Shown piece by piece: positions 1 to 64,000 of a stretch of DNA of 64,000 bases. Numbering within the stretch: position 1 is the stretch's first letter; each line of letters starts with the position of its first letter. A program made the translations under genes and the position numbers. The DNA lies in NCBI GenBank assembly GCA_016213105.1, contig JACRBN010000001.1, positions 62,001-126,000 of the forward strand. The letters are read 5' to 3'. Source of the stretch: Chloroflexota bacterium. Lineage in GTDB: Bacteria; Chloroflexota; Anaerolineae; Anaerolineales; Villigracilaceae. The notes below the pieces were generated by a model. That model had not been told where the DNA came from, searched no databases, and was given only the letters and a program-made list of their open reading frames with translations.

Positions 1-904
1 TCATGCACAGGCGCAGCATGTCCTTTTGTGGGTTCTCGGCGGCGATATTGTCGCCCATCGAGCATTCGGTCAGCACCAGATAGTGGGGGGCTTTTGAGTC
101 GCGCACGAACTGGATCATGGCGTTGGTGCTGCCCGAAAAATCGGACGCGGCGGTGACATCGGGGCTGCACTCGGGGTGGGACAGCACTGCCACGTCGGGG
201 AATTGGGCGCGCACGGTTTGGATGTCGTTCACGGTGAATTTCTCGTGGACTTCGCAGCGTCCGCGCCAACCGATCATCTGGAAATCACCTGCGGTGTCGA
301 ACTGCAATCCATCCACGCCTTTTTTCGGGAAGATGATTTTCCTGCCCAACTCGCGCGCCACGTTTCCGCCCAGATACTCATCGGGCAGGAAGATGACCTT
401 GTCGGTATTGAGCGACTGCACCACGGCCAGCGCATTGCCCGACGTGCAGCAAATGTCGCTCTCGGCTTTCACATCCGCGTAGGTGTTGACGTAGGTCACG
501 ACAGGCACGCCAGGGAAGAGTGCTTTCAGGTCACGCACATCCTGCGCAGTGATGGCAGCCGCCAGTGAACAGCCCGCCTTGTCCGAGGGCACGAGCACGG
601 TCTTGGACGGGTTCAGAATCTTGGCGGTCTCGGCCATGAACTCGACGCCGCAGAAGACGATCACATCCTTGTCGGTCTGCGCGGCCTTGCGGCTCAAGTC
701 GAGCGAATCGCCTGTGAAATCGGGGATGGAGTAGAACAGCGCAGGCTCCATGTAGTTGTGACCGAGGATGACCGCGTTGCGCTCCACCTTCAACGCGTTG
801 ATCTCCACGGCGATCTCGGCCTTGATGCGCAGTTCCACATCGGGGACAACCTTGTCGAGTTTCGCCCGCATTTTGTCGTACATGGCTTGAACTTGTTGAT
901 TCAT
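1..904 (-). CDS. nadA: Quinolinate synthase NadA (3' end cut by window edge)
   Basis: Condenses iminoaspartate with dihydroxyacetone phosphate to quinolinate, the first dedicated product of de novo NAD synthesis; a cytosolic [4Fe-4S] enzyme. Translating the minus strand from the ATG at 904-902 gives 301 codons with no stop before base 1, so the C-terminus is missing. Family motifs seen: ILGHNYMEPALF near residue 45, GDSLDLS, the Cys in VFCGVEF, SDKAGCSL, the Cys pair in ESDICCTSGNAL, SHPECSPDV and LTECSMGDN, which include the expected cluster ligands. A Shine-Dalgarno AGAGG lies 6 nt upstream of the ATG. It is downstream of nadC on the same strand with a 101-bp gap that carries a palindromic repeat, so co-transcription is likely. 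Confidence 0.95.
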   Translation of the reverse strand, partial: MNQQVQAMYDKMRAKLDKVVPDVELRIKAEIAVEINALKVERNAVILGHNYMEPALFYSIPDFTGDSLDLSRKAAQTDKDVIVFCGVEFMAETAKILNPSKTVLVPSDKAGCSLAAAITAQDVRDLKALFPGVPVVTYVNTYADVKAESDICCTSGNALAVVQSLNTDKVIFLPDEYLGGNVARELGRKIIFPKKGVDGLQFDTAGDFQMIGWRGRCEVHEKFTVNDIQTVRAQFPDVAVLSHPECSPDVTAASDFSGSTNAMIQFVRDSKAPHYLVLTECSMGDNIAAENPQKDMLRLCM

Positions 905-922
905 TATTTACCTCTCAGGGTT

Positions 923-1002
923 CGTCATTGCGAGCGAAGCGAAGCAATCCCCTGTTCGATGGGGGGACTGCTTCGGCGGAAGAACACTGCCTCACAATGA
1001 CA
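923..1002. repeat. Dispersed palindromic repeat, GTCATTGCGAG family, copy 1
   Basis: Imperfect inverted repeat starting CGTCATTGCGAGCGAAG and closing CTCACAATGACAG, with an inner GAAGCAATCCCC / GGGGGGACTGCTTC pair. Related copies occur at 10778-10863, 16766-16804 (partial) and 19417-19509. It fills the nadC-nadA gap and could form a hairpin in the mRNA. Confidence 0.8.
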
Positions 1003-1005
1003 GAA

Positions 1006-1842
1006 CTAGCGTATGTAATCAAAACTCACATCGAACACTTTAGCGGAGTGGGTTAGCGCGCCGGTGGAGATGAAGTCCACGCCCGTTTCGGCAATGCGGC
1101 GGACGGTCTCCAGCGTGACGTTGCCCGAGGCTTCCAGCTTGGCGCGGCTCGCCGTGCGCTTCACTGCCTCAGCCATCATCTCGACGGTCATATTGTCCAG
1201 CAGGATGCGCTCGACTCCCAGCCCGAGCGCGGACTCCACATCCTCCAGCGTGCGCGCCTCCACCTCGACCTCCAGCCTGCCCCCGTTTAAACGGGCGCGG
1301 CGCACCGCCTCGGCCAGGGACCCGGCGAAGTCGATGTGATTATCCTTGATCAGGATCATGTCGTACAAGCCGATGCGATGATTCTGCCCCCCGCCCAGGC
1401 GCACAGCCAGCTTGTCGGCCATGCGCAGGCCGGGCGCGGTCTTGCGCGTGTCGAGGATGACGGCCTTCGTCCCAGTCACCGCGTCCACGAATTGACGCGT
1501 CAACGTGGCAATGCCCGACATGCGCCCCATGAAATTGAGCGCGGTGCGCTCGGCGGTCAACAGCGCCCGCGCGGACCCCGAGGCCGTCGCAACCACCTGT
1601 CGGTTTTGCACACGGTCGCCGTCCGCGGCTTTGGGTGTGAAGAGGATACCCGCGTCCACGCTGGCGTAGACGGCGCGCGCCACGTCCAGGCCCGCGATCA
1701 CGCCGTCCTGTTTGGCGATGATCTGCCCGTCCAGGCTGGCAGCGGGCGGGATGATGCTGTTCGAGGTGGCGTCCCCCGCGCCGATGTCTTCCGCCAACGC
1801 ACGCTGGATGGCGGACAGGATGTCAGGGTGCAATGCTTCCAT
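1006..1842 (-). CDS. nadC: Nicotinate-nucleotide pyrophosphorylase (carboxylating) NadC
   Basis: Quinolinate phosphoribosyltransferase: quinolinate plus PRPP gives nicotinate mononucleotide, CO2 and PPi, the step after NadA. 278 aa, normal for the family. Motifs: LTAERTALNFMGRMSGIAT, ILDTRKTAPGLR (PRPP/quinolinate contacts), LGGGQNHR, DMILIKDNH, EVEVE, RILLDNM, LEASGNV and the C-terminal GVDFISTGALTHSA. The reading frame stays open upstream to 1935, but the ATG at 1842-1840 begins the conserved domain and is preceded by AAGGAA at good spacing, so I choose it. It precedes nadA on the same strand. Confidence 0.96.
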   Translation of the reverse strand: MEALHPDILSAIQRALAEDIGAGDATSNSIIPPAASLDGQIIAKQDGVIAGLDVARAVYASVDAGILFTPKAADGDRVQNRQVVATASGSARALLTAERTALNFMGRMSGIATLTRQFVDAVTGTKAVILDTRKTAPGLRMADKLAVRLGGGQNHRIGLYDMILIKDNHIDFAGSLAEAVRRARLNGGRLEVEVEARTLEDVESALGLGVERILLDNMTVEMMAEAVKRTASRAKLEASGNVTLETVRRIAETGVDFISTGALTHSAKVFDVSFDYIR

Positions 1843-1916
1843 CGAGAGATTCCTTCGGTTGAAGATGAGTGCATGAATTGTAAACCCATGAAAGGACGTG
1901 TCAAGGAATAAAACAT

Positions 1917-1966
1917 CCCGCAGGTTTGCGGGCATCAGCCTGTCAAACCTGCGGGACTATTTTTGC
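1917..1966. terminator. Bidirectional hairpin between DUF4173 gene and nadC
   Basis: A perfect 12-bp stem, CCCGCAGGTTTG (1917-1928) with CAAACCTGCGGG (1944-1955), is followed by ATTTTTG on the plus strand and by TTTTATT on the minus strand. It probably ends the DUF4173 transcript before nadC. The same stem core recurs in the terminator at 51780-51804. Confidence 0.6.
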
Positions 1967-1982
1967 TCAGATTAGGGTCCAG

Positions 1983-2058
1983 TCGACAAGTCAAATCTGT
2001 AGGGCAAATTGTCAATTTGCCAGGCGCAATTTAGCAAATTGCGCTACAACTTCATCTG
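1983..2058. repeat. 76-bp dispersed double-hairpin repeat, copy 1
   Basis: Matches 32216-32291 with only 4 mismatches in 76 bp. Contains two adjacent palindromes, GGCAAATTGtCAATTTGCC and GCGCAATTTagcAAATTGCGC, enclosed by TGTAG/CTACA. Lies 9 bp beyond the stop codon of the DUF4173 gene. It looks like a REP/BIME-type intergenic element. Confidence 0.85.
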
Positions 2059-2067
2059 GTAACGGCA

Positions 2068-3696
2068 CTAATCGTAGTAATACAGCGAGCAGGAGAATTC
2101 CGCGCCCGAGGGCGTGGTCACCATCACGGGATAGTCGGCTTTGTTGACCTTGAACTTGTCGAGCGAGGTCTTGACCTGCGTCAGGGATTGGTCCGCCTGA
2201 AAGCGCGAGAAATGGAAGGACTGCCAGGGAATGTCGCGCTTGTCGAGGCTGCGCTCATAACGGATGCAGGCCAGGGCGGCGCCGACCTTCTCTTTGACGG
2301 AAGCAGGCATGGACGGAGTCCGATAGGCGTCCACCAGGGCGGGCACGGCGTCATCCGACAAGTCCAGGAAATAGGCCGCATCCAACGTCTCCCCTTCCAC
2401 CCGGCTGGCCGGGGAGAAATCATCCTTGTAGTCGGTCTGCCCGCGCACTTCGCGTTGAACGTTTTGCTTCACGATGAAGGCGTCCACATTCAGCAGGCTG
2501 AGCGAGACGGCAAATCCCAGCGCGGCCAGGATGGCGGCCAGGGCAAAGGCGCGTTCACGGCGCAGAATCTCCAGCACGATGGTGGCGATGAGCAACAGGC
2601 CAATCCAGATCAACACGACGTGGGTGTAGGTGCGCAGGCGCGAGAAACCGTAGGCCGTCTCGTACAGCACCAGGCGCTGGTAGGCCGACACCAGCATGAC
2701 CAGCACCAGGGCCACCAATCCCACGCCCAACCCAGAGAAGGTCCGCCGCTGGCCCTCGCTCTCGCGGCGCGTGATTCCGCTCAAGCTGAGCAGCATCAGC
2801 AGGGTGAAGAAGGCCACCGTCACCAGTTCGCCGAAACCCTTGCGGGCGTACTCTGAAAAGGTGTAGCCGTCGATGTGGATGTTCGCGTTCCCGCCGAAGA
2901 AATACTGGAACTGGATGACGACAAAGGCCAGGAACAGGGCAAAGACACTGCCCAGCACGATGGACGCCTCTGTAAAACCGAGGAAGGGCGCGATCACGGG
3001 CTTATCCTCGCCGACCAGCTTTTCATCCTTCGACTTGGTCGCGGCGTGCAGGATCGTCCCCGCGATGAAATAGGCGCCAATGCTGATATAGATGCCGCGG
3101 AAAATGTACTCGGGCAGTTTTTCGAGTTTGAACAGTTCAACGAAATTGTCGAGCTGCTGGTTGAAGACCACGTCTGCAGAGGCCAGCAGGGAGGCGAAGA
3201 TCGCGACCACGGGCAGGGCAAACAACAGACCGCGCAGGATCGGCCAAATGGGCAGGGATTTCTTCACCTCCCCTTTTTCAACCTGCGCCTTGCGCGCCTC
3301 GGCGCCAAACGAGACCGGCTGGGCAACCATGCTGGCGACCAGGGTCACGGCATTTTTGAAGTAGTCGCCCAGGCTGTACTCGATCCAGCGCCCGCTGAGA
3401 TAGTTCAACACAAAGACGGTCATCGCGAACAGGGTCAGCGAGTAGGCCAGGAAGATGGTCAGCGACTCCTGGCGCAGGAAGGAGATGACGACAAAGAAGG
3501 CGAAGGGCGCGGCCAGCCACAAGCTGCGGGACGCGGGGCGGATTCCGTTGGACAGGAGCAGGTACAGGCCGCCAGCCATGCACAGGGTGGCAAAAATGGC
3601 AAAGTTAATGCCCGCAGGCTTCTGCCAAAACAGGAAATCGAAGGCCCAGCCCAGCGCCAGGGCCACGATCCATAATCGGTTGGGATGTTGATTCAT
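2068..3696 (-). CDS. DUF4173/DUF4153-type polytopic membrane protein (first of a tandem pair)
   Basis: About 542 aa. The first ~370 residues hold roughly ten to twelve hydrophobic helices; the C-terminal ~140 residues are soluble and end in a motif-like SGAEFSCSLYYYD. Family function is unknown (DUF4173). Two ATGs lie in tandem at 3699 and 3696; AGGAG sits 4 nt before the first and 7 nt before the second, so 3696 is preferred. It is a paralogue of the next gene (3856-5418), sharing HPNRLW at the N-terminus, FTEASIVLGSVFALF, QFQYFFGGNANI, ARKGFGELVTVAFF, AYQRL and LLNVDAFIV. The pair is co-directional with a 159-bp hairpin-rich gap. Confidence 0.85.
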   Translation of the reverse strand: MNQHPNRLWIVALALGWAFDFLFWQKPAGINFAIFATLCMAGGLYLLLSNGIRPASRSLWLAAPFAFFVVISFLRQESLTIFLAYSLTLFAMTVFVLNYLSGRWIEYSLGDYFKNAVTLVASMVAQPVSFGAEARKAQVEKGEVKKSLPIWPILRGLLFALPVVAIFASLLASADVVFNQQLDNFVELFKLEKLPEYIFRGIYISIGAYFIAGTILHAATKSKDEKLVGEDKPVIAPFLGFTEASIVLGSVFALFLAFVVIQFQYFFGGNANIHIDGYTFSEYARKGFGELVTVAFFTLLMLLSLSGITRRESEGQRRTFSGLGVGLVALVLVMLVSAYQRLVLYETAYGFSRLRTYTHVVLIWIGLLLIATIVLEILRRERAFALAAILAALGFAVSLSLLNVDAFIVKQNVQREVRGQTDYKDDFSPASRVEGETLDAAYFLDLSDDAVPALVDAYRTPSMPASVKEKVGAALACIRYERSLDKRDIPWQSFHFSRFQADQSLTQVKTSLDKFKVNKADYPVMVTTPSGAEFSCSLYYYD

Positions 3697-3783
3697 CATA
3701 AAACTCCTCGAAGGATTTCGGACAGGATAGTCCTGCCAGGCTTGCGGAGACTCTCAAAAGGTATCAAAAAAGGGCTGGAACCT

Positions 3784-3839
3784 CCGCTGGATTGCAATCC
3801 AGCGGGAGCCGATACGATTGCCGACGATTTGCAATCGGC
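3784..3839. repeat. Two hairpins between the DUF4173 paralogues
   Basis: A perfect 22-bp palindrome, CCGCTGGATTG/CAATCCAGCGG (3784-3805), is followed by a stem GCCGA (3820-3824) / TCGGC (3835-3839). The GCTGGATT...AATCC core recurs near 17110-17133 and 28512-28535, so this is a third small family of intergenic palindromes. No U-run follows. Confidence 0.6.
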
Positions 3840-3855
3840 GGCGGTTGGCGCTGAG

Positions 3856-5418
3856 TTATTCCCTGCAATAATACACGACATTCCCAGGGGTTCGCACCCG
3901 CGCCAGACCATAGATGGTCTTGTAATGATAGCCTGACAATTCTTCCTGCATATCCTGCAAGATCCCTTTCGCAAGCCAGTCGGAGCCGTGGAAGGCGCGC
4001 CAGTCTGCCGCGTCAGTCTCTTCCAAGGCTGCCCGCTGACAAACGAGGGCGGCTCCCACCCCTTCCCTAATTCGGCTCGGCAGGGACGGAGACAGGAACT
4101 CGTCCGCCAGGGCTGGAACGGCATCCGACGAGAGCGCTGCCAGGTGCGAAACATTGAAATGCCTGCCCTGCACGGCGCGCCAGACGTTATGGTGAACGAT
4201 GGCCCCATCCACGTTCATCAGGCTGATGGTCAGGGCAAAGCCAAACGAGGCCAGGACGGCCGCAAAGGCAAAATTTCGCTGACGATCCATGATTTCCAGC
4301 ACGAGCACCACGAGGAGCAAAATTCCCAGCCACATCATGAACACGCGCGGATACAGGCGCAGGCGCGAGTAGCCGTGCCAGTCGATGGCCAGCATCAGGC
4401 GCTGATAGGCCGAGAAGAGCATGACGATCACCAGGCCGACAATGCCCACGTTGAGGCCCGAATAGATGCGCTTTTGCCGTCCGTCCCCGCGGCGGGTGAG
4501 AGCGCTCAGCCCGAGGATCAGGACCAGGCTGAAGAAGGCCACCGTCACCAGTTCGTTGAATCCGCGGCGGGCGTAGGAAGAGTAGGTGTATCCCGCCACG
4601 CCGATATTCGCATCCCCGCCGAAGAAATAGCGGAACTGGATCGCCACGAAGAACCCGAAGAGCAGGATGACGCTGCCCAGCACAATGGAAGCCTCGGTAA
4701 ACCCGAGGCGGAACTTGATGGGACTGGTTTCACTGAGCAGATCCTCGTCCAGGGAACGGGTCACAGCCAAAAGCAACAGGCCCGAAAGACTATACGCATA
4801 AACCAAAATTAAAATCAGACGGATGAAATCTTCAGCGAAATCTGAGAAGTCAAACAGGTCAAATAAATCTGCCATTTTCCGGGCAAAGATCAAATCCGCT
4901 GAAGCCAGCAGGGAGCCAAAGATCGCGAGGATGGGTAAGGCAATTAACAATCCACGCAGAATGGCGGCAGCAGGGATACCTTTCCCCGATGCACCCTGCC
5001 TTTCCCGCTCTTCGCGAAGCTGGATGAAGTGCTCCGTTGGCAGCATCAACAAACCAGCCAGAATCTTCATCCCCCCTTTCAGGTAATCCAGCAGACCGTA
5101 TTGCATCCAGCGCCCGCCCAGGCAGGTGTTGACCAACACCCCGAGCGGAAAGAGGCTGAACGCGAAGGCCAGAAACGCGGATAACGGCTCCCGCCGCAGA
5201 ACCGCCAGCGCCAGGAAGAAGCCGAACGGCAAAAGCAGCCAAAGACTCGCGCGGGCGGGGCGCAGTCCGCTTGTGAGGAGCAGCGTGGTCCCGCCGATCA
5301 GGCACAGGGTCAGAAAAATAACGTAGTTTACGCCCAGGGAGCTTTTCCAGAACAGGAAATCGGCGGCCCATCCCAGCAGGAGGGCGGTCATCCACAAGCG
5401 GTTTGGGTGTTTTTCCAT
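3856..5418 (-). CDS. DUF4173/DUF4153-type polytopic membrane protein (second paralogue)
   Basis: About 520 aa with the same architecture as its neighbour: an N-terminal bundle of about ten to twelve transmembrane helices, then a soluble C-terminal domain. Shared blocks include KHPNRLWMTALLLGWAADF, FRLGFTEASIVLGSV, QFRYFFGGDANI, RRGFNELVTVAFF, AYQRLMLAIDW and LMNVDGAIVHHNV. The open frame extends to 5442, but the ATG at 5418 aligns with the paralogue's start and has GAGGA 7 nt upstream. Function unknown. First gene of the minus-strand run leading to nadC and nadA. Confidence 0.85.
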   Translation of the reverse strand: MEKHPNRLWMTALLLGWAADFLFWKSSLGVNYVIFLTLCLIGGTTLLLTSGLRPARASLWLLLPFGFFLALAVLRREPLSAFLAFAFSLFPLGVLVNTCLGGRWMQYGLLDYLKGGMKILAGLLMLPTEHFIQLREERERQGASGKGIPAAAILRGLLIALPILAIFGSLLASADLIFARKMADLFDLFDFSDFAEDFIRLILILVYAYSLSGLLLLAVTRSLDEDLLSETSPIKFRLGFTEASIVLGSVILLFGFFVAIQFRYFFGGDANIGVAGYTYSSYARRGFNELVTVAFFSLVLILGLSALTRRGDGRQKRIYSGLNVGIVGLVIVMLFSAYQRLMLAIDWHGYSRLRLYPRVFMMWLGILLLVVLVLEIMDRQRNFAFAAVLASFGFALTISLMNVDGAIVHHNVWRAVQGRHFNVSHLAALSSDAVPALADEFLSPSLPSRIREGVGAALVCQRAALEETDAADWRAFHGSDWLAKGILQDMQEELSGYHYKTIYGLARVRTPGNVVYYCRE

Positions 5419-5533
5419 GCAGGTATCCTCTGTATTTCCCAAGTTCCTGAGATAGGTGCGCCACAGATACCAGTAATGTGAAGATTATTATAAGTTTGCA
5501 AAATTACAGAAAGATTAGAGTTTAATCTACCCA

Positions 5534-5562
5534 TTGACATCCGATTTGAAATATGACATACT
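5534..5562 (+). promoter_or_regulatory. Strong sigma70-type promoter
   Basis: TTGACA (5534-5539), a 17-nt spacer, then CATACT (5557-5562). It faces a short ORF with a near-perfect ribosome binding site at 5608-5620 and two downstream hairpins. Confidence 0.65.
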
Positions 5563-5619
5563 ACCGTTACACACGCGGGGGCGCACAATTCAACCGCCAT
5601 CCTATGAAAGGAGGAGGTG

Positions 5620-5676
5620 ATGTCAAACATGGATAGTAGTATGCAACCCAGCGCTGTGGCATCCCTCCTCAAGTAA
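5620..5676 (+). CDS. Possible 18-residue peptide or leader ORF
   Basis: ATG at 5620 opens MSNMDSSMQPSAVASLLK, then TAA. The upstream AAAGGAGGAGGTG is an almost perfect anti-SD match directly abutting the start. Preceded by a strong promoter and followed by hairpins. No homologue recognised. It could be a true micropeptide, an attenuation leader (3 Met and 4 Ser codons in 18), or a spurious ORF inside a small RNA. Confidence 0.35.
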   Translation: MSNMDSSMQPSAVASLLK

Positions 5677-5729
5677 GAAGGTTGCCACAGCGCCCACGAA
5701 TGCCATCCGCAAGGATGGCATTCTGGTTT
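5651..5729 (+). terminator. Two stem-loops, the second terminator-like
   Basis: Stem 1 pairs GCGCTGTGGCA (5651-5661) with TGCCACAGCGC (5683-5693) and overlaps the end of the 18-codon ORF. Stem 2 is an 11-bp perfect hairpin, GAATGCCATCC (5698-5708) / GGATGGCATTC (5713-5723), followed by TGGTTT, a weak U-tract. A ribosome on the ORF would melt stem 1. Together with the promoter at 5534 this defines a transcript of about 160 nt. Confidence 0.5.
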
Positions 5730-5778
5730 AACAGGGTATGTTAGTCCTATCACCGCCCGATTTCACACCCTGCTTTCT

Positions 5779-5806
5779 TGCCTTTCCCTATCAATGCCCA
5801 TATAAT
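5779..5806 (+). promoter_or_regulatory. Promoter for a leaderless transcript
   Basis: TTGCCT (5779-5784), 16-nt spacer, TATAAT (5801-5806), then exactly 7 nt to the ATG at 5814. No Shine-Dalgarno is present, so the mRNA probably begins at or next to the start codon. The same TATAAT-N7-ATG layout is seen at 12871, 17256 and 30439. Confidence 0.6.
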
Positions 5807-5813
5807 GGGTCGA

Positions 5814-6653
5814 ATGCAATCACAGGAAAACCATCCCCGATTTCAACGTGTCCTGAGCTGGATCGTCCCACTGGCGGCGATTGCCGCGCTGGCGGCCTGG
5901 TTCTACATCGCGCCGCCCGGCCTGCTCGGCAAGGCGGATGCGATTGGCTACGCCATCTGCCACCGCATCGACGAGCGTTCCTTCCAAATCCTTGGGCGGC
6001 AGCTGCCCCTGTGCGCGCGCTGCACAGGCGAGTTCAACGCCGCGGCCATCGCCCTGATCTTCCAGGGATTCGTCAGCCGCAGGCGCAGCCAACTGCCCAA
6101 ACGCGGGATCATTGCGCTTATGGTGATCTTCTTCCTGGCCTTCGGCGTGGATGGAAGCAATTCATACCTTTACCTGCTCAAGCAAAGTTCCCCGGGCATC
6201 CTGGATTCCATCCCGAACCTGTATATACCCAATAACATCCTGCGACTGTTCACGGGCAGCGGCATGGGCATTGCGCTGGGCGCCGTGCTGTATCCCGTTG
6301 TCCAGCAGACCCTCTGGCGGCAGATCGACGAGCGCCCCGCCCTCGAGTGGAAATCCTTCGGCATCCTGACCGCCATCGTCCTGGTGGTGGATTTGCTGGT
6401 GCTGACCGACAGCCTGGTCGTGCTCTATCCCGTCGCCATTCTGAGCGTGCTTGGCGTATTGGGCCTGTTGACGATGGTCTTCACCATCCTGTGGATGATC
6501 ATCATGCGGCTGGAAAACAGCTTCGAGCATTGGCCCCAGCTTTGGCTCTCCGCCTCGGCGGGCCTGACCCTGGCCCTGCTGCTCATCCTGGGCATCGACC
6601 TGCTCCGCTACCAGGTCACGGGCACCTGGAGCGGTTTTCCTGGAATCGGATAG
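5814..6653 (+). CDS. DUF2085 membrane protein
   Basis: About 280 aa, polytopic (seven or so hydrophobic helices). DUF2085 signature: ICHRIDERSFQILGRQLPLCARCTGEF, with CHR and a C-A-R-C pair between helices 1 and 2. Role unknown; the Cys/His cluster suggests metal binding or a redox function. The frame is open from 5778, but no ATG has a Shine-Dalgarno; the ATG at 5814 fits a leaderless start 7 nt after TATAAT. It is followed 9 nt later by the DUF4126 gene. Confidence 0.85.
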   Translation: MQSQENHPRFQRVLSWIVPLAAIAALAAWFYIAPPGLLGKADAIGYAICHRIDERSFQILGRQLPLCARCTGEFNAAAIALIFQGFVSRRRSQLPKRGIIALMVIFFLAFGVDGSNSYLYLLKQSSPGILDSIPNLYIPNNILRLFTGSGMGIALGAVLYPVVQQTLWRQIDERPALEWKSFGILTAIVLVVDLLVLTDSLVVLYPVAILSVLGVLGLLTMVFTILWMIIMRLENSFEHWPQLWLSASAGLTLALLLILGIDLLRYQVTGTWSGFPGIG

Positions 6654-6662
6654 GAGGCATTC

Positions 6663-7229
6663 ATGGAAATGTTACTCGGCATCTTCTCGGCCTTCGGGCT
6701 TTCGGCCAGCGCGGGACTCAACGCCTACATCCCGCTGCTTGTCGTGGGCGTGCTGGCGCATTACACCGATCTGATCGAACTGCAAAAGCCATGGGACACC
6801 CTCTCCAATCCCTGGATCCTGATCCTGCTGGGTGTGCTGCTCATCATCGAAATGCTGGCGGATAAGATCCCCGCCGTCAACCACATCAACGATGCGATCC
6901 AGACCTTCGTGCGCCCCGCGGCGGGAGCGATTGCCTTCGCCGCCTCGGCCAACGTCATCACCGACATGCACCCCGCTGTGGCGCTGGCCTGCGGGTTGCT
7001 TGTGGCGGGCGGAGTCCACGCCACAAAGGCGCTGGCCGTGCGTCCCGCCGTGACCGCCACCACGGGCGGGACGGGCAACGTGCCCGTCAGCATCCTCGAA
7101 GACATCGTCTCCACGGTGGTTTCCTTCCTGTCCATTCTGCTGCCCATCTTCGTCGGCACCCTGCTGGTCGTCCTGCTGGCCCTGCTGATCTGGTGGCTGT
7201 GGCGGCGCATGAATAAATCTCCAGCCTGA
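6663..7229 (+). CDS. DUF4126 family membrane protein
   Basis: 188 aa with about five transmembrane helices, including the two C-terminal helices SILLPIFVGTLLVVLLALL. DUF4126 features: GLSASAGLNAYIPLLVVG at the N-terminus, ADKIPAVNHINDAIQTFVRPAAGA in the middle, and VRPAVTATTGGTGNV. Function unknown. AGGAGG precedes the ATG by 5 nt. Part of a short operon with the DUF2085 gene and probably the next small membrane protein. Confidence 0.88.
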   Translation: MEMLLGIFSAFGLSASAGLNAYIPLLVVGVLAHYTDLIELQKPWDTLSNPWILILLGVLLIIEMLADKIPAVNHINDAIQTFVRPAAGAIAFAASANVITDMHPAVALACGLLVAGGVHATKALAVRPAVTATTGGTGNVPVSILEDIVSTVVSFLSILLPIFVGTLLVVLLALLIWWLWRRMNKSPA

Positions 7230-7240
7230 GGTATGAGAAC

Positions 7241-7396
7241 ATGAGCGAAACCCCAGCCCCTGCCGAACCCACGAAGAACAACACCAGGCGCATCCTGTTG
7301 ATCGTTGGCGGCCTGATCCTGCTGTGCTGCCTGTGCTGCGGCGCCCTGCTGCTGGGCCAGTATCTTTTGGAAAACTCAGGAATTACTCTTGTGTAA
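7241..7396 (+). CDS. 51-aa cysteine-rich single-pass membrane peptide
   Basis: ATG at 7241, TAA at 7394-7396. A polar N-terminus ending TKNNTRR leads into one transmembrane helix containing LLCCLCCGALLL. It resembles the next small protein (KKNNTP, then LLCCCC), so the two look like tandem duplicates. Starts 11 nt after the DUF4126 stop. GAGGTATGAGAAC upstream gives a plausible ribosome site. No function known; clustered membrane cysteines suggest palmitoyl-like modification, metal binding or simply helix packing. Confidence 0.7.
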   Translation: MSETPAPAEPTKNNTRRILLIVGGLILLCCLCCGALLLGQYLLENSGITLV

Positions 7397-7462
7397 CCAA
7401 CTTGACGTATAATTGCGCCAAGTCAGCCAATGCCATTTTCAGTCAAAAAAGGAGAAGAGAAA

Positions 7463-7624
7463 ATGAATGACCCCATGGGAACCCCAATGATGGATGCCCC
7501 GAAGAAGAACAACACGCCCCTGATCATCGGGATCGTCGTTGCCGTCCTGCTGTGCTGCTGCTGCCTCGTGCTCGTTGGCGGCTGGTTCTTCGGCGACGGC
7601 ATCGTACAGAGCCTGGGCATCTAG
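7463..7624 (+). CDS. 53-aa cysteine-rich single-pass membrane peptide (paralogue)
   Basis: Starts at the ATG at 7463 (MNDPMGTPMMDAPKKNNTP), preceded by AAAGGAG 8 nt upstream. One transmembrane helix with four consecutive cysteines (VLLCCCCLVLVGGWFF). Paralogue of 7241-7396 by the KNNT motif, the position of the cysteine cluster and length. It may have its own promoter: TATAAT lies at 7409-7414 in the 66-bp gap. Ends just before a strong bidirectional terminator. Confidence 0.75.
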   Translation: MNDPMGTPMMDAPKKNNTPLIIGIVVAVLLCCCCLVLVGGWFFGDGIVQSLGI

Positions 7625-7642
7625 CTTGTGCTGTAGGAAACA

Positions 7643-7671
7643 AAAAATCTCCGGCTAGCCCGGAGATTTTT
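7643..7671. terminator. Bidirectional terminator between convergent genes
   Basis: AAAAATCTCCGG and CCGGAGATTTTT flank a short loop. It serves the plus-strand small membrane gene and the minus-strand DUF402 gene; the DUF402 stop codon (7657-7655) falls inside the loop. Confidence 0.85.
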
Positions 7672-8116
7672 GATTCTGAAACCAATCCCGTAATTCGACC
7701 AATCCCTGGCGCGCCGCATGACGCAAATCATCGCTCAACTCCGCCGCGTCGAATTCATCCTCATCCAGCACGGTCTGGGTTCCGTCCACACTCACCCATA
7801 GATCGAGGAACAAGTCCACGTACTCGACGCGGCCATCCGTCCACGTGGCGGGTTTGGTGATGTTGCAATACCAGCCCTTCAACGCGCCATCGTCGCGGTC
7901 GTAGATCTCGAAGATGTTGTACCAGCGCGCCGAGTAATACGTCTCCACGAAGCGGTCGCCGCGTTTGAGGATCGTATCCATGAAGGGGTGGTCGTCGCGG
8001 TCGAAGAGCGCCTCCACTTTCAACCAGTCCTCGCCGCGTTCGAGCAAGTCGCCTTCGTAACGCCACATTTCCTTCCCCTGCGGATTTAATTTCAAGACCA
8101 GCACGCGCTCATTCAT
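7655..8116 (-). CDS. DUF402 family protein (nucleotide phosphatase/RNA-associated fold)
   Basis: 153 aa. DUF402 pattern: RYEGDLLERGEDWLKVEALFDR, GDRFVETYYSARWYNIFEIYDRDDGALKGWYCNITKPA, then VEYVDLFLDLWVSVDG and DEDEF, which are the conserved aromatic and acidic residues of the FomD-like/DUF402 beta-barrel. Members hydrolyse nucleoside di- or triphosphates; the substrate here is unknown. The ATG at 8116 overlaps the thiQ stop by 8 nt, so it is the last gene of the riboswitch-controlled thiamine operon. A pyrophosphate-related role in thiamine handling is only a guess. Confidence 0.8.
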   Translation of the reverse strand: MNERVLVLKLNPQGKEMWRYEGDLLERGEDWLKVEALFDRDDHPFMDTILKRGDRFVETYYSARWYNIFEIYDRDDGALKGWYCNITKPATWTDGRVEYVDLFLDLWVSVDGTQTVLDEDEFDAAELSDDLRHAARQGLVELRDWFQNQKSPG

Positions 8117-9122
8117 GGGACAAACACTCCACGTCAAATGTGACCGAAATGGATTCACCCACCTGCGGCGCATCTTTCAGGTGTATGAACAACCCACCCG
8201 CCAACTCGACCTTGAACTGCTCCCGTTGAAAGACCACATCCTCCACTTTAGCCGTTACCGTTAAAGGGCCCGCGTCTGACGGCTTAAGCAGCAACGCCAC
8301 CCGCTCCCCGTCCGCGTGAGCATGTCCGCAGGCGACAGAGACCTGACCCAAGCTCGTCTCGACCTGCCACCTTCCGACCTTCGACATTCGACTCTTGACC
8401 CGTCCTTCCACCACATTCCCCACATTCAAGAATCTCGCCACCCACGCCGAGCCTGGATGCGACCAGACCTCGGCGGGCGTGCCCTCGCGCAGGATACGGC
8501 CCTCGTGCAGCAGCAGGATGCGATCCGCTATTGTGAAGGCTTCCTCCTGGTCGTGGGTGACGTACACCGCGGGGATGCGCGTCTCGTGCAGGATGTGGCG
8601 CAATTCGTCCAGCACTTCGTCTTTCAAGGCGCGGTCGAGGGAACTGAGCGGCTCGTCGAACATCAGCAAACGCGGACGGATGGCCAGCGCCCGCGCCACG
8701 GCCACGCGCTGCTGCTCCCCGCCCGATAGCTCGGTCACCCTGCGGTGCGCAAAACCTGTCAGGTTGACCAGATTGAGCACCTCGGAAACGCGCGCCTGAA
8801 TTTCGTCTTTGGATTGATTGCGCATCTTCAGCCCAAAGGCCGCGTTGTCGAAAACCGTCAGATGCGGAAAAAGCGCGTAGTCCTGGAAGACCAGCCCAAA
8901 GTCGCGCAGGTGGGATGGGGTCTGGGCCAGGTCAAGGCCGTCGAAGGAGATCGTCCCGCGTTCGGGAGATTCCAATCCAGCGATCATCCGCAGCAGCGTG
9001 GACTTTCCGCTGCCCGAGGCGCCCAGCAGGCAGACCGTCTCCCCCTCCGCGACGGTGAAAGAGACATCGTCGAGCAGGGGCTGGCCTTCGTAGGTTTTGG
9101 AGAGGTGGCGAAGTTCGAGCAT
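8109..9122 (-). CDS. thiQ: Thiamine-type ABC transporter ATP-binding protein
   Basis: 337 aa ATPase of the PotA/ThiQ/FbpC class. Walker [10 protein letters not shown] at residues 34-42, Q-loop [12 protein letters not shown] near 78-89, signature LSGGEQQR at 132-139, Walker B LLMFDEP at 152-158, then [11 protein letters not shown] and the switch His in YVTHDQEE. The last ~110 residues form the TOBE-like regulatory extension. The ATG at 9122-9120 overlaps the thiP stop codon by one base (TGATG). Assignment to thiamine rests on thiN, the TPP riboswitch and the ThiB-like binding protein in the same operon. Confidence 0.9.
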
Positions 9123-10768
9123 CAAAATTCTCCCGCGCCAGGCAGGCGCAGTTTTTCAATGGATAGAATGCCGAGCAGGGTGACGCCCATCAAAATGGTG
9201 GACATGGCCATGGCCTGCCCGTAATTCAACCCGCCAGGCTGAGCCAGGAAACGCGCAATCGCCACAGGCAGGGTCGGGAAGTCGGGACGGGCCAGCAGGG
9301 TGGCCGCGCCAAATTCACCCAGCGACACAGTGAAGGCAAAGGTGGCCGCCGAGAGGATCGCGCGCGAAAGGATCGGCCAGTCCACGTTTTGCCAGACGCG
9401 CCAGGGCGAGGCTCCCAGCGTGGCGGCAGCGTGACGCAGGCGCTCAGGGATGGCGGCAATGGCAGGCTGGAGCGCGCGAACGACGAAGGGCAGGGCGATG
9501 ATCGCGTGGGCAAGGGGAATGATGAGAGGAGAAGAGAGTAGAGAAAAGTGAGAAGAGAACAGGGGGCGGTTGAAGGTGACGATGAATCCCAAGCCAAGGG
9601 TGACGGCGGACGCGCCGAGCGGCAGCATCAGCAGCGGGTCGAGAATCCTCTCGACGCGGCCAGGACGGGCGAGAGCGGAGGCCAGTGGAAAGCCGAGCGC
9701 CAGGGACAGCAATACCGTTGCGCCCGCGTACGTCAGCGAATTACGCGCCGCTTCGACGGGCGGAACGTAGAAGATCGAGCCGCGACGGTTGACGAAGAGT
9801 TCGCTGTAATAGGCGGAGGTCAGGCCATATTGGACTTCGCCGCGTTCGCCGCGATCCGCTTCGAGGCGGGTGAGGGAACGGATGGGCAGGGCGAGCAGGG
9901 GCAGAACAAAAAAGGCGGAAAGCAGAAAGCAGAGGCTGGCGACGTAGATGCTCTCGACCAGGGTGCGCGGACGGCGGGCAGTGGAAGGACGCGGCGCGGT
10001 CGGGACGAGCATCTGTGCGGAGAGGCGGCTGTACAGGATCGAGAAGGCCAGCGTGCAAAGCAGTTGGATCAACGAGAGCAGCGCGGCCAGCGGCAGGTTG
10101 AGCAGTTGCAGGGCCTGGATGTAGATTTCCACTTCGAGAGTGGCGAACTTTGCTCCGCCCAGAAGCAAGATCACGCCGAAGCTGGTGAAATCGAAGAGAA
10201 AGACCAGCAGTCCCGCCGCCAGCAAGGGCATTCGCAACCCTGGCAGGATGGCCTGCGTCCATACCTGAAGCGGATTCGCACCCAGGGTGCGCGCGGCAGC
10301 TTCGAGGCGCGGGTCGAGCTGGGTCAACGCATTGCCCACGATGCGGATGACGATGGTGGTGTTGTAAAAGACGTGGGCAAGGAGAATGAGGGTGAAAGGT
10401 GAAGGCTGGGGAAAAGAGGAAAGAGGAAAGAGGAAAGACAGCCAGCCGCGATTGCCGAACAGCGCGTTAAAACTGGAGGCGACCACCACCGTCGGCAGCA
10501 TGAACGGGATGGCGGTTACGGCGCGCAGCAGGGATTTGCCACGAAAGTCGAAGCGGGCGAAGAGATACGCTGCGGGCAGGCCGAGCAGGAAGGTCAGTAA
10601 TGTGGAGAGAAAAGCCTGGTAAAAGGTGAAGGATAAAACGCGGGAAGTGAGTAGAAGATTGGCCGAGGTAAGGACGGAGACCTCCAGCGTCAGGGCCAGG
10701 ATGCGCGCGAGGGGATAGAAAAAGAATATTGCCAGAAAGAGGATGGCGGGCAGGGAGCGAAGTTTCAT
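9122..10768 (-). CDS. thiP: Thiamine-type ABC transporter permease, two fused permease domains
   Basis: 548 aa with about twelve transmembrane helices. Two binding-protein-dependent permease domains in tandem (residues ~1-260 and ~290-548), each with an EAA-type loop: [22 protein letters not shown] in the first, [21 protein letters not shown] in the second. The fused layout is typical of ThiP and FbpB. The frame runs on to 11017 through repeat DNA, but the protein starts at the ATG at 10768 ([11 protein letters not shown]). Start-site ribosome binding is weak. A palindromic repeat separates it from thiB. Confidence 0.9.
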
Positions 10769-10777
10769 ATCAAATAT

Positions 10778-10863
10778 GTCGTTGCGAGGAGGCCGAAGGC
10801 CGACGAAGCAACCTCCCAATTCCATGAGATTGCCTCGTCGCACAGAACGCTCCTCGCAATGAC
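10778..10863. repeat. Dispersed palindromic repeat, GTCATTGCGAG family, copy 2
   Basis: Begins GTCGTTGCGAGGAGG and ends GCTCCTCGCAATGAC, with an inner GACGAAGCAACCTC / GAGATTGCCTCGTC pair. It sits between thiB and thiP and may lower downstream permease expression or stabilise thiB mRNA. Confidence 0.8.
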
Positions 10864-10865
10864 GG

Positions 10866-11927
10866 TTATCGAACGACGACTTCCGTCCACGCATTAATCC
10901 ACGTCTCGCGATTGGCGGCGATGTAGGCGGGATCGAGCGAGGTGGAGGCGGAGGCCGTGTCGGCGTATTGGGTGAAGGCCTCGGGCAGGGTCGCCTGCGT
11001 GTTGACGGGAAGGACAAACATCTGCATCGGCATGTCGTTTTGGAAGTCGGCGCTCAGCATGAAATCCACGAACTTCTGCGCCAGGGCGGGTTGCTGAGTC
11101 CCCTTGAGGATGCCGACAAACTCGATTTGACGGAAGCAGGTGTCAGGGCCGAGAATCGAAGCGGTCGGGGCTTCGTCCACGGGCGGGTCGGCAAAGAGAA
11201 ATTCCGCGGCGGGGCTGGTCGCGTACGAAACTACCATCGGCTGCGGCCCCCTGCCCGACGAGGCGCTGAAATTGGTGTAGTAAGCCGTCTCCCAGCCATC
11301 CACCACCACCACGCCGTTATCGCGCAGTTGGCCCCAGTAGGCCAGGTAGCCTGTCTCTCCAAAGTGCTGGACGGTGGCAAGCATAAACGCCAGCCCAGGC
11401 GAGGACGTGGCAGGATTCTCGACGACGAGCAGATCTTTATATTCGGGCAGGGTCAGGTCTTCGAGGCTCTGCGGCACGGCCAGGTTGTTGGCGGCGAAGT
11501 ACGCCTTGTCGTAGTTGATGCACACGTCGCCGTAATCGACGGGCAAAATGCGGTTTTGCGGATCAAGCTTGAACTCGGCGGGGATGTCCGCCAGCGCGGG
11601 CGAGGCATAGGCTTCGAAGAGGTCGGCATCCAGCGCGCGCGACAGGAAGGTATTATCCACGCCAAAGAACACGTCGGCCAGCGGCGCATCCTTCGAGAGG
11701 ATGGCCTTGTTGAGCGCCGCGCCCGTATCCCCGCTCGGCAGGAAGACGAGTTTGACGTTGTTGGCCTGTTCGAACTTCGCCACCACGTCTTCGCTGACGG
11801 CGAACGAGTCATGGGTCATGATGGTCAGGGTGACGGGGCCAGCGGTGGGGACGGGAGCACAAGCAGAAAGAAGAAGGCAGAAGGCGAGGAACAGAAGGCG
11901 GAAAGCTGAAGGCAGTTTTTTTTTCAT
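10866..11927 (-). CDS. thiB: Thiamine-type ABC transporter substrate-binding lipoprotein
   Basis: 353 aa. A lipoprotein signal peptide ends in LLSAC, so the protein is membrane-anchored outside the cell. The mature part follows the ThiB/TbpA pattern: TLTIMTHDSFAVSEDVVAKFE, DAPLADVFFGVDNTFLSRAL, PVDYGDVCINYDKAYF, DLLVVENPATSSPGLAFMLA, GWETAYYTNF, VVSYATSPAAE. The ATG at 11927 has AAAGG 6 nt upstream. It lies 3 nt after thiN. Substrate assignment follows from the riboswitch, thiN and family resemblance. Confidence 0.9.
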   Translation of the reverse strand: MKKKLPSAFRLLFLAFCLLLSACAPVPTAGPVTLTIMTHDSFAVSEDVVAKFEQANNVKLVFLPSGDTGAALNKAILSKDAPLADVFFGVDNTFLSRALDADLFEAYASPALADIPAEFKLDPQNRILPVDYGDVCINYDKAYFAANNLAVPQSLEDLTLPEYKDLLVVENPATSSPGLAFMLATVQHFGETGYLAYWGQLRDNGVVVVDGWETAYYTNFSASSGRGPQPMVVSYATSPAAEFLFADPPVDEAPTASILGPDTCFRQIEFVGILKGTQQPALAQKFVDFMLSADFQNDMPMQMFVLPVNTQATLPEAFTQYADTASASTSLDPAYIAANRETWINAWTEVVVR

Positions 11928-11930
11928 GGG

Positions 11931-12578
11931 TTACCTTTCTTGTGAAGCGCGGCGGTGGACGATGAGCAGCAGGCCCGAGCGGATGCGGACTACCGCCCGT
12001 TCGCCGAGCAGTTCGTTGCTGATGCCGCGTGTTTTGTATGGATACAGGGTCTCATCGGAGAGCGGCCAGCGCAGCCCTTCCGTGCGGACGCCTTCGACGG
12101 GCGCGCCCCACGGGATGAGCGAGACGATATCCCCGCTTTGCCCCTGGACTTGGGCCTGATTCCGACAAAAGAAGGTTTCCTCGACCCCATCGTCGAGGCG
12201 AAGGTCAAAGGTCAAAAGTCGAAGGTCGGAAAGCAGGGCGAGGTTGCCGAGGGTTTGGTCGAGACGGCCGCCGAGGGCGCCGACGACGATGATCTGATCG
12301 GGTTTCATGTCCACGGCGTGTTGGATGGCGAGTTCGAGGTCGGTTTCGTTTTTATCGCGGGAAAATTGGATGACTTGCGTGCCTTGCTCGGTCAAAGGTC
12401 GAAGGTCGAAGGTCAGGGAGTCGAGGTCGCCGATGAGGATGTTGGGGATGAGTCCTAACGCAAGGGCATGATGCGTCCCCCCATCCGCGGCGATGATGAA
12501 ATCGTCGGGGCGGAGCAGGGCGCGGGCAGCGTCGAGGTCGGGCAGGTGGCCGTTGGCAAAGATAAGAATGCGAGTCAA
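11931..12578 (-). CDS. thiN: Thiamine pyrophosphokinase
   Basis: Transfers pyrophosphate from ATP to thiamine to make TPP. About 215 aa. Family motifs: IIAADGGTHHALALG, ILIGDLDSL, SRDKNETDLELAI, VVGALGGRLDQTLGNLALL, and the C-terminal domain with GDIVSLIPWG and GLRWPL. The frame could start at an ATG at 12587, but that ATG lies inside the terminator stem with no gap to the GGAGG; the TTG at 12578 has GGAGG 9 nt upstream and yields the usual N-terminus (LTRILIFANG). First gene of the thiN-thiB-thiP-thiQ-DUF402 operon. Confidence 0.9.
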   Translation of the reverse strand: MTRILIFANGHLPDLDAARALLRPDDFIIAADGGTHHALALGLIPNILIGDLDSLTFDLRPLTEQGTQVIQFSRDKNETDLELAIQHAVDMKPDQIIVVGALGGRLDQTLGNLALLSDLRLLTFDLRLDDGVEETFFCRNQAQVQGQSGDIVSLIPWGAPVEGVRTEGLRWPLSDETLYPYKTRGISNELLGERAVVRIRSGLLLIVHRRASQER

Positions 12579-12604
12579 AAAAAACATCCTCCAAGCGGAG
12601 GATG
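12577..12604 (-). terminator. Riboswitch-controlled terminator that also holds the thiN ribosome site
   Basis: On the minus strand CATCCTCC-gctt-GGAGGATG is followed by eight U. The 3' arm contains GGAGG, the only Shine-Dalgarno for thiN. The competing antiterminator pairs AGCGGAGG in the riboswitch (12631-12624) with CCTCCGCT (12601-12594), a perfect 8-bp match. Confidence 0.85.
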
Positions 12605-12610
12605 GTGGGT

Positions 12611-12709
12611 AATCAAGAGAGTCCCTCCGCTGGCATAATCCAGATCAGGTGATGCGGGTCGAGCGCGGTACGCTCCTCTCAGCCTGTAACGCAGGCTCCC
12701 CGTTCGATT
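12611..12709 (-). promoter_or_regulatory. TPP riboswitch (THI element)
   Basis: The minus strand carries the THI-box consensus: GGGGAGCC, CTGAGAGG, GACCCGC, CACCTGATCTGGATTATGCC and AGCGGAGGGA, in the right order. A closing P1 pairs AATCGA (12709-12704) with TTGATT (12616-12611). It controls the thiN-thiB-thiP-thiQ operon. TPP binding should lock P2/P1 and free the downstream terminator. Confidence 0.96.
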
Positions 12710-12870
12710 GTGACGTGAGTATAGGACTGGGGTGCGGGAATGTCAAGGCAAATATTGTTGTAATCAACCTTGCGAAGGTTATTTTTTCGATACGTTCATG
12801 GTTCTGACGAAGAGTTTGCTTTCAGCCATTCATGCTGCTTTGTCCAAACCTTCGCAAGGTTTAAGTCCTG

Positions 12871-12876
12871 TATAAT
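12871..12876 (+). promoter_or_regulatory. TATAAT -10 element for a leaderless methyltransferase mRNA
   Basis: TATAAT (12871-12876) is followed by AGCCCGC and the ATG at 12884. No ribosome binding site is present in this 7-nt space. Confidence 0.55.
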
Positions 12877-12883
12877 AGCCCGC

Positions 12884-13618
12884 ATGACTGATCGCAACTT
12901 CGAAAAAGCCGCCTTGCGCGGAGAACCATCCTATGTGTGGAGAGCGGGGCAGCAGCGCCGCTTGCAAATGATCGTCCGAGCTGCGGGAGAGCGCATCCGC
13001 GGACGAGTGCTGGAGAATGGCTGCGGCGTGGGCATGTACGTCGAGAAGCTGACCGAGTTGGGCGCACAGGTGGTCGGTCTGGAATACGACTTCGAGCGCA
13101 CCGTGGAGGCGCATCAGCGTTCCGAGTCCATTGTCAACGCGGCGGGAGAATTCGTCCCATTGCCCGCCTCGACCTTCGACCTGATCCTCAGCCACGAGGT
13201 GCTCGAACACGTCCAGGACGACGGCGCCGCGGTGCGCGAGATGGTGCGCCTGCTTAAGCCAGGCGGCCGCGCGGTGATCTTCTGCCCGAACCGCGGTTAT
13301 CCCTACGAGACGCACGGCATCTACTGGAAGGGACAGTATCACTTCGGCAACAGGTTGTTCGTGAATTACCTGCCGCGCGTCTGGCGCGATAAACTGGCCC
13401 CGCACGTGCGCGTCTACTCCCGCGGGGACATGCGAAAGCTATTCGAAGGCCTGCCCGTACAATTCATCGAGCAGACGGTCATCTTCGGCGCGTACGACAA
13501 TATCATCGCCCGCTTCGGTTCGCTGGGCAAAGTCCTGCGCGCCGTGCTGCAATTCCTGGAGCAGACGCCGCTGCGCGAGTTGGGCTTGTCCCATTTCTGG
13601 GTGGTGGAGAAGAAATGA
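12884..13618 (+). CDS. Class I SAM-dependent methyltransferase
   Basis: 244 aa. SAM motif I is VLENGCGVGMYVEKL (residues ~40-54), with acidic residues LEYDFE after strand 2, then LILSHEVLEHVQDD (motif IV/post-IV, typical of the UbiE/COQ5 and Methyltransf_11 group) and LLKPGGRAVIFCPNRGYPYETHG. Substrate unknown; the NRGYPYETHG segment resembles methyltransferases of cell-surface glycan clusters. The frame is open from 12770, but the ATG at 12884 fits a leaderless start. Its stop overlaps the ATG of the truncated GNAT copy (ATGA), so it was originally coupled to the acetyltransferase gene. Confidence 0.85.
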   Translation: MTDRNFEKAALRGEPSYVWRAGQQRRLQMIVRAAGERIRGRVLENGCGVGMYVEKLTELGAQVVGLEYDFERTVEAHQRSESIVNAAGEFVPLPASTFDLILSHEVLEHVQDDGAAVREMVRLLKPGGRAVIFCPNRGYPYETHGIYWKGQYHFGNRLFVNYLPRVWRDKLAPHVRVYSRGDMRKLFEGLPVQFIEQTVIFGAYDNIIARFGSLGKVLRAVLQFLEQTPLRELGLSHFWVVEKK

Positions 13619-13728
13619 TCCTCGAACCCGCCTCCCTCACCGCCCCGCGCGGATTGGCCGAACTGCTCGCCGATCTGGGCAATGGCGAGAATGGTTTCAA
13701 CGGCATACCTTTCTACTACAGAGAGTGA
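13615..13728 (+). pseudogene. 5' fragment of the GNAT acetyltransferase gene, cut by an insertion
   Basis: ATG at 13615 opens MILEPASLTAPRGLAELL and continues to NGFNG, matching residues 3-30 of the intact GNAT protein at 14455-14973, then diverges into IPFYYRE and a TGA at 13726. Bases 13621-13705 repeat at 14461-14545 with 2 mismatches in 85. The ATG overlaps the methyltransferase stop, so this is probably the original start of the gene, now separated from its body. Confidence 0.8.
13621..13705 (+). repeat. 85-bp direct repeat, upstream copy
   Basis: Identical to 14461-14545 at 83 of 85 positions; the copies are exactly 840 bp apart. They flank an AT-rich ORF that does not resemble its neighbours in composition. 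Confidence 0.9.
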
Positions 13729-13766
13729 TCGTCCCTGAATTTCTATATTCTTGTTGAGGAGGAAAG

Positions 13767-14450
13767 ATGAAGGACAGTCTGCTTCCCAGTTTTTTAGCAT
13801 TTATCACGTTGTTGATTATCATGCTTACAGCAGGTGCGCCGCTCTTTGAATGGAGATTGGGAACAATTGTTCCTGACATTCAGGAAGCTTATGATATAAA
13901 AAGATCATATCCATGGAAAACTGGAGTGGCTGAACCTGTGAATGACGAAACTGTCATTTTTAGAAGCATGGAAGTTTTTTATAAAGGGGAGCGTTGTATA
14001 AACACCAATAAGTTCGACCTCAAGGTATCGCTTTCGCCACGAGATAATTTCATAGAAACGATACATGTTCGCATTTTTATAGTGATAGTATTGTGGGTGT
14101 TACTCATTTTCATTCTTTCCACCATATATCATTTTTGGGTCAAGATTTGGATTGACAAAGCATCAGTCCTTTTTGCCATTTTTTCGTTCCTTGTGTTTTT
14201 GCTTCTTTACTTGATTCCGATTTGGATATTAATGATCAGCGGCCCTATTATTTATCTGCCTTCTCCACCTGAAACAAATATCTGTCAAGGTGTATTTACC
14301 CTTGAATTAAGTTTAAACAAAATACACTACGATATTCTTGCTATTTTATTTGCAGGGATTCTCGCGGAAGCGGGAGCCACAGTCATCATGGTCAAGAGAG
14401 TTATAGACACGATCAAAAATAAGCCAAGACTTGTTGAGTCACAAGGATAA
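13767..14450 (+). CDS. AT-rich hypothetical membrane protein inside the GNAT duplication
   Basis: 227 aa, no family recognised. Hydrophobic segments: residues ~8-28, ~100-120 (IFIVIVLWVLLIFILST), ~133-160 (ASVLFAIFSFLVFLLLYLIP), and ~190-210, so about four transmembrane helices; the stretch ~30-95 between the first two is polar, with one Cys. GAGGAGG precedes the ATG by 4 nt. Base composition is visibly AT-rich against GC-rich neighbours, and codons such as ATA, AAA and TTT are common, pointing to recent acquisition. Its last codons contain the AAGGAT that now serves the intact GNAT start. Confidence 0.7.
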   Translation: MKDSLLPSFLAFITLLIIMLTAGAPLFEWRLGTIVPDIQEAYDIKRSYPWKTGVAEPVNDETVIFRSMEVFYKGERCINTNKFDLKVSLSPRDNFIETIHVRIFIVIVLWVLLIFILSTIYHFWVKIWIDKASVLFAIFSFLVFLLLYLIPIWILMISGPIIYLPSPPETNICQGVFTLELSLNKIHYDILAILFAGILAEAGATVIMVKRVIDTIKNKPRLVESQG

Positions 14451-14454
14451 TCCC

Positions 14455-14973
14455 ATGCACCTCGAACCCGCCTCCCTCACCGCCCCGCGCGGACTGGCTG
14501 AACTGCTCGCCGATCTGGGCAATGGCGAGAATGGTTTCAACGGCACGGCTGTCGGCCGTGGCGAAATGGCCATTCCCGAATACCTGCAATCCTGCATGGA
14601 CATGACCGACGCATCCAAACTCAAGCCAGGCTTCGTGCCACAGACCGTCTTCTGGATCATCGATGACGCGGGCGAAGCAGTCGGCTTGGTACGCGTGCGG
14701 CATTACCTCAACGACAAGCTGCGCGAGCGCGGCGGGCACATTGGCTATTACATCCGCCCCAGTCAGCGCGGAAAGGGCTACGCCACGCAAGCCTTGCGGC
14801 TGGCGCTCGTGGAAATCAGGAAACTCGGCGAACCCAGGGCCATGCTCAGCACGAACGAGACCAACCTGCCGTCCAGGCGGGTCATCGAAGTCAACGGCGG
14901 AGTGCTCGACGGCATGGGCTTGAACGAAGACGGCACACAATTCTGCCGCTATTGGATTGAGATCGATACATAA
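14455..14973 (+). CDS. GNAT family N-acetyltransferase
   Basis: 172 aa. Acetyl-CoA pyrophosphate loop GYYIRPSQRGKGYATQALRLAL (the Q-R-G-K-G-Y-A motif A) at residues ~98-118, preceded by VGLVRVRHYLNDKLRERGGHIG and followed by a motif-B-like STNETNLPSRRVIEVNGG. Related to COG3981-type predicted acetyltransferases; substrate unknown. The ATG at 14455 has AAGGA 7 nt upstream. Its first 30 codons are duplicated at 13615-13705, and the AT-rich ORF now sits between the methyltransferase and this gene. Confidence 0.88.
   Translation: MHLEPASLTAPRGLAELLADLGNGENGFNGTAVGRGEMAIPEYLQSCMDMTDASKLKPGFVPQTVFWIIDDAGEAVGLVRVRHYLNDKLRERGGHIGYYIRPSQRGKGYATQALRLALVEIRKLGEPRAMLSTNETNLPSRRVIEVNGGVLDGMGLNEDGTQFCRYWIEIDT
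14461..14545 (+). repeat. 85-bp direct repeat, downstream copy
   Basis: Second copy of the repeat at 13621-13705; here it forms the functional 5' end of the GNAT coding sequence. Confidence 0.9.
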
Positions 14974-14978
14974 ATTTC

Positions 14979-15614
14979 ATGTCCACACAACCCACATGGG
15001 ATGTCCTGCTGATCGGCGGCAGCTCGGGCGTCGGCAAAACACAGGTCGCCCGGGAACTGGCGCGAACCTTATCCATCCCGCTGCTGCTGGCCGATGACGT
15101 GCGGCTGGCGCTCCAACAGGGCACGACCCCTGAACAGCAGGCGGACTTGCACATCTTTTTGAACTATCCGCCCGAGCGGTGGCGGAACGCCGAACAGATC
15201 AAGGCGGATTGGATCGCCGTAGGGCAGGCCATGACTCCCCCGCTCAAGACCATCCTCGCGCATCACGTGGTTGTCTCGGGCGTCGGACGCCTGATCCTTG
15301 AAGGGGATGGCATCCTGCCCGCGCTGGCGCGCCCAGACACATTTTCCGACCTCAAACATTTCAGCGGACTGCGCCTCGACGACGAGGTACGCGCGGTCTT
15401 CCTGGTGGAGCCAGACGAGGAGCAGATCCTGTCCAACCTGCGCGCGCGCGGACGCGGTTTCGACGAGTGGGGGCTGGAGGAACAACAAGCCTTTGCGCAT
15501 GCCAGTTGGCTCTTTGGGCAATGGCTAGCCCGCGAAGCGGAGGCACGCAGCCTGCTCGTACTGGTGGCGCGTCCCTACGAAAGCCTGCTGGAGCGCATCC
15601 TGGCTCTTTTGTGA
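14979..15614 (+). CDS. P-loop kinase, 2-phosphoglycerate-kinase or shikimate-kinase-like
   Basis: 211 aa. Walker A GGSSGVGKT (residues 13-21), then IPLLLADDVRLALQQGTTPEQQ, resembling archaeal 2-phosphoglycerate kinase-type and small-molecule kinases. A segment ILEGDGILPALA and a lid-like LRARGRGFDE follow. Acceptor unknown. Start at 14979 lies 5 nt after the GNAT stop and lacks a clear Shine-Dalgarno, so translation is likely coupled. Confidence 0.7.
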   Translation: MSTQPTWDVLLIGGSSGVGKTQVARELARTLSIPLLLADDVRLALQQGTTPEQQADLHIFLNYPPERWRNAEQIKADWIAVGQAMTPPLKTILAHHVVVSGVGRLILEGDGILPALARPDTFSDLKHFSGLRLDDEVRAVFLVEPDEEQILSNLRARGRGFDEWGLEEQQAFAHASWLFGQWLAREAEARSLLVLVARPYESLLERILALL

Positions 15615-15666
15615 GGCGATATTGGTATACTCCCAGCCAGGCCACACTCCCTTCATAGGCGACGAT

Positions 15667-16098
15667 ATGCAAACTTCCCCTTCGAAATTCAATGCAGTTT
15701 TGTGGCTGGGAGCGCTTCCCGCCATTCTGTTCTCCCTCCTCACCCTGGGGCAGGGCATCGTATTTTTGCTGCGCGGACAGGAAAGCAAAAGTTATGCCGA
15801 TCTGGGCGGCGCGTTCGCGGCCTTCTTTGCCGTGCTGGTCATCCCGTATGGCCTGCTAACCTTGATCGCCAGCCTGACGACCCGCTTCAAACATCCCGTC
15901 ATCCATTGGACGGGCGCAGTGCTGTGCTTCCTGTTGGGAAGTGTCGCCTGCCTGCTGTTGGGCGGCCTGGGCGGGAGTTTCCTGCAATATTCCCCCGCAA
16001 CGGGACTGCTCACGGCGCTGGCGGGCCTGCTGGGCGGCGGCTCTCTGCTGCTGGCCGCCGTCACAGGGCCACTGGCCTGGAAGAAAAACAATGCTTGA
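15667..16098 (+). CDS. Small four-helix membrane protein of unknown function
   Basis: 143 aa from the ATG at 15667 (MQTSPSKFNAVLWLG). Four hydrophobic helices at about 11-31, 46-66, 78-99 and 107-130, with Gly-rich GGSLLLAAV near the end. No family recognised. The frame is open from 15622 but the region before 15667 contains TATACT (15626-15631), a likely -10. Its stop overlaps the start of the Crp/Fnr gene by 8 nt, so the two are translated together. Confidence 0.65.
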   Translation: MQTSPSKFNAVLWLGALPAILFSLLTLGQGIVFLLRGQESKSYADLGGAFAAFFAVLVIPYGLLTLIASLTTRFKHPVIHWTGAVLCFLLGSVACLLLGGLGGSFLQYSPATGLLTALAGLLGGGSLLLAAVTGPLAWKKNNA

Positions 16099-16765
16099 CG
16101 CAGCCCAATTCTCCCGCATTCAACTTTCCCTGCCCATCCTGCAAGGCGCGGATCCGCAACTGGCGCGCGAGTTCCAACAAGCGGCCTTTCTGGCGCGCGT
16201 GCCCGTGGGACATGACGTCTTCATCGAAGGCGACCGCGTGGATGCCATCGCGCTGTTGATCTCGGGCGTGGTGCGCGTGTATAAAATCGGCGAGACGGGA
16301 CGCGAGATCACGCTCTACCGCTTCGGGCTGGGCGAGAGTTGCATCCTGACCGCCAACGCCATCCTCAGCCGCCAGTCCTTCCCTGCCATCGCCACCGTGG
16401 AGCAGGAAGCCGAGGCGGTCATGATCCCCGCGGACGCCTTCCGCGACTGGGTCAGGCGTTATGACGCCTGGCGTGAATTCGTCTTCGACCTGCTCTCGCA
16501 GCGGCTGGCCAGCGTCATGTCCATCGTGGACGAGGTCGCCTTCCGCCGCATGGATGTCCGCGTGGCGGCGCTGCTGCTGAAGCGGGGGCAACGCGGCAAC
16601 CCGATCAAGGTCACGCACCAGGAGATCGCCGCCGAGTTGGGCAGTTCGCGCGAGGTCATCAGTCGCCTGCTGGAGGATTTCAGCGAACGCGGCTGGGTCA
16701 GTGTGCGGCGCGGCGAGGTGGAGGTGCTGGATGCGGAGGGGTTGGAGGAACGGATGAAGGTGTAA
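16091..16765 (+). CDS. Crp/Fnr family transcriptional regulator
   Basis: 224 aa. An N-terminal cyclic-nucleotide-binding-type beta roll (residues ~15-125, with FIEGDRVDAIALLISGVVRVYK), a long dimer helix, and a C-terminal winged helix with THQEIAAELGSSREVISRLLEDF. The recognition helix has the E-x-x-S-R spacing of FNR-like proteins. Only one Cys is visible, so it lacks an FNR-type iron-sulphur cluster; the signal is unknown. A palindrome of the Crp/Fnr class lies 54 bp downstream, before the DUF2892 gene. Starts at the ATG at 16091 inside the previous gene. Confidence 0.9.
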   Translation: MLDAAQFSRIQLSLPILQGADPQLAREFQQAAFLARVPVGHDVFIEGDRVDAIALLISGVVRVYKIGETGREITLYRFGLGESCILTANAILSRQSFPAIATVEQEAEAVMIPADAFRDWVRRYDAWREFVFDLLSQRLASVMSIVDEVAFRRMDVRVAALLLKRGQRGNPIKVTHQEIAAELGSSREVISRLLEDFSERGWVSVRRGEVEVLDAEGLEERMKV

Positions 16766-16804
16766 TGTCGTTGCTTCGTCGCTCACTTCGTTCGCTCCTC
16801 ACAA
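16766..16804. repeat. Partial GTCATTGCGAG-family repeat, copy 3
   Basis: GTCGTTGCTTCGTCGCTCACTTCGTTCGC-type sequence; a shortened relative of the repeats at 923, 10778 and 19417. Confidence 0.5.
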
Positions 16805-16818
16805 CAGCATGAAAGAAG

Positions 16819-16860
16819 TGTGACTTTGTCACATACAATGGGGGGATAAGCCCGTATAAT
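16819..16860 (+). promoter_or_regulatory. Crp/Fnr-type operator and -10 of the DUF2892 gene
   Basis: TGTGAC-TTT-GTCACA (16819-16833) is a perfect inverted repeat; TATAAT follows at 16855-16860. A start near 16867 puts the operator centre (16826) at about -41, the class II activator position. The half-site spacing is one base shorter than the two related sites in the cytochrome island. Confidence 0.7.
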
Positions 16861-16900
16861 GAAGTCATCCATTCAACCTATCGCCTCAAGGAGATTTGCT

Positions 16901-17101
16901 ATGAAACCCAACATGGGAAACATCGACCGCATCATCCGCATCATCGTCGCCGTGCTGTTTGCCGCCCTGTATTTCGGCGGCGTTGTGCCGGGCACGCTCG
17001 GCATCGTGCTGCTCGTCCTCGCCGTGGTATTCGCGCTGACCTCCGCCGTGTCCTTCTGCCCGTTGTACCTGCCCTTCAAGATCAACACCGGCAAGAAATA
17101 A
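16901..17101 (+). CDS. DUF2892 (YgaP-type transmembrane) protein
   Basis: 66 aa. Typical DUF2892 pattern: MKPNMGNIDRIIRIIVAVLF, a two-helix hairpin, then SFCPLYLPFKINT with the conserved Cys-Pro. In related proteins this module anchors sulphur-transfer or stress proteins in the membrane. AAGGAG lies 7 nt before the ATG at 16901; an in-frame ATG at 16859 overlaps the -10 and is rejected. Preceded by a Crp/Fnr-class operator, so it is probably a target of the adjacent regulator. Confidence 0.9.
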   Translation: MKPNMGNIDRIIRIIVAVLFAALYFGGVVPGTLGIVLLVLAVVFALTSAVSFCPLYLPFKINTGKK

Positions 17102-17108
17102 GTCCCGC

Positions 17109-17209
17109 CCGTATAGCTGGCGGATTGAAAATCCGCCAGGAGCATAGGGCAGATTATGTATCCGCTGGGAGTACACACCCGAAAGCGCACAGAGAGTTTC
17201 TCTGTGCGC
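17109..17209. repeat. Hairpin-rich gap before the kdpD-like gene
   Basis: TGGCGGATTG-aaa-ATCCGCCA (about 17115-17132) belongs to the small GGATT palindrome family. A perfect 11-bp hairpin GCGCACAGAGA (17185-17195) / TCTCTGTGCGC (17199-17209) follows and may terminate the DUF2892 transcript. Confidence 0.55.
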
Positions 17210-17255
17210 TCTGTGTTCTCCGTAGTGGGGGGCCCTCCCGGGTCGGGGCAGGCAG

Positions 17256-17261
17256 TATAAT
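17256..17261 (+). promoter_or_regulatory. TATAAT -10 element for a leaderless kdpD-like mRNA
   Basis: TATAAT at 17256-17261, then CCTGCGT and the ATG at 17269. Same 7-nt distance as three other genes in the window; no Shine-Dalgarno. Confidence 0.55.
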
Positions 17262-17268
17262 CCTGCGT

Positions 17269-18723
17269 ATGCGTCCGTCCCATTTTTACACCCACAGTTT
17301 GCGTTATGCGCTGACCGTGCTCCTGATCGGCGTCATCACGGCCATCTTTTTCACCATGCGGGAGGTCATCGACACCTCGATCATCGCCTTGATTTTCCTG
17401 CTGCCCGTCGGCCTCGTCACCTTATTGTGGGGATTGCGGCCAGGCGTCACCGCCGCCATCCTGGCTTTTTTCGCGATCAACTTCTTCCTGGTCGAGCCGT
17501 ATTACAGGCTGGCCGTGCACCAGCCCAGCGACCTGGTGGTGCTGATGGTCTTCCTGATCGTGGCTGTGGTCATTAGTCAACTGGTGGGACGCGCCCAGGC
17601 GGGCACCATCGCCGCCACCGCCCGCGAACGGGAGGCCACCCAGCTCTACGAACTGAGCACCGCGCTGACGGGTCTGCACAACGACCAGGCCATCGCGGGC
17701 ATCCTGGCGCGCCAGGTGCAGGATGTCTCGCAGGGCGAATACGTGGAAATCCGCATCACGGGCGCGGAGCCGTTCTCCCAGCGCCTGCCTGAAACCCAAG
17801 CCCCCATCCGCCCGCCCGAGTTGAGCGTGCCCATCCAGGCGGCGCGCGGCGTGCTCGGCGAGATTCGGCTGTGGAAAGCGGAACCAGCCATCCCGTCCAG
17901 TGAAAAGCGCCTGCTGCAGACCTTTGCCAGCCAGGGCGCGCTGGCGCTCGAACGGGCGCGCCTGGCCCAGGCGGAGTCCCGCGCCAGGGTGCTGGAGGAA
18001 AGCGACCGCCTGAAATCCATCCTGCTATCCTCGGTTTCGCACGAGCTGCGCACGCCGCTTTCGACCATCAAGGCGGCCGCCTCCAGCCTGCGCAGGAACG
18101 AGGTCAGTTGGGACTCCCTGGCCCGCGTCGAGTTGATCGGCGCCATCGACGATGAGGCCGACCACCTGAACATGCTGGTCGGCAACCTGCTCGACATGTC
18201 GCGCATCGAGTCGGGCGCGCTCAAGCCCAAGCGCGAGTGGAACATCCTGCCCGAGATCGTGGGGGGCGTGCTGGTGCGCATGCGGCATGCCGCCGAGGAA
18301 CATCAACTGGAAGTGGACGTACACGAGAGCCTGCCGCTCGTGCCCGTGGATTTCGTCCAGATGGAACAGGTCTTCACCAACCTGATCAGCAACAGTTTGA
18401 AATATGCGCCCGCAAAATCTGTCATCCACATTCGCGCGGCGGTCGAGGGCGAGGCGGTGCATGTGCGGGTCAGCAACCAGGGGCCGCAGATCCCGCCCGA
18501 GCACCTGGAGCGCATCTTCGACAAGTTTTATCGCATCACCGCCGCCGACCGCGTGACGGGCACGGGGCTGGGCCTGTCCATTTGCAAGGGCATCATCGAG
18601 GCGCACGGCGGGCGCATCTGGGCCGAGAACGTGCGCGACGGGCTGGCCTTCAACTTCACCCTGCCGCTCACCTGGGAGGGCGCGCCGCCCCCACAACTCC
18701 CGCCCGACACGGAGGACGCATGA
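17269..18723 (+). CDS. KdpD-like sensor histidine kinase lacking the N-terminal KdpD/USP domains
   Basis: 484 aa. Residues ~10-105 form the four-helix DUF4118 membrane domain of KdpD (ALIFLLPVGLVTLLWGLRPGV, FFAINFFLVEPYYRLAVHQPSDLVVL), then a short linker helix and GAF-like domain (~135-240), HisKA with phosphoacceptor His in SVSHELRTPLSTIKAAASSL, and an HATPase with NLISNSLKYAP, DKFYRI and GTGLGLSICKGIIEAHGG. True KdpD also has an N-terminal P-loop domain and USP domain; both are absent here, but a USP-like protein is encoded two genes on. Stop overlaps the next ATG (ATGA). Likely senses potassium or turgor. Confidence 0.9.
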   Translation: MRPSHFYTHSLRYALTVLLIGVITAIFFTMREVIDTSIIALIFLLPVGLVTLLWGLRPGVTAAILAFFAINFFLVEPYYRLAVHQPSDLVVLMVFLIVAVVISQLVGRAQAGTIAATAREREATQLYELSTALTGLHNDQAIAGILARQVQDVSQGEYVEIRITGAEPFSQRLPETQAPIRPPELSVPIQAARGVLGEIRLWKAEPAIPSSEKRLLQTFASQGALALERARLAQAESRARVLEESDRLKSILLSSVSHELRTPLSTIKAAASSLRRNEVSWDSLARVELIGAIDDEADHLNMLVGNLLDMSRIESGALKPKREWNILPEIVGGVLVRMRHAAEEHQLEVDVHESLPLVPVDFVQMEQVFTNLISNSLKYAPAKSVIHIRAAVEGEAVHVRVSNQGPQIPPEHLERIFDKFYRITAADRVTGTGLGLSICKGIIEAHGGRIWAENVRDGLAFNFTLPLTWEGAPPPQLPPDTEDA

Positions 18724-19415
18724 GTCCCGCCCCGCACATCCTGGTCATCGACGACGAGCCGCAGATCCTGCGCGCCCTGCGCACCATCCTGACCGAAAAG
18801 GAATTCAAGGTGACGACCGCCAGCCGCGGCGAGGAGGGCCTGACCCTGGCCGCCGCCAACGAGCCCGACATCGTGATTCTCGACCTGGGTCTGCCCGACA
18901 TGGATGGTGTGGAAGTCTGTGCCCGCCTGCGCGAGTGGACGCAATGCCCGATCATCATCCTCTCGGTGCGCGACAGCGAACGCGACAAGGTGGCCGCCCT
19001 CGACAAGGGCGCGGACGATTACCTGACCAAGCCCTTCGGCATCGAGGAATTGCTGGCGCGCGTGCGCGTGGCCCTGCGCCACTCCTCGGGCAGGCAGGGC
19101 ACGCAGAGCAAACTGGTCAGGGCGGGCGACCTGACCATCGACCTGGCCTGGCACCTCATCAAGCGCGGCGAGGAGGAGATCAAGCTGACGGGCACCGAGT
19201 ACAAGCTGCTGGCCTACCTGGCCGCCAACCACGGACGCGTGCTCACCCATCAGAGCATCCTCACCCACGTCTGGGGTCCCGCCGACGCCGACCACACCGA
19301 ATACCTGCGCGTCTACATGCGCCAACTGCGCAAGAAGCTCGAAGCCGACCCCGAACGCCCGCAATTCATCCTCACCGAGCCTGGGATCGGGTATCGGTTT
19401 ATTGCGGATGAGTAA
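18720..19415 (+). CDS. OmpR/PhoB-family response regulator, KdpE-like
   Basis: 231 aa. Receiver domain with acidic pocket DDE at 11-13, phosphoacceptor Asp55 in ILDLGLPDMDG and Lys104 in LTKPFG; C-terminal winged helix with KLTGTEYKLLAYLAANHGRVLTH and the KdpE-like HVWG...EYLRVYMRQLRKKLE. Partner of the upstream KdpD-like kinase, with a 4-nt overlap. The obvious targets are the downstream permease and pump genes; classical kdpFABC is not in the window. Confidence 0.92.
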   Translation: MSPAPHILVIDDEPQILRALRTILTEKEFKVTTASRGEEGLTLAAANEPDIVILDLGLPDMDGVEVCARLREWTQCPIIILSVRDSERDKVAALDKGADDYLTKPFGIEELLARVRVALRHSSGRQGTQSKLVRAGDLTIDLAWHLIKRGEEEIKLTGTEYKLLAYLAANHGRVLTHQSILTHVWGPADADHTEYLRVYMRQLRKKLEADPERPQFILTEPGIGYRFIADE

Positions 19416-19416
19416 T

Positions 19417-19509
19417 GTCATTGCCAGGAGGCCACAGGCCAACGAAGCAATCTCATAATTGTAAGCAGGAGATTGGTTCGGGCGGAAAGACACCGCCCTC
19501 GCAATGACG
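19417..19509. repeat. Dispersed palindromic repeat, GTCATTGCGAG family, copy 4
   Basis: GTCATTGCCAGGAGGCC at the left end and CCCTCGCAATGAC at the right end, with inner GAAGCAATCTC / GAGATTGGTTC. Directly follows the kdpE-like stop. Confidence 0.8.
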
Positions 19510-19526
19510 AGACCCCAACCTTACAG

Positions 19527-19549
19527 CGCCCTTGCAAAAGGGCGTTTTT
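19527..19549 (+). terminator. Rho-independent terminator after the kdpDE-like pair
   Basis: CGCCCTT-gcaa-AAGGGCG followed by TTTTTA. Confidence 0.85.
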
Positions 19550-19630
19550 ATTTGTCCTTTACATGACTGCCCGAAATTTTTGTCACCGTTTTATGCGCGG
19601 GGGATAGGATTATCTTATCTGCGAGGTGAT

Positions 19631-20257
19631 ATGAACAAACTAGACGCCCGTCCCCTGGTCCGCTCCTTTTCCGTCCCCCCCGACGCCGGGCCCGTCCGCC
19701 GTTTAATCGTCCTGGTGCCCGACCCCGAAGCGGACATCGCCAACGCCGCCCAGCGCGTCTGGGATTTAGCCAACACCATGGGCTGCGGCATCCAACTCCT
19801 CGGTCTGTGCGGGGATGAGACCCAGGAACCCAGCCTGCGCAGGCAGATGGTCACCCTGTCGGCCATGCTGACGCCCATCGCCGTCGAATCGCGTATCGAG
19901 TTCGGCCGGGACTGGCTGGAGGTCATCCGCCACAACTGGCAGGCGGGGGACGTCATCGCCTGCTTTGCAGGCCAACCTTCGGGCCTTGCAAACAGGCCCC
20001 TGAGCCAACTGCTCGCCTCGAGCCTGAACGCCACCGTCCACGTGCTGGACGGCCTGTCTCCCGAAGTCGCGCCCCGTCCCAACTGGCTTTCCTCCCTGCT
20101 GGTGTGGACAGGTTCCCTCGGGATTCTGGCATTTTTCTTCTGGCTGCAAGTCAGGCTGACCGACCTGCCCGGAGATTGGGCCCACACTGCCCTTCTGTAC
20201 CTGAGCATCCTGATCGAGATCGCATTGCTCTGGGGCTGGAACTCCCTGTTCGGTTAA
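19631..20257 (+). CDS. USP-like domain protein with C-terminal membrane helices
   Basis: 208 aa. Residues ~25-145 resemble a UspA-type alpha/beta domain (VRRLIVLVPDPEADIANAAQRVWDLA, then DWLEVIRHNWQAGDVIACFAGQ, LNATVHVLDGLSP); two transmembrane helices follow at ~160-178 and ~187-205. GAGGTG lies just before the ATG at 19631. Because the nearby KdpD-like kinase lacks the USP domain of classical KdpD, this protein may supply that sensory function separately. Assignment is moderate; sequence conservation of USP motifs is weak. Confidence 0.6.
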   Translation: MNKLDARPLVRSFSVPPDAGPVRRLIVLVPDPEADIANAAQRVWDLANTMGCGIQLLGLCGDETQEPSLRRQMVTLSAMLTPIAVESRIEFGRDWLEVIRHNWQAGDVIACFAGQPSGLANRPLSQLLASSLNATVHVLDGLSPEVAPRPNWLSSLLVWTGSLGILAFFFWLQVRLTDLPGDWAHTALLYLSILIEIALLWGWNSLFG

Positions 20258-20270
20258 ACCACCTGCGGAG

Positions 20271-20288
20271 TGCGGACTTGAGTCCGCA
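20271..20288. repeat. Perfect 18-bp hairpin in a short gap
   Basis: TGCGGACT-tg-AGTCCGCA between the USP-like gene and the next ORF; no U-tract. Confidence 0.6.
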
Positions 20289-20323
20289 TTCCGAATCTCA
20301 AAAAGTTTTTTCATAAGGTCAAC

Positions 20324-21433
20324 ATGCTAGAGACAAATCCAAAAAATATATCCGACCGGCTGTCAGAGGAATACGAACGCCAGCAGGCGTTGTTTTCCGC
20401 CCAGCCCGCCATCGTGCAGCGCTTTCTCGAAACCCAGGGGAAGCAGATCGCGCAGGCCGTCGTGGATGGCGATGCGCAGGTGGGCTTCTCTCTGCCCGAC
20501 CGCGTCATCTGCACCCTCGAGAACGTTGCCCAGCCCGCGCTGGTGACCATCCCGCAAAACCAGCGGGCGCACTCGGCGGGCAGTTTCCTCAACCGCTTCC
20601 GAAAACTGGAACTGTACAAGGAATTACGCCACGCCTTTGCCGAACTGGAGCAGTCGCCTGACCGCGCCGTTTCAGTGGCGGCGGGATTGCTGCGCCACGC
20701 CACGGTCATGCACATGGTCACCCAGATGCTGCCAGCGGGACGCACCGTCATCTACAAACCCGCCGAGGAGGATGAAACCATCCCGTCCGTCCCCGAGGCC
20801 GACGACTTCGAACCCGAATCCGCGATCACGGCCGCCACGGACGCGATTGCCGAGGAAGGCAGGGCCGATGACGGCCGCGGCGACCTGCTCGTGCCGTTCG
20901 TGCCCTACGCCCGCAGGTTCTTCCTGCCGCAATGGGTGGCCTTCGGCGAGCACGGGGAACTGCTGGCCAAGTCCGTGGATGAGGCCAAGGCACACGTCAA
21001 ATCCATGCAGCGCTTCATGGAGGTGCTGTTCCTGGCGGTGGCCCTGGCCCCCTACATCTCCACCGACGAGGAATATGCCAAGAAACGCTACGGCATGTTG
21101 GGGCAGCTCGTCAACCAGGGACGCGCGCTGGCGATCTTCCAGGTGCGGGAGATCATCGCCCGCATCAAGGAACGCGCCGAGGCGGGCAGCCTGAACCGCG
21201 GCCTGCGCCTGAGCCTGCCCTACTTCGACGACCAGGACTTGAAGATCGACATCTCGAACTTCGAGGTCATCCCGTCGGGACGCATCATGTTCGTGCCCGC
21301 CTTCGTGGTACGCGCGGTTCGGCAGGAGGAAGTCAAGGTCAGCCAGGACACGCGCTACAACCCATCCACCCGCAACCATCTGCTCGGTCTGCTCGACCTG
21401 CTCGAGCAGGCTTTCGAAACTGAAAACCAATAG
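20324..21433 (+). CDS. Conserved-context soluble protein of unknown function
   Basis: 369 aa, no transmembrane helix or signal peptide, no motif recognised. Acidic stretch around residues 145-185. N-terminal half is helical (DRLSEEYERQQALFSAQPAIVQRFL); C-terminal part contains RLSLPYFDDQDLKIDISNFEVIPSGRIMFVPAFVVRAVRQEE, which suggests a beta-rich domain. Sits 8 nt upstream of the KimA-like permease gene, so it is probably co-expressed and may regulate or bind the transporter. AAGGTCAAC precedes the ATG. Confidence 0.6.
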   Translation: MLETNPKNISDRLSEEYERQQALFSAQPAIVQRFLETQGKQIAQAVVDGDAQVGFSLPDRVICTLENVAQPALVTIPQNQRAHSAGSFLNRFRKLELYKELRHAFAELEQSPDRAVSVAAGLLRHATVMHMVTQMLPAGRTVIYKPAEEDETIPSVPEADDFEPESAITAATDAIAEEGRADDGRGDLLVPFVPYARRFFLPQWVAFGEHGELLAKSVDEAKAHVKSMQRFMEVLFLAVALAPYISTDEEYAKKRYGMLGQLVNQGRALAIFQVREIIARIKERAEAGSLNRGLRLSLPYFDDQDLKIDISNFEVIPSGRIMFVPAFVVRAVRQEEVKVSQDTRYNPSTRNHLLGLLDLLEQAFETENQ

Positions 21434-21441
21434 GCCCAGGT

Positions 21442-23274
21442 ATGTTTTTCTCCATCGCTCTTTTGATCGTGATCGTCGTCATTTCGTTCCGTCTATCCCC
21501 GCGCGAACGCGAAACGGATGCGCACGTGCATGGCGCCGGGCAGATCGGCCTGCTGGCCGCGCTGGCCCTTTTCGGTGTGGATTACTTCACATCCTACTTT
21601 TACGCCACGGGTGAGATGATGAGCGCCCTGCATCCGTATGGATTGCAAAAATACGCCTTCATCGCCGTGGTGGTCATTGCGTTCGCCAACATCGTGTTTG
21701 GCGCGCTGTACATGTACTCGCTCGGAATTTTCAATGAAGGCGGCGGATCGTATACAGCAGCCATGCGCTACCTCGCTCCAGGCCTGAGCCTGGTGGTGGC
21801 CGTGGTCCTGATCCAGGACTACATCTTCACCATCGTGGTTTCGACCCTCTCGGGTGTGGACCAGCTGCTCTCGATTACCAATTCGTACAACGCTGTCTGG
21901 ATCATCCGCTTTGCGCTGGGCGCTGGCATGGCGGGCATTACCTGGTGGCTGACCATCCGCGGACGCGGCGAATCGTCGCGCGTGGTTTTCAGTCTGCTGG
22001 GTATCTTCGGTTTCCTGACCATCGTGTTGGCCATCGGTCTGTTCATTGCAAAAGGCAGGGGCGTCGCGCCGGCGCCTTTTACAGAACAGGCCATCACACC
22101 CTCTTTCTGGCAGGCGGCCTATCACATGCTGACCGCGTCCATGAAGGGCCTGGTGGCGCTCTCGGGGCTGGAGGCCATGTCCAACGGCATCCAGTTCGTC
22201 ATCCATGAAGATTTTGCCCTGGTGAAGTGGGGCAAAAAACACATGAAGAAGCTCAACGGCTTGTGGAACTTCTACAGCGGCAAATCGGGCATCGGCCGCA
22301 TGGTGCAGACTTCCTTCCTGTTCTACGGCGGTTTCACCACGGCCTTCCTGGCGTATTTCGCCTTCCACTTCAACGTCTTCGATGGCACGCTGGGACGTTC
22401 GCTGGTCGGCAATCTGGCCTATATCGGCTTTGGCCAGATTCCCGGCGGCACCATCCTGTATTGGGTCTACCAGATCCTGGCTGTCGCACTACTGGCCGCC
22501 GCCTCGATGACCGCCTTCCAGGATTTGCAGGCCACCGCCTGGCGTGACGTGGCCATCGGCGAAATTCCCGAAATCGTTGTGTATCGCAACCCGCAAGGCA
22601 CCTTCACCCGCTCGGTCACGGCTGGCTTCATCGTGGCCGTGGTCATCCAACTGCTGGTGAAAGGAAATACCAGCGCGGCGGTCCCCTATTATGGCATCGG
22701 CGTGTTCATGCCGATCATGGTCATGGGCTTTGCCATCCGCAAGCACATCCTGCACACAACAACCGGCGCTGCGCGCTTCTGGGGCAGTTTGGGGGCGGGC
22801 TTTGCAGCAATTCTCTCGGGCATTGTTTTCATCGGCCAGATCGTGGGCAAGTGGAGCGAAGGCGGCTGGGTGGTGTTGATCACCTTCAGCCTGCTGGTAC
22901 TGGCCGCCAATGCCTTGCTGATCTCGCCCATCGGCTATCGCGACCCCAAGACCATCCACCGCATCGTGCGTGAAAAGGCGCGCGTGCAAGGCTCGATGGC
23001 ATCCATCGTCGAGTGGCAGTCGCTGCGCATGCAGGAATACCGCTACGACCTGCGCGAGCGCGTGTTGGTGACCGTAACCCATTTCTTTGAATTGTTCGGC
23101 GTGCGCCGCCCCATGCGATTTGAACCCACACCCGTGGCCGCAGGCGACTACGACCATGCCCTGCACTCCGACCATCCCGAAGCGCCCTCCCTGCTCGAGC
23201 AGTACCTCGATCATCCCGAACCCAAACTGGGCGGCGCGCCAAAGGAAACCGTCCCTGCCGAGAAGGATTCCTGA
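21442..23274 (+). CDS. APC-superfamily permease, KimA-like potassium importer candidate
   Basis: 610 aa, close to B. subtilis KimA in length. About 12 transmembrane helices in residues ~25-500, then a soluble tail. Segments that align by eye with KimA: GGGSYTAAMRYL (KimA GGGAYIVSKENL), VLIQDYIFTIVVSTLSGVDQL (VDYILTVAVSISAGTDAI), ALSGLEAMSNGI (ALTGVEAISNAI), VPYYGIGVFMPIMVMGFAI (IPLYAVGVFIPFTLSQTGM). Context with TrkA proteins and a KdpDE-like system supports K+ uptake; an amino-acid substrate is not excluded. Unlike KimA the N-terminus carries GVDYFTSYFYATGEMM in place of SSDALSSVAYGTEQI. Confidence 0.8.
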   Translation: MFFSIALLIVIVVISFRLSPRERETDAHVHGAGQIGLLAALALFGVDYFTSYFYATGEMMSALHPYGLQKYAFIAVVVIAFANIVFGALYMYSLGIFNEGGGSYTAAMRYLAPGLSLVVAVVLIQDYIFTIVVSTLSGVDQLLSITNSYNAVWIIRFALGAGMAGITWWLTIRGRGESSRVVFSLLGIFGFLTIVLAIGLFIAKGRGVAPAPFTEQAITPSFWQAAYHMLTASMKGLVALSGLEAMSNGIQFVIHEDFALVKWGKKHMKKLNGLWNFYSGKSGIGRMVQTSFLFYGGFTTAFLAYFAFHFNVFDGTLGRSLVGNLAYIGFGQIPGGTILYWVYQILAVALLAAASMTAFQDLQATAWRDVAIGEIPEIVVYRNPQGTFTRSVTAGFIVAVVIQLLVKGNTSAAVPYYGIGVFMPIMVMGFAIRKHILHTTTGAARFWGSLGAGFAAILSGIVFIGQIVGKWSEGGWVVLITFSLLVLAANALLISPIGYRDPKTIHRIVREKARVQGSMASIVEWQSLRMQEYRYDLRERVLVTVTHFFELFGVRRPMRFEPTPVAAGDYDHALHSDHPEAPSLLEQYLDHPEPKLGGAPKETVPAEKDS

Positions 23275-23281
23275 CCCCCAA

Positions 23282-23324
23282 CCCGTCGGAGTGAAGCGGC
23301 CAAAAACCACTTCACTCCGACGGG
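23282..23324. repeat. 15-bp perfect stem between permease and ATPase genes
   Basis: CCCGTCGGAGTGAAG (23282-23296) pairs with CTTCACTCCGACGGG (23310-23324). No U-run follows, so it may be a REP-type element or an mRNA processing/stability site. Confidence 0.65.
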
Positions 23325-23367
23325 CTGCCTTCTGCCCTCTACCCAACCACTCTCTTTTCCCTTCCTG

Positions 23368-26199
23368 ATGTCCTCACCCATCTTCAGCCTGCGCGTTTCA
23401 GAAGCGCTCGAAGCGCTCGAAACTTCCCCTGCCGGGTTATCCAGCGCGGAGGCTGAGTCGCGTCTCTCGCTCTACGGGCACAACCTGCTCTCGAAGCAAA
23501 AGAAGGAACCTGTCTGGGAAAAACTGATTCAGGAATTCCTGCATCCGCCCGCGCTGGTGTTGATCATCGTCGGGCTGGCTTCGTTGACCCAGCGCGACCT
23601 GGTGCTGGCGCTCATCATCTGGAGCATCATCCTCGTCAACACGGGCTTCTCCTTTTGGCGTGAACACCGCGCCGAACAGGCCATCGAAAAATTGCGCGAG
23701 ATCCTGCCGTCCTTTGCGCACGTCATCCGCGAGGGCGTCGAGAGCTACCTCCCGTCCAGCGAGGTCGTGCCTGGCGACATCCTCGTTCTGGCCGAGGGCG
23801 ATAACATTGCCGCCGACGCGCGCGTCATCGAGGAATATGGCCTACGCACCAACAACGCCACGCTGACCGGCGAAGCCATCCCTGCGCGTAAAATGGCGGA
23901 CTCTTCACTGCAAAGCGGCATCAGCGAGCTGGATCGTCCCAATCTGATCTTTGCGGGCACCTCCGTCGCTTCGGGGACGGGGCGGGCGGTGGTGACCGCC
24001 ACGGGCATGTCCACCCAGTTCGGGCGCATCGCGCGCCTGACCCAATCCATCGCCGAAGAGCCGACCCCCTTCCAAAAGGAACTCAATCAACTGAGCAAGA
24101 CCACGGCCTGGATCGCGCTGGGCATCGGCGGGATCGTGGTCGCGGTCGGCTATTTCTCGCTGGGCTTCCCCGTCAAGGAAGTGGTTCTGCTGGCGCTGGG
24201 CATCGTCGTGGCCGTGATCCCCGAAGGGCTGATCGCCACGTTGACGCTCTCCCTGGCGGCCGCCGTCCAACGCCTGGCGCAAAAGGGCGTGTTGGCCAAG
24301 AAACTCTCCACGGTGGAAAAACTCGGCCAGGTCTCGGTCATCTGCACCGACAAGAGCGGCACGCTGACGCAAAACCAGATGACCGTGCGCGACATCTGGG
24401 TGGCGCGCAGGCGCATCAAGGTCACGGGCGTGGGATACGAACCCGAGGGGAAATTCTCTCCAAACCCGCAGGGGCAAACCTGGGAGAATGACCTGCTCTG
24501 CCTGCTGGAGGTGGCTTCCTGCTGCAACAATGCGCGCGTCAACGCCCCCTCGCTGGAGCACCCAGGCTGGACGAGTTTGGGCGACCAGACCGAAGCCGCG
24601 CTGAAAGTGGCCGCCATGAAGGACGGCATCATGGAGGAGGCGGTCAACCGCAGCCTGCCGCGCGTACATGAGATTCCCTTCGACGCGCGCCGCAAACGCA
24701 TGACCACCATCCACCGCGAAGTCAATCACGACGCTTTGCGTGCCTTCGTCAAGGGCGCGCCGCGCGAGGTGCTGCAACTCTGCACGCATATCCTGCTCGA
24801 CGGCATAGTCGAGCCATTGACGAATCAACTGCGCGCGGAAATTCTGGGCGTCAACGACGATTACGCGCGCGGCGCATTGCGCGTGCTGGCCCTGGCGCGC
24901 CGCGACCTGCCCCCGCGCGAAGGCGCATACACCGCCGACAATGTGGAGCGCGACCTGACCTTCCTCGGCCTGATGGCCATGATGGACCCGCCCAGGCCGC
25001 AGGTGGAGCAGGCCATCCAGACCTGCCACGAGGCCAACATCCGCATCGTGATGATCACGGGCGACTATGGCCTGACCGCCGAATCGCTGGCGCGGCGCGT
25101 GGGCATGTTGACCACGCCCAACACCCTGATTGTCACAGGCGCCGAACTGGACGAGTTGTCTGATGTGGCCTTGCAGGAACTGCTCGACAGGGAAGTGCTC
25201 TTCGCGCGCATGGCCCCCGAACACAAGATGCGCCTCGTCTCGGCCTTCCAGGCGCGCGGCGAGGTAGTGGCCGTCACGGGCGACGGCGTCAACGATGCGC
25301 CCGCCCTGCGCAAGGCGGACGTGGGTATCTCGATGGGCATCGTCGGCACCGACGTGGCCAAGGAAGCCGCCGACATCATCCTAACCCAGGATGACTTCGG
25401 CGCGATCACCGCCGCCATCGAAGAGGGCCGCGGCGTATACGACAATATCCGCAAATTCATCACCTATATTTTTTCGAGCAACATCCCTGAGCTGATGCCG
25501 TTCATCGTCAAGGCCAACCTGCCGCTGGTGCCGCTGGCCCTGAGCGTGCGCCAGATCCTGGCCATCGACCTGGGCACCGACATGTTCCCCGCGCTGGCGC
25601 TCGGCATGGAGAAGCCCGAGCCTGACGTGATGAAGCGTCCGCCGCGTCCGCGCAACCAGCCGCTGCTCGACCGCAACCTGATCTGGCGCGCGCTCTGGCT
25701 GGGAACGATCGAGGCGACGTTATGTTTCGCGGGATTTCTGTCGGTCTTCGTTCTTGCAGGCTTTGCCGACGAGATCGGAATGCCCTTCCTCGCCCCGCTG
25801 GCTGATCTCGTGGACTTCGAGCTGGTCCTGACCTTCGAGCAGGCCTGGATCCTGGCCGCCACGGTCTACCACGCGGGCGTGGTCACCTCGCAGGTGGGCA
25901 ACGCCCTGGCCTGCCGCTCGGACCGCACGCGCAGCACGTCGCTTGGATGGCTGAGCAATAAGTATTTGTGGGTCGGCATCCTGATCGAGTTGATCGGCAT
26001 CGTCGGCATCATTCACGCGCCCTTCCTGGCCGACATCTTCAACCACGCACCCCTGCCCGCCTGGATGTGGATGGGCCTCGGCTTGAACGCGCTTGTGTTA
26101 TATTCGATGGAATGGATTCGCAAGGCCATCGTGCGCAGATTACGGAACCTGCGCAATGGCAGGAAATCCACCCTCGCCCTTCAGGAGGTTCACCGATGA
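23368..26199 (+). CDS. P-type cation ATPase of the Na,K-ATPase-like (P2C) type
   Basis: 943 aa. N-terminal cation_ATPase_N domain, A-domain TGEAIP (167-172), helix-4 motif VAVIPEGLIATLTLSL (E286), phosphorylated Asp328 in CTDKSGTLT, nucleotide-domain KGAPREVL, hinge GDGVNDAPAL, then helices 5-6 with SSNIPELMPF and ILAIDLGTDMFPA, followed by KRPPR. Residues matching the K+ ligands of animal Na,K-ATPase (Glu327, Ser775, Asn776, Glu779, Asp804, Asp808) are all present. This is closer to P2C pumps than to SERCA-type IPEGLPA. No clear Shine-Dalgarno at the ATG. Stop overlaps the next ATG by 4 nt. Likely exports Na+ and/or imports K+. Confidence 0.9.
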   Translation: MSSPIFSLRVSEALEALETSPAGLSSAEAESRLSLYGHNLLSKQKKEPVWEKLIQEFLHPPALVLIIVGLASLTQRDLVLALIIWSIILVNTGFSFWREHRAEQAIEKLREILPSFAHVIREGVESYLPSSEVVPGDILVLAEGDNIAADARVIEEYGLRTNNATLTGEAIPARKMADSSLQSGISELDRPNLIFAGTSVASGTGRAVVTATGMSTQFGRIARLTQSIAEEPTPFQKELNQLSKTTAWIALGIGGIVVAVGYFSLGFPVKEVVLLALGIVVAVIPEGLIATLTLSLAAAVQRLAQKGVLAKKLSTVEKLGQVSVICTDKSGTLTQNQMTVRDIWVARRRIKVTGVGYEPEGKFSPNPQGQTWENDLLCLLEVASCCNNARVNAPSLEHPGWTSLGDQTEAALKVAAMKDGIMEEAVNRSLPRVHEIPFDARRKRMTTIHREVNHDALRAFVKGAPREVLQLCTHILLDGIVEPLTNQLRAEILGVNDDYARGALRVLALARRDLPPREGAYTADNVERDLTFLGLMAMMDPPRPQVEQAIQTCHEANIRIVMITGDYGLTAESLARRVGMLTTPNTLIVTGAELDELSDVALQELLDREVLFARMAPEHKMRLVSAFQARGEVVAVTGDGVNDAPALRKADVGISMGIVGTDVAKEAADIILTQDDFGAITAAIEEGRGVYDNIRKFITYIFSSNIPELMPFIVKANLPLVPLALSVRQILAIDLGTDMFPALALGMEKPEPDVMKRPPRPRNQPLLDRNLIWRALWLGTIEATLCFAGFLSVFVLAGFADEIGMPFLAPLADLVDFELVLTFEQAWILAATVYHAGVVTSQVGNALACRSDRTRSTSLGWLSNKYLWVGILIELIGIVGIIHAPFLADIFNHAPLPAWMWMGLGLNALVLYSMEWIRKAIVRRLRNLRNGRKSTLALQEVHR

Positions 26200-26852
26200 A
26201 AATCATCATCATGGGTTGTGGACGGGTCGGTTCACAGGTCAGTCATTTACTGGTTCGACACGGTCACGAGGTGACCGTGATCGATCACGACGCCAATGCC
26301 CTGGCGCGCCTGGGCGCGGATTTCAAAGGCCGCGTCGTGCGCGGGGTCGGCTTCGACCGCAATATCCTGCTCGAAGCGGGCGTGGAAACCGCCGAGGGCT
26401 TCGTCGCGGCCAGTTCGTCGGACAATGCCAACATCGTCGCGGCGCGGACGGCGCGCAATATCTTCCACGTGCCGCGGGTGGTGGCGCGGCTGTATGACCC
26501 CGTGCGCGCCGAGGTCTACCAGCGGCTGGGACTGACCACCATATCGAGCACCGCCTGGGGCGCGGAACGCATCGTGGAAGTCGTCACCCACACCGACCTC
26601 GACACCTTGCAAGTCTTCCCCGATGGCGGAACCACCCTGATTCGCGTCGAGGCTCCCGCGCGCCTGCAAGGGCATCGCGTCGCGCAAATGAACATCCCGG
26701 GCGAGGTGCTGGTCGCGGCCATTACCCGCAATGACCATACCTTCATCCCCGTCTCGGGCACGGAATTTCAGGATGGGGACGTGATCTATCTCGCGGTTAT
26801 TCCCTCCGCCATGCAAAGGCTGGAGGAATTGCTCGGACTGGAAAGGATGTAG
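26196..26852 (+). CDS. TrkA-type potassium regulatory subunit (RCK), first copy
   Basis: 218 aa. RCK_N domain with dinucleotide-binding GCGRVGSQ (residues 7-14) and acidic D at the end of strand 2 (VTVIDHD), then RCK_C from ~140 with RVAQMNIPGEVLVAAITRNDHTFIPVSGTEFQDGDVIYL. AGGAGGT lies 6 nt before the ATG, which overlaps the ATPase stop by 4 nt. Binds NAD(H)/nucleotides and gates K+ transport; the partner is probably the KimA-like permease or an unlinked TrkH. Confidence 0.92.
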   Translation: MKIIIMGCGRVGSQVSHLLVRHGHEVTVIDHDANALARLGADFKGRVVRGVGFDRNILLEAGVETAEGFVAASSSDNANIVAARTARNIFHVPRVVARLYDPVRAEVYQRLGLTTISSTAWGAERIVEVVTHTDLDTLQVFPDGGTTLIRVEAPARLQGHRVAQMNIPGEVLVAAITRNDHTFIPVSGTEFQDGDVIYLAVIPSAMQRLEELLGLERM

Positions 26853-26854
26853 CC

Positions 26855-27529
26855 ATGTATGTCATTGTCGTTGGCGGCGGGAACACGGGTTCCCAACTGG
26901 CGAAATTCCTGATCGACGCGGGCCACACGGTGCGCGTGATCGACGAGCGCCCATCCATTCTCGAAAAACTGGCCAGGGAACTCCCTGCCGATTCGATCCT
27001 CAACGGGGACGGCAGTTCGCCGACCGTGCTCGAAAAGGCGGGCATCCATCAGGCGCAGGTGCTGGCCGCGGTCACCGGCTCGGACGAGACCAACCTGGTC
27101 ATCACCTCGCTGGCCAAGTTCGAATTCAACGTGCAGCGCGTCATCGCCCGCATCAACAATTCCAAGAACGCCTGGCTCTTCACCTCCGAGATGGGCGTGG
27201 ACGTTTCGCTCAACCAGGCCGAGATTCTCGCCCGCCTGAGCGCCGAGGAAATGTCCATGGGCGACATGATGACCATGCTCAAGATCCGCCGCGGTGAATA
27301 TTCCATCGTGGAGGAAAAGATATTCGCAGGCGCCAAAGCCGTCGGCATGACCATCCGGGACCTGGCCCTGCCCGAGAACTGCATCATTTCGGGCATTCTT
27401 CGCGACGGCAAGATGGTCATGCCGCGCGGGCTGACCGTGTTGGAAGAGGGCGACGAAGTCCTTGCCATGGTGGATGAAAATTCGCGCCACGTCCTGGCCA
27501 AATTGCTTGACCGCCCGGACGGAAGTTGA
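26855..27529 (+). CDS. TrkA-type potassium regulatory subunit (RCK), second copy
   Basis: 224 aa. RCK_N with VVGGGNTGSQLAKFLIDAGHTVRVIDE, GDGSSPTVLEKAGI and VTGSDETNLVITSLAK, then RCK_C from ~135 with GMTIRDLALPENCIISGILRDGKMVMPRGLTVLEEGDEVLAM. Starts 2 nt after the first TrkA stop. Paired single-RCK proteins are common in Chloroflexota and may form a hetero-octameric ring. Last gene of the cation-transport run; a strong terminator follows. Confidence 0.92.
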   Translation: MYVIVVGGGNTGSQLAKFLIDAGHTVRVIDERPSILEKLARELPADSILNGDGSSPTVLEKAGIHQAQVLAAVTGSDETNLVITSLAKFEFNVQRVIARINNSKNAWLFTSEMGVDVSLNQAEILARLSAEEMSMGDMMTMLKIRRGEYSIVEEKIFAGAKAVGMTIRDLALPENCIISGILRDGKMVMPRGLTVLEEGDEVLAMVDENSRHVLAKLLDRPDGS

Positions 27530-27546
27530 CCTTTCCCCATAAAACT

Positions 27547-27581
27547 AAAAACGGGATGCGCCTTGGGCGCATCCCGTTTTT
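27547..27581. terminator. Strong bidirectional terminator
   Basis: AAAAACGGGATGCGCC and GGCGCATCCCGTTTTT form a 12-bp GC-rich stem with A- and T-runs on both sides, between convergent trkA and methyltransferase genes. Confidence 0.95.
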
Positions 27582-27584
27582 GAT

Positions 27585-28469
27585 TCATTTCAGCGGCTCG
27601 CGGAAATCGTAGATTCCATCTCGGATCTCCCACCTGCTCCCGCACCCCGAACATTTCAGGCCGCCCGAGCTTTCCTCCAGGGCCGTCCCGCCGCATTGCG
27701 GACATTTGAAGAAGCCATCCGCCGCTGACGTTCCGCCCTGCGCCACCGCCCGCACGAACACCGACGGCGTCCACTGCCACCAGGCCCCCGTCCACTGGAA
27801 CAGCGAATCGGAGAAAACCAGCACACCCGTCGGGACCATGCGCTTCAACAAGCCCATGCGGAAATGGGACAGCGTCAGCGTGCGCTCGATCTTAAATCCC
27901 AAGCCGCCCAGCCACTGGCGCACGGCGCGCGGATGGAAGTCGAAGTTCAACTCCACAAATTCCACAGGCTCCAGCGTGAACGGACTCCACTTCTGTTTGC
28001 CGAGCCAGTAGCGCAGGATGGACTTGAGGTGCAACTTGTTGGCAAATTCGAGAATGAACACGCCGCCGGGCTGCATCGCGTTCCGCACCTGGGCCAGCGC
28101 CCTGGGCGCATCCGCCATATGGTGCAGCACGCGGATCATGGTCGCGCCGTCGAACAGGCCGTCGACGAAGGGCAGGCGGTACACATCCGCCGCCACGTAA
28201 ATGTACTTGTCCGAGACGCCCAGCCGCTGTTGGGCCTGTTCCAGTTGCGTGCGCGAATAATCCAACACCACGATGCGTTCGAAGCCTGCATAGCGCGGCG
28301 TGTTGCGTCCCGCGCCCGCGCCGAGTTCGAGCATCAACTTTCCGCTCGCGGGGAGCAGCCGCTTCAGCGCGATCGCTTCGGTGCGGTCCTCGTACTGGCG
28401 GCCGCCCTGATCCCAGAACGAGGTCTGGTAATCGGAGCCTTCATAACTGCAAACGGGAGGATGGGTCAT
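27585..28469 (-). CDS. SAM-dependent methyltransferase with C-terminal zinc ribbon
   Basis: 294 aa. Motif I LMLELGAGAGRNTPRYAG (residues ~45-62), acidic D in VVLDYS, then LPFVDGLFDGATMIRVLHHMADAP and QPGGVFILEFANK, typical of Methyltransf_11. The last ~45 residues carry CPQCGG and CSGCGS, a Trm112/YbaR-like zinc ribbon, with WEIRDGIYDF. In related enzymes such ribbons act in tRNA, lipid or glycan methylation; substrate unknown. ATG at 28469 has GGGAGG upstream. No operon partner; a repeat-rich gap lies upstream. Confidence 0.85.
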   Translation of the reverse strand: MTHPPVCSYEGSDYQTSFWDQGGRQYEDRTEAIALKRLLPASGKLMLELGAGAGRNTPRYAGFERIVVLDYSRTQLEQAQQRLGVSDKYIYVAADVYRLPFVDGLFDGATMIRVLHHMADAPRALAQVRNAMQPGGVFILEFANKLHLKSILRYWLGKQKWSPFTLEPVEFVELNFDFHPRAVRQWLGGLGFKIERTLTLSHFRMGLLKRMVPTGVLVFSDSLFQWTGAWWQWTPSVFVRAVAQGGTSAADGFFKCPQCGGTALEESSGGLKCSGCGSRWEIRDGIYDFREPLK

Positions 28470-28489
28470 GGGGATCAGTTATCAGTGAA

Positions 28490-28626
28490 CAGTGAGCAGT
28501 ATAGATTGTCAGATTCTTGCTTCTGGCGGATTTGTAATCCAGCGGTAGCCAGAGAACGAAGGCCGCCATGAAACTCAGTGACCAATAACCATATAACGGT
28601 TACTGGTCACTGTTTACTGCTCACTG
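28490..28626. repeat. Nested inverted repeats in the methyltransferase-ugd gap
   Basis: Outer arms CAGTGAGCAGTA (28490-28501) / TACTGCTCACTG (28615-28626); inner arms CAGTGACCAATAACC (28576-28590) / GGTTACTGGTCACTG (28598-28612, one mismatch). A GGCGGATTTGTAATCC-type palindrome (about 28514-28532) lies between. This 167-bp gap holds no gene. Confidence 0.75.
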
Positions 28627-28636
28627 ACTATTAGCG

Positions 28637-29947
28637 CTAATGACCGTTGAACCCGCGTCCGATGGCGCGATAAGTAAAGCCCATCGCCCGCATGTGATTC
28701 GGGTCGTAGATGTTGCGGCCGTCGAAGATGACGGGGGATTTGAGCAGGCCCTTGAGCTTTTCGAGATCGAGCTGTTTGAACTCGTTCCACTCGGTGACCA
28801 CGATCAGCGCATCGCAGCCGTCAGCCAGGCTGTAGGCGTCATTGAAGAGTTCCACCGCGGGCAGGATCGGGCGCGCCACATCCATCGACACGGGATCGTA
28901 ACCGCGCACCTTCGCGCCCGCTTCGATCAGTTCGGTGGCAATATCAATCGACGGCGCGTCGCGCATATCATCGGTGTTGGGCTTGAAGGCCAGGCCAAGC
29001 AGGCCCACGGTCTTGCCCTTGAGCGAGCCGCCCGCCATCTCCTCGGTGCGGCGGACAGCCGCCGTGCGGCGGTCGTAGTTCACATCCATGACCGCGTTGA
29101 GGATGAGCGGTTCGAGGCCCTTCTCCTTGGCCATGAAAGCCAGCGCCTCCACGTCCTTGGGGAAGCAGGAGCCGCCCCAGCCCAGGCCTGCATCCAGGAA
29201 GTGACGCCCGATGCGCGCATCGTAACCCATGCCAGCCGCCACTTCCTTCACGTCCGCGCCGACCTTTTCGCACAGGTCCGCCAGTTCGTTGATGAAGGAA
29301 ATCTTGGTGGCCAGGAAGGCGTTGCTGGCATACTTGATCATTTCCGCGGTGCGCAGGTCGGTGATGACGATGGGCGCGCGCAGGGGCAGGTGCAATTGGG
29401 CCACCTTGTTGGCCGCGTCACGGTCAAGCGAACCGATCACCGTGCGATGCGGGTTCATGAAATCGCCAATGGCCGAACCTTCGCGCAGGAACTCGGGGCA
29501 GGACACCACCGCGAATTCCATCGGCTTGGGCTGGGCGCCCTTGACCACATCGGCCACCCAGTCGCCCGTCCCGATCGGCACGGTGGACTTGTTGATAAGG
29601 ATCAGCGGCGCGGTCATGTTCTCGGCAATCGAGGTCGCCGCGGCGGCCACGTATTGCAAATCCGCTTCGCCGTTCACACCCGAGGGCGTACCCACGGCGA
29701 TGAAGGCATACTCACAGCCCTCCAGCGCTTCCTTGTAGGAAGTGGTGAAGGAAAGCCGTCCAGCCTTCACATTGCGCTTGACCAGTTCGTCCAGGCCAGG
29801 CTCGTAAATGGGCATGATGCCCTTCTTCAAATTCTCGACGCGCTTCTCGTTGACATCCAGGGCCACCACGTGGTTGCCCAGGTCGGCAAAACATGCACCG
29901 GTCACAATGCCAACATACCCTACGCCGACTACGCAAATTTGTTTCAT
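28637..29947 (-). CDS. ugd: UDP-glucose 6-dehydrogenase
   Basis: 436 aa. NAD+-dependent oxidation of UDP-glucose to UDP-glucuronate, a precursor of cell-surface polysaccharide. N-terminal Rossmann motif [44 protein letters not shown], catalytic Cys261 in [11 protein letters not shown], and C-terminal [17 protein letters not shown]. The frame opens at 29959, but the ATG at 29947 (MKQICVVG) matches the family start and has AAAGGA 11 nt upstream. Divergent in function from the neighbouring receiver gene, which lies upstream on the same strand 55 bp away. Confidence 0.97.
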
Positions 29948-30002
29948 CCTAAAAGCCATCCTTTGTTAGTGATTTTTTGCACAATTGGGTTAATATACCA
30001 CA

Positions 30003-30392
30003 TCAGCCCCGCGTCCGTTTTGTCCTCTCCATCAGGCGGTTGACCGCACCGAGCAGGGCCACAAAATCAATGGGCTTGGCGATGTACTCATCGCAGCCTG
30101 CCTCGATGGCGCGCATGCGGTCGATGGGCATCGTGCGCGCAGTAACCGCCACGATCGGGAGCCTGGCCGTCTTTTCGTTTTCCCTGATCTTGCGGGTCAC
30201 ATCCCAGCCATCCATGATCGGCAGGGCCAGATCCACCAGCACGAGGTCGGGAACCTGCTTGATGGCAGCCTGCAAGCCCTCAGGCCCCGTCATCGCCAGG
30301 AACGTATCATACCCGTCACGTTCCAGGAAAAAACGGATCAACTCATGGTTGTCCATGTTGTCTTCGATAATCAGGATGCGGCCTTTGCTCAT
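30003..30392 (-). CDS. Single-domain response regulator (CheY/DivK type)
   Basis: 129 aa, receiver domain only: EDN at 10-12, phosphoacceptor Asp54 in LVDLALPIMDGW, Thr in VAVTA, Lys in YIAKPIDF. DivK-like pattern (IIEDNMDN, ALPIMDGWDV). No output domain, so it acts on a partner protein; no cognate kinase is adjacent. Lies upstream of ugd on the same strand. Confidence 0.9.
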   Translation of the reverse strand: MSKGRILIIEDNMDNHELIRFFLERDGYDTFLAMTGPEGLQAAIKQVPDLVLVDLALPIMDGWDVTRKIRENEKTARLPIVAVTARTMPIDRMRAIEAGCDEYIAKPIDFVALLGAVNRLMERTKRTRG

Positions 30393-30438
30393 ACGCTTTC
30401 GCCAAATATACTACGGCTTCCAGCATCGGGCAATGACG

Positions 30439-30444
30439 TATAAT
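30439..30444 (+). promoter_or_regulatory. TATAAT -10 element for a leaderless glycosyltransferase mRNA
   Basis: TATAAT at 30439-30444, then CCCTTCC and the ATG at 30452; no Shine-Dalgarno. Confidence 0.55.
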
Positions 30445-30451
30445 CCCTTCC

Positions 30452-31606
30452 ATGCGCCTATTATTCGTGGCCGACGGCCGCTCCCCCATCACCCAAAACT
30501 GGATCCGCCATTTTATCGAACGCGGCGATGAAGTCCACCTCGTTTCCACTTTTCACTGTACGCTGGATTTTCCCGTCAGCGGATTGTACACCGTGCCTGT
30601 GGCCTTTAGCGGGATGAAAAAGCCGACGGGCGCCCCCGCCCCTTCGTCCACTTCCTCGCGGACCCTGGGCCTGCGCACCGTGCTCCGACAGTGGCTCGGT
30701 CCCCTGACCATTCCCCGCGCCGCCCGTTCGCTGCGCATCATCCTCGAACGCATCCAACCCGACCTAGTACACGCCCTGCGGATTCCCTACGAAGGCATGC
30801 TGGCCGCAGACGCCTACTCGGGCGCGCCGCTGGTCGTCTCGGTCTGGGGCAACGACTTCACCCTGCATGCCCCCTCCACGCCGCTGATGCGCCATTACAC
30901 AAAATGGACTCTCAAAGTGGCCGACGCCCTGCACGCCGACTGCTGGCGCGACATCCGCCTGGGCAAGCAGCTTGGCTTTGCCGTGGACAGGCCGACCCTG
31001 GTCACCCCGGGCAACGGCGGCATCCGCACGGATATTTTTTATCCAGCCCAACCGCTGTCGGCGGCCCCCGTCGTTGTCAACCCGCGCGGATTCCGCGCCT
31101 ACGTGCATAACGAAGCCTTCTTCAGAGCCATCCCGCTGGTGCTCGAAAAACGGGCGGACGCGCGCTTCGTATGCTCCTCCATGACGGGCGAGGCTCAGGC
31201 CACGCAATGGATCCACGAACTGGGTATCCAGCACGCCGTGACCTTGAACCCGCCCATGCCCCACCGCCAAATGGCGGAGGTCTTCCGCTCGGCGCAGGTG
31301 GTCGTCTCGCCCAGCTTCCACGATGGCACGCCCAACTCCCTGCTCGAAGGCATGGCCTGCGGATGCTTCCCCGTGGCGGGCGATCTCGAGTCCATCCGCG
31401 AATGGATCACCCCCGGCAAAAACGGTTTGCTGGTCGATTCAGCCAGTCCGCGCGCACTTGCAGATGGCATCCTGGCCGCCCTGGAAAGCAAAGACCTGCG
31501 GGAGCAGGCCGCAGGCCTGAACGCCAACATCATCGCCACACGCGCGGAATACGGCGCCTGCATGGCTCAGATCGAGGGGTTTTACAAAAAACTGACACGC
31601 AGTTGA
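30452..31606 (+). CDS. Glycosyltransferase family 4 protein
   Basis: 384 aa GT-B enzyme. N-terminal MRLLFVADGRSPITQNWIRHFIERGDEVHLVS; the C-terminal Rossmann domain has VVSPSFHDGTPNSLLEGMACGCFPVAGDLESIREWITPGKNGLLVD, the GT4 E-x7-E nucleotide-sugar signature. Probably adds a sugar to a surface glycan or glycolipid; ugd next door would supply UDP-glucuronate, but that link is inferred. Start at 30452 fits a leaderless mRNA. Confidence 0.9.
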   Translation: MRLLFVADGRSPITQNWIRHFIERGDEVHLVSTFHCTLDFPVSGLYTVPVAFSGMKKPTGAPAPSSTSSRTLGLRTVLRQWLGPLTIPRAARSLRIILERIQPDLVHALRIPYEGMLAADAYSGAPLVVSVWGNDFTLHAPSTPLMRHYTKWTLKVADALHADCWRDIRLGKQLGFAVDRPTLVTPGNGGIRTDIFYPAQPLSAAPVVVNPRGFRAYVHNEAFFRAIPLVLEKRADARFVCSSMTGEAQATQWIHELGIQHAVTLNPPMPHRQMAEVFRSAQVVVSPSFHDGTPNSLLEGMACGCFPVAGDLESIREWITPGKNGLLVDSASPRALADGILAALESKDLREQAAGLNANIIATRAEYGACMAQIEGFYKKLTRS

Positions 31607-31628
31607 CCCTGCGCCTCCTCCTGGCATG

Positions 31629-31664
31629 ACACTGGCAGTCCCTTGGACTGCCAGTGTTTTTTTA
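31629..31664 (+). terminator. Rho-independent terminator after the glycosyltransferase gene
   Basis: ACACTGGCAGTCC (31629-31641) / GGACTGCCAGTGT (31645-31657) followed by seven T. Confidence 0.95.
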
Positions 31665-31700
31665 TCACCCTGTTCACAATAGGTGGGCAAATGCGGAGTT

Positions 31701-31788
31701 GCGGAAGGCAAAGCATTCGAGGCACTTGCTTTTTTGTAAGGTTCCGCGCCCAGGATGAACGGGCGAAGCCGTACCCGTACAGCCTTCC
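31701..31788 (+). promoter_or_regulatory. Structured leader with alternative pairings, type unknown
   Basis: GCGGAA (31701-31706) can pair with TTCCGC (31742-31747), or the overlapping GGAAGGC (31703-31709) with GCCTTCC (31782-31788); both cannot form together. The gap 31665-31830 holds no ORF. It may be a switch-like 5' leader for the secreted protein gene; no known riboswitch consensus fits. Confidence 0.35.
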
Positions 31789-31830
31789 CTGCGTCATACC
31801 GTATGAAACCCCAAAAAGGAGATAACCCCC

Positions 31831-32211
31831 ATGAAAAAACTGTATGCAGTCCTGCTGTCTCTGGTCATGCTTGCCGCAGTCATTGTCCCCGCCCTGGCCG
31901 CGCCTGAATCGGCGCAGGGGCCGCGCGGCACGTTTGCGCTGGTCGGAAACATCACCGCCATTGGTTCGAACACGGTGACCGTGAAAGTGGTCAGCGGCAA
32001 CAGCCTGGTCAAAACCTACGTCGGCAAGGAATTGACCCTGACCATGACCGCGGCCACGCGCTATCTGTACAAGGACGGCGCCACCACGGTCGTCATCGGC
32101 TTCGCTGACCTGGAAGTCGGCCAGCCCGTGAGCGTAAATGGCACGACCGCCAATAACGTCTGGACGGCGAAACGGGTCACGGTCGGCGCTTCGATTTCCT
32201 GCCTGCCCTAG
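31831..32211 (+). CDS. Small secreted beta-rich protein, DUF5666-like
   Basis: 126 aa. Signal peptide MKKLYAVLLSLVMLAAVIVPALA with cleavage after ALA. The mature part alternates polar and hydrophobic residues (FALVGNITAIGSNTVTVKVVSGN, ELTLTMTAATRYLYKDG, VGQPVSVNGT), an OB-fold-like pattern typical of DUF5666. Function unknown. AAAGGAG lies 9 nt upstream of the ATG. Stands alone between two terminators. Confidence 0.75.
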   Translation: MKKLYAVLLSLVMLAAVIVPALAAPESAQGPRGTFALVGNITAIGSNTVTVKVVSGNSLVKTYVGKELTLTMTAATRYLYKDGATTVVIGFADLEVGQPVSVNGTTANNVWTAKRVTVGASISCLP

Positions 32212-32215
32212 CCTC

Positions 32216-32291
32216 TCGACAAGTTAAATCTGTAGGGCAAATTGGCAATTTGCCAGGCGCAATTTATCAAATTGCGCTACAACTTAATCTG
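32216..32291. repeat. 76-bp dispersed double-hairpin repeat, copy 2
   Basis: Second copy of the element at 1983-2058 (4 mismatches in 76). Again placed within 10 bp of a stop codon, here of the secreted protein gene, but in the opposite orientation relative to transcription. Confidence 0.85.
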
Positions 32292-32319
32292 CTGTAGTTG
32301 GCAAACGGTACGTCCCTTG

Positions 32320-32360
32320 AAATGGGACCACCCCGCCGTAGCGGGGTGGTCCCATTTTTT
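32320..32360. terminator. Very strong bidirectional terminator
   Basis: AAATGGGACCACCCCGC-cgta-GCGGGGTGGTCCCATTT followed by TTT; a 17-bp stem between convergent genes. Confidence 0.95.
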
Positions 32361-32378
32361 CATTCGAACCTATTTTGC

Positions 32379-32597
32379 TTACACTTCGCGCGGGGCGCGC
32401 AACGCTTCGAGGCGGCCGCGCAACTCGATGCGGCGCTCATCCGCCGCGGAACGGATCTGGCTGGCAAAACGTTCACCGCGCTGGCGGATCTCTCCGCGCA
32501 GTTCCTCGCCTGATTCGGGCGTGAGCAGCAGGGCAATCGTCGAGCCAACCAGGGCGCCTACAAAAACGCCGATCAGAAAACCGAACATTCTACGCAT
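32379..32597 (-). CDS. YtxH domain protein
   Basis: 72 aa. N-terminal transmembrane helix with the glycine pattern of YtxH (FGFLIGVFVGALVGSTIALLLTPESGEELR), then a charged amphipathic helix rich in Arg/Glu. Family is linked to general stress; exact role unknown. AAGGAGG precedes the ATG at 32597. Confidence 0.88.
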   Translation of the reverse strand: MRRMFGFLIGVFVGALVGSTIALLLTPESGEELRGEIRQRGERFASQIRSAADERRIELRGRLEALRAPREV

Positions 32598-32833
32598 GGG
32601 TGCCTCCTTGAAATGGGTCCGTCCTGAACCTAGCCGTGGATGATCGGGCGGTCGAAGGACGAGGTTGGATCAAAGTCTAATAATTTTATTATAGGCGAAA
32701 ACGAACTTTTGTGGAATAATCCATCCCAGCCACGTGTATCCTTGAGAACGCGATGGCGACATCCCATCCAACGCCAGGCGCACATCAGGGGGCGGCGCTA
32801 CAGCGGACTCTACCTTTATCGGAGGGTACCCCC

Positions 32834-33712
32834 ATGTCCACCCCTGCTCCCGTTTTTACCCCTGCGCCCGCGCGCAAAAAGGTCACCACGCTTACGTTCC
32901 GCCAGAAAAAGGAACGCGGCGAACCCATCAGCATGCTGACGGCCTACGACTATCCCACCGCCATGATCATGGACCAGGCAGGCGTGGATGCCATCCTGGT
33001 CGGCGATTCGCTGGCCATGGTTGTGCTCGGCTACGAGAACACCCTGCCCGTCAGCATGGATGAGATGCTGCATCACGCCCGCGCCGTGGCGCGTGGGGCC
33101 AAATCGGCCCTGCTGGTTGGCGACATGCCGTTCATGTCCTACCAGGTCTCCGTGGAGGAGGCCGTGCGCAATGCGGGCCGCTTCCTCAAGGAAGCGGGCA
33201 TGGATGCGGTCAAACTCGAAGGCGGCCACGAACGCGCCGAGGCAGTACGCGTCATCACCAGCGCGGGCATCCCTGTCATGGGCCACATCGGCCTGACGCC
33301 ACAATCCGTACATCAACTGGGCGGATTCCGTGCCCAGGGCAAGACCGCCTTGGCGGCCAAGCGCCTGCTCGAGGATGCGCTCATTTTGGAGGATGCGGGC
33401 TGTTTCAGCCTGGTGCTCGAATCGGTGCCTGCGCGGCTCGCCCGACTAATCTCCCAGCGCGTTTCCATTCCCACCATTGGCATCGGCGCGGGGTCGGCCT
33501 GTGACGGTCAGGTGCTGGTCACGCACGATCTGCTGGGCCTGTTCGACCGCTTCACCCCCAAATTCGTCAAACAGTACGCGAACCTGCACAATGAGATGGC
33601 GCACGCCTTCGGCGAGTACATCGCCGACGTGCAAACCCACAGTTTCCCTGCCGCCGAGCATACGGTCGAAATGCCGAACGAAGAGTGGGATCTGCTGCTC
33701 AAGGAATTGTGA
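32834..33712 (+). CDS. panB: 3-methyl-2-oxobutanoate hydroxymethyltransferase
   Basis: 292 aa. Makes ketopantoate from alpha-ketoisovalerate and methylene-tetrahydrofolate, first step to pantothenate and CoA. Motifs: MLTAYDYPTAMIMDQAGVDAILVGDSLAMVVLGYENT, DMPFMSYQ, VKLEGG, GHIGLTPQSVHQLGGFRAQGK, LVLESVPARLA, IPTIGIGAGSACDGQVLVTHDLLGL. The ATG at 32834 has GGAGG 8 nt upstream; upstream frame extension is rejected. Followed by panE after 9 nt. Confidence 0.97.
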   Translation: MSTPAPVFTPAPARKKVTTLTFRQKKERGEPISMLTAYDYPTAMIMDQAGVDAILVGDSLAMVVLGYENTLPVSMDEMLHHARAVARGAKSALLVGDMPFMSYQVSVEEAVRNAGRFLKEAGMDAVKLEGGHERAEAVRVITSAGIPVMGHIGLTPQSVHQLGGFRAQGKTALAAKRLLEDALILEDAGCFSLVLESVPARLARLISQRVSIPTIGIGAGSACDGQVLVTHDLLGLFDRFTPKFVKQYANLHNEMAHAFGEYIADVQTHSFPAAEHTVEMPNEEWDLLLKEL

Positions 33713-33721
33713 TAACCGCCC

Positions 33722-34618
33722 ATGGAGATTCTCATCGTCGGAAGCGGCGCGCTGGCGACCCTCTTTGCGGCGCGGTTGGGCCTGGCGGGTCATTCCGTGT
33801 CCATGCTGGGAACGTGGCAGCACGGCATCGAGGCGCTGCGCAGGGAGGGCGCGCGGCTGGCGGAGGCGGACGGATTCGAACAGGCCGTGCCCGTCCACGC
33901 CACGAATGATCCCGACGAGGTGCGCGGCGCGCGCTTTGCGCTGGTATTGGTCAAGGCCTGGCAGACGGAGCGCGCCGCGCGTCAACTGGCAAGGTGCCTG
34001 GCGGCAGATGGGCTGGCCGTCACCCTGCAAAATGGGATCGGCAATCGCGAAATCCTGGCGCAGGAGTTGGGACCCGCCCGCGTGGCCCTGGGCGTGACCA
34101 CCACGGGGGCCACCCTGCTCAGCCCGGGTTTGGTGAGACCGGGCGGGGAGGGGAAAATCTCCCTCGAACGGAATCAGGCCCTCGCTCCGCTGGTGGAGGC
34201 TTTGGAGGCCGCCCATTTCCACGTGGAGACCGTCCAGGACGCCGAATCGCTCGCGTGGGGCAAACTGGTCGTCAACGCGGGCATCAACCCTCTCACGGCC
34301 CTGCTGCGCGTCCCCAACGGCGCTTTGATCCAAAGCCCGTCTGCGCGCGCGCTGATGGCTGGATTGGTCAATGAAGCGGCGGCTGTTGCGGCAGCGGAAG
34401 GGATTCACCTGCCCTTTCCCGATCCCGTCCAGGCGGTGGAGGAGGTGGCGCGCAGAACGGCCGCCAATCACTCCTCGATGCTGCAGGATGTGCTGCGCGG
34501 AGCTCCCACGGAGATCGATGCCATTTGCGGCCTGGTGGTGGAACGCGCCCAAAAACATGGACTGGCGGTTCCCATCCACCAGACCTGCCTGCGCCTGGTG
34601 CGCGCGCTCACAGATTGA
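33722..34618 (+). CDS. panE: 2-dehydropantoate 2-reductase
   Basis: 298 aa. NADPH-dependent reduction of ketopantoate to pantoate, the step after PanB. N-terminal Rossmann MEILIVGSGALATLFAARL (GSGALA in place of GAGAMG), LVKAWQTE, LQNGIGN, GVTTTGATLLSPGLV, catalytic Lys in WGKLVVNAGINPLTALL, and C-terminal NHSSMLQDVLRGAPTEIDAICG with the conserved Ser/Met-Asp region. In an operon with panB. Confidence 0.95.
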   Translation: MEILIVGSGALATLFAARLGLAGHSVSMLGTWQHGIEALRREGARLAEADGFEQAVPVHATNDPDEVRGARFALVLVKAWQTERAARQLARCLAADGLAVTLQNGIGNREILAQELGPARVALGVTTTGATLLSPGLVRPGGEGKISLERNQALAPLVEALEAAHFHVETVQDAESLAWGKLVVNAGINPLTALLRVPNGALIQSPSARALMAGLVNEAAAVAAAEGIHLPFPDPVQAVEEVARRTAANHSSMLQDVLRGAPTEIDAICGLVVERAQKHGLAVPIHQTCLRLVRALTD

Positions 34619-34713
34619 CCCGTCGAGACTCCTCCTTCAGGGTTTCCAAATATTTTCCCCGGACACATCCATCCCATGATAAGATATTGAAAACCTGCAT
34701 ATTGGAGGCTTGG

Positions 34714-35619
34714 ATGCGTAAATGGATCGCCCTGCTGGCCCTTCTCCTCGTCCTGGCGCTGGCTTCCCCGGCTGCCGCCCAGAACGAGGTTCATATCTCG
34801 ACTTTGAATATCAAATTATGGCCTGAATACGACCAGCCCACGATGCTGGTCATATACGATTTTCAACTGGCGGAAAACATCCCCCTGCCCATGCAGGTCA
34901 CCTTCCGCATTCCCCTGGGAGTCAACGTGATTGCGGTGGCCGCCCTGGAAAACGAAAACCTGGTCAATGTGAATTTCGACGGCCCGGTCGTGGCGGGGAC
35001 CTGGGAGGAGATCACCATCCTGGTGGAGAAAAATACCACCTATCATTTCGAATACTATGCTTCCATCATCAGGACCGGCGAGCAGCGCAGGTACAGTTTC
35101 CAATGGAATGGCGAATACGCCGTGGACAGCCTGAACCTCAGCGTACAGCAACCGCCCACCGCCACTGCGCTGAAAGGCACGCCCGCGCTCAAGGCGTTCG
35201 AGGAGACGGACGGCCTCACCTACCATAACCTGACCGTCAACGACCTGCCGGCGAGTCAGGCCTTCGAACTCGTGGTGGAATACAACAAGAACAACGACAC
35301 GCTGACCGTGCCCGATTCGGTCATCCAACCCTCGGCCCAGCTCGACGAAAACACCACGGGGCGGGTTTCCCTGAGCAACTACGTGCCCTATCTGGTGGGC
35401 GGCCTGGGGGTTGTGCTGGTCGCCAGCGGATTGGGATATTACTTCCTGTTTGCGCGGCGGGATGCCTCTCATGAAACGGCCCGCCGGCGCCGGCGCCAGG
35501 CCGCGGTGACAGAGGATGATCCTACCAAGGTCATCTATTGCTCACAATGCGGCGAACGCACCCATTCCGGTGACCGCTTCTGCCGCGTCTGCGGGACACG
35601 CATACGACAGGGTGAATAG
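34714..35619 (+). CDS. Secreted/membrane protein with C-terminal cytoplasmic zinc ribbon
   Basis: 301 aa. Signal peptide MRKWIALLALLLVLALASPAAAQ, an extracellular domain of ~200 residues, a transmembrane helix near 228-250 (YLVGGLGVVLVASGLGYYFLF), an Arg-rich stretch, and a C-terminal zinc ribbon CSQCGERTHSGDRFCRVCG. Similar layouts appear in the ccm-linked proteins at 56038 and in haem-delivery gene clusters of Chloroflexota, but a direct link is inferred only. GGAGG precedes the ATG at 34714. Confidence 0.7.
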   Translation: MRKWIALLALLLVLALASPAAAQNEVHISTLNIKLWPEYDQPTMLVIYDFQLAENIPLPMQVTFRIPLGVNVIAVAALENENLVNVNFDGPVVAGTWEEITILVEKNTTYHFEYYASIIRTGEQRRYSFQWNGEYAVDSLNLSVQQPPTATALKGTPALKAFEETDGLTYHNLTVNDLPASQAFELVVEYNKNNDTLTVPDSVIQPSAQLDENTTGRVSLSNYVPYLVGGLGVVLVASGLGYYFLFARRDASHETARRRRRQAAVTEDDPTKVIYCSQCGERTHSGDRFCRVCGTRIRQGE

Positions 35620-35635
35620 TTTTCGCCAAAATCGC

Positions 35636-35663
35636 GCAGCGCCTGCCACATGGCAGGCGCTGC
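35636..35663. terminator. Perfect 13-bp hairpin between convergent genes
   Basis: GCAGCGCCTGCCA-ca-TGGCAGGCGCTGC. Little U-run on either side, so termination is plausible but unproved. Confidence 0.55.
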
Positions 35664-35688
35664 GATTCGTAGTAGGGAGATTCGGAGG

Positions 35689-35976
35689 TTACTTCTTCGA
35701 GACCCTGATGCTCTTCGTGGGGCGCTGCACGAACAGGTAGATGGTCAACATCACAACCAGGCCAACCACCATTCCCACCAGTTCGGGAGACCGTGCGGAG
35801 AGTTCGGTGATCCAGCCCCGCCCGGTAGCTGACGTGGCGGCTTCGAAATTGGCAATCGCCTGGGCGATTTCGCTGAAATGCAGATCCACATATGCCACTC
35901 CAGCCAGGGCGATGATCGTAAAGGGAATGGCTAATGCAAACGTCCAAAATACGGCGACAAACGGCGCTTTACGCAT
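35689..35976 (-). CDS. Small two-helix membrane protein
   Basis: 95 aa. Helices at about 6-28 (VFWTFALAIPFTIIALAGVAYV) and 66-86 (LVGMVVGLVVMLTIYLFV) separated by a soluble loop. No family recognised. AAGGAG lies 6 nt before the ATG at 35976. Same strand as the cytochrome island but 120 bp beyond the response regulator stop. Confidence 0.65.
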   Translation of the reverse strand: MRKAPFVAVFWTFALAIPFTIIALAGVAYVDLHFSEIAQAIANFEAATSATGRGWITELSARSPELVGMVVGLVVMLTIYLFVQRPTKSIRVSKK

Positions 35977-36095
35977 GGGATTCTCCTTTCCTTGGGTTAC
36001 GTATTTGGCACTTATCTCACTTCCAGAATACGCTAGAAAAGGCCTCCTGACAATAGGAGGTATCAGTCATTCTTATCCTAGTGCATTAACCCCAC

Positions 36096-36749
36096 TTATG
36101 GCTTGATCAAGCCTTTGCGGATTGCGTACTTTACCAGTTCACTGCGGTTGTGGAGGCCCAATTTTCCCATCAAATTCTCGCGATGACGGGCCACCGTGTG
36201 CGGACTAATGACCAACTCGGCGGCGATCTCGTCATTTGTCTTTCCCTCGGCCAGCAGGGAAAGCACTTCCTGCTCGCGCGGGGTCAGATCCTGCACCGTG
36301 ACCTCCAAGCCGCCTTCGCCGGCCCGCACCAGAAAGTCATTGACCAGCAGTTTTGCCAGGGATGGATAAATGTACACGTCGCCGTGATGGGCCGCGCGGA
36401 TGGCGGCGATCAGATCATCGGGGGCGGCGCGTTTGGGCACGTAAGCCGAGGCTCCCACCCGCAGCATCTCGAAGAAATACTGTTGATCCTCATGGATGGT
36501 CAAAGCCACTACCGCCATTTGCGGGTGCGCCAATTTGAGCCGCTGGGTCACCTCTATGCCAGACATATCGGGCAGGGTGATGTCCATGATGACAACATCC
36601 GGGCGCAACTGGTCGGCCAGTTCCAGGGCTTGCATTCCTTTGCCCGCCTCGCCGATCAGGATCAGGTCATCCTCGTTTTCCAACAGCATTCGCAATCCGC
36701 TGCGCACAACGGAATGATCATCCACGAGCAATAGCCGAATTTCAGCCAT
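36096..36749 (-). CDS. NarL/FixJ-family response regulator A
   Basis: 217 aa. Receiver with DD at 10-11, phosphoacceptor Asp56 in VIMDITLPDM and Lys106; LuxR-type HTH near the C-terminus (LTPREQEVLSLLAEGKTNDEIAAELVISPHTVARHRENLMGKLG). Paired with the histidine kinase at 36742-38196 (8-nt overlap) and 21 bp downstream of the cytochrome operon, with which it is probably co-transcribed. Paralogue of 51060-51752. Confidence 0.93.
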   Translation of the reverse strand: MAEIRLLLVDDHSVVRSGLRMLLENEDDLILIGEAGKGMQALELADQLRPDVVIMDITLPDMSGIEVTQRLKLAHPQMAVVALTIHEDQQYFFEMLRVGASAYVPKRAAPDDLIAAIRAAHHGDVYIYPSLAKLLVNDFLVRAGEGGLEVTVQDLTPREQEVLSLLAEGKTNDEIAAELVISPHTVARHRENLMGKLGLHNRSELVKYAIRKGLIKP

Positions 36750-38196
36750 GTGATTCCTTCTCCAACGGCACGCTCACTTCGATCAGCGTGCCCATTCCAG
36801 GCTCAGACGTAATGACACAGTCCCCTCCCACCAGTGAGGCGCGCTCCTGGATGCCAAGCAGCCCCCAGCAGGGATATTCGCGGCGATTCAACGCGGCGTT
36901 TACGTCAAAGCCGCAACCTTTATCCTCGACGCGGATGCGCACTTTATCTTCTTGAAAGATAACCTGCAAGTCGGCGTGATTGGTTTTTGCGTGGCGGATG
37001 ATGTTGGTGATGCACTCCTGGACGATGCGATAGAGAACGGTACGCACTTCCGCTGAAAGGGCCGTATCCTCTCCCTGGCTGGAAATTGCCACCGTTACCC
37101 CGGCCCGCTCCTGCACCTGGGCGCAGTACCAGCGCAGGGCCGCCGCCAGGCCGAAATCATCGAGTTGGGGCGGATGCAAACCCGTGATCAGGTTTTGCAG
37201 GCCAAAGAGACCTGTCGCCACCACACCTTGCAATTCGCGCGCCTGCTTGCCCACCCGCTCAGGGTGGATGACAACATTATCCGACATGGCGCGCAACCCC
37301 ATTCCGAGGGCGGTCAGGGTCTGGCCGATCTCGTCGTGCAATTCGCGGGCAATCCGCTGGCGCTCCAATTCCTGGGCGCGGACGGTCTGACGCAGCAATT
37401 CCTCGCGCAGTTGCTCCAGCCGTTGACGCTCGTCCAACTGTGCCTGGCTCAGGCTTTCGATCTGGCGGCGGGTTTCCTCCTCGAAGGCCCGCAGGGAGCG
37501 GATGATCGAAATCGCGGCGATACAGGCGGTCACCGAACGGAAGAGTTGGATGCGGAATCCGAACCATTGCAGAAAAGTGTCCGAGTTGAGAAAGCGCGAG
37601 GGAAATACCACGCTTGGCGCGGCAAAGAGCTGACCGATGCCGCCGTACAAGCCAAAAGCCAGCGCCGCTGCGATCACGTCGCGCCCAATGCCGCTCATCC
37701 CTGCCTGTAAAAATTTCTGCCGCTGCAAAAACAACCCCCAGGCGGTTAATGCCGCGCCGGGGATTGCCAGGGAATAACGGGTATACACATCCGCCGCCAC
37801 GATGCGCACATCATGCGGTTCGGTCAGGAACAACCAGGCCAGGCCCACAGTCCAGACAAAGGCGATGGCGCCCAACAACTGCCACGAAAGCCGGTGACGT
37901 TTGGGGCCGACAACCAGCCTTGCGCCAAAGGAGATCAGGAACAGGAAGGAGATCGCCAACAGGACAACCCGCCCCGGTGCGATCCACTGCTGCAAGGCCG
38001 AATCCTGTGTTTGCGGGTAGATCAACAGGAACATCTCCAGCCATTCGTGGACGCCATGCACCAGGCCAAATCCCGCCAGGGAACGCAGGGCGCGCGCAAA
38101 GTCGAGTTCAGAAGAACGGCCTACTTCCAGCAGGACGGCCAATCCCATGCTGAAGAAGGAGAGCCCGTAGAGGAAGTAGACCGTTATGATGTCCAA
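36742..38196 (-). CDS. NarX/DegS-like sensor histidine kinase A
   Basis: 484 aa. Residues ~1-235 hold about seven transmembrane helices (MASE-like sensor, with YGLSFFSMGLAVLLE and FGLVHGVHEWLEMFLL), then coiled coil, HisKA_3 with the phosphoacceptor His in RIARELHDEIGQTLTALG, and HATPase_c with ECITNIIRHAKTNH and GCGFDV. Membrane-embedded His-Glu pair HGVHEW is shared with the paralogue at 49594, suggesting a redox, quinone or ligand sensor. Start is a TTG at 38196 with AAGG upstream; no ATG fits. Follows the NapC-type cytochrome gene by 21 bp. Confidence 0.9.
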   Translation of the reverse strand: MDIITVYFLYGLSFFSMGLAVLLEVGRSSELDFARALRSLAGFGLVHGVHEWLEMFLLIYPQTQDSALQQWIAPGRVVLLAISFLFLISFGARLVVGPKRHRLSWQLLGAIAFVWTVGLAWLFLTEPHDVRIVAADVYTRYSLAIPGAALTAWGLFLQRQKFLQAGMSGIGRDVIAAALAFGLYGGIGQLFAAPSVVFPSRFLNSDTFLQWFGFRIQLFRSVTACIAAISIIRSLRAFEEETRRQIESLSQAQLDERQRLEQLREELLRQTVRAQELERQRIARELHDEIGQTLTALGMGLRAMSDNVVIHPERVGKQARELQGVVATGLFGLQNLITGLHPPQLDDFGLAAALRWYCAQVQERAGVTVAISSQGEDTALSAEVRTVLYRIVQECITNIIRHAKTNHADLQVIFQEDKVRIRVEDKGCGFDVNAALNRREYPCWGLLGIQERASLVGGDCVITSEPGMGTLIEVSVPLEKESHG

Positions 38197-38217
38197 GTGT
38201 GTCGCCTTACAAGTATC

Positions 38218-39909
38218 TTATCTCTCGGGCGCTCCCGCGTCAATCCATTGCTTGATCAAATCCAATTCCTCGGCAGTGAGATTCAGGTAATGTTTGGCGC
38301 TCTGGATCTTCACCAGGAGGCTGTTGGCGGAATCGTTCGGGATGATGACCACCCCATCCTTGCCGCCCTTCATCAGGTCAGCGAAGGTGATGAGGTTCAA
38401 CCCACCCGAGGCGGCCTTGCCGTGACAGGCTCCGCACTTGGTGCTGAGCAGCGGACCGATCGTAGCCTCATAGGTCAACGCGCCGGATGCGCCGCCGGTC
38501 GATTGCGGGGCGGGCGTGGGAAGTTGATCCTTGAGAATTTCGTGCAGGGCCGGGGCGTCGAAGCCCGCAAAGGTGAATGCGTTTCCATGACAGGCGCTGT
38601 TCGAGCAGAAGGAGGTGTTGCTCGTGCCGCCCATGTCGGCCGTGGTATGGCACTGGGAACAGGTCTCGTTGATGGATTGGTTGTGCAGGCTGATCCAGTT
38701 GGCGTTGAGGTGCGAATCCGGCTCGACGCCGCCACTGTTGATCTCGATCTTTGTGACCAGGTCCTTGGGGCCGGTGACCACCGGGATGGAATGGCACAAA
38801 TTGCACTCCAGGCGCACGGCTTCATTGTCCGCATTCAAGTGCTTGCCGTCGTGGCAGCGGAAACAGCCCGGGGAGTTTATGTGTCCCAGATTGTTGGGGT
38901 GCGTCGTCCAGTCGATCTTTTGTTCCTTGAAGACAGTGCGATCATAGATGGCCTGGATCTCGGTCAGCGCCTTCTGAATGGTTTCACTGTTTTGGGAGTA
39001 GTAATCGGGGTAAGTCTGCTGGTACACCCCGTCCAGGGCGGCAATCGCCTTGACCGCCTCGTCGCGCGTCCCATAAGTGATGCTCAGCACACCCACGGCC
39101 ATTTGATGAATGGACGGGATGGACGGATCGATCAACCCGCGCGCCATGGAATTATCCACGGATTCGGATGGATACATGAAGTCGTGGGTCACACGATTAT
39201 GGCAGGTGGTGCAGTCCATCTGCCTGAGCTGGCCCTCGTCCAGGCTGGCCGGGTCAAAACCAGACTCGACGTCCGTGTATTCCGTGTACGAGGCGTCGTC
39301 ATTGTAGACGCGCACATACGGAATTTCCTGGTTCAGGTCATCGGCCGCGTAGTACTGCACCTTGTTGGTGATATGCCAGTGGATGCCGAAGCCGAGTCCC
39401 TCGCGTTTGTCGCCGCCGCCCGTCTTCAGGATCAGGTAGGTATTCGAAGCCGTGTTGAGCTCATCGTTGGCGAAATGCTTGATCGACCGCAAACTGTCGT
39501 CCGAAAAGGTTTCGGGGCGGTGACATTTTTCGCAGGTCTCCAGCGCAGGGCGCAGGGCCTCGGCGCGGATCGGATATTCATACAACTTGAAGATCTCGTA
39601 ATAGGTTTCCTTGAGGCCCTGTGTCTTGCGCATCAACTGGTTGGTGAAGGAGGCGCGGCCGATATGACACTCCTCACAGGTGACCTTGGCATGCGGCGAA
39701 TTCAAGTAGGCCACATTCTGGGGCGGCATGGTATGACAGGCGGTGCCGCAGAAGCCCGGCGAATTGGTATATTCCCATCCGTATGTGCCGCCGGCGAGCA
39801 GTACCAGAAAAATGACGATCAGGGCAAGATAGGGCAGCACATATGCCCAGCGTGACGAGCCGGGCGCTGGGGCAAAAAAACGGCCCAGACGTTCCATGAT
39901 TTTTTTCAT
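38218..39909 (-). CDS. NapC/NirT-like nonahaem cytochrome c with C-terminal c-type domain
   Basis: 563 aa. One N-terminal transmembrane anchor (residues ~23-46) leads into a NapC-like start: FCGTACHTMPPQNVAYLNS with a non-canonical CX3CH (Cys54-His59), then CEECH, CEKCH, CTTCH, CFRCH, CNLCH, CSQCH, a CX4CH (CSNSACH), and a terminal single-haem domain with CGACHGKAASGGLNL and HYLNLTAEELDLIKQWIDAGAPE. Nine potential haems. A NapC-type anchor suggests quinol contact. GGAGG lies 5 nt before the ATG at 39909. The terminal domain resembles that fused to the cytochrome b at 39967. Confidence 0.9.
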   Translation of the reverse strand: MKKIMERLGRFFAPAPGSSRWAYVLPYLALIVIFLVLLAGGTYGWEYTNSPGFCGTACHTMPPQNVAYLNSPHAKVTCEECHIGRASFTNQLMRKTQGLKETYYEIFKLYEYPIRAEALRPALETCEKCHRPETFSDDSLRSIKHFANDELNTASNTYLILKTGGGDKREGLGFGIHWHITNKVQYYAADDLNQEIPYVRVYNDDASYTEYTDVESGFDPASLDEGQLRQMDCTTCHNRVTHDFMYPSESVDNSMARGLIDPSIPSIHQMAVGVLSITYGTRDEAVKAIAALDGVYQQTYPDYYSQNSETIQKALTEIQAIYDRTVFKEQKIDWTTHPNNLGHINSPGCFRCHDGKHLNADNEAVRLECNLCHSIPVVTGPKDLVTKIEINSGGVEPDSHLNANWISLHNQSINETCSQCHTTADMGGTSNTSFCSNSACHGNAFTFAGFDAPALHEILKDQLPTPAPQSTGGASGALTYEATIGPLLSTKCGACHGKAASGGLNLITFADLMKGGKDGVVIIPNDSANSLLVKIQSAKHYLNLTAEELDLIKQWIDAGAPER

Positions 39910-39966
39910 GAGCACCTCCAGGAATCTTAAGGAGCATGCCAAAGCATGCTCCTACGGTTTCAATCC

Positions 39967-41214
39967 TTACTTTTCCAGCGCGCCCGCATCCAACCAGGCT
40001 TTCACCTTGGCGATTTCCTCGGCCAGCAGGGCCGCATACGGATGTTTTCCGCCTTCGAACTTTACAATCATCGGGCTGTTGGCCGCATCGCCGGGGGTAA
40101 ACACAAGCCCAGAGGCGCCGCCCTTCATCGCGTCGGCATAAGTGGAAAGGTTCAATCCGCCCGAAGCGGATGCTCCGTGGCACATCAGGCATTTCTGCGC
40201 GAACAGGGGGCCGATTTCCACATCCCAGGTGAAAGCGGCAGCAACGGGGGCTTCTGTCGCGGTGGCGTCGCCAGTCGCTTCGGTGGCAGGCACGGGCGTG
40301 GCAGTCGGGGCCGGCGTCAGCGTCAGCGTGACGGTGGCGGTCGGCCGAAGGGTCGCCGTCTGCGGCACGTACACGGGCAGCGTCGGCTGTAATTGCGGGT
40401 TCACAACCGCAGTGGTTTCGTATCCCACAAAGAAGTAGAACCCATAGCTGAAGAGCGCCAGGATGACAATGGCAATCGGCGCATAAATGTACTGGCGTTT
40501 GCGCAGCACGGCGGGCGGGATGGGGTCGGGCTTTTTGCCCGCATCGATCTGCGCCAGTTCGGCGGGATGCTCGTGCTCCATTTCCTCCCGGCTCAGCTTG
40601 CCGGTGAACATGCTCAGGTTGAGGTGTTTGATGTGCACGTGGTAAAAGTGCCAGATGATGATGGCCAGGACGGCCAGCACCGCCTCGCCGCCATGCGCAG
40701 CCTTCGCGGCGGGAATAGCCTCGCCGGGCAGAATGCGCAGGGTCGAGAGCGGATTCCACATCATGAAGCCGGTCAGGCCCATGACGAGCGTGCCCCAGAT
40801 CAGGGCCAGATACTCGGCCTTCTCTGCATAGGAGTAACGGCCGTAATATCCCTTGTGCTTGCGCAGGCCAAGATAGTACAACACATCCTCGTAGACGTGC
40901 AGGAGGTCGTTAATCCACGGGATCATGGAGATGGGCGTGCGCAGGACGAGGACGCGGTACAGCACCTCCAACACATGGAACACACTGACGATCATCATCA
41001 CGATCGCAGAGGTGTGATGGATCAGACGCACCGTTTCAATACCGCCGAAAATCTTGAAGAACCCTGCGCTGATCGGCGAGAGGGGGAATTTTTGCGGCAG
41101 GCCGGTGAAGCCCAATATGGTGAAGGAAATCAAAAAGATGATGTGCTGCAACCTCTGCACAATATCGAAACGGACGTAGGTCGCCGCTCCGGGGGCCCGG
41201 GTTTCCTTAGTCAT
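39967..41214 (-). CDS. Cytochrome b fused to a C-terminal cytochrome c domain
   Basis: 415 aa. N-terminal four-helix dihaem cytochrome b of the formate dehydrogenase gamma/hydrogenase type (QRLQHIIFLISFTILGFTGLPQKF, RLIHHTSAIVMMIVSVFHVLEVLYR, WGTLVMGLTGFMMW, HGGEAVLAVLAIIIWHFYHVH), with several paired His for b haems. A fifth helix follows (~250-270), then a Pro/Thr-rich linker and a monohaem domain with CLMCH and SGGLNLSTYADAMKGG. The paralogue at 42643 lacks this extension. ATG at 41214 overlaps the upstream cytochrome stop by 8 nt. Confidence 0.92.
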   Translation of the reverse strand: MTKETRAPGAATYVRFDIVQRLQHIIFLISFTILGFTGLPQKFPLSPISAGFFKIFGGIETVRLIHHTSAIVMMIVSVFHVLEVLYRVLVLRTPISMIPWINDLLHVYEDVLYYLGLRKHKGYYGRYSYAEKAEYLALIWGTLVMGLTGFMMWNPLSTLRILPGEAIPAAKAAHGGEAVLAVLAIIIWHFYHVHIKHLNLSMFTGKLSREEMEHEHPAELAQIDAGKKPDPIPPAVLRKRQYIYAPIAIVILALFSYGFYFFVGYETTAVVNPQLQPTLPVYVPQTATLRPTATVTLTLTPAPTATPVPATEATGDATATEAPVAAAFTWDVEIGPLFAQKCLMCHGASASGGLNLSTYADAMKGGASGLVFTPGDAANSPMIVKFEGGKHPYAALLAEEIAKVKAWLDAGALEK

Positions 41215-42643
41215 GGGGGGCCTCCTCGTTGTCGTTTTTGGATTCATCGGTGGGCGCAGTAGGCTCTTCGCCGTCGGTTTGTTCCACGGGGGCGGCAGCG
41301 GATTCCTCTGCCAGGGTTTGAGGAGTTGCAGGGGTTTCGGGCATGGCCTCGCTCACGGGCGGCGCTTCCTCGGAAATCGCGGCAGGTTCCACGCTTTCCG
41401 CCTGGATTTCTTCGGGAGCCGCAGCTTCCGCTTCAGAGATTGGCGGCGCCTCATGAGCGGGAACGCGCTTCGATTTTCTGGAAAGGTTGATCATCTTGCG
41501 GGTGAAGTCCATCGCAGCCAGGATCGCCATCGGAATGAGCACACCGGGGATCATGAACTTGTAGAACAGGTTGACGTAATAAACGATCGGATATTTTTCA
41601 GGAGTGGGGATGTAATGCGAAAGCCACGCATCCGGGAAATTCGCGTTGGCATCCGGGTGGCAGGTCTGGCAGCGATTCAACAGGTTTTCCCGCACCGCCA
41701 GGCCCTTGGTGGGATCATCGATTTTGGCGATGTCATGCACGCCGTGACAGTCGGTGCAGACCGGCTTGTTGGTGGGCTGGTCGGGAAACTCCTTGTTGAA
41801 GATCTCGACCGTGGTACCGTGAAAATCGGCGACGTAGGTATTCAACACCTGCGTGGACAGGCCGTATTTCTTCATCAAAGTTTCGTCGGTATGGCACGTG
41901 GCGCACAGGTAGGGGGTGCTGTTGCGGAAGGTGGCCGTGGTCGGGTCCTGAATATTGTGGACGCCGTGACAGTCGATGCACGTCGGCACATCCGTGTTGC
42001 CTTCCTGGGTCAGGGCGGAGCCGTGAACGCTCTGCTGGTAGGCATTATAGATGGCGCTATGACACCTGGCGCAGGTTTCCGGGACGTGCAGGCGGGCCTC
42101 ATCCAGCAATTCACCGCTAGCGGGATCCGTCATGCGCGCCTGGGTGTGGGGATTATGGCAATCGGCGCAGACAGCCGCATTGTTGTTCCCGGCCGCCAAG
42201 GAGCGTTGATGCACGCTGTCCAGCGTCAGGTTGAATTGCTCGGCATGACACTCCTTGCAGGAGGTGTAATACTTCAGCGTAACGTCGCGCAGGGTGTTGA
42301 CCGTACGCTCGGGATGCGGGATGCCGGTAATGTCGGTGTGACAGGAGATACAGGCCACTTCATTGGCGCCATGCACGCTGGCTTGGAAGGCGTCGGCGTC
42401 AAGGGTCAGGCGCAGGATTTCACCGCTGTCCAGTTCCACCTTGAGGCCTTCGTTGGCGTGACAGGAGAGGCAAAAACCATTGTCTGCCGCCTGGGGCTGG
42501 GACCCGCTCTGCGGCAACGAGAGGGCGGCTTCCACCTCCCCATTCACGGGAAGCGGGCGTGCGGAGGCCGACGACAGGGCGAATCCAAAACTGACGAGGC
42601 AGGCTATCAGCCCCGCCGCGAAAAGCAGGTTGCGCAGTCGCAT
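41207..42643 (-). CDS. Nonahaem cytochrome c, membrane-anchored (paralogue B)
   Basis: 478 aa. Signal peptide, then nine CXXCH sites (CLSCH, CISCH, CKECH, CADCH, CARCH, CIDCH, CATCH, CTDCH, CQTCH) up to residue ~345, one transmembrane helix (~372-392, FMIPGVLIPMAILAAMDF), and a long acidic Pro/Ala/Glu tail on the cytoplasmic side. Repeats of SVHG and CxDCHGVHxI mark a duplicated fold. Related to 43350-44462. The ATG at 42643 overlaps the cytochrome b stop by one base. The cytoplasmic acidic tail is unusual and unique to this copy. Confidence 0.93.
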   Translation of the reverse strand: MRLRNLLFAAGLIACLVSFGFALSSASARPLPVNGEVEAALSLPQSGSQPQAADNGFCLSCHANEGLKVELDSGEILRLTLDADAFQASVHGANEVACISCHTDITGIPHPERTVNTLRDVTLKYYTSCKECHAEQFNLTLDSVHQRSLAAGNNNAAVCADCHNPHTQARMTDPASGELLDEARLHVPETCARCHSAIYNAYQQSVHGSALTQEGNTDVPTCIDCHGVHNIQDPTTATFRNSTPYLCATCHTDETLMKKYGLSTQVLNTYVADFHGTTVEIFNKEFPDQPTNKPVCTDCHGVHDIAKIDDPTKGLAVRENLLNRCQTCHPDANANFPDAWLSHYIPTPEKYPIVYYVNLFYKFMIPGVLIPMAILAAMDFTRKMINLSRKSKRVPAHEAPPISEAEAAAPEEIQAESVEPAAISEEAPPVSEAMPETPATPQTLAEESAAAPVEQTDGEEPTAPTDESKNDNEEAPHD

Positions 42644-43353
42644 CACTTCATCTCCCCTGACTGGTTGGCGAGACGCTGATACTCCTTTTCATGGAAGGTG
42701 CGCAGTTCCTCCTCACTTAATCGACCCGTGAACATGCTCAGGTTCAGGCGCTCGATATGCACGTGGTAAATGTGCCAGATCACGATGAAGATCGCCAGCG
42801 CCACCGACTCGGTGCTGTGGGCCAGCTTCGCGGCCGGCACAACACCGCCCGGCAGAACCTGCGTCATCTGCACCGGGAACCAGATGATCAGACCGCTGAT
42901 TCCCATGATGGCAACGCTGAAGAAGACCACCCAGTAGGTCACCTTCTGTTCGAAGTTATAACGGCCAAACCTCGGTTTGTCCTTGCGCAGGAAGAGCAAA
43001 TACTGGAGCATATGCCAGGCATCGCGCAGATCCTGCATGGTGGGAAGCAGGTCGCCCGGCAGGCGGCGGCGGCTCATCAACACGAGAATACGGCCCACAT
43101 GGTACATGACCAGCAGACTGAGTACGATGGCGGCAATGTGGTGAACCTGGCGGATCAGGAAAATCTGTTCCGGGGTCGAGAGCAGATCCTGGCTGATGGA
43201 AAACTCGCGATATTTTTGGGGCAGGCCGGTCAGCAAAAGGACCAGGCCGCTCAACAACAGGATGGCATGTTCCCAGCGCTGGCCCACGGTAAAACGCAGG
43301 AAACTGCGCTCCTGTCGGGCAAGCGTGGTGGATTTGGCGTTTTTTCCGCTCAT
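42643..43353 (-). CDS. Cytochrome b (dihaem, formate dehydrogenase gamma-like)
   Basis: 236 aa, four core helices: WEHAILLLSGLVLLLTGLPQKY, RQVHHIAAIVLSLLVMYHVGRIL, YWVVFFSVAIMGISGLIIW, HSTESVALAIFIVIWHIYHVHIERLNLSMFTGRL. His pairs are placed for two b haems. Paralogue of the N-terminal part of 39967-41214 (shared LTGLPQK, HVHIxxLNLSMFTG). Likely a quinol-oxidising or -reducing subunit partnered with the upstream nonahaem cytochrome. Start overlaps the previous stop by 4 nt. Confidence 0.93.
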   Translation of the reverse strand: MSGKNAKSTTLARQERSFLRFTVGQRWEHAILLLSGLVLLLTGLPQKYREFSISQDLLSTPEQIFLIRQVHHIAAIVLSLLVMYHVGRILVLMSRRRLPGDLLPTMQDLRDAWHMLQYLLFLRKDKPRFGRYNFEQKVTYWVVFFSVAIMGISGLIIWFPVQMTQVLPGGVVPAAKLAHSTESVALAIFIVIWHIYHVHIERLNLSMFTGRLSEEELRTFHEKEYQRLANQSGEMK

Positions 43354-44462
43354 GGCCGGCTACTCCTTACACGATCCACAGTGGCGCGAACGATTTGCAG
43401 GATGACGTAAATGACGCACGCCCACAACACAAACGGGGTAAAGGAACCGTAGAACTTTTCCACGTAGAAGAGGAAGGGGGTTCGTTCCAGGCTGATTTCA
43501 TTGTGCCCGGTCCAGGCGTCGGTCCAGTTCGGACCTGCAGTAGGGTGACATTGCTGACAGGTGGAAAGCAGGTTCTTCTCGTTCACCTTGGATGCGGGAT
43601 CACCCGTGGAGCGGATGTCGTGAATGCCGTGACAATCCGAACAGACCGCGCTGTCGTGCCAGATGGTGGGCCAGCGCGCCTTGTACACCGACACATCCAC
43701 GCCATGCCAGGAGCGTTTGTAAATATCGTACACATCGGATGAAAGGCCGTACTTACCCATCAATTGCGGGTCGGCGTGGCAACCGGCGCACAACTCCGGC
43801 TCGGCCACGCGGAACTGGCTCGTGCGCGGGTCCTGGATGTTGTGTACGCCGTGACAGGTGGTGCAGACCGGCACGTCGGGATTCTCGTCCTTCATCAAAG
43901 CCGCACCATGCACGCTTTCGCGGTAGGTTTTCACGATTTCACTGTGACATTGTTCGCATGTCACGGAAATCAGGGAACGGGGCTCATCGGGCGGGCGGAC
44001 ATCATGCGCCCCGTGACAGTCCGTGCATACGGGAGCGTTCTCGTTCCCCGCCGCAGCGGCCTGAGCGTGCATGCTATCCTGGGTTTTCTCGTAATTCGAA
44101 GAGTGACATTTCTCGCAGGTCTGATAATAAGAAAGGGAAAGTTCACGCTTCGTCTGGAATTGGATCGCAGGATGCGGATATTCCGAAATATCGTTATGGC
44201 AGGCCTCACACTCGATCCCAACGTTACTATGCACGGAATGGTTCAGATCATCCTGCGCAATATAAAGCGAAAGCGTTTCGCCGCTGGGAAGGGTGGTGCT
44301 CAAGGTGGGGTTGCCATGGCAGGACAGGCAATATTTCACCGTCTCCTGCGTGGGAGGCTTCGCGCTGGCGGGCGAAACAACCAATGAGAGGCTGACCAAC
44401 ACAGTCGACACGCCAGCCACGATCAGCCAGAAGAGCTGTCGATGAAAGGTGCGTGGTGTCAT
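43350..44462 (-). CDS. Nonahaem cytochrome c, membrane-anchored (paralogue A)
   Basis: 370 aa. Signal peptide to about residue 34, nine CXXCH sites (CLSCH, CEACH, CEKCH, CTDCH, CEQCH, CTTCH, CAGCH, CSDCH, CQQCH), and one C-terminal transmembrane helix (FVLWACVIYVILQIVRAT). Same spacing as 41207-42643 (YPHP, DSMHAQ, HGxHDxR, SVHG, CHGVHNIQDP). It shares an operon with its cytochrome b partner (4-nt overlap). Predicted to sit outside the cytoplasmic membrane as the electron acceptor or donor of the b subunit. Confidence 0.95.
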   Translation of the reverse strand: MTPRTFHRQLFWLIVAGVSTVLVSLSLVVSPASAKPPTQETVKYCLSCHGNPTLSTTLPSGETLSLYIAQDDLNHSVHSNVGIECEACHNDISEYPHPAIQFQTKRELSLSYYQTCEKCHSSNYEKTQDSMHAQAAAAGNENAPVCTDCHGAHDVRPPDEPRSLISVTCEQCHSEIVKTYRESVHGAALMKDENPDVPVCTTCHGVHNIQDPRTSQFRVAEPELCAGCHADPQLMGKYGLSSDVYDIYKRSWHGVDVSVYKARWPTIWHDSAVCSDCHGIHDIRSTGDPASKVNEKNLLSTCQQCHPTAGPNWTDAWTGHNEISLERTPFLFYVEKFYGSFTPFVLWACVIYVILQIVRATVDRVRSSRP

Positions 44463-44713
44463 TTGCTAGGACTCCTTGGGGTTTCGGCGTTTTGCTTCCT
44501 GTTCGAGTCCGCTTCTGATGGTTCAGGGCGGGACGTCCCGCCGCCGCCCTCGCCGTTCTCGGCGCGGTCATCGGGCGGCTCTGGGGACTCAGCAGCTACC
44601 AGGCCCATTTTTCGGAGCAGGTAGGAGATCCCAAACAAGACGGCAAGCGGGATAATACAGCGCAGGATGAAAAGCAAGGCCACAAAGATTGGATTGGCGG
44701 ATGTGTCATTCAT
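44459..44713 (-). CDS. Small single-pass membrane protein heading the cytochrome operon
   Basis: 84 aa from the ATG at 44713 (MNDTSANPIF), with GGAGG 8 nt upstream. One transmembrane helix (~7-32, FVALLFILRCIIPLAVLFGISYLLRKMG), then an acidic Pro/Gly-rich cytoplasmic-type tail. No family recognised. Stop overlaps the next ATG by 4 nt. It may assist assembly of the cytochrome complex. Its promoter region carries a Crp/Fnr-class operator. Confidence 0.75.
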   Translation of the reverse strand: MNDTSANPIFVALLFILRCIIPLAVLFGISYLLRKMGLVAAESPEPPDDRAENGEGGGGTSRPEPSEADSNRKQNAETPRSPSK

Positions 44714-44807
44714 TGCATTTCCCTCCACGGCCAAGCTTTACAAAAGCTTGCAGCGTATATGGTAGGCATTGCGTCTCCGAATATGAATGTGGGATTAATT
44801 GATGGAT

Positions 44808-44852
44808 AGTATAACCCAAACCTGTCACAGCAGAATATTGACATATGTCACA
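44808..44852 (-). promoter_or_regulatory. Promoter and Crp/Fnr-type operator of the cytochrome operon
   Basis: Minus strand TGTGACATATGTCAA (44852-44838), core palindrome TGACATATGTCA centred at 44844.5; TATACT as -10 at 44813-44808. With a start near 44801 the operator centre lies at about -43. Operon served: 44713 down to 36096. Confidence 0.65.
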
Positions 44853-44862
44853 TTAACCCATC

Positions 44863-44895
44863 AAAAAAGAGCAGGCACAGATATGCCTGCTCTTT
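44863..44895 (-). terminator. Terminator of the nrfD-type operon
   Basis: On the minus strand AAAGAGCAGGCA-tatctg-TGCCTGCTCTTTTTT, directly after the NrfD-like stop. It separates the octahaem/FeS/NrfD operon from the nonahaem operon. Confidence 0.95.
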
Positions 44896-44914
44896 CGTGT
44901 GGGATTTTTTCAGG

Positions 44915-46141
44915 TTAATGTTCGTTGTTTTCGAAAAGCGGCAGGAAACGCACCCCCAACGTGAGCACGGTCAGGGCATAACCGATTACCAGGATCCCCA
45001 CCCCCCACTCCACCAGGGAGGGGAAGTAGGTGCCGGCCGGCAGTTGGAAAAGGGTGCCCGGAGAATAGGAAATGGGCACGAACAGCCCGCCGACGGTCAC
45101 ATCCCAGCGGTGGATGATGATCCCGATCATGGCCGAGGCGCCGCCCAGCACGGTCGCGGCTGGATTCTTGTTGAAGCGGGGCACCAGGAAGAGAATGGCG
45201 GGGAGGACAATGCCCAGGAGCACTTCCCCGACCCAGAAACTGAAGCTGTATGGGGTCTGCTGCTGGAGCATCGCAAACGCGGAGCTGACGCCGGGCGTGC
45301 GGCCGTAATAGGTCACCGCGGCCATATCCCAGAATTTGATGTAGCCATAAACCAGCAGGCCAACGCCGCTGAAACGGGCCACAAGTTGCAGCACATCGTG
45401 CGGAATCGTGCGTTTGCCGATGATCCACTCGATCACGTACGCGACCGAAATGGTCACCGCGGGCCCGGCCGCAATGGCAGACAGCACAAACATGATCGGC
45501 ATGCTCGGCTTGAACCAGAACGGGCGGGATTTGAGCACGCCGTACGTCGCTCCAAGCGAGGATTGGTGCAGCAGGGAAATGACCAGTCCCAGCACCGCCA
45601 GGAAGGGGGTCAATTTGTGCAGGAAATGCCCAAACTTGCGCAGGGCCGGCCAACGGTCGAAGAACTTGGTCTCCACGATCACCGGGGCAAATTCGGTGAC
45701 CAGGATGAGCAGGTAGACCGTGATGCACATCGTGACTTCCCACAACACGGAATGCACGTTCCAGAACACCCAGGGATGCCAGAAACGATCCGGGCGGCCG
45801 ATATCCACCAGCAGCATCAGCATGGCGGAGGTATAGCCGGCAAAGCCGACCAGGATCGCCAGACGGATGACCGCCTGCAGGCGTTTAATGCCGAAGATAT
45901 ACACAATCGCCGACAAAGTGAAGGCGCCCGCGCCCAACGCAATGGATGAAAGATCAATCGTGATCCACAATCCCCAGGGGACCGAGTCAGTCAGGTTGGT
46001 GATTACCAGGCCTTTAATGAAGACCGTGATGGCCGCGTAGACGCCGATCAGGATCAACACGGCCAGAAAGCCCAGCCAGACCAAAAAGAGCGGGCTGAAG
46101 GGAAGTTGGAAAGGTTTACGGTTCAGCGTGGAAGCAGTCAT
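44915..46141 (-). CDS. NrfD/PsrC-family membrane quinone-interacting subunit
   Basis: 408 aa with about ten transmembrane helices. NrfD-type features: SVPWGLWITIDLSSIALGAGAF near helix 2, DIGRPDRFWH, WEVTMCITVYLLILVTEF, SLLHQSSLGATYGVLKSRPFWF, and a C-terminal IIIHRWDVTVGGLFVP. Forms the membrane arm that exchanges electrons and probably protons with menaquinone, with the ferredoxin subunit (46143) and octahaem cytochrome (46963). Starts 1 nt after the FeS gene stop; AAGGAGG upstream. Ends at a strong terminator. Confidence 0.95.
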   Translation of the reverse strand: MTASTLNRKPFQLPFSPLFLVWLGFLAVLILIGVYAAITVFIKGLVITNLTDSVPWGLWITIDLSSIALGAGAFTLSAIVYIFGIKRLQAVIRLAILVGFAGYTSAMLMLLVDIGRPDRFWHPWVFWNVHSVLWEVTMCITVYLLILVTEFAPVIVETKFFDRWPALRKFGHFLHKLTPFLAVLGLVISLLHQSSLGATYGVLKSRPFWFKPSMPIMFVLSAIAAGPAVTISVAYVIEWIIGKRTIPHDVLQLVARFSGVGLLVYGYIKFWDMAAVTYYGRTPGVSSAFAMLQQQTPYSFSFWVGEVLLGIVLPAILFLVPRFNKNPAATVLGGASAMIGIIIHRWDVTVGGLFVPISYSPGTLFQLPAGTYFPSLVEWGVGILVIGYALTVLTLGVRFLPLFENNEH

Positions 46142-46142
46142 T

Positions 46143-46982
46143 CTAGATGCCCTCCTTGGGCGGGATGTAGTACACGCTGGTTTCCGTCCCCAGGTCGTCG
46201 CGCAGACGCAGGGTGGGGTTGGTCTCGATAAGTTGGGCTACCCTGCTTTCCGGATCCTTCAGGTTTCCAAACGTGCGCGCTCCCACCGGGCAAATGTTGA
46301 CGCAGGCCGGGGTCGCTTCGCGGTCCACGCCAGGCATGAGGCCTTTTTCCAGGCCTGCATCGATGCGGTGGATGCAGAAGGTGCATTTCTCGATCACGCC
46401 TCGCGGGCGTCGTTCGACCTCGGGATCGCCCCAGGCCGGGACGTAGGGATTCTCATCGGTGCGCTCCTCCCAGTTGAACTGGCGCGCATCATACGGGCAG
46501 GCTACCTGGCAGTACCGGCAGCCAATACAGCGATCGTAGTCCATCACCACCAGGCCGTCCTCGCGGTGATAGGTTGCCTTCACCGGACAAACCTCCACGC
46601 ACGGGGCGTTCTGACAGTGCAGGCAGGGGCGGCTGAGGTAGAACGTCTGGCCGCCCGTCGTTTCTTCCTTGATGACCACGTTCCACGGGTCTTCAGCGCG
46701 CACATCGTTGGTGGCGATGCAGGCGCGCATGCAATACTCACAGCCGATGCACTGGTCCAGGTTGATGACCATGCCCCAATGATGTTCACCGGTTTGGGCG
46801 CCGTGACCGCCGGTCGCTTCGCCTTCCAGTTGCTGCTGCTTCAATTGGCCGAAGGGCGACAGCGGGCCGGTGGTAAGCAGGGGCGCAGCCACAACAGAAC
46901 CGACTGCTGCGATCCCCAGCTTTAAGAAATCGCCGCGGGTCAGTTCGATGACAAGCTTCTTCTTACTTGCCTTTTTCGTCAT
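46143..46982 (-). CDS. Four-cluster ferredoxin subunit (NrfC/PsrB/DmsB type)
   Basis: 279 aa. Four cysteine groups for four [4Fe-4S] clusters: CIGCEYCMRAC, CLHCQNAPCVEVCP, CIGCRYCQVACP and CTFC...CVNICP. The N-terminus has a Tat-like sequence TRGDFLKLGIAAVGS in which the second twin Arg is Gly, so Tat export is possible but not certain. Transfers electrons between NrfD and the octahaem cytochrome. The ATG at 46982 overlaps the octahaem stop by 20 nt in another frame; GGAGG lies 9 nt upstream. Confidence 0.94.
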   Translation of the reverse strand: MTKKASKKKLVIELTRGDFLKLGIAAVGSVVAAPLLTTGPLSPFGQLKQQQLEGEATGGHGAQTGEHHWGMVINLDQCIGCEYCMRACIATNDVRAEDPWNVVIKEETTGGQTFYLSRPCLHCQNAPCVEVCPVKATYHREDGLVVMDYDRCIGCRYCQVACPYDARQFNWEERTDENPYVPAWGDPEVERRPRGVIEKCTFCIHRIDAGLEKGLMPGVDREATPACVNICPVGARTFGNLKDPESRVAQLIETNPTLRLRDDLGTETSVYYIPPKEGI

Positions 46983-47961
46983 TTTCTTCGACCTCCACAA
47001 AGCGAATACGGCGGCTGACGACCCAGGCAGCAACGCCACCCATGATCAGGCCAACGATGGCGCCCTGCATCAAGCCCGTATACAGGCGCACGGAACTCTG
47101 CGCTTCGAGACTCTGGATCTGCTGTTCCTGATCCTGTACCTGCTTTTCGAGTTCCTCCGTGGTGGGCGCCGTGCCGGCATCCTGTCCGCTCAGTTGCAAA
47201 ATGGTATCGCGCGTATGCACGGTATCCGTATGGCAGGAGATGCAGGCTTCGGAACCAACCGAGAAGGTATGTCCGGTGGCGAATAATCCGCCGGTGGAAT
47301 CGGTATGCGTGGCGGTCGCCATGTGGCAGTCACTGCATTGCAGGCCGGAGTTCGCGTGGGTTCCATGGGTAAAGGAGGAGCCTTTTTCCTTGTGGCAATT
47401 GCTGCACAATTCATTGATCGTATCAGCGCGGGGCGCCTGGGAATGCGGATTGTGGCAGGACTCGCAATTGATGTTCACCGCGCCGTGACTGCTGGCGCGC
47501 CATTCATCCGTGGTGGTCTTGTGGCATTTCGCGCACAAGGTGTAGTCCGGCGTGACCGGCATGGGATTCTTCGGATGTTCCTTCTGCAGGGGACCGTGGC
47601 AGGATTCGCAAGTCACGCCCTCCTCCGAGTATTTACCGGTGGTGGCGTCAAATCCAGTGGTATGACACTCCAGGCAGGAATCCGCCGAGCCTTGTTTAAC
47701 CCAATCTTCCTGGAAAACAGGCGACGAGAAAGCCTCGGAATGCAGGGTACCCGCCCAGGTTTCGTGAATGTCCTTGTGACAGCCTGCGCAGGCGTCCGAG
47801 CCGGCGTAGTTGCCGCCCTCCTGGGCTGGCGGCACTGCACCCGGAGCGGCCGCAACGGGTTGGGCCATACTGATAGCCACGCCCAAGGCCAGACTCAGCG
47901 CAAAAACCACGACAAACATCGTCCAGCTTGGCGTTCTGAAATTGAGTTGCGTTTTCTTCAT
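46963..47961 (-). CDS. Octahaem cytochrome c with C-terminal coiled coil and membrane anchor
   Basis: 332 aa from the ATG at 47961. Signal peptide (~14-38, VFALSLALGVAISMAQPVAAA), eight CXXCH sites (CAGCH, CLECH, CESCH, CAKCH, CESCH, CSNCH, CSDCH, CISCH), then a Gln/Glu coiled coil (TEELEKQVQDQEQQIQSLE) and a transmembrane helix (~300-320) with a short basic tail. The CXXCH order and NPHSQ/CH spacing resemble the DmsE/MtrA-like decahaem family and NrfB-type carriers. No P460-type Tyr cross-link or CXXCK site is visible. First gene of the octahaem-FeS-NrfD operon. Confidence 0.93.
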   Translation of the reverse strand: MKKTQLNFRTPSWTMFVVVFALSLALGVAISMAQPVAAAPGAVPPAQEGGNYAGSDACAGCHKDIHETWAGTLHSEAFSSPVFQEDWVKQGSADSCLECHTTGFDATTGKYSEEGVTCESCHGPLQKEHPKNPMPVTPDYTLCAKCHKTTTDEWRASSHGAVNINCESCHNPHSQAPRADTINELCSNCHKEKGSSFTHGTHANSGLQCSDCHMATATHTDSTGGLFATGHTFSVGSEACISCHTDTVHTRDTILQLSGQDAGTAPTTEELEKQVQDQEQQIQSLEAQSSVRLYTGLMQGAIVGLIMGGVAAWVVSRRIRFVEVEENDEKGK

Positions 47962-48193
47962 AATTACGTTCTCCCGTTGGGTGGATTGTTGCAATGTATG
48001 TGCATAAAATTGGGGTTAACGGCACAATGTACGCTTTCTCACAATCGGTCGTTAAGCCTATTCTAATTTATTACTACAGTTTGGACAGTGTTGAATATCA
48101 CAATATCGGTATGATTTACATAAATGCAATCATCAGCGCTTATGAGAAAATATATCCTGCAAAAGCAATATTCACCCGATTCGGAAAAAGAAA

Positions 48194-48219
48194 ACAGGGC
48201 TGCCGGTTGGCAGCCCTGT
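48194..48219 (-). terminator. Terminator after the hexahaem lipoprotein gene
   Basis: Minus strand ACAGGGCTGCC-aacc-GGCAGCCCTGTTTTCTTTTT. The rest of the 47962-48249 gap holds an AT-rich promoter region for the octahaem operon with no ORF; ATGATT and AATCAT arms 11 bp apart near 48110-48132 are the only symmetric feature seen. Confidence 0.9.
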
Positions 48220-48249
48220 CTGTATTGCTGAATTGCTTATGCGGCAGGC

Positions 48250-49287
48250 TTACTGTAAGGCCGCAAGAGCAGCATCGATCAAAGCGGTGAAGTAATTCGG
48301 GTTGTGAACGCCCATGCTGCCGTCTTCCTCGATCAGGAAGTAGGTGAACAGCGCCGAAGCGGTGGCCTTGTCATAGCTGCCGGGGACGGCCGCATAGCCT
48401 TCAGCACCTTCCGCGATCAGGCCCTTGGCCAACAGAGCGGCCTCGAGTTCCTTGACCTTCTCTTCGAAGGCGGTCTGGTAGCCATTGATGTCGAAGTTTT
48501 CGGCATCGGCATGGCAGGTCACGCAGGTACCAAGCTGCGGTTCGAAGCCGTGGGCATCGCTCTCGCCCATGTGGCAGCCCACGCAGGTGTTTTCCACCAT
48601 GCTGTAGTGCGCGCCGGGCTTGCCTTCAACGCCGAGGTTGGCAGCAACATCCACAATACCCATCAGGGTATCGACCTGGACGCTGTAGTGGGTGTTGAAG
48701 CGGGCCGTGGCGGCAAACTTGGTGGCATCGTTCTTGTCCACGAAGTTGGCCATGTAGCGGCGGGCCTGGTGGCAGTTGGCGCACAGGTTACCGGAGCCGC
48801 CATCGAAGGTCGCGCCACTGGTGACCAGGGTCACCGGGGCGTTGGTCTCGAGAGCCCAGTCTTCGCCGGTGTAGGTAACATGGATCTGGTGGCAGGTGCG
48901 GCAGTCCTGATGGGTCGGGTTGGCATCGCCGCTTTCGAGCTGGCTGAAGTTCTGACCAGCGGCAATCATTGCGCTGAAAGCCGAGCCAGAGTGACAACCG
49001 GCACAAGTGTTGCGGCCGCCTTCTTCAGCGAAAGCGGTGCCAGCGCCATGACCGGAAATGGACCAGGGGGCCTTCTTACCGGTGATGATGGCGGTGTCGT
49101 TGTGGCACTCCTTGCAGGTCAGTTCAGTCATAGCGCCATCGGCGCCGGCAGCGCCGGCAGGGCCGGCAGGACCCGCAGGGCCAGCGGGACCAGCAGGGCC
49201 TTCCGGGCCGGCAGGACCTGCGCAAGCGGACAGGGCAAGAACAAGCACCAGTGCGCCGAGCAAAACGAGCAATTTCTTGATAGACAT
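48250..49287 (-). CDS. Hexahaem cytochrome c lipoprotein with collagen-like stalk
   Basis: 345 aa. Lipoprotein signal MSIKKLLVLLGALVLVLALS followed by the lipid-anchored Cys22. Residues 24-51 are nine uninterrupted Gly-X-Y triplets (GPAGPEGPAGPAG...), then six CXXCH haem sites (CKECH, CAGCH, CRTCH, CANCH, CVGCH, CVTCH) between residues ~58 and 255, and a haem-free C-terminal domain. The stalk could lift the haem domain away from the membrane through the cell wall. Monocistronic with its own terminator; an upstream Crp/Fnr-class site lies about 64 bp before a likely minus-strand TATTAT start. ATG at 49287 preferred over 49296 by ribosome-site spacing. Confidence 0.9.
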   Translation of the reverse strand: MSIKKLLVLLGALVLVLALSACAGPAGPEGPAGPAGPAGPAGPAGAAGADGAMTELTCKECHNDTAIITGKKAPWSISGHGAGTAFAEEGGRNTCAGCHSGSAFSAMIAAGQNFSQLESGDANPTHQDCRTCHQIHVTYTGEDWALETNAPVTLVTSGATFDGGSGNLCANCHQARRYMANFVDKNDATKFAATARFNTHYSVQVDTLMGIVDVAANLGVEGKPGAHYSMVENTCVGCHMGESDAHGFEPQLGTCVTCHADAENFDINGYQTAFEEKVKELEAALLAKGLIAEGAEGYAAVPGSYDKATASALFTYFLIEEDGSMGVHNPNYFTALIDAALAALQ

Positions 49288-49437
49288 TGTTTGCATTCTC
49301 CTTTACTAGAATTTTCGAGGCTCCATGCCTGGCGCCTCGGACAGCACCCACAAGGGACACTCTGCCCAATGATTGGGTAATACACCCATAATAATTTACC
49401 GAAACCTTAGAAACAAGTTAATTTGCCACAAAACATA

Positions 49438-49479
49438 TATGACATAAATCACATCTATTTCAGTAAGAAGAGATATTAT
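49438..49479 (+). promoter_or_regulatory. Crp/Fnr-type operator and -10 of sensor kinase B
   Basis: TATGA-CATAAA-TCACA (49438-49453), one mismatch from TGTGA-N6-TCACA, then TATTAT at 49474-49479. A start near 49486 puts the operator at -40.5, the class II position. On the minus strand a TATTAT (49393-49388) would place the same site near -64 for the hexahaem lipoprotein gene, so it may act both ways. Confidence 0.6.
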
Positions 49480-49593
49480 GCGAAAACAGGCAAAAAACTC
49501 CTATTTTTATGCTTTTTATCACCGTGTACTTATGATGCCCGCCATGAAGCCTTTCAGGGACAATATTGTACAATCGACGGTGGACAAAAACTC

Positions 49594-51048
49594 ATGCAAA
49601 CCATCGATTTTGTGCAATGGTTGTTCCTGATCTTCTTCATCTATGGCCTGACCTTCTTTGCCATGGGTATGGCCATGGCGTTGGAATCAGGCCGCCGCCT
49701 GGCCCTGGCTGATTCCAGGGTGCTGCGTCCGCTGGCCGCCTTTGGGTTGATTCACGGCACGCACGAATGGTTCGAATCCTACCTTTTGCAGGCCCAGGCC
49801 ATTGGGACCCCGCTGATCGCCTTGACCCCCTGGATCAGGCTGTTCCTTTTGTTCACCTCCTTCACCTGTCTGTTCTTTTTCGCCTATAACCTGTTGCTGC
49901 TGGCCTCCTCCCACCCCATCCAAAGGCTCCGTCAACTCGTTGGGGTGCTTGCCCTATACATATTTCTCTTCCTGGGCAGCGCCTTCCTCACCTACAGAAC
50001 AGGAACCGTTCCCTGGACCGACTTGCTGGATGGGCTGGGACGTTACCTGTTGGCCGCCCCAGCCTCGCTGCTGGCCGCCCTGGCCCTGCGCGCCCGGGGA
50101 CGACAATCCCACGCCGAAGACCGCCCCGCCCTGGAAAAGCATTTCCGCCTGGCGGCCCTGGGCTTCGGGATTTACAGCCTGACGCAGTTTTTTGTCCATC
50201 CGCTGGCAATGTTCCCTGCCAGCTTTATCAACGAAGGCAGCTTCATTGCCGTCACGGGCTTCCCCATCCAGATCGTTCGCACGCTCATGGCGCTGGTCAT
50301 CACCTACAGCCTGCTGCGCGCCACCAACGCGGTCGAGGAGGAACGCAACCTGCAATTGTTCGCGGTTCAACAGGCCCGTCTGCAAGCCTTGCAGCAGCGT
50401 GACGAGCTGCGCCGCGACCTGCTGCGGCACACCGTCCAGGCCCAGGAGGATGAACGCGCCCGCGTGGCGCGCGAGCTGCACGATGAGACCGCCCAAATCC
50501 TCTCTGCGGCCACACTGCACCTGGCCGCCTTGCGGGTCAGCCTCAAGCGCAAACCCGATGCGCTGGCCATCGTCGAACAGTTGCAGGGACTTACCCGCCA
50601 GATGTCCCACAGCCTGTACCGACTGGTGCATGACCTGCGGCCGGCCCACCTCGACGATCTGGGCCTGATCCCCGCCATGAATTATCTGCTTGCCGAGATG
50701 CGCTCCACCAAGGAACTGGAGATCGATCTCAAGGTGGAAGGCGTCCCGCACCGGCTGGACCTGTCCATCGAAACCATCCTGTTCCGGGTGACGCAGGAGG
50801 CGATCAGCAACATCATCCGACATGCCAATGCGCGCCGCGCGCGCGTGCAATTATTCTTCGCTGCGGACCATGTTCATTTAACGGTGGCAGACGAAGGTCA
50901 GGGTTTCGACGCTCAGGGGCCCTTCCACGCGCCGCGCGGCTGGGGCCTGGAGGGGATGCGGGAACGGGTCGAGTCGGCGGGCGGAACTTTCATCTTGAAA
51001 TCTGCAATCGGGCAGGGCACCCAATTGGACGCCACGATCCCGCTTTAA
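49594..51048 (+). CDS. NarX/DegS-like sensor histidine kinase B
   Basis: 484 aa, same length as kinase A at 36742. About seven transmembrane helices in residues ~1-235 (FIYGLTFFAMGMAMALE, FGLIHGTHEWFESYLL), then a coiled coil, HisKA_3 with the phosphoacceptor in RVARELHDETAQILSAATL, and HATPase with EAISNIIRHANARRAR and DEGQGFD. Shared HG(V/T)HEW motif in helix 2 suggests the same ligand or redox signal as kinase A. The frame opens at 49423 but the ATG at 49594 aligns with the paralogue. Transcribed divergently from the hexahaem lipoprotein gene. Confidence 0.9.
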   Translation: MQTIDFVQWLFLIFFIYGLTFFAMGMAMALESGRRLALADSRVLRPLAAFGLIHGTHEWFESYLLQAQAIGTPLIALTPWIRLFLLFTSFTCLFFFAYNLLLLASSHPIQRLRQLVGVLALYIFLFLGSAFLTYRTGTVPWTDLLDGLGRYLLAAPASLLAALALRARGRQSHAEDRPALEKHFRLAALGFGIYSLTQFFVHPLAMFPASFINEGSFIAVTGFPIQIVRTLMALVITYSLLRATNAVEEERNLQLFAVQQARLQALQQRDELRRDLLRHTVQAQEDERARVARELHDETAQILSAATLHLAALRVSLKRKPDALAIVEQLQGLTRQMSHSLYRLVHDLRPAHLDDLGLIPAMNYLLAEMRSTKELEIDLKVEGVPHRLDLSIETILFRVTQEAISNIIRHANARRARVQLFFAADHVHLTVADEGQGFDAQGPFHAPRGWGLEGMRERVESAGGTFILKSAIGQGTQLDATIPL

Positions 51049-51059
51049 GGAGAAATATC

Positions 51060-51752
51060 ATGGAAGAAATCACACTCATGCTGGTGGACGATCACGACGT
51101 GGTGCGCACGGGGCTGCGCTCCTATCTGGAAACACAGCCTGGGATGCGGGTGGTGGCCGAAGCCCGCAACGGGGCGGAAGCCCTGAAGATCGTAACGAGT
51201 ACGCGCCCGCAAATCGTGTTGATGGACATCACCATGCCAGACATGGACGGGCTGGAAGCCACGCGGCGCTTGAAGGCGCAAGTGCCCGAATGTCTGGTGC
51301 TGGCCCTGACCGTGCATGAGGACAAGCAATACTTCATGGAAATGCTGGCGGCGGGCGCGTCGGGATACCTGACCAAGCAGGCGGCCGCCGACGAATTGGT
51401 GGCGGCCATCCACGCTGTGGCCGGCGGCAACATCTACCTCCAGCCCGCGCTGGCCCGCTGGCTGCTGGAGGATTACCAGCGGCTGGCGCGCCAGGTGGGC
51501 ATCCAGCCGCGTGTTCAGGAGGAGGAACCGGACGAGGGCGTGGTCGGCCTGGATGCGTTGAGCGCGCGCGAACGCCAGGTGCTCGAACTGGTGGCGCAGG
51601 GGCTGAGCAATCACGACATCGGCGCAAAACTGGATCTGAGTCACAAGACCATTGCCCGCCACCGCGAGCGTATCATGGCGAAGCTCAAGATGCACTCACG
51701 CACTGAATTGGTCAAGTTTGCCATTCGCACCGGCTTGATCTCGCTGGAGTAG
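51060..51752 (+). CDS. NarL/FixJ-family response regulator B
   Basis: 230 aa. Receiver with DD at 10-11, Asp56 in VLMDITMPDMDG, Lys106; LuxR-type HTH (LSARERQVLELVAQGLSNHDIGAKLDLSHKTIARHRERIMAKLK). Closely similar to regulator A (EDKQYFMEMLAAGASGYL against EDQQYFFEMLRVGASAYV). In an operon with kinase B (AAGGAG upstream). Probably regulates the cytochrome and ccm genes. Confidence 0.93.
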   Translation: MEEITLMLVDDHDVVRTGLRSYLETQPGMRVVAEARNGAEALKIVTSTRPQIVLMDITMPDMDGLEATRRLKAQVPECLVLALTVHEDKQYFMEMLAAGASGYLTKQAAADELVAAIHAVAGGNIYLQPALARWLLEDYQRLARQVGIQPRVQEEEPDEGVVGLDALSARERQVLELVAQGLSNHDIGAKLDLSHKTIARHRERIMAKLKMHSRTELVKFAIRTGLISLE

Positions 51753-51779
51753 TTCCGCCTCCCTGGCAATTGAAACTGT

Positions 51780-51815
51780 CCCGCAGGTTCGATAAACCTG
51801 CGGGATTTTCTTTAT
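51780..51815 (+). terminator. Rho-independent terminator after response regulator B
   Basis: CCCGCAGGTT (51780-51789) / AACCTGCGGG (51795-51804), then ATTTTCTTTAT. The stem core repeats that at 1917-1955. Confidence 0.9.
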
Positions 51816-51880
51816 GCAAAGCCCTATGGCGATTCACTTTCCTTGAGAGCGGTTTGAACTGCCTTCCTTGGAGTAAACAA

Positions 51881-52046
51881 CCCAATTTAGGACAAAATTG
51901 GGGGAGTTTCATGACATCCATCCCGACCCTTCTCAGGGTGGATTAATCTCGCCATGTAAAATGAAACCATTCACAAGATGCAGCGCTTGCGCACTGGGAA
52001 ACGGGCCGACACTATTTCACGAATGTCGGGTTTTCCATTGCGCAAG
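51881..52046 (+). promoter_or_regulatory. Structured leader of the ccm operon
   Basis: The 346-bp gap before ccmE contains no gene but two RNA folds. A: CCCAATTT (51881-51888) / AAATTGGG (51895-51902). B: an extended stem-loop with three paired blocks, CTTGCGCA (51986-51993) / TGCGCAAG (52039-52046), GGAAA (51997-52001) / TTTCC (52032-52036) and CCGACA (52006-52011) / TGTCGG (52024-52029). No U-run follows B, so it is not a simple terminator; a regulatory or stabilising leader is likely. Confidence 0.45.
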
Positions 52047-52098
52047 TCGTTTGGTCTTATCACCCAATGATTCACGTTTTTGTCCGGAGGCAATCCAA

Positions 52099-52581
52099 AT
52101 GAAAGTTAACAAGTTCCTGGTTGGCGGCCTGTTCATCCTGGCGGCGGTGGTGTTCCTCATCGTTGCCTCCTCCCAGGCCAATTCCGAATTCTTCATGACC
52201 GTCGACGAATTGAACGTTCAGAACGCCAATGTAGCCGGCAAGAACCTGCGCGTTTCGGGCGCGATCATCGGCAGCACGATCCAATACGATGCGCAAACCC
52301 TGACGCTGACTTTCGACGTCGCGCACGTGCCGGGCGACAATGCTGAAATCGAGGCCCAGGGCGGGCTGGCCGAGGTGCTGCACCAGGCGGTGATCGATCC
52401 GTCCCGCAGCCGCATCTCCGTGATCTACGTCGGTCCCAAACCCGACCTGCTGCGCGACGAGGCCCAAGCCATCATGACCGGCCACATGGGCGAGGACGGT
52501 ATCTTCTACGCCGACGAATTGCTGCTCAAATGCCCAACCCGCTACGAAGAGGCCGTGCCGGAACAGGCCTCCAGCAATTAG
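52099..52581 (+). CDS. ccmE: Haem chaperone CcmE, cysteine (CXXXY) type
   Basis: 160 aa. N-terminal anchor (VGGLFILAAVVFLIVASSQ), OB-fold with KNLRVSGAIIGSTIQYD and the C-terminal loop GEDGIFYADELLLKCPTRYEE. The covalent haem-binding residue is Cys145 in CPTRY (CXXXY) instead of the usual His of HXXXY; this variant is known from Desulfovibrio and archaea. Holds haem outside the membrane and passes it to CcmF. CGGAGG precedes the ATG at 52099. First gene of the ccm operon. Confidence 0.93.
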   Translation: MKVNKFLVGGLFILAAVVFLIVASSQANSEFFMTVDELNVQNANVAGKNLRVSGAIIGSTIQYDAQTLTLTFDVAHVPGDNAEIEAQGGLAEVLHQAVIDPSRSRISVIYVGPKPDLLRDEAQAIMTGHMGEDGIFYADELLLKCPTRYEEAVPEQASSN

Positions 52582-52637
52582 GAAGCTGACCTGGCAGAGA
52601 GTATCTGTCAGGTTTTCATTTGTAACGAGGAGAAATC

Positions 52638-54875
52638 ATGATTGCAGATTTTGGATATGGAATTTTAGTGGTTTCGTTGGTGGTGGCGCTGTACAGCGTC
52701 GCGGCGGCGGCAATGGGCGTGATCAACAAATCGTCCCCGCTGATCGAATCGGCCCGCCGCGCCATGCTGCTGACCTGGCCGCTGATCTCCATCTCGGCCC
52801 TCGCCCTGATCTACCTGCTCGTCAATAACCATTACGAGATCAGTTTCGTGTACGAAGTCACCAGTTCCAGCATGCCCACCTACTTGAAGATCACCGCCTG
52901 GTGGGGCGGGCAGGCTGGGTCACTGGTCTTTTGGTCGTGGCTGATGTCGGCCTTCGCCTCGCTGGTCACCCTGCGCAAGTGGGACCGCGACCGCGAATTC
53001 CTGCCCTACGTGATCATCGTCGCATCCATCACGCTGGCCTTCTTCCTGACCATGTCGGTCGTTTTCGAGAACCCGTTTGCGCGCCTGTACCAGACCCCCG
53101 AAGGCATCGCGGCCCACACCTTTGCCCCCGCCAACAGCGTAGTCTTCACTCCGGAGGATGGACGCGGCCTGAACCCGCTCCTGCGCCACCCGGGCATGAT
53201 CATCCACCCGCCCATGTTGTACCTGGGCTTCGTTTCCTTTGTGATCCCCTTTGCCTTCGCGATGGCGGCGCTCATCACGGGCCGCTCGGATGACCGCTGG
53301 ATCCGCATCACCCGCCGCTGGACGCTGTGGGCCTGGCTGTTCCTGTCCTTCGGCCTGGTGCTCGGCGGCCGCTGGGCCTACGACGTCCTCGGCTGGGGCG
53401 GATACTGGGGCTGGGACCCCGTGGAAATCGCGGCCTTCATGCCCTGGTTGACCGGCACCGCTTTCCTGCACTCGGTCATGATCCAGGAAAAGCGCGGCCA
53501 GTTCAAGCAATGGAATATGATCCTGGTCATCCTGACCTACGCGCTGGTCATCTTCGGCACCTTCCTGACCCGCTCGGGGGTGCTCTCCTCGGTGCATGCC
53601 TTTGCCAACAGCCCCATCGGTCCGTTCTTCATGGGCTTCGTGGCGTTGACCCTGATCGTCTCCCTCGCCCTGCTGATCTGGCGCTGGCCCGAGCTGAACT
53701 CCGAGACCGAGATGAAATCCATGCTCTCGCGCGAGGCATTGTTCCTGTTGAACAACCTGCTCTTCATGAGCGTGCTGGTGATCTGTTTCGTGGGCGTCAT
53801 CTACCCGCTCGTCTCCGAACTGGCGACCGGGGCCAAGGTCACCGTCGGCCCGCCCTGGTATGAATTCAGCACTTCTCCGCTGTTCGCCATGTTGATGTTC
53901 CTGATGGCGATCGCCCCGCTTTCCTCGTGGGGACTTTCCTCGCAGGAAAAACTCTCGAACCTCAACAAGCCGGTGCTCGGCGGCATCCTCGCCCTGCCCG
54001 TGCTGGTCTTCGCCATCTTCTGGAAACAACTCACTTTCATGATCGGAAGCTGGCCGGGTGTGGTCATCGCGCTGGCCGTCATCCTGGCGGTCGCAGCGTT
54101 GATGTACATCTTCAGAAAGTTGATCTGGCTGGCGGCGGTCCTGGCGGCCGTCTCCACGGTCTATCTCTACTTTACCTATACCCAAAACATCATCGCCCTG
54201 ATCGGCTTCTTCCTCATCGTCCTGGTGCTCGCGGTGACCATCCGCGAGTTCTGGCGGGCCGTGCGCGCCAGGCAGAATTCCCAGCAGGAAAACTTCGCGC
54301 TGGCCTTCGCCCGTCTGATCGGCCGCAACCGCCGCCGTTATGGCGGATACATCATCCACGTCAGCATGATGCTGATGGCGGTCGGCATTCTGGGCATCGA
54401 GATGTTCCAGAAGGAAACCCAGGGACAGGTGGCCGCGGGAGAGGCCCTCACGATCTCAGGCTATACGGTCAAGTTCGAAGATATCGCCTCCTGGAACAAC
54501 CCGCCTGAACAGGTGAATTACACGCGGGCTGTGGTTGGGATTTACAAGGGCGACCAATACCTGGGACAACTCTATCCCAGGAAGGACATGTATTTCAGTG
54601 ATCGGCAAATGCTCAATCCCACGCAGCCGATGTCGATCCCTGGCAACTTCTCCTCTTTCAAGGATGACCTGTATGTTCTACTGGTGGATTGGGAGCCCGC
54701 CTCGGCCAGCGGCGCCACCTTCAAGATCTACGTCAACCCGCTGGTCAACTGGTTGTGGATTGGAAGTCTGCTCTTCTTCATCGGCGTGGTCATCGCGGCC
54801 TGGCCGGACAAGGAAGCGGAGTATGCGACCGCCCGCGTGCGGAACAAGGCCTACCAGCCCAGTTCAGCCGATTGA
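52638..54875 (+). CDS. ccmF: Cytochrome c haem lyase CcmF
   Basis: 745 aa with about 15 transmembrane helices. Hallmarks: MPTYLKITAWWGGQAGSLVFW, tryptophan-rich WWD region GGYWGWDPVEIAAFMPWL, HPPMLYLGFVSF and the late GGYIIHVSMMLMAVGILG, with conserved His for haem. Joins apocytochrome to haem delivered by CcmE, together with CcmH and CcmI. 56 nt after ccmE; a GAGGAG site precedes the ATG. Confidence 0.97.
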   Translation: MIADFGYGILVVSLVVALYSVAAAAMGVINKSSPLIESARRAMLLTWPLISISALALIYLLVNNHYEISFVYEVTSSSMPTYLKITAWWGGQAGSLVFWSWLMSAFASLVTLRKWDRDREFLPYVIIVASITLAFFLTMSVVFENPFARLYQTPEGIAAHTFAPANSVVFTPEDGRGLNPLLRHPGMIIHPPMLYLGFVSFVIPFAFAMAALITGRSDDRWIRITRRWTLWAWLFLSFGLVLGGRWAYDVLGWGGYWGWDPVEIAAFMPWLTGTAFLHSVMIQEKRGQFKQWNMILVILTYALVIFGTFLTRSGVLSSVHAFANSPIGPFFMGFVALTLIVSLALLIWRWPELNSETEMKSMLSREALFLLNNLLFMSVLVICFVGVIYPLVSELATGAKVTVGPPWYEFSTSPLFAMLMFLMAIAPLSSWGLSSQEKLSNLNKPVLGGILALPVLVFAIFWKQLTFMIGSWPGVVIALAVILAVAALMYIFRKLIWLAAVLAAVSTVYLYFTYTQNIIALIGFFLIVLVLAVTIREFWRAVRARQNSQQENFALAFARLIGRNRRRYGGYIIHVSMMLMAVGILGIEMFQKETQGQVAAGEALTISGYTVKFEDIASWNNPPEQVNYTRAVVGIYKGDQYLGQLYPRKDMYFSDRQMLNPTQPMSIPGNFSSFKDDLYVLLVDWEPASASGATFKIYVNPLVNWLWIGSLLFFIGVVIAAWPDKEAEYATARVRNKAYQPSSAD

Positions 54876-54891
54876 CACAGGAGCCCTCGGA

Positions 54892-55389
54892 ATGAAGAAA
54901 CACCTTCGCATTGCACTCCAGGTTCTGGCCCTGGTTCTGATCCTCACGGGAGTATGGGCTGGCGTTGCCGCGGCGCAAGGCTCCACGCCCACCGACGACG
55001 AAGTCAACGCCATCGCCAAACAGTTATACTGTCCCGTGTGCGAAAACACCCCGCTCGACGTGTGTCCCACTGAGGCCTGCCGCCAGTGGCGCGAGTTGAT
55101 CCGCCAGCAACTGGCCGACGGCTGGAGCGAAGACCAGATCAAACAATATTTCGTGGATAATTACGGTGCGCGCGTGCTTGGGGAACCCCCGCGCACCGGC
55201 CTGAACTGGGTGGTGTACCTGCTTCCGCCCGCGCTGATCCTGGCGGGAGCCTTCGTGCTCTTCCGCGCCATGCGCAGTTGGATCAAACCGACCAGCGTGG
55301 AGGCAGGCCCCGCGGAATCGAAGACCATCCCTCTCGTCCAGGACGATTACGTCTCGAAATTCGAAGAAGAATTGCGCAAGCGAAAATAA
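54892..55389 (+). CDS. ccmH: CcmH apocytochrome thioreductase, with an extra Cys pair
   Basis: 165 aa. Signal peptide ending AAAQ, the CcmH redox motif LYCPVCENTP (Cys47, Cys50), then a three-helix bundle region (WRELIRQQLADGWSEDQIKQYFVDNYGARVL) and a transmembrane helix (VVYLLPPALILAGAFVLF). Two more cysteines, Cys58 and Cys63 (CPTEAC), follow the active site and are not part of the usual LRCPVC motif. Starts 16 nt after ccmF at the ATG at 54892 (AGGAG upstream). Confidence 0.93.
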   Translation: MKKHLRIALQVLALVLILTGVWAGVAAAQGSTPTDDEVNAIAKQLYCPVCENTPLDVCPTEACRQWRELIRQQLADGWSEDQIKQYFVDNYGARVLGEPPRTGLNWVVYLLPPALILAGAFVLFRAMRSWIKPTSVEAGPAESKTIPLVQDDYVSKFEEELRKRK

Positions 55390-55399
55390 AAACCCCTCG

Positions 55400-55438
55400 C
55401 ATCCCAGCCCCTCCCCTACGCGGAGAGGGGCTGGGATG
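55400..55438. repeat. 14-bp perfect stem between ccmH and ccmG
   Basis: CATCCCAGCCCCTC (55400-55413) / GAGGGGCTGGGATG (55425-55438). Lies inside the operon; could stabilise the upstream mRNA. No U-run. Confidence 0.65.
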
Positions 55439-55454
55439 AGGGCAGGAGAATGGA

Positions 55455-56027
55455 ATGACCGAAATCAACGCAACGGCCCCAAAGCGCGGCGTACCGCTGT
55501 GGGCGCAAGTCATCATCTGGACGCTGCTGGTCGGGCTGCTGGTTCTGGTGGGGGTCACCCTCAACAAACGCCAGCAAGGCTCCGTCCGGCCCGGGACGGA
55601 AATCCCTGACTTTACCTTGACATTGTTCGACGGCTACCAGTACGAGGGCAGGAGCAAGATCAGCCTCTCGGATCTGCGCGGCAAGGTGGTGGTCATCAAT
55701 TTTTGGGCTTCGTGGTGCAAACCCTGCGAACAGGAAGCCGGCGAATTGCAGCAGGTTTGGGCCGAATACGCCGACAGCGGCGAGGTGGTCTTCCTCGGTG
55801 TGGACTACGTCGACACCGAACCGGAGGCGCGCGTCTACCTGCAAAAGTTCGGGATCGACTTCCCGAACGGCCCCGACATGGGCACCAAGGTGTCCCAAAT
55901 GTTCCGCACCACGGGCGTGCCTGAGACCTACTTCATCGACCAGAACGGTGTCCTGCAATACGTGAAGGTTGGTCCGTTCGTCTCGGCAGACGAGATTCGC
56001 AATCAGCTCGACAAGATGCTACCCTAG
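55455..56027 (+). CDS. ccmG: Thiol-disulphide oxidoreductase CcmG/ResA-like
   Basis: 190 aa. N-terminal membrane anchor (~17-37), then a TlpA-like thioredoxin domain with active site WASWCKPCEQEAGEL (Cys88, Cys91), FWASWC at strand 1, and cis-Pro in TTGVPETYFIDQNG. Keeps apocytochrome haem-binding cysteines reduced outside the membrane. GGAG lies 6 nt before the ATG. In line with ccmH and the next gene. Confidence 0.93.
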   Translation: MTEINATAPKRGVPLWAQVIIWTLLVGLLVLVGVTLNKRQQGSVRPGTEIPDFTLTLFDGYQYEGRSKISLSDLRGKVVVINFWASWCKPCEQEAGELQQVWAEYADSGEVVFLGVDYVDTEPEARVYLQKFGIDFPNGPDMGTKVSQMFRTTGVPETYFIDQNGVLQYVKVGPFVSADEIRNQLDKMLP

Positions 56028-56037
56028 AGGGACGATC

Positions 56038-56553
56038 ATGGACCTGAGCGCAACTTTCTTCGTTATCGCCGTTCTCATTCTGGTCGGCATGTACCTGTAC
56101 GCGCCTTTGAGCGGGCGGCCCCGCCGCAAATCCACGGCCGGCGGGGAGCATGAGCTTTCGAGCCTGATGGCCGAACGCGACCGCGTCATCAATGCCCTGC
56201 AGGAATTCGACTTCGATTACAAAATGGGCAAGATCCCCGCAGAAGACTACCCGACCCAGCGCGCCGAACTGCTGAACAAGGGCGCCGAAATCCTGCGCAA
56301 ACTGGATGAGTTCCAGCCTGCCCGCGCCGCCGATCCCAACACCGAAGCGCGCCTCGAAAACGCCGTGGCAGCCCGCCGCGCCGATGCCCCCGTGACCGTC
56401 AAGACCGCGGTCACCGACGATGACATCGAGTCGCTGCTGGCCTCCCGCCGCAAACAGCGCAAGGACAAATCGGCGGGCTTCTGTCCCCGCTGCGGCAACC
56501 CTGTGCTGGTCAGCGACCGCTTCTGCCCTTCCTGCGGAAAATCCCTCACTTAA
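56038..56553 (+). CDS. CcmI-like membrane protein with C-terminal zinc ribbon
   Basis: 171 aa from the ATG at 56038. One N-terminal transmembrane helix (FFVIAVLILVGMYLYA), then a helix pair MAERDRVINALQEFDFDYKMGKIPAEDYPTQRAELLNKGAEIL like the CcmI (CycH) first domain, and a zinc ribbon CPRCGNPVLVSDRFCPSCGKSL. Lacks the CcmI TPR domain. The same helix-pair motif recurs at the end of the next protein (AIDDLHRAGKIPAEAHQQRRAELMELYKKL). Confidence 0.8.
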   Translation: MDLSATFFVIAVLILVGMYLYAPLSGRPRRKSTAGGEHELSSLMAERDRVINALQEFDFDYKMGKIPAEDYPTQRAELLNKGAEILRKLDEFQPARAADPNTEARLENAVAARRADAPVTVKTAVTDDDIESLLASRRKQRKDKSAGFCPRCGNPVLVSDRFCPSCGKSLT

Positions 56554-56576
56554 ATAAAGCGCACCACGGACCCCTC

Positions 56577-58409
56577 ATGAAACGACTCACCGTATTTCTT
56601 CTGATTGGTTTTTCCCTGCTCCTGACCGCCTGCAACCTGAGCCTGGCCGAGGATGTCACCCCGCCGCCGTGGTACGTCTCCCCCACCCCGGCGCCCACCC
56701 TAGGCCCGCTCTACCCCGCCTCCGCGCCAGACCTGGCCAACGGAGCCGTCATTTACAGCACCGAATGCGCTCCCTGCCACGGCGACACCGGCCTGGGCGA
56801 CGGCCCCCTGAACAAACAACTTTCCGTGCCGGTGGCCGCCATCGGCCTGCCGGTCATCTCCCAGAAGGCCTCCCCCGCCGACTGGTTCATGATCGTCTCG
56901 CAGGGCAACATGGCGCGCATGATGCCGCCCTTCTCCAACAAGCTCTCCGAGCAGGAACGCTGGGATGTGGTGGCGTACGCGCTCAGCCTGCACGCCTCAC
57001 CCGAAATGATCGCGCAGGGCAAACAGATCATCGCAGAGAACTGCGCTGCGTGCGACATGGACTTCTTCACGAGCCAGGAAAAGATGGCTTCCCTCTCGGA
57101 TGACGACCTGCTCGGCCTGATGGTTCAGGGCAGCGAGGCCTTCCCCGCCTTTGGCGCGAACCTGGGCGAGGATGAACTCTACAGCGCGGCGGCGTACCTG
57201 CGCTCCCAGACCTTTGCCGCCCCCACGCCGGCCGCCGTTATCGCGACTCCCGTCGCCCCCGAAGGCTACCCGAACCCGGCCGAGGGCACGCCCCCCGCTG
57301 TGGCTGGCCTCGGGACCGTCCGCAGCAGCGTGCTCCTGTCCGGTGGAAATCCACCTGCAGGTCTCACCGCCACCCTGCGTGGCTTCGATCACGCTATGGA
57401 CGCCAGCGGCCCCCAGGAAGTCCTGACCCTGACCGCCAGCCCGTCCAAAGACGGTTCGCTGGTCTTCGAGAACATCGAACTGCCCGCGAACCGCATCCTG
57501 ATGGTGGATGTCGAATACAAGGGCATCACCTACCAATCCGAAATGTACATCGTGGAGGAGGGCGCCAGCGACGTAACCCTGACTCCGCTTAACCTGTACG
57601 AAACCTCCGACGACCTGTACGCCCTGACCGTGGACCAGGGACATGTCTTCCTGGATGTCAGCGAAGGCCAGGTTCAGATCATCGAGTTCATCAGCGTCGT
57701 CAACTCCGGCGAGTCCGCCATTCTCGTGCCGGTCGCCAATGATATGATGGCGCTCGCCAAAATGCCGGCCGGCACGACCAGCCTCGGCTACGATGCGCAG
57801 CAGGGCGAGGCCAGCCCCGTCGACGCCGCCGATGGCTTCGCCATCCCCCCCAGCGACAAGGTTTACGGCCTGGTGGCTGGTTTCCAGATGGCCTACGACA
57901 AATCCGCCGAACTCGAAATTCCCTTCGTCCTTGGCATGCCGGCCGAATCCTCCATCTTCGTGCCCGTCGGCGTGAAATTGGAAGGCAAGACCCTGATCGA
58001 CATGGGCCAGCAGGATATTGGCAACGGCACGATCTACCAGGTTTATGGCTTCGGGCCGGTCCCCGCGGACGGCAGCCTGGCCGTCTCGTTGAGCGGCCAG
58101 CCCAATACCGCGGCCGCGGGAACGGAATCCGCCCCCGATTCGAGGCAACTCGTGATCATCGGCGCGGGCGCGTTGGGCATCCTGCTGCTTGGCCTGGGCG
58201 CCTGGCTCTACCTGCGCGACCGCAAACAGAACGAGGCGGGCGACGAAGAAGACGAGGATGGAGATGAGTTCGAGGATGCCAGCAGCGTCCTGGACGCCAT
58301 CATCGCCATCGACGATCTGCATCGCGCCGGCAAGATCCCCGCCGAGGCCCACCAGCAACGCCGCGCCGAACTGATGGAACTCTACAAAAAACTGGACGGC
58401 AGGGACTGA
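56577..58409 (+). CDS. Cytochrome c lipoprotein with a degenerate second haem site and CcmI-like tail
   Basis: 610 aa. Lipobox LLTAC19; a cytochrome c domain with CAPCH (Cys64-His68) and Met ligand candidate MMPPFSNKL; a second domain whose haem site reads CAACD (Cys156-Asp160), so the haem His is lost; a long beta-rich region (~230-520); a transmembrane helix (~525-548); and an acidic tail ending in IDDLHRAGKIPAEAHQQRRAELMELYKKL, matching the CcmI-like motif of the previous gene. It sits between ccmI-like and ccmA, so it may be a target or a helper of haem attachment. Confidence 0.85.
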   Translation: MKRLTVFLLIGFSLLLTACNLSLAEDVTPPPWYVSPTPAPTLGPLYPASAPDLANGAVIYSTECAPCHGDTGLGDGPLNKQLSVPVAAIGLPVISQKASPADWFMIVSQGNMARMMPPFSNKLSEQERWDVVAYALSLHASPEMIAQGKQIIAENCAACDMDFFTSQEKMASLSDDDLLGLMVQGSEAFPAFGANLGEDELYSAAAYLRSQTFAAPTPAAVIATPVAPEGYPNPAEGTPPAVAGLGTVRSSVLLSGGNPPAGLTATLRGFDHAMDASGPQEVLTLTASPSKDGSLVFENIELPANRILMVDVEYKGITYQSEMYIVEEGASDVTLTPLNLYETSDDLYALTVDQGHVFLDVSEGQVQIIEFISVVNSGESAILVPVANDMMALAKMPAGTTSLGYDAQQGEASPVDAADGFAIPPSDKVYGLVAGFQMAYDKSAELEIPFVLGMPAESSIFVPVGVKLEGKTLIDMGQQDIGNGTIYQVYGFGPVPADGSLAVSLSGQPNTAAAGTESAPDSRQLVIIGAGALGILLLGLGAWLYLRDRKQNEAGDEEDEDGDEFEDASSVLDAIIAIDDLHRAGKIPAEAHQQRRAELMELYKKLDGRD

Positions 58410-58413
58410 CTCT

Positions 58414-59112
58414 GTGATCGAAGTCAAAAAGCTTGTTAAACGCTTTGGCCTGAAGACCATTCTGCGCGGCGTGAATTTCACCGTTCAGCCAGGGGAATTC
58501 GTGGCCCTGCTCGGTCCCAACGGGGCGGGCAAGACCACCTTCCTGCGCATCCTGGCCTCGCTCTCGCGCCCCAGCCTGGGCGAGGTGCGCGTGGCCGGCT
58601 ATGCCCTGCCCGGGCAGGCCGCGCAAGTCCGCGCCCGCCTGGGTGTAGTTTCGCACATGCCCCTGCTGTACCCCGACCTGACCGCCGAGGAGAATCTCTT
58701 CTTCTACGCCCGCATGTACAACATCTCCAACCCCGCCCTGCATGTGCTCGAAGTGCTCAACCTGGTGGGATTGGCGCACCGCCGCAAGGACCTGGTGCGC
58801 ACCTTCTCGCGCGGGATGCAGCAGCGCCTGGCCATCGGGCGCGCCGTGATCCACGACCCGGACGTGATCCTCTTCGATGAGCCTTATACCGGCCTCGACC
58901 AGGATGCCTCCGAAATGCTGGATGAGGTGCTGCGCAGCGTGGCCTCCCAGGGCCGCACCGTGGTGATGACCTCCCACGACCTGGTCCGCGCCGAAGACCT
59001 GGCCACCCGCTTCGACATCCTCTCGCGCGGCGTGATTGCCGCCTCATCCACGAAGGAAGCATTGCAAAACACCAACCTGCTGGCCTTCTACAAACAGGCC
59101 CTGGCGGACTGA
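58414..59112 (+). CDS. ccmA: Haem-release ABC ATPase CcmA
   Basis: 232 aa. Walker A LLGPNGAGKTT near 34-44, signature FSRGMQQRLAIGRAV (LSGGQ variant FSRGM), Walker B VILFDEPYTGLD, and switch His in MTSHD. Works with CcmB and CcmC/D to free holo-CcmE. GTG start at 58414, 4 nt after the preceding stop, with AGGGA upstream. Confidence 0.92.
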   Translation: MIEVKKLVKRFGLKTILRGVNFTVQPGEFVALLGPNGAGKTTFLRILASLSRPSLGEVRVAGYALPGQAAQVRARLGVVSHMPLLYPDLTAEENLFFYARMYNISNPALHVLEVLNLVGLAHRRKDLVRTFSRGMQQRLAIGRAVIHDPDVILFDEPYTGLDQDASEMLDEVLRSVASQGRTVVMTSHDLVRAEDLATRFDILSRGVIAASSTKEALQNTNLLAFYKQALAD

Positions 59113-59113
59113 C

Positions 59114-59827
59114 ATGAATCCAGACATCTTCACTCCCCGCGACACCGCCCGCCCCTCCTTCCCCGGAGCAGTCCTGGCCATCATTCAGAAGGACCTGACC
59201 GCCGAGTTCCGTTCGCGTGAGCTGTTCTCGGCCATGCTGGTCTTCTCCCTGCTGGTCATCATCATCTTCAACTTCGCGCTCGAACTGGACATCACCGTGC
59301 GCAAGTCGGTGGCGGCCGGCGTGCTGTGGACAACCTTCGCCTTTGCCGGGACGCTCGGCCTCAACCGTTCGATGGCCGTGGAAAAGGATCGCGGCTGCAT
59401 GGACGGCCTCCTGCTCGCCCCGGTCGACCGCTCGGCCATCTTCTTCGGCAAGGCCATCAGCAACCTGGTCTTCATGCTGATCGTGGAAGCCATCGTCCTG
59501 CCGGTCTATGCCCTGCTCTACAACGAGATGCGCATCCTGCAGCCCGGCTTCCTGGGCGTGATCCTGCTCGGTTCCATCGGCTACATCGCCGTCGGTACCA
59601 TGCTCGCGACGATGTCCGTGCAGACGCGCATGCGGGAAATCCTGCTGCCCATCCTGCTCTTCCCCATTGCCGTGCCCGTCCTGCTGGCCGCGGTCAAGGT
59701 CAGCGGCGGATTAATCGCCGGCGCGGAATGGCCCGAAATCCTTACGCCGCTCAATATCCTGATCGTCTACGACGTGGTCTTCGTCTCCATCGCCTACATG
59801 GTGTTCGACGCCGTCGTGGAGGAATGA
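59114..59827 (+). CDS. ccmB: Haem exporter subunit CcmB
   Basis: 237 aa, six transmembrane helices. CcmB family segments: AIIQKDLTAEFRSRELFSAMLVFSLLVIIIFNFAL, AAGVLWTTFAFAGTLGLNRSMAVEKDRGCMDGLLLAPVDRSAIFFGK and LLPILLFPIAVPVLLAAVK. Membrane partner of CcmA. ATG at 59114 directly follows the ccmA stop. Confidence 0.95.
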   Translation: MNPDIFTPRDTARPSFPGAVLAIIQKDLTAEFRSRELFSAMLVFSLLVIIIFNFALELDITVRKSVAAGVLWTTFAFAGTLGLNRSMAVEKDRGCMDGLLLAPVDRSAIFFGKAISNLVFMLIVEAIVLPVYALLYNEMRILQPGFLGVILLGSIGYIAVGTMLATMSVQTRMREILLPILLFPIAVPVLLAAVKVSGGLIAGAEWPEILTPLNILIVYDVVFVSIAYMVFDAVVEE

Positions 59828-59869
59828 GCGCAACAGCGTTCATGCATCCTCTTTAATCAAGGAGTTCAA

Positions 59870-60565
59870 ATGCAATCCAAACCCATCGCCCTCACAGTCC
59901 TGGACATTGTCTCTGTCATCGTGCTGGGCATTTCGACCTACCTGGCGCTCGTCTTCGCCCCCACCGAGGCGGTCATGGGCGACGTCCAGCGCGTGTTCTA
60001 CTTCCACATCGGCACCGCCTGGACCGGCCTGCTCGGTTTCATCATCGCCTCCATCGCGGGCATCGCCTACCTTGTCAGCAAGGATATGAAATGGGACCGC
60101 TTCGGAGTGGCCGCCGTGGAAGTCAGCACCGTGTTCTTCTTCCTGACCATCGTGCTCGGCTCCATCTGGGCGCGCCCGGCCTGGAACACCTGGTGGACCT
60201 GGGATCCGCGCCTGACCACCGCCGCCATCACGGAATTGATCTACGTGGCCTACTTCATGCTGCGCCAGGGGCTGGACGACCCCGAAAAACGCGCCCGCTT
60301 CGGCGCGGTCTACACCCTGCTGGGCGGCCCAAGCGCCATCCTGACCTTCCTGGTGATCCGCCTGTTCCGCTCCATTCACCCCGTGCTCACCAACGCGGCT
60401 GAAAAGGCCCAGGAAACCATGGGCATGACCGGTAATATGAAGGTGGCCTTCTTCTTTGCGCTCTTCGCCTTTACCGTCATTTTCATCGACCTGATCTGGC
60501 ACCGCGTCCGCCTCGGCAGTTTACAGGAAAAGGTCGAGCAACTTAAATTGAACGCAAGCAGCTAG
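59870..60565 (+). CDS. ccmC: Haem handling protein CcmC
   Basis: 231 aa, six transmembrane helices. WWD domain GSIWARPAWNTWWTWDPRLTTAAITELIYVAYFMLR flanked by haem-binding His (YFHIGTAWTGLLGF and SIHPVL). Attaches haem to CcmE. Shine-Dalgarno AAGGAG lies 7 nt before the ATG. Confidence 0.96.
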   Translation: MQSKPIALTVLDIVSVIVLGISTYLALVFAPTEAVMGDVQRVFYFHIGTAWTGLLGFIIASIAGIAYLVSKDMKWDRFGVAAVEVSTVFFFLTIVLGSIWARPAWNTWWTWDPRLTTAAITELIYVAYFMLRQGLDDPEKRARFGAVYTLLGGPSAILTFLVIRLFRSIHPVLTNAAEKAQETMGMTGNMKVAFFFALFAFTVIFIDLIWHRVRLGSLQEKVEQLKLNASS

Positions 60566-60574
60566 GAGACTGTC

Positions 60575-60742
60575 ATGTTCCTTGAAACCACCCCAAACAC
60601 TTATAACTACATGGTCGCCGGCTATGTGATCAGCTTCCTGACCATGGGCATCTACGTTGCCAGCCTGTACATCCGCGCGCGCAACCTGCGCCAGGATGAG
60701 CAAATCCTCGAGGAATTACAGAAAAGCGACCCCAAATCTTAG
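60575..60742 (+). CDS. ccmD: CcmD-like small membrane protein
   Basis: 55 aa. One transmembrane helix (YNYMVAGYVISFLTMGIYVASLYIR) followed by a basic then acidic helix (ARNLRQDEQILEEL), the CcmD pattern. It follows ccmC by 9 nt with AGGAG upstream. In other species CcmD forms the CcmABCD complex and helps release holo-CcmE. Last gene of the ccm operon. Confidence 0.85.
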   Translation: MFLETTPNTYNYMVAGYVISFLTMGIYVASLYIRARNLRQDEQILEELQKSDPKS

Positions 60743-60763
60743 CCAAAATTCACCTTCGTCCGC

Positions 60764-60793
60764 TATAATTGAAATCGGATGGGCTCCTTCTGA
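60764..60793 (+). promoter_or_regulatory. Promoter and 4-codon uORF before the transglycosylase-like gene
   Basis: TATAAT at 60764-60769. The first ATG of the predicted mRNA (60779) opens ATG-GGC-TCC-TTC-TGA, ending one base before the ATG at 60795. No Shine-Dalgarno at either. Confidence 0.4.
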
Positions 60794-60794
60794 A

Positions 60795-62408
60795 ATGCGA
60801 ATTCGGTGGTTTGGGTTTTTATTTGTTTTGATTGCCCTGTTGGGGACGGCCTTCGCGCCACCTCCGCAGTCGAAGGCCGCCGCCAATCCCCCGCCCGGCC
60901 CGGATCGCTACACGGTCATCCGGGTGGATTACACCGCCTACACTTGGTGGGTGGCCAACTGGAGTGAGAACGAAGTCGTTTGCGCGGTGGTCGCCGACCA
61001 TTTGGGGGTTCCCACGCCCCAGGAAATCTACCGCGACTGCGGCCAGACCGTCTACAACAAGTGGGTCACCCAGCCTCCCTGCATCAAACCCGAAAAATCC
61101 CAGGCCTGCATCGGCTATTACGTTTTCCCCGTCTTCGAACAACCTGCCGTAAAAGAAATTCCCACCAAGCTGCCCGAATCGGCCGCCTGGCTTGCGCTCG
61201 AAAACTGCCAGTCCATCTCCACCGTCTCGACCAATATCTGCGAAACCCTGCCCAGCCTGGTCGTGACAGGCCAGGAACCCCTGCCCAATGAAACCATCAC
61301 ACGCATCGAAGGCACCCTCAACAATGTAGCATTTGCCTGCGATGCGGCCAGTTGCTCGGTCCCGCTCGAAGTCACGGATGAGAAAGGCGTCCAGTTGAAG
61401 TTCTGGGCCTATTCCAGCTATGGCGACAGCAGCCCCACCTTCACCGCCCAGGTGCGCGTGGTGCAAACCGACGAGGGCAACCCGGATCAATTCTACTGGT
61501 ACGTGGATGTGCTCTCCTCGCAATGGCAGGGACAGCCTGTGGCCACCTGCTCGGACTCGTGGGAAGTCTTCCCGCCCGTGGGCGGCGCACCCGACTGGCT
61601 GAGCACCCCCACTGAGAGCGAGGAACTCTCCAGCGACATTCCCTACACCTACCTGGCCGCCAACCTGATCCTGCAAGGCGCCGTGGACGCCAGCGCCTGC
61701 CCGGACAACGGCCTGGTCCCGGGTGGCGGGGCCAACACCTGCGGCGTCGAAACCTCCCGCCCGGCCGTCACCGAATGGCAGAATCAATTCGACGAGTTGA
61801 TCCTTTCCACGGCCAGCGAAACCTCCGTCCCCGCCCGTTTGCTCAAGAACCTGTTTGCGCGCGAAAGCCAGTTCTGGCCGGGCGTTTTCCGCATCAACGG
61901 CGACGCCGGTCTCGGCCAGTTGACGGAAGGCGGCGCCGACACGACCCTGTTCTGGAACCCGTCTTTCTTCACCCAATTCTGTCCGCTGGTGCTGTCGAGC
62001 GACACATGCGGCGAAGGCTACGCCCATCTGAACACGGAGGAGCAGGCCATGGTGCGCGGCGCCCTGGTGGGATCGGTCAACGCCACCTGCGAAAATTGCC
62101 CGCTGGGCCTCGATCTGAGCCAGGCGGACTTTTCGGTGACCGTCTTCGCCCATACCCTGCTGGCCAACTGCGAACAGGCCGGGCGCATCGTGCGCAACTT
62201 TACGGGCAAAGCCCCGGGCGTCACCGTCTCCTATGAAGATATGTGGAAATTTACCCTGGTCAATTACAACGCCGGGCCAGGCTGTCTGGGGGATGCCATC
62301 GAGGGCGCAAAGGGCCAGAGCAAGGCGCTGACCTGGGAAAACGTTTCGGCCTACCTGCCGGGCGTATGCACAGGGGCCATCGATTACGTCAACGACATCA
62401 GCCAATAA
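60795..62408 (+). CDS. Secreted lytic-transglycosylase-like protein
   Basis: 537 aa from the ATG at 60795; the frame is open from 60657 but the signal peptide MRIRWFGFLFVLIALLGTAFA starts here. N-terminal half contains several Cys and a beta-sandwich-like region; the C-terminal ~180 residues resemble an SLT fold with catalytic Glu in LLKNLFARESQFWPGVFRINGDAGLGQLTEGGAD and VNYNAGPGCLGDA. Probably cleaves peptidoglycan or acts as a wall hydrolase-like enzyme. Many cysteine pairs suggest disulphides. No partner nearby. Confidence 0.75.
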   Translation: MRIRWFGFLFVLIALLGTAFAPPPQSKAAANPPPGPDRYTVIRVDYTAYTWWVANWSENEVVCAVVADHLGVPTPQEIYRDCGQTVYNKWVTQPPCIKPEKSQACIGYYVFPVFEQPAVKEIPTKLPESAAWLALENCQSISTVSTNICETLPSLVVTGQEPLPNETITRIEGTLNNVAFACDAASCSVPLEVTDEKGVQLKFWAYSSYGDSSPTFTAQVRVVQTDEGNPDQFYWYVDVLSSQWQGQPVATCSDSWEVFPPVGGAPDWLSTPTESEELSSDIPYTYLAANLILQGAVDASACPDNGLVPGGGANTCGVETSRPAVTEWQNQFDELILSTASETSVPARLLKNLFARESQFWPGVFRINGDAGLGQLTEGGADTTLFWNPSFFTQFCPLVLSSDTCGEGYAHLNTEEQAMVRGALVGSVNATCENCPLGLDLSQADFSVTVFAHTLLANCEQAGRIVRNFTGKAPGVTVSYEDMWKFTLVNYNAGPGCLGDAIEGAKGQSKALTWENVSAYLPGVCTGAIDYVNDISQ

Positions 62409-62423
62409 CCCACCAACACCTGC

Positions 62424-62451
62424 GGAGATGAGCAACCCTCATCTCCTTTTT
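62424..62451 (+). terminator. Rho-independent terminator
   Basis: GGAGATGAG (62424-62432) / CTCATCTCC (62438-62446), then TTTTTG. Confidence 0.9.
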
Positions 62452-62662
62452 GTTATACGCAATAAAAGACTGTCACAGGTAAACCAGTCGGCGCCAGTTA
62501 CTTCCAGTGTTTTTTATCACCCAGGGTGGAGCGGGAAATTCCACAGGCGGCTTTCCTTGGATGTATTAGCCCAATCAATCATTTCAAATAACTGATGATT
62601 ATCACTGGCAAAATCCATGCTTAGAACTTATGCTCAGAGAGAAACTTTATCAACAGTGCTTA

Positions 62663-62723
62663 TATAATACCCACGGGTGAAAATTGCGTTTTCCTCCCTC
62701 TAAAAGAGCGCAATTTTCACCCG
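62663..62723 (+). promoter_or_regulatory. -10 element and 5'-terminal stem-loop of the lysR mRNA
   Basis: TATAAT at 62663-62668. A start near 62675 coincides with a perfect 15-bp inverted repeat CGGGTGAAAATTGCG (62674-62688) / CGCAATTTTCACCCG (62709-62723). The 20-nt loop contains TTTTCCTCCC, able to pair with the lysR ribosome site AGGAGAAAA. Could also be an operator for the LysR protein. The gap 62452-62662 holds no gene. Confidence 0.5.
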
Positions 62724-62749
62724 AGTGCGGTGTAGTCCAGGAGAAAACC

Positions 62750-63700
62750 ATGCTCGAGCTGTCCACATTGCGCGTCTTCCTCGCGGCCGCGGAGGAAAAG
62801 AATTTCAGCCAGGCCGCCAGGCGGTTGCATTTGTCCCAATCGGCGGTCAGCCAGAATATCCAGACCCTCGAACAGGCCTATGGCGTTGACCTCTTCCTGC
62901 GGCGTGGACGTTCCGTGGCCTTGAGTGAGGCGGGCGAGGCCATCCTGCCGATGGTGCGCGGCGTGCTCCGCTCTGCGCGGTTGCTCGAGGACACCCTGCA
63001 AAACATCAACGCGATCGATGTCGGGGGCGAACTGCTTATCGGTTGTTCCACCTCAGCGGGGAAGTACCTCATGCCTGCCCTGCTCTCCATGTTCCAACTG
63101 GAATACCCGGCCGTGCATCCGCGCGTCAAGATCATGTCGCGGGATGGCATCTTTGAGCGGCTGCTTCAACAAGTCATCCCAATGGGCGCATCCAGCAAAC
63201 TGTTCGAACACCGTGAAATCGATTGCCAGCCCCTGTTCGAAGACCGCATTATCCTGATCGTCCCCGATGACCACCCCTGGGTAAAATTCGGCCGCGCCAC
63301 TCCTGACGATCTCCTCGACCAGAAGCTGATCCTGCGCGAGGAACTCTCCGGCACCTGTGAAACCGTCATGCAGGGACTCAGGGCCTACGGCATCACCCCG
63401 GATATGCTCAACGTGGCCATGGAACTCGGCAATCCCGAGGCCATCGAAATGGCCGTGGAGCGCGGCGTGGGCATCGCCTTTGTCTCGGAGATGGTGGCCG
63501 CGCGCGGCCTGGCCCTGGGGCGGATCAGGAAAGTGGAGGTGGATGGACTCGACCTGCATCGCACGGTGTACATCTCGCGGCACGTCAATTATCCCTTCAC
63601 CCGCGCCCAGGCGCTGTTTTGGGATTTTGCCCAGGCGCAGCGCGGCAAATTGAATACGGAAATATGGGACAGCCTTTTGAATTTTGCCACTCCCGCATAA
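62750..63700 (+). CDS. LysR-family transcriptional regulator
   Basis: 316 aa. N-terminal winged helix MLELSTLRVFLAAAEEKNFSQAARRLHLSQSAVSQNIQTLEQAYGVDLFLRRG, then a LysR substrate-binding domain from ~90 (GELLIGCSTSAGKYLMPALLSMFQLEYP). CysB/CbbR-like length. Ligand unknown. AGGAG lies 6 nt before the ATG. Possible target: the next gene or its own promoter, which carries a long inverted repeat. Confidence 0.92.
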   Translation: MLELSTLRVFLAAAEEKNFSQAARRLHLSQSAVSQNIQTLEQAYGVDLFLRRGRSVALSEAGEAILPMVRGVLRSARLLEDTLQNINAIDVGGELLIGCSTSAGKYLMPALLSMFQLEYPAVHPRVKIMSRDGIFERLLQQVIPMGASSKLFEHREIDCQPLFEDRIILIVPDDHPWVKFGRATPDDLLDQKLILREELSGTCETVMQGLRAYGITPDMLNVAMELGNPEAIEMAVERGVGIAFVSEMVAARGLALGRIRKVEVDGLDLHRTVYISRHVNYPFTRAQALFWDFAQAQRGKLNTEIWDSLLNFATPA

Positions 63701-63772
63701 AGGTGTGCTAAACTAAATCACATTGCGAAACCCATCCTCTCCCGACAGGGAGAGGAATGTTATGGAGGTGTC

Positions 63773-64000
63773 ATGCTCACCCTTGTTGAAAAGATCCTCT
63801 TTGTGCTGGCGGTCATTGCTTCGCTGTATGCCACCTGGCGCGGCGTGGAACGCATCATCAAAAACATCGGCAGCGGCCAGGGCAAGGTGAACTGGGCCGT
63901 GATACAGAAACGGATTGGAGCGCTCATTGTCAAGGTGGGCCTGTTCCAACCCGTTTTTCGTTTCAGGCTGGGGCCAAGTATTTTGCACGCGCTCATCGGC
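63773..64000 (+). CDS. N-terminus of a membrane electron-transfer protein (NarI/HdrD-like fusion candidate), cut by window edge
   Basis: 76 codons visible, no stop. Helix LVEKILFVLAVIASLYATW is followed by RGVERIIKNIGSGQGKVNWAVIQKRIGALIVKVGLFQPVFRFRLGPSILHALIG, which resembles the N-terminal NarI-like cytochrome domain that precedes HdrD-type Fe-S modules in Chloroflexota (Fe-S)-binding proteins. GGAGG is 5 nt upstream of the ATG; a CCTCTCCC-gaca-GGGAGAGG hairpin (63736-63755) precedes it. Product assignment is tentative. Confidence 0.5.
   Translation, partial: MLTLVEKILFVLAVIASLYATWRGVERIIKNIGSGQGKVNWAVIQKRIGALIVKVGLFQPVFRFRLGPSILHALIG

Follow-up and report, generated by a model that had tools for sequence, protein, structure and literature searches.

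A multihaem cytochrome island in a Chloroflexota bacterium with split CbcL-type pairs and an ImcH homologue

Layout of the Island

The window—the whole stretch of 64,000 nucleotides that was analysed—carries a tight run of eleven reverse-strand genes, with a largest gap of 180 bp, that resembles a single operon. From first gene to last, the run encodes an octahaem cytochrome (O8), a 4Fe-4S subunit (F), an NrfD-family membrane protein (D), a small membrane protein, two pairs of a nonahaem cytochrome and a cytochrome b (M1-b1 and M2-b2), a NapC/NirT cytochrome (N9), a histidine kinase (HK1), and a response regulator (RR1). On the same strand lies the gene of a hexahaem lipoprotein (Col), which is probably transcribed separately, since a strong terminator-like hairpin lies downstream of it (48221 to 48192; 13 pairs, 8 of them G-C, with a T-rich tail). 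A scan for promoter-like sites was discarded because it returned fewer sites (4) than expected from shuffles (7.2). On the forward strand, a second kinase and regulator (HK2, RR2) are followed by cytochrome c maturation genes at 51898 to 60565 (CcmE, CcmF, CcmH, a CcmG-like thioredoxin, a cytochrome c protein, an ABC ATPase, CcmB, and a CcmC-like protein); CcmE and CcmF are present in 7 of 16 family loci, the window counted.

Profile matches confirm the cytochrome b (PF01292), NrfD (PF03916), 4Fe-4S, NapC/NirT, and multihaem domains. A script counts 42 haem-attachment motifs, two of them atypical: nine in N9 (38218 to 39942; seven CXXCH, one CX3CH, and one CX4CH), one in b2 (39967 to 41247), nine in M2 (41207 to 42646), nine in M1 (43350 to 44462), eight in O8 (46963 to 47994), and six in Col (48250 to 49296)—in agreement with the roughly 42 sites (9+9+1+9+8+6) of the first-pass annotation. 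Shuffling the six haem proteins 2000 times gave a mean of 0.000–0.049 CXXCH and a maximum of 2. As that annotation had also stated, CXXCK, the NrfA feature of NrfABCD, is missing, and no molybdopterin or terminal-reductase family is an ORF's own match, in all 14 ORFs examined from 36096 to 51752; nitrite or tetrathionate reduction inside the island is ruled out by the lack of CXXCK and of a catalytic subunit.

Split CbcL-Type Proteins

M1 and M2 each end in a transmembrane (TM) helix and match the N-terminal half of CbcL-type proteins; b1 (42643 to 43353, reverse strand; PF01292) and b2, an FdnI/HydC-like cytochrome b with a C-terminal monohaem PSCyt1 domain (PF01292 and PF07635), match the C-terminal half of these fused chains. 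In five Geobacterales genomes the best b1 matches are frames of 620–654 amino acids, and four of these at full length have nine CXXCH motifs and 5–6 TM helices, in agreement with the CbcL layout given in PMC6295460. M1 and M2 align with the N-half of the Geobacterales proteins at 23–30% identity (E 1.6e-26 to 1.9e-38), and b1 and b2 with the C-half at 26–30% (E 7.6e-21 to 5.4e-24). The Geobacterales CbcL and ImcH homologues were recognised by layout among the 70 loci compared, a set outside which the G. sulfurreducens genome falls.

The closest known system is the CbcL/MtrH/MtoC family, the bc-type quinol oxidase of Geobacter. The likeness consists in the register of all nine haem motifs, in seven distal histidines, and, in the same order, in a C-terminal helix on M followed by an FdnI-like cytochrome b with four conserved histidines. 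In the M alignment, which includes four CbcL-type Geobacterales rows, eight of nine haem motifs are present in 50/50 rows and the ninth in 49/50. Seven distal histidines are found in 50/50 rows, H320 in 48/50, and H97 in 42/50; because H97 is absent from the CbcL rows and H320 is glycine in two of the four, conservation secures only seven of the nine second haem ligands. H29, H71, H179, and H194 of b1 are invariant across all b rows. The alignments identify M1-b1 and M2-b2 as two paralogous split copies of a CbcL-type, putatively menaquinol-oxidising protein, which sharpens the two nonahaem/cytochrome b pairs described initially.

We speak of a split variant rather than of CbcL in the strict sense because the c and b domains sit in two overlapping genes (by 4 bp for M1/b1 and by 41 bp for M2/b2 as listed), whereas CbcL is one fused chain with six TM helices. 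The window further differs from CbcL in its two tandem paralogous copies, and b often carries C-terminal c-haems (26/43 b ORFs). The M tree and the b tree contain the same five-row M1/b1 clade; as judged from these trees, a true duplication took place and each M has been inherited together with its b. That much of an early proposal about the duplicated pairs stands; as it further suggested, they might serve two partners or opposite directions. A split M-b also occurs in Anaeromyxobacter soli, with an M identity of 40%.

Just before M1 lies the small one-helix membrane protein (44459 to 44734, reverse strand), which has no family match; ORFs resembling it stand beside M1 in L034, L037, L182, and L183, and beside NrfD in L061. 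An AlphaFold model of M1, built on an alignment with M2 only, had a mean pLDDT of 41.6 and a pTM of 0.21 and was set aside. In PDB sequence searches, M1, O8, and N9 matched NrfH or other multihaem proteins with weak to moderate scores, and D had no match.

An ImcH Homologue

N9 lies on the reverse strand, with a probable ATG start at 39909; it has one TM helix, a first haem motif of the CX3CH type, and a C-terminal PSCyt1 domain. It matches ORFs in all six Geobacterales/Anaeromyxobacter genomes searched (36–39% identity, E 3.7e-63 to 1.8e-87), and the four examined over their full length contain three TM helices with six CXXCH and one CX3CH, agreeing with the ImcH layout in PMC6295460. All seven ImcH haem sites align in 22/22 sequences, including the atypical CX3CH adjoining the membrane helix. 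These alignments identify N9, first annotated as a NapC-type nonahaem protein, more closely as an ImcH homologue with two predicted extra haems.

The differences from Geobacterales ImcH are two. A hydropathy script finds one TM helix in N9 and in 17/17 class relatives, against three in 4/4 Geobacterales sequences; a one-helix ImcH is accepted in PMC6295460, where it is reported from Anaerolinea thermophila. N9 also has two extra C-terminal haem motifs, one of them inside the PSCyt1 domain—a tail that is 49.5% identical to that of b2.

The Octahaem-FeS-NrfD Module

O8, the first gene of the run, ends in a C-terminal TM helix, and its relatives adjoining F and D likewise have eight motifs, with seven in L183. 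F (46143 to 47039, reverse strand; probable start at 46982) is DsrO/QrcC-like, scoring 202.2 bits against DsrO (NF045797, cut-off 200) and 186.4 against QrcC (cut-off 400). Its signal reads TRGDFLK, with a single arginine; because the full twin-arginine motif is lacking, the outside position of F stays predicted. D (44915 to 46141, reverse strand; PF03916) is QrcD/HmcC/HybB-like, with 295.6 bits for QrcD (NF041784, cut-off 570), 176.3 for HmcC, and 43.5 for the NrfD model TIGR03148.

As in Qrc/Hmc/HybB-type NrfD complexes, the NrfD protein is nearest QrcD, the FeS protein is nearest DsrO/QrcC, and a multihaem c subunit adjoins them. In contrast to Qrc, no match to the molybdopterin-like subunit QrcB was found among the ten island proteins scanned, the QrcC and QrcD scores fall under their curated cut-offs, and the cytochrome is octahaem where QrcA is hexahaem. 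The octahaem-FeS-NrfD module of the initial annotation is confirmed in its eight motifs and its 4Fe-4S and NrfD domains, and its profile identifies it as a Qrc/Hmc-like predicted quinone module that lacks QrcB.

Regulators

HK1 (36742 to 38196) and RR1 (36096 to 36749), which overlap by 8 bp, are on the reverse strand; HK2 (49423 to 51048) and RR2 (51060 to 51752) are on the forward strand, and the real start of HK2 is probably near residue 58. Both kinases are of the HisKA_3 type, RR1 is a NarL/FixJ-type regulator (PF00072 and PF00196), and RR2 has a NarL-type profile match. The N-terminal membrane part of HK1 recurs in HK2, by profile and sequence comparison, and is common to 15 kinases of the fetched loci; in HK1 and HK2 it has no Pfam match, a NarX-type nitrate-sensing domain included, at E <= 0.001. 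The NarX/NarL likeness is limited to the kinase and regulator domains (HisKA_3, GerE). Two systems described as near twins prove to be paralogues only (35.5% identity between the kinases, 48.5% between the regulators). Of the proposal that NarX/NarL systems bracket the island, the two paralogous systems stand and the likeness was overstated; HK1 and RR1 seem rather to be the operon's own last genes.

Lipoprotein Cytochromes

Col was described as a collagen-stalk hexahaem lipoprotein, and it does have six haem motifs and, after its lipobox Cys25, a stretch of 10 Gly-X-Y triplets. Near-full-length relatives occur in 4 of 249 genomes, its own included, all in one family, and the window and genome G027 are the only two places where Col is linked to M-b; as a conserved island member it is rejected as a rule (2/16 family loci). 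A 700-residue decahaem lipoprotein is found in the locus of 11 of the 16 family members with M-b, and a search run without a positive control found none in the window's own genome.

The genome has no match to Omp85, against matches in 7 of 14 control genomes. Porin-cytochrome (Mtr/Pcc) conduits, an outer-membrane porin with an embedded cytochrome, are here compared through this search alone. The Mco systems of ANME archaea, as described in PMC9012536, likewise pair a VhtC-like cytochrome b with an adjoining cytochrome of 7–11 haems in cells that lack an outer membrane; they involve methanophenazine and a VhtC-type b, and are likened by their published description.

Distribution in the Class

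Of 249 genomes sampled from the class to which the window belongs, 96 have M, the nonahaem half of the split CbcL, the window's own genome included. N9 is found in 58 of these 96 and in 15 of the 153 genomes lacking M; where both are present, they lie within 10 kb in 32 of 58. A comparison of gene order, as suggested in the first-pass annotation, places b directly downstream of M in 43/43 M ORFs from 39 relatives' loci. For Chloroflexi, a 2018 survey (PMC6295460) counted a single ImcH homologue and none of CbcL. What is new is the combination of parts and the split of CbcL; most parts are of known kinds. Since the parts match separate known kinds, one undescribed complex is ruled out, and the set is, judged by homology, several kinds of quinone oxidoreductase combined.

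Proposed Function and Alternatives

We consider it reasonably probable that the island oxidises menaquinol to feed multihaem cytochromes that face outward, with extracellular electron transfer as the likeliest purpose. In PMC6295460, PMC9129911, and PMC12307469, CbcL and ImcH are described as quinol oxidases in the inner membrane of Geobacter that take part in its extracellular electron transfer. The homology is seen in the alignments; the direction of flow, the potentials, and the terminal acceptor we infer. The island would provide several alternative menaquinol:multihaem-cytochrome oxidoreductases, in which b1, b2, the N9 anchor, and NrfD, as the membrane-bound portions, would oxidise menaquinol, with protons released outside and electrons passed along the c-haems of M1, M2, and N9, and also of O8, to a shared outward-facing acceptor. 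Such an acceptor is suggested because b2 and N9 carry the same monohaem PSCyt1 tail and lipoprotein multihaem cytochromes exist. These lipoproteins (Col here, the decahaem protein in relatives) could span the wall of a cell without detected Omp85. By analogy with Geobacter (PMC12307469 and PMC9129911), acceptors of high potential would be served by ImcH and those of low potential by CbcL, and the two regulators would select between these routes. For CbcL a midpoint potential of -194 mV is reported. The final acceptor would most likely be extracellular: a metal oxide, humics, an electrode, or a partner cell. The first proposal of a menaquinone-linked conduit is well supported by the homology to CbcL and ImcH.

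Several observations count against menaquinol oxidation for extracellular transfer: the 15 genomes with N9 and no M, the closeness of D to QrcD/HmcC, families usually described as menaquinone-reducing, and other respiratory enzymes in the genome (a haem-copper oxidase, molybdenum enzymes, and an octahaem tetrathionate reductase homologue). To these are added the single TM helix of N9, the two distal histidines of M that conservation does not secure, the narrow spread of Col, and the incomplete twin-arginine signal of F. The haem chain might instead replace a bc1-type quinol oxidase and feed a soluble terminal enzyme encoded elsewhere, for which that reductase-like protein (matching 1sp3, E 3.5e-133), the oxidase (one COX1), or a molybdenum reductase are candidates. 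There are eight molybdopterin matches; the seven scanned comprise formate dehydrogenase and NuoG above cut-off and, below it, a second NuoG-like, a PhsA-like, and a TtrA-like protein and two DMSO-reductase-family pieces. We think this unlikely: all these genes lie outside the island, the tetrathionate-reductase-like gene adjoins its own 914-residue heptahaem-cytochrome b protein, relatives carry the decahaem lipoprotein (though none was found in this genome), and the papers cited above (PMC6295460, PMC12307469, and PMC9129911) link ImcH and CbcL of Geobacter with acceptors outside the cell.

The chain could also run inward and reduce menaquinone with electrons from Fe(II) oxidation, a cathode, or a partner cell, chiefly through O8-FeS-NrfD, whose NrfD protein is nearest a menaquinone reductase subunit. 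Ardenticatena maritima, a presumed Chloroflexi monoderm, gives both anodic and cathodic currents, and PMC6295460 reports the CbcL-family MtoC in Fe(II) oxidisers and a family thought bidirectional. Electron uptake is nonetheless quite improbable to us; the ImcH homologues in the survey of PMC6295460 belong to Fe(III) reducers only, and a QrcB-like subunit is absent from the island.

Returning to outward menaquinol oxidation, a bolder and rather doubtful extension would make the island a monoderm, single-operon redox gearbox: one high-potential ImcH, two low-potential split CbcL that are tuned differently, and a reversible Qrc-like module, docked to one surface haem chain through the shared PSCyt1 head, with two kinases bearing a membrane redox sensor outside Pfam and a collagen-trimer stalk in place of a porin. 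If the island works as in Geobacter, a large bacterial group that lacks an outer membrane would have dedicated machinery for respiration outside the cell, which could be tested with M-b and N9 as marker genes. In a comparison with alternative complex III subunits, L180 was nearest ArrA and next nearest ACIII B. Geobacter argillaceus likewise holds ImcH, two tetrahaem-FeS-NrfD sets, and a fused CbcL within 12 kb.

Gene content and layout

Between two kinase/regulator systems, HK1/RR1 (36096-38196) and HK2/RR2 (49423-51752), this genome (5.39 Mb in 28 contigs, 97.55% complete) carries an ImcH-type gene, N9 (38218-39942); two pairs of a nonahaem and a cytochrome b gene, M2-b2 (41207-42646 and 39967-41247) and M1-b1 (43350-44462 and 42643-43353); a small one-helix membrane protein, sm (44459-44734); an NrfD-family protein, D (44915-46141), with a 4Fe-4S subunit, F (46143-47039), and an octahaem cytochrome, O8 (46963-47994); and a collagen-stalk hexahaem lipoprotein, Col (48250-49296). 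The window itself spans positions 62001-126000 of contig C28. The haem-rich island described in the first-pass annotation is confirmed, as is its count of 42 haem motifs, which lies far from chance expectation; no CXXCK was found in the island ORFs examined.

The genes are closely packed, with spacings in bp of -8 (RR1/HK1), 21 (HK1/N9), 24 (N9/b2), -41 (b2/M2, as listed), -4 (M2/b1, b1/M1, and M1/sm), 180 (sm/D), 1 (D/F), -77 (F/O8, as listed), and 255 (O8/Col). A 13-pair terminator-like hairpin lies 3' of Col and a weaker one 3' of RR1; single sites of this kind are weak evidence, since the region holds 24 against 16.8 +/- 4.6 in shuffles. From spacing and hairpins together, the run O8-F-D-sm-M1-b1-M2-b2-N9-HK1-RR1 resembles a single operon, with Col apparently a transcription unit of its own.

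CbcL-type and ImcH-type modules

Pfam/NCBIfam searches placed Ni_hydr_CYTB on b1 and b2, PSCyt1 also on b2, NapC/NirT plus PSCyt1 on N9, and c7-type multihaem domains on M1, M2, O8, and Col. Named comparison genomes were reached through a PpcA scan, which yielded 70 loci with G. sulfurreducens missing from their titles; six of these genomes were then searched: Geobacter argillaceus, Geobacter sp. OR-1, Geomonas sp. Red32, Pelotalea chapellei, Oryzomonas japonica, and Anaeromyxobacter soli. All six matched b1, the best matches of the five Geobacterales being frames of 620-654 aa; the four frames taken in full (L166-L169) have 9 CXXCH and 5-6 TM, which fits the CbcL layout published in the accessible part of PMC6295460.

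By sequence, the M-b pair is a CbcL-type protein split into two genes, because the N-halves of these frames match M1 and M2, their C-halves match b1 and b2, and haem motifs and histidines align. Across 50 M sequences, eight of the nine haem motifs occur in every row and the ninth in 49; seven non-motif histidines are present in all 50. H320 is kept in 48, two of the four CbcL rows having Gly instead; H97, which the CbcL rows lack, is kept in 42. In the b alignment (50 rows) H29, H71, H179, and H194 are invariant; PMC6295460, as far as available, gives three conserved histidines. According to the portion of PMC9129911 at hand, all nine CbcL haems are bis-His, at -194 mV—a pattern that agrees with the M alignment and may hold for M as well.

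N9 likewise matched all six genomes (E 3.7e-63 to 1.8e-87, 36-39% identity), and the four matching ORFs taken in full share 3 TM, 6 CXXCH, and 1 CX3CH, the layout published for ImcH (PMC6295460, in part). The monohaem PSCyt1 tails of b2 (39967-40287) and N9 (38218-38532) are 49.5% identical over 105 aa, a similarity that hints at a common partner; the N9 tail also matches both corresponding proteins in a relative (G129).

Outside the phylum, A. soli has a split M-b pair, with an M of 359 aa and nine haems (40% to M1, E 2e-90), a b starting at the M stop, and a NarL-like regulator, kinase, NrfD, and FeS gene within ~5 kb. G. argillaceus carries ImcH, two tetrahaem-FeS-NrfD sets, and a fused CbcL within 12 kb, and in O. 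japonica ImcH adjoins CbcL; the sampled stretches around CbcL in P. chapellei (16 kb) and Geobacter sp. OR-1 (10 kb) showed no ImcH. Grouping of these quinone oxidoreductases, present in some outside loci and not in others, is thus neither unique nor general.

Distribution and duplication

M1 matches 96 of 249 class genomes, its own included (E <= 1e-20), and N9 matches 76 of the same set, or 73 once three matches through the PSCyt1 tail only are removed. The two occur together in 58 genomes (Fisher p = 1e-17, uncorrected for kinship) and N9 without M in 15; they lie <=10 kb apart in 32 of the 58 and not in 26, some of these on short contigs. In 39 relatives' regions, taken mostly from long contigs of matched genomes, b lies just downstream of all 43 M ORFs, and 26 of the 43 b ORFs carry 1-10 CXXCH. 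One M-b pair adjoins a 1253-aa ORF with 32 CXXCH and 2 CX4CH (L040, 10938-14699, minus strand).

In a phylum sample, M2 matches 27 of 400 genomes (own included; six outside the class) and 16 of 25 from the family. Comparing those 16 family loci at E <= 1e-15, the window included, we found M2-b2 in 16, D-F-O8 in 12, a decahaem lipoprotein in 11, N9 in 9, HK1/RR1 in 8, CcmE/CcmF in 7, M1-b1 in 4, HK2/RR2 in 3 (one at only 30% and 36%), and Col in 2; relatives' loci span <=20 kb, making absences soft. L188 has the window's frame—HK1-RR1, O8-F-D, N9-b-M, HK2-RR2, CcmE-CcmF—and the position of Col is taken there by a decahaem lipoprotein that resembles it at 31%.

In both the M and b trees (50 rows each), the window's M1/b1 group with L034, L035, L036, and L037, apart from M2/b2 (support 96/93 and 100/100); because the groupings agree, the two genes diverged together as a pair. 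A double pair also occurs in G455 and G613, outside the trees. Four M1-b1 loci (L034, L035, L036, L182) encode D and F proteins that resemble those of the window at 62-83%; this link is not strict, since M1-b1 is accompanied in L183 by a more distant D/F kind (41% and 53%) and no D-F was seen in L037.

NrfD module, stalk lipoprotein, and flanking genes

D is nearest QrcD (295.6 bits), then HmcC (176.3), and F scores 202.2 bits with DsrO and 186.4 with QrcC. The F signal reads TRGDFLK, with two arginines there in 16 of 22 F-like ORFs; L034 and L182 have TRSDVLK. A structure model predicted for M1 was too poor in quality for use.

In Col, the lipobox cysteine is Cys25 and there are 10 Gly-X-Y triplets; our guess is that its stalk trimerises. 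Of 141 multihaem ORFs, 13 carry at least 5 triplets, spread over 12 of 40 loci, versus 3 of 457 other ORFs; in two of the 13 the run lies close to a C-terminus, leaving a stalk-like one in 11 of 40 loci. Col is rarely linked to M-b among relatives. A distantly Col-like decahaem lipoprotein of 700-770 aa lies at 10728 in L051, 7085 in L052, 15205 in L183, 10572 in L188, and 10259 in L190; a search of the window's own genome turned up neither it nor any relative.

The N-terminal halves of HK1 (36742-38196) and HK2 (49423-51048) share a membrane part without Pfam match that may sense redox state, quinones, or haem; FG..H...EW and other residues are invariant in 15 kinases, all from regions around these islands. 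Directly past RR2, outside the island, cytochrome c maturation genes (51898-60565, plus strand) encode CcmE, F, and H, a CcmG-like thioredoxin, a 610-aa cytochrome c protein, an ABC ATPase, CcmB, and a CcmC-like protein.

Electron destination

The first-pass annotation took the island's layout to suggest a menaquinone-linked electron conduit to or from the cell surface. Observed homology, cofactor sites, operon-like layout, and conserved pairing support this in part and make it specific, while menaquinol oxidation and an extracellular end are what we infer: menaquinol would be oxidised with proton release, and electrons would hop along the c-haems to an extracellular acceptor. G. sulfurreducens uses ImcH above about -100 mV and CbcL below (PMC12307469, PMC9129911, both in part). 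No Omp85 was found in the window's genome; Ardenticatena maritima, a presumably monoderm Chloroflexi isolate without BamA, gives anodic and cathodic currents (available part of PMC5808234), and the accessible part of PMC7399161 reports that Anaerolineales have multihaem cytochromes of large size and lack porin-cytochrome complexes. Electrons could instead end elsewhere, because the genome also encodes a COX1 oxidase, molybdenum enzymes, and an octahaem tetrathionate reductase homologue adjoined by a heptahaem-cytochrome b protein. In L068 (9255-13442, contig C4) the homologue (1sp3, E 3.5e-133) sits directly before this heptahaem-cytochrome b fusion, which is 914 aa long, and the two make up another quinone-linked haem system in the genome. 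Two contig ends (L178 on C8, L179 on C3) seem to interrupt a DMSO-reductase-family gene.

In a literature search, with preprints and most subscription papers outside it, one paper among those consulted, PMC6295460, links ImcH to this group, and its accessible part counts one ImcH and no CbcL for Chloroflexi; PMC5146674, in the portion available, names both as separate facts only. The gene set is not described in the accessible portions of PMC9671151, PMC12740246, and PMC13212322. The same search found no paper for 'collagen-like' with 'multiheme cytochrome', and PMC5732950, in its available part, mentions collagen only as a comparison.
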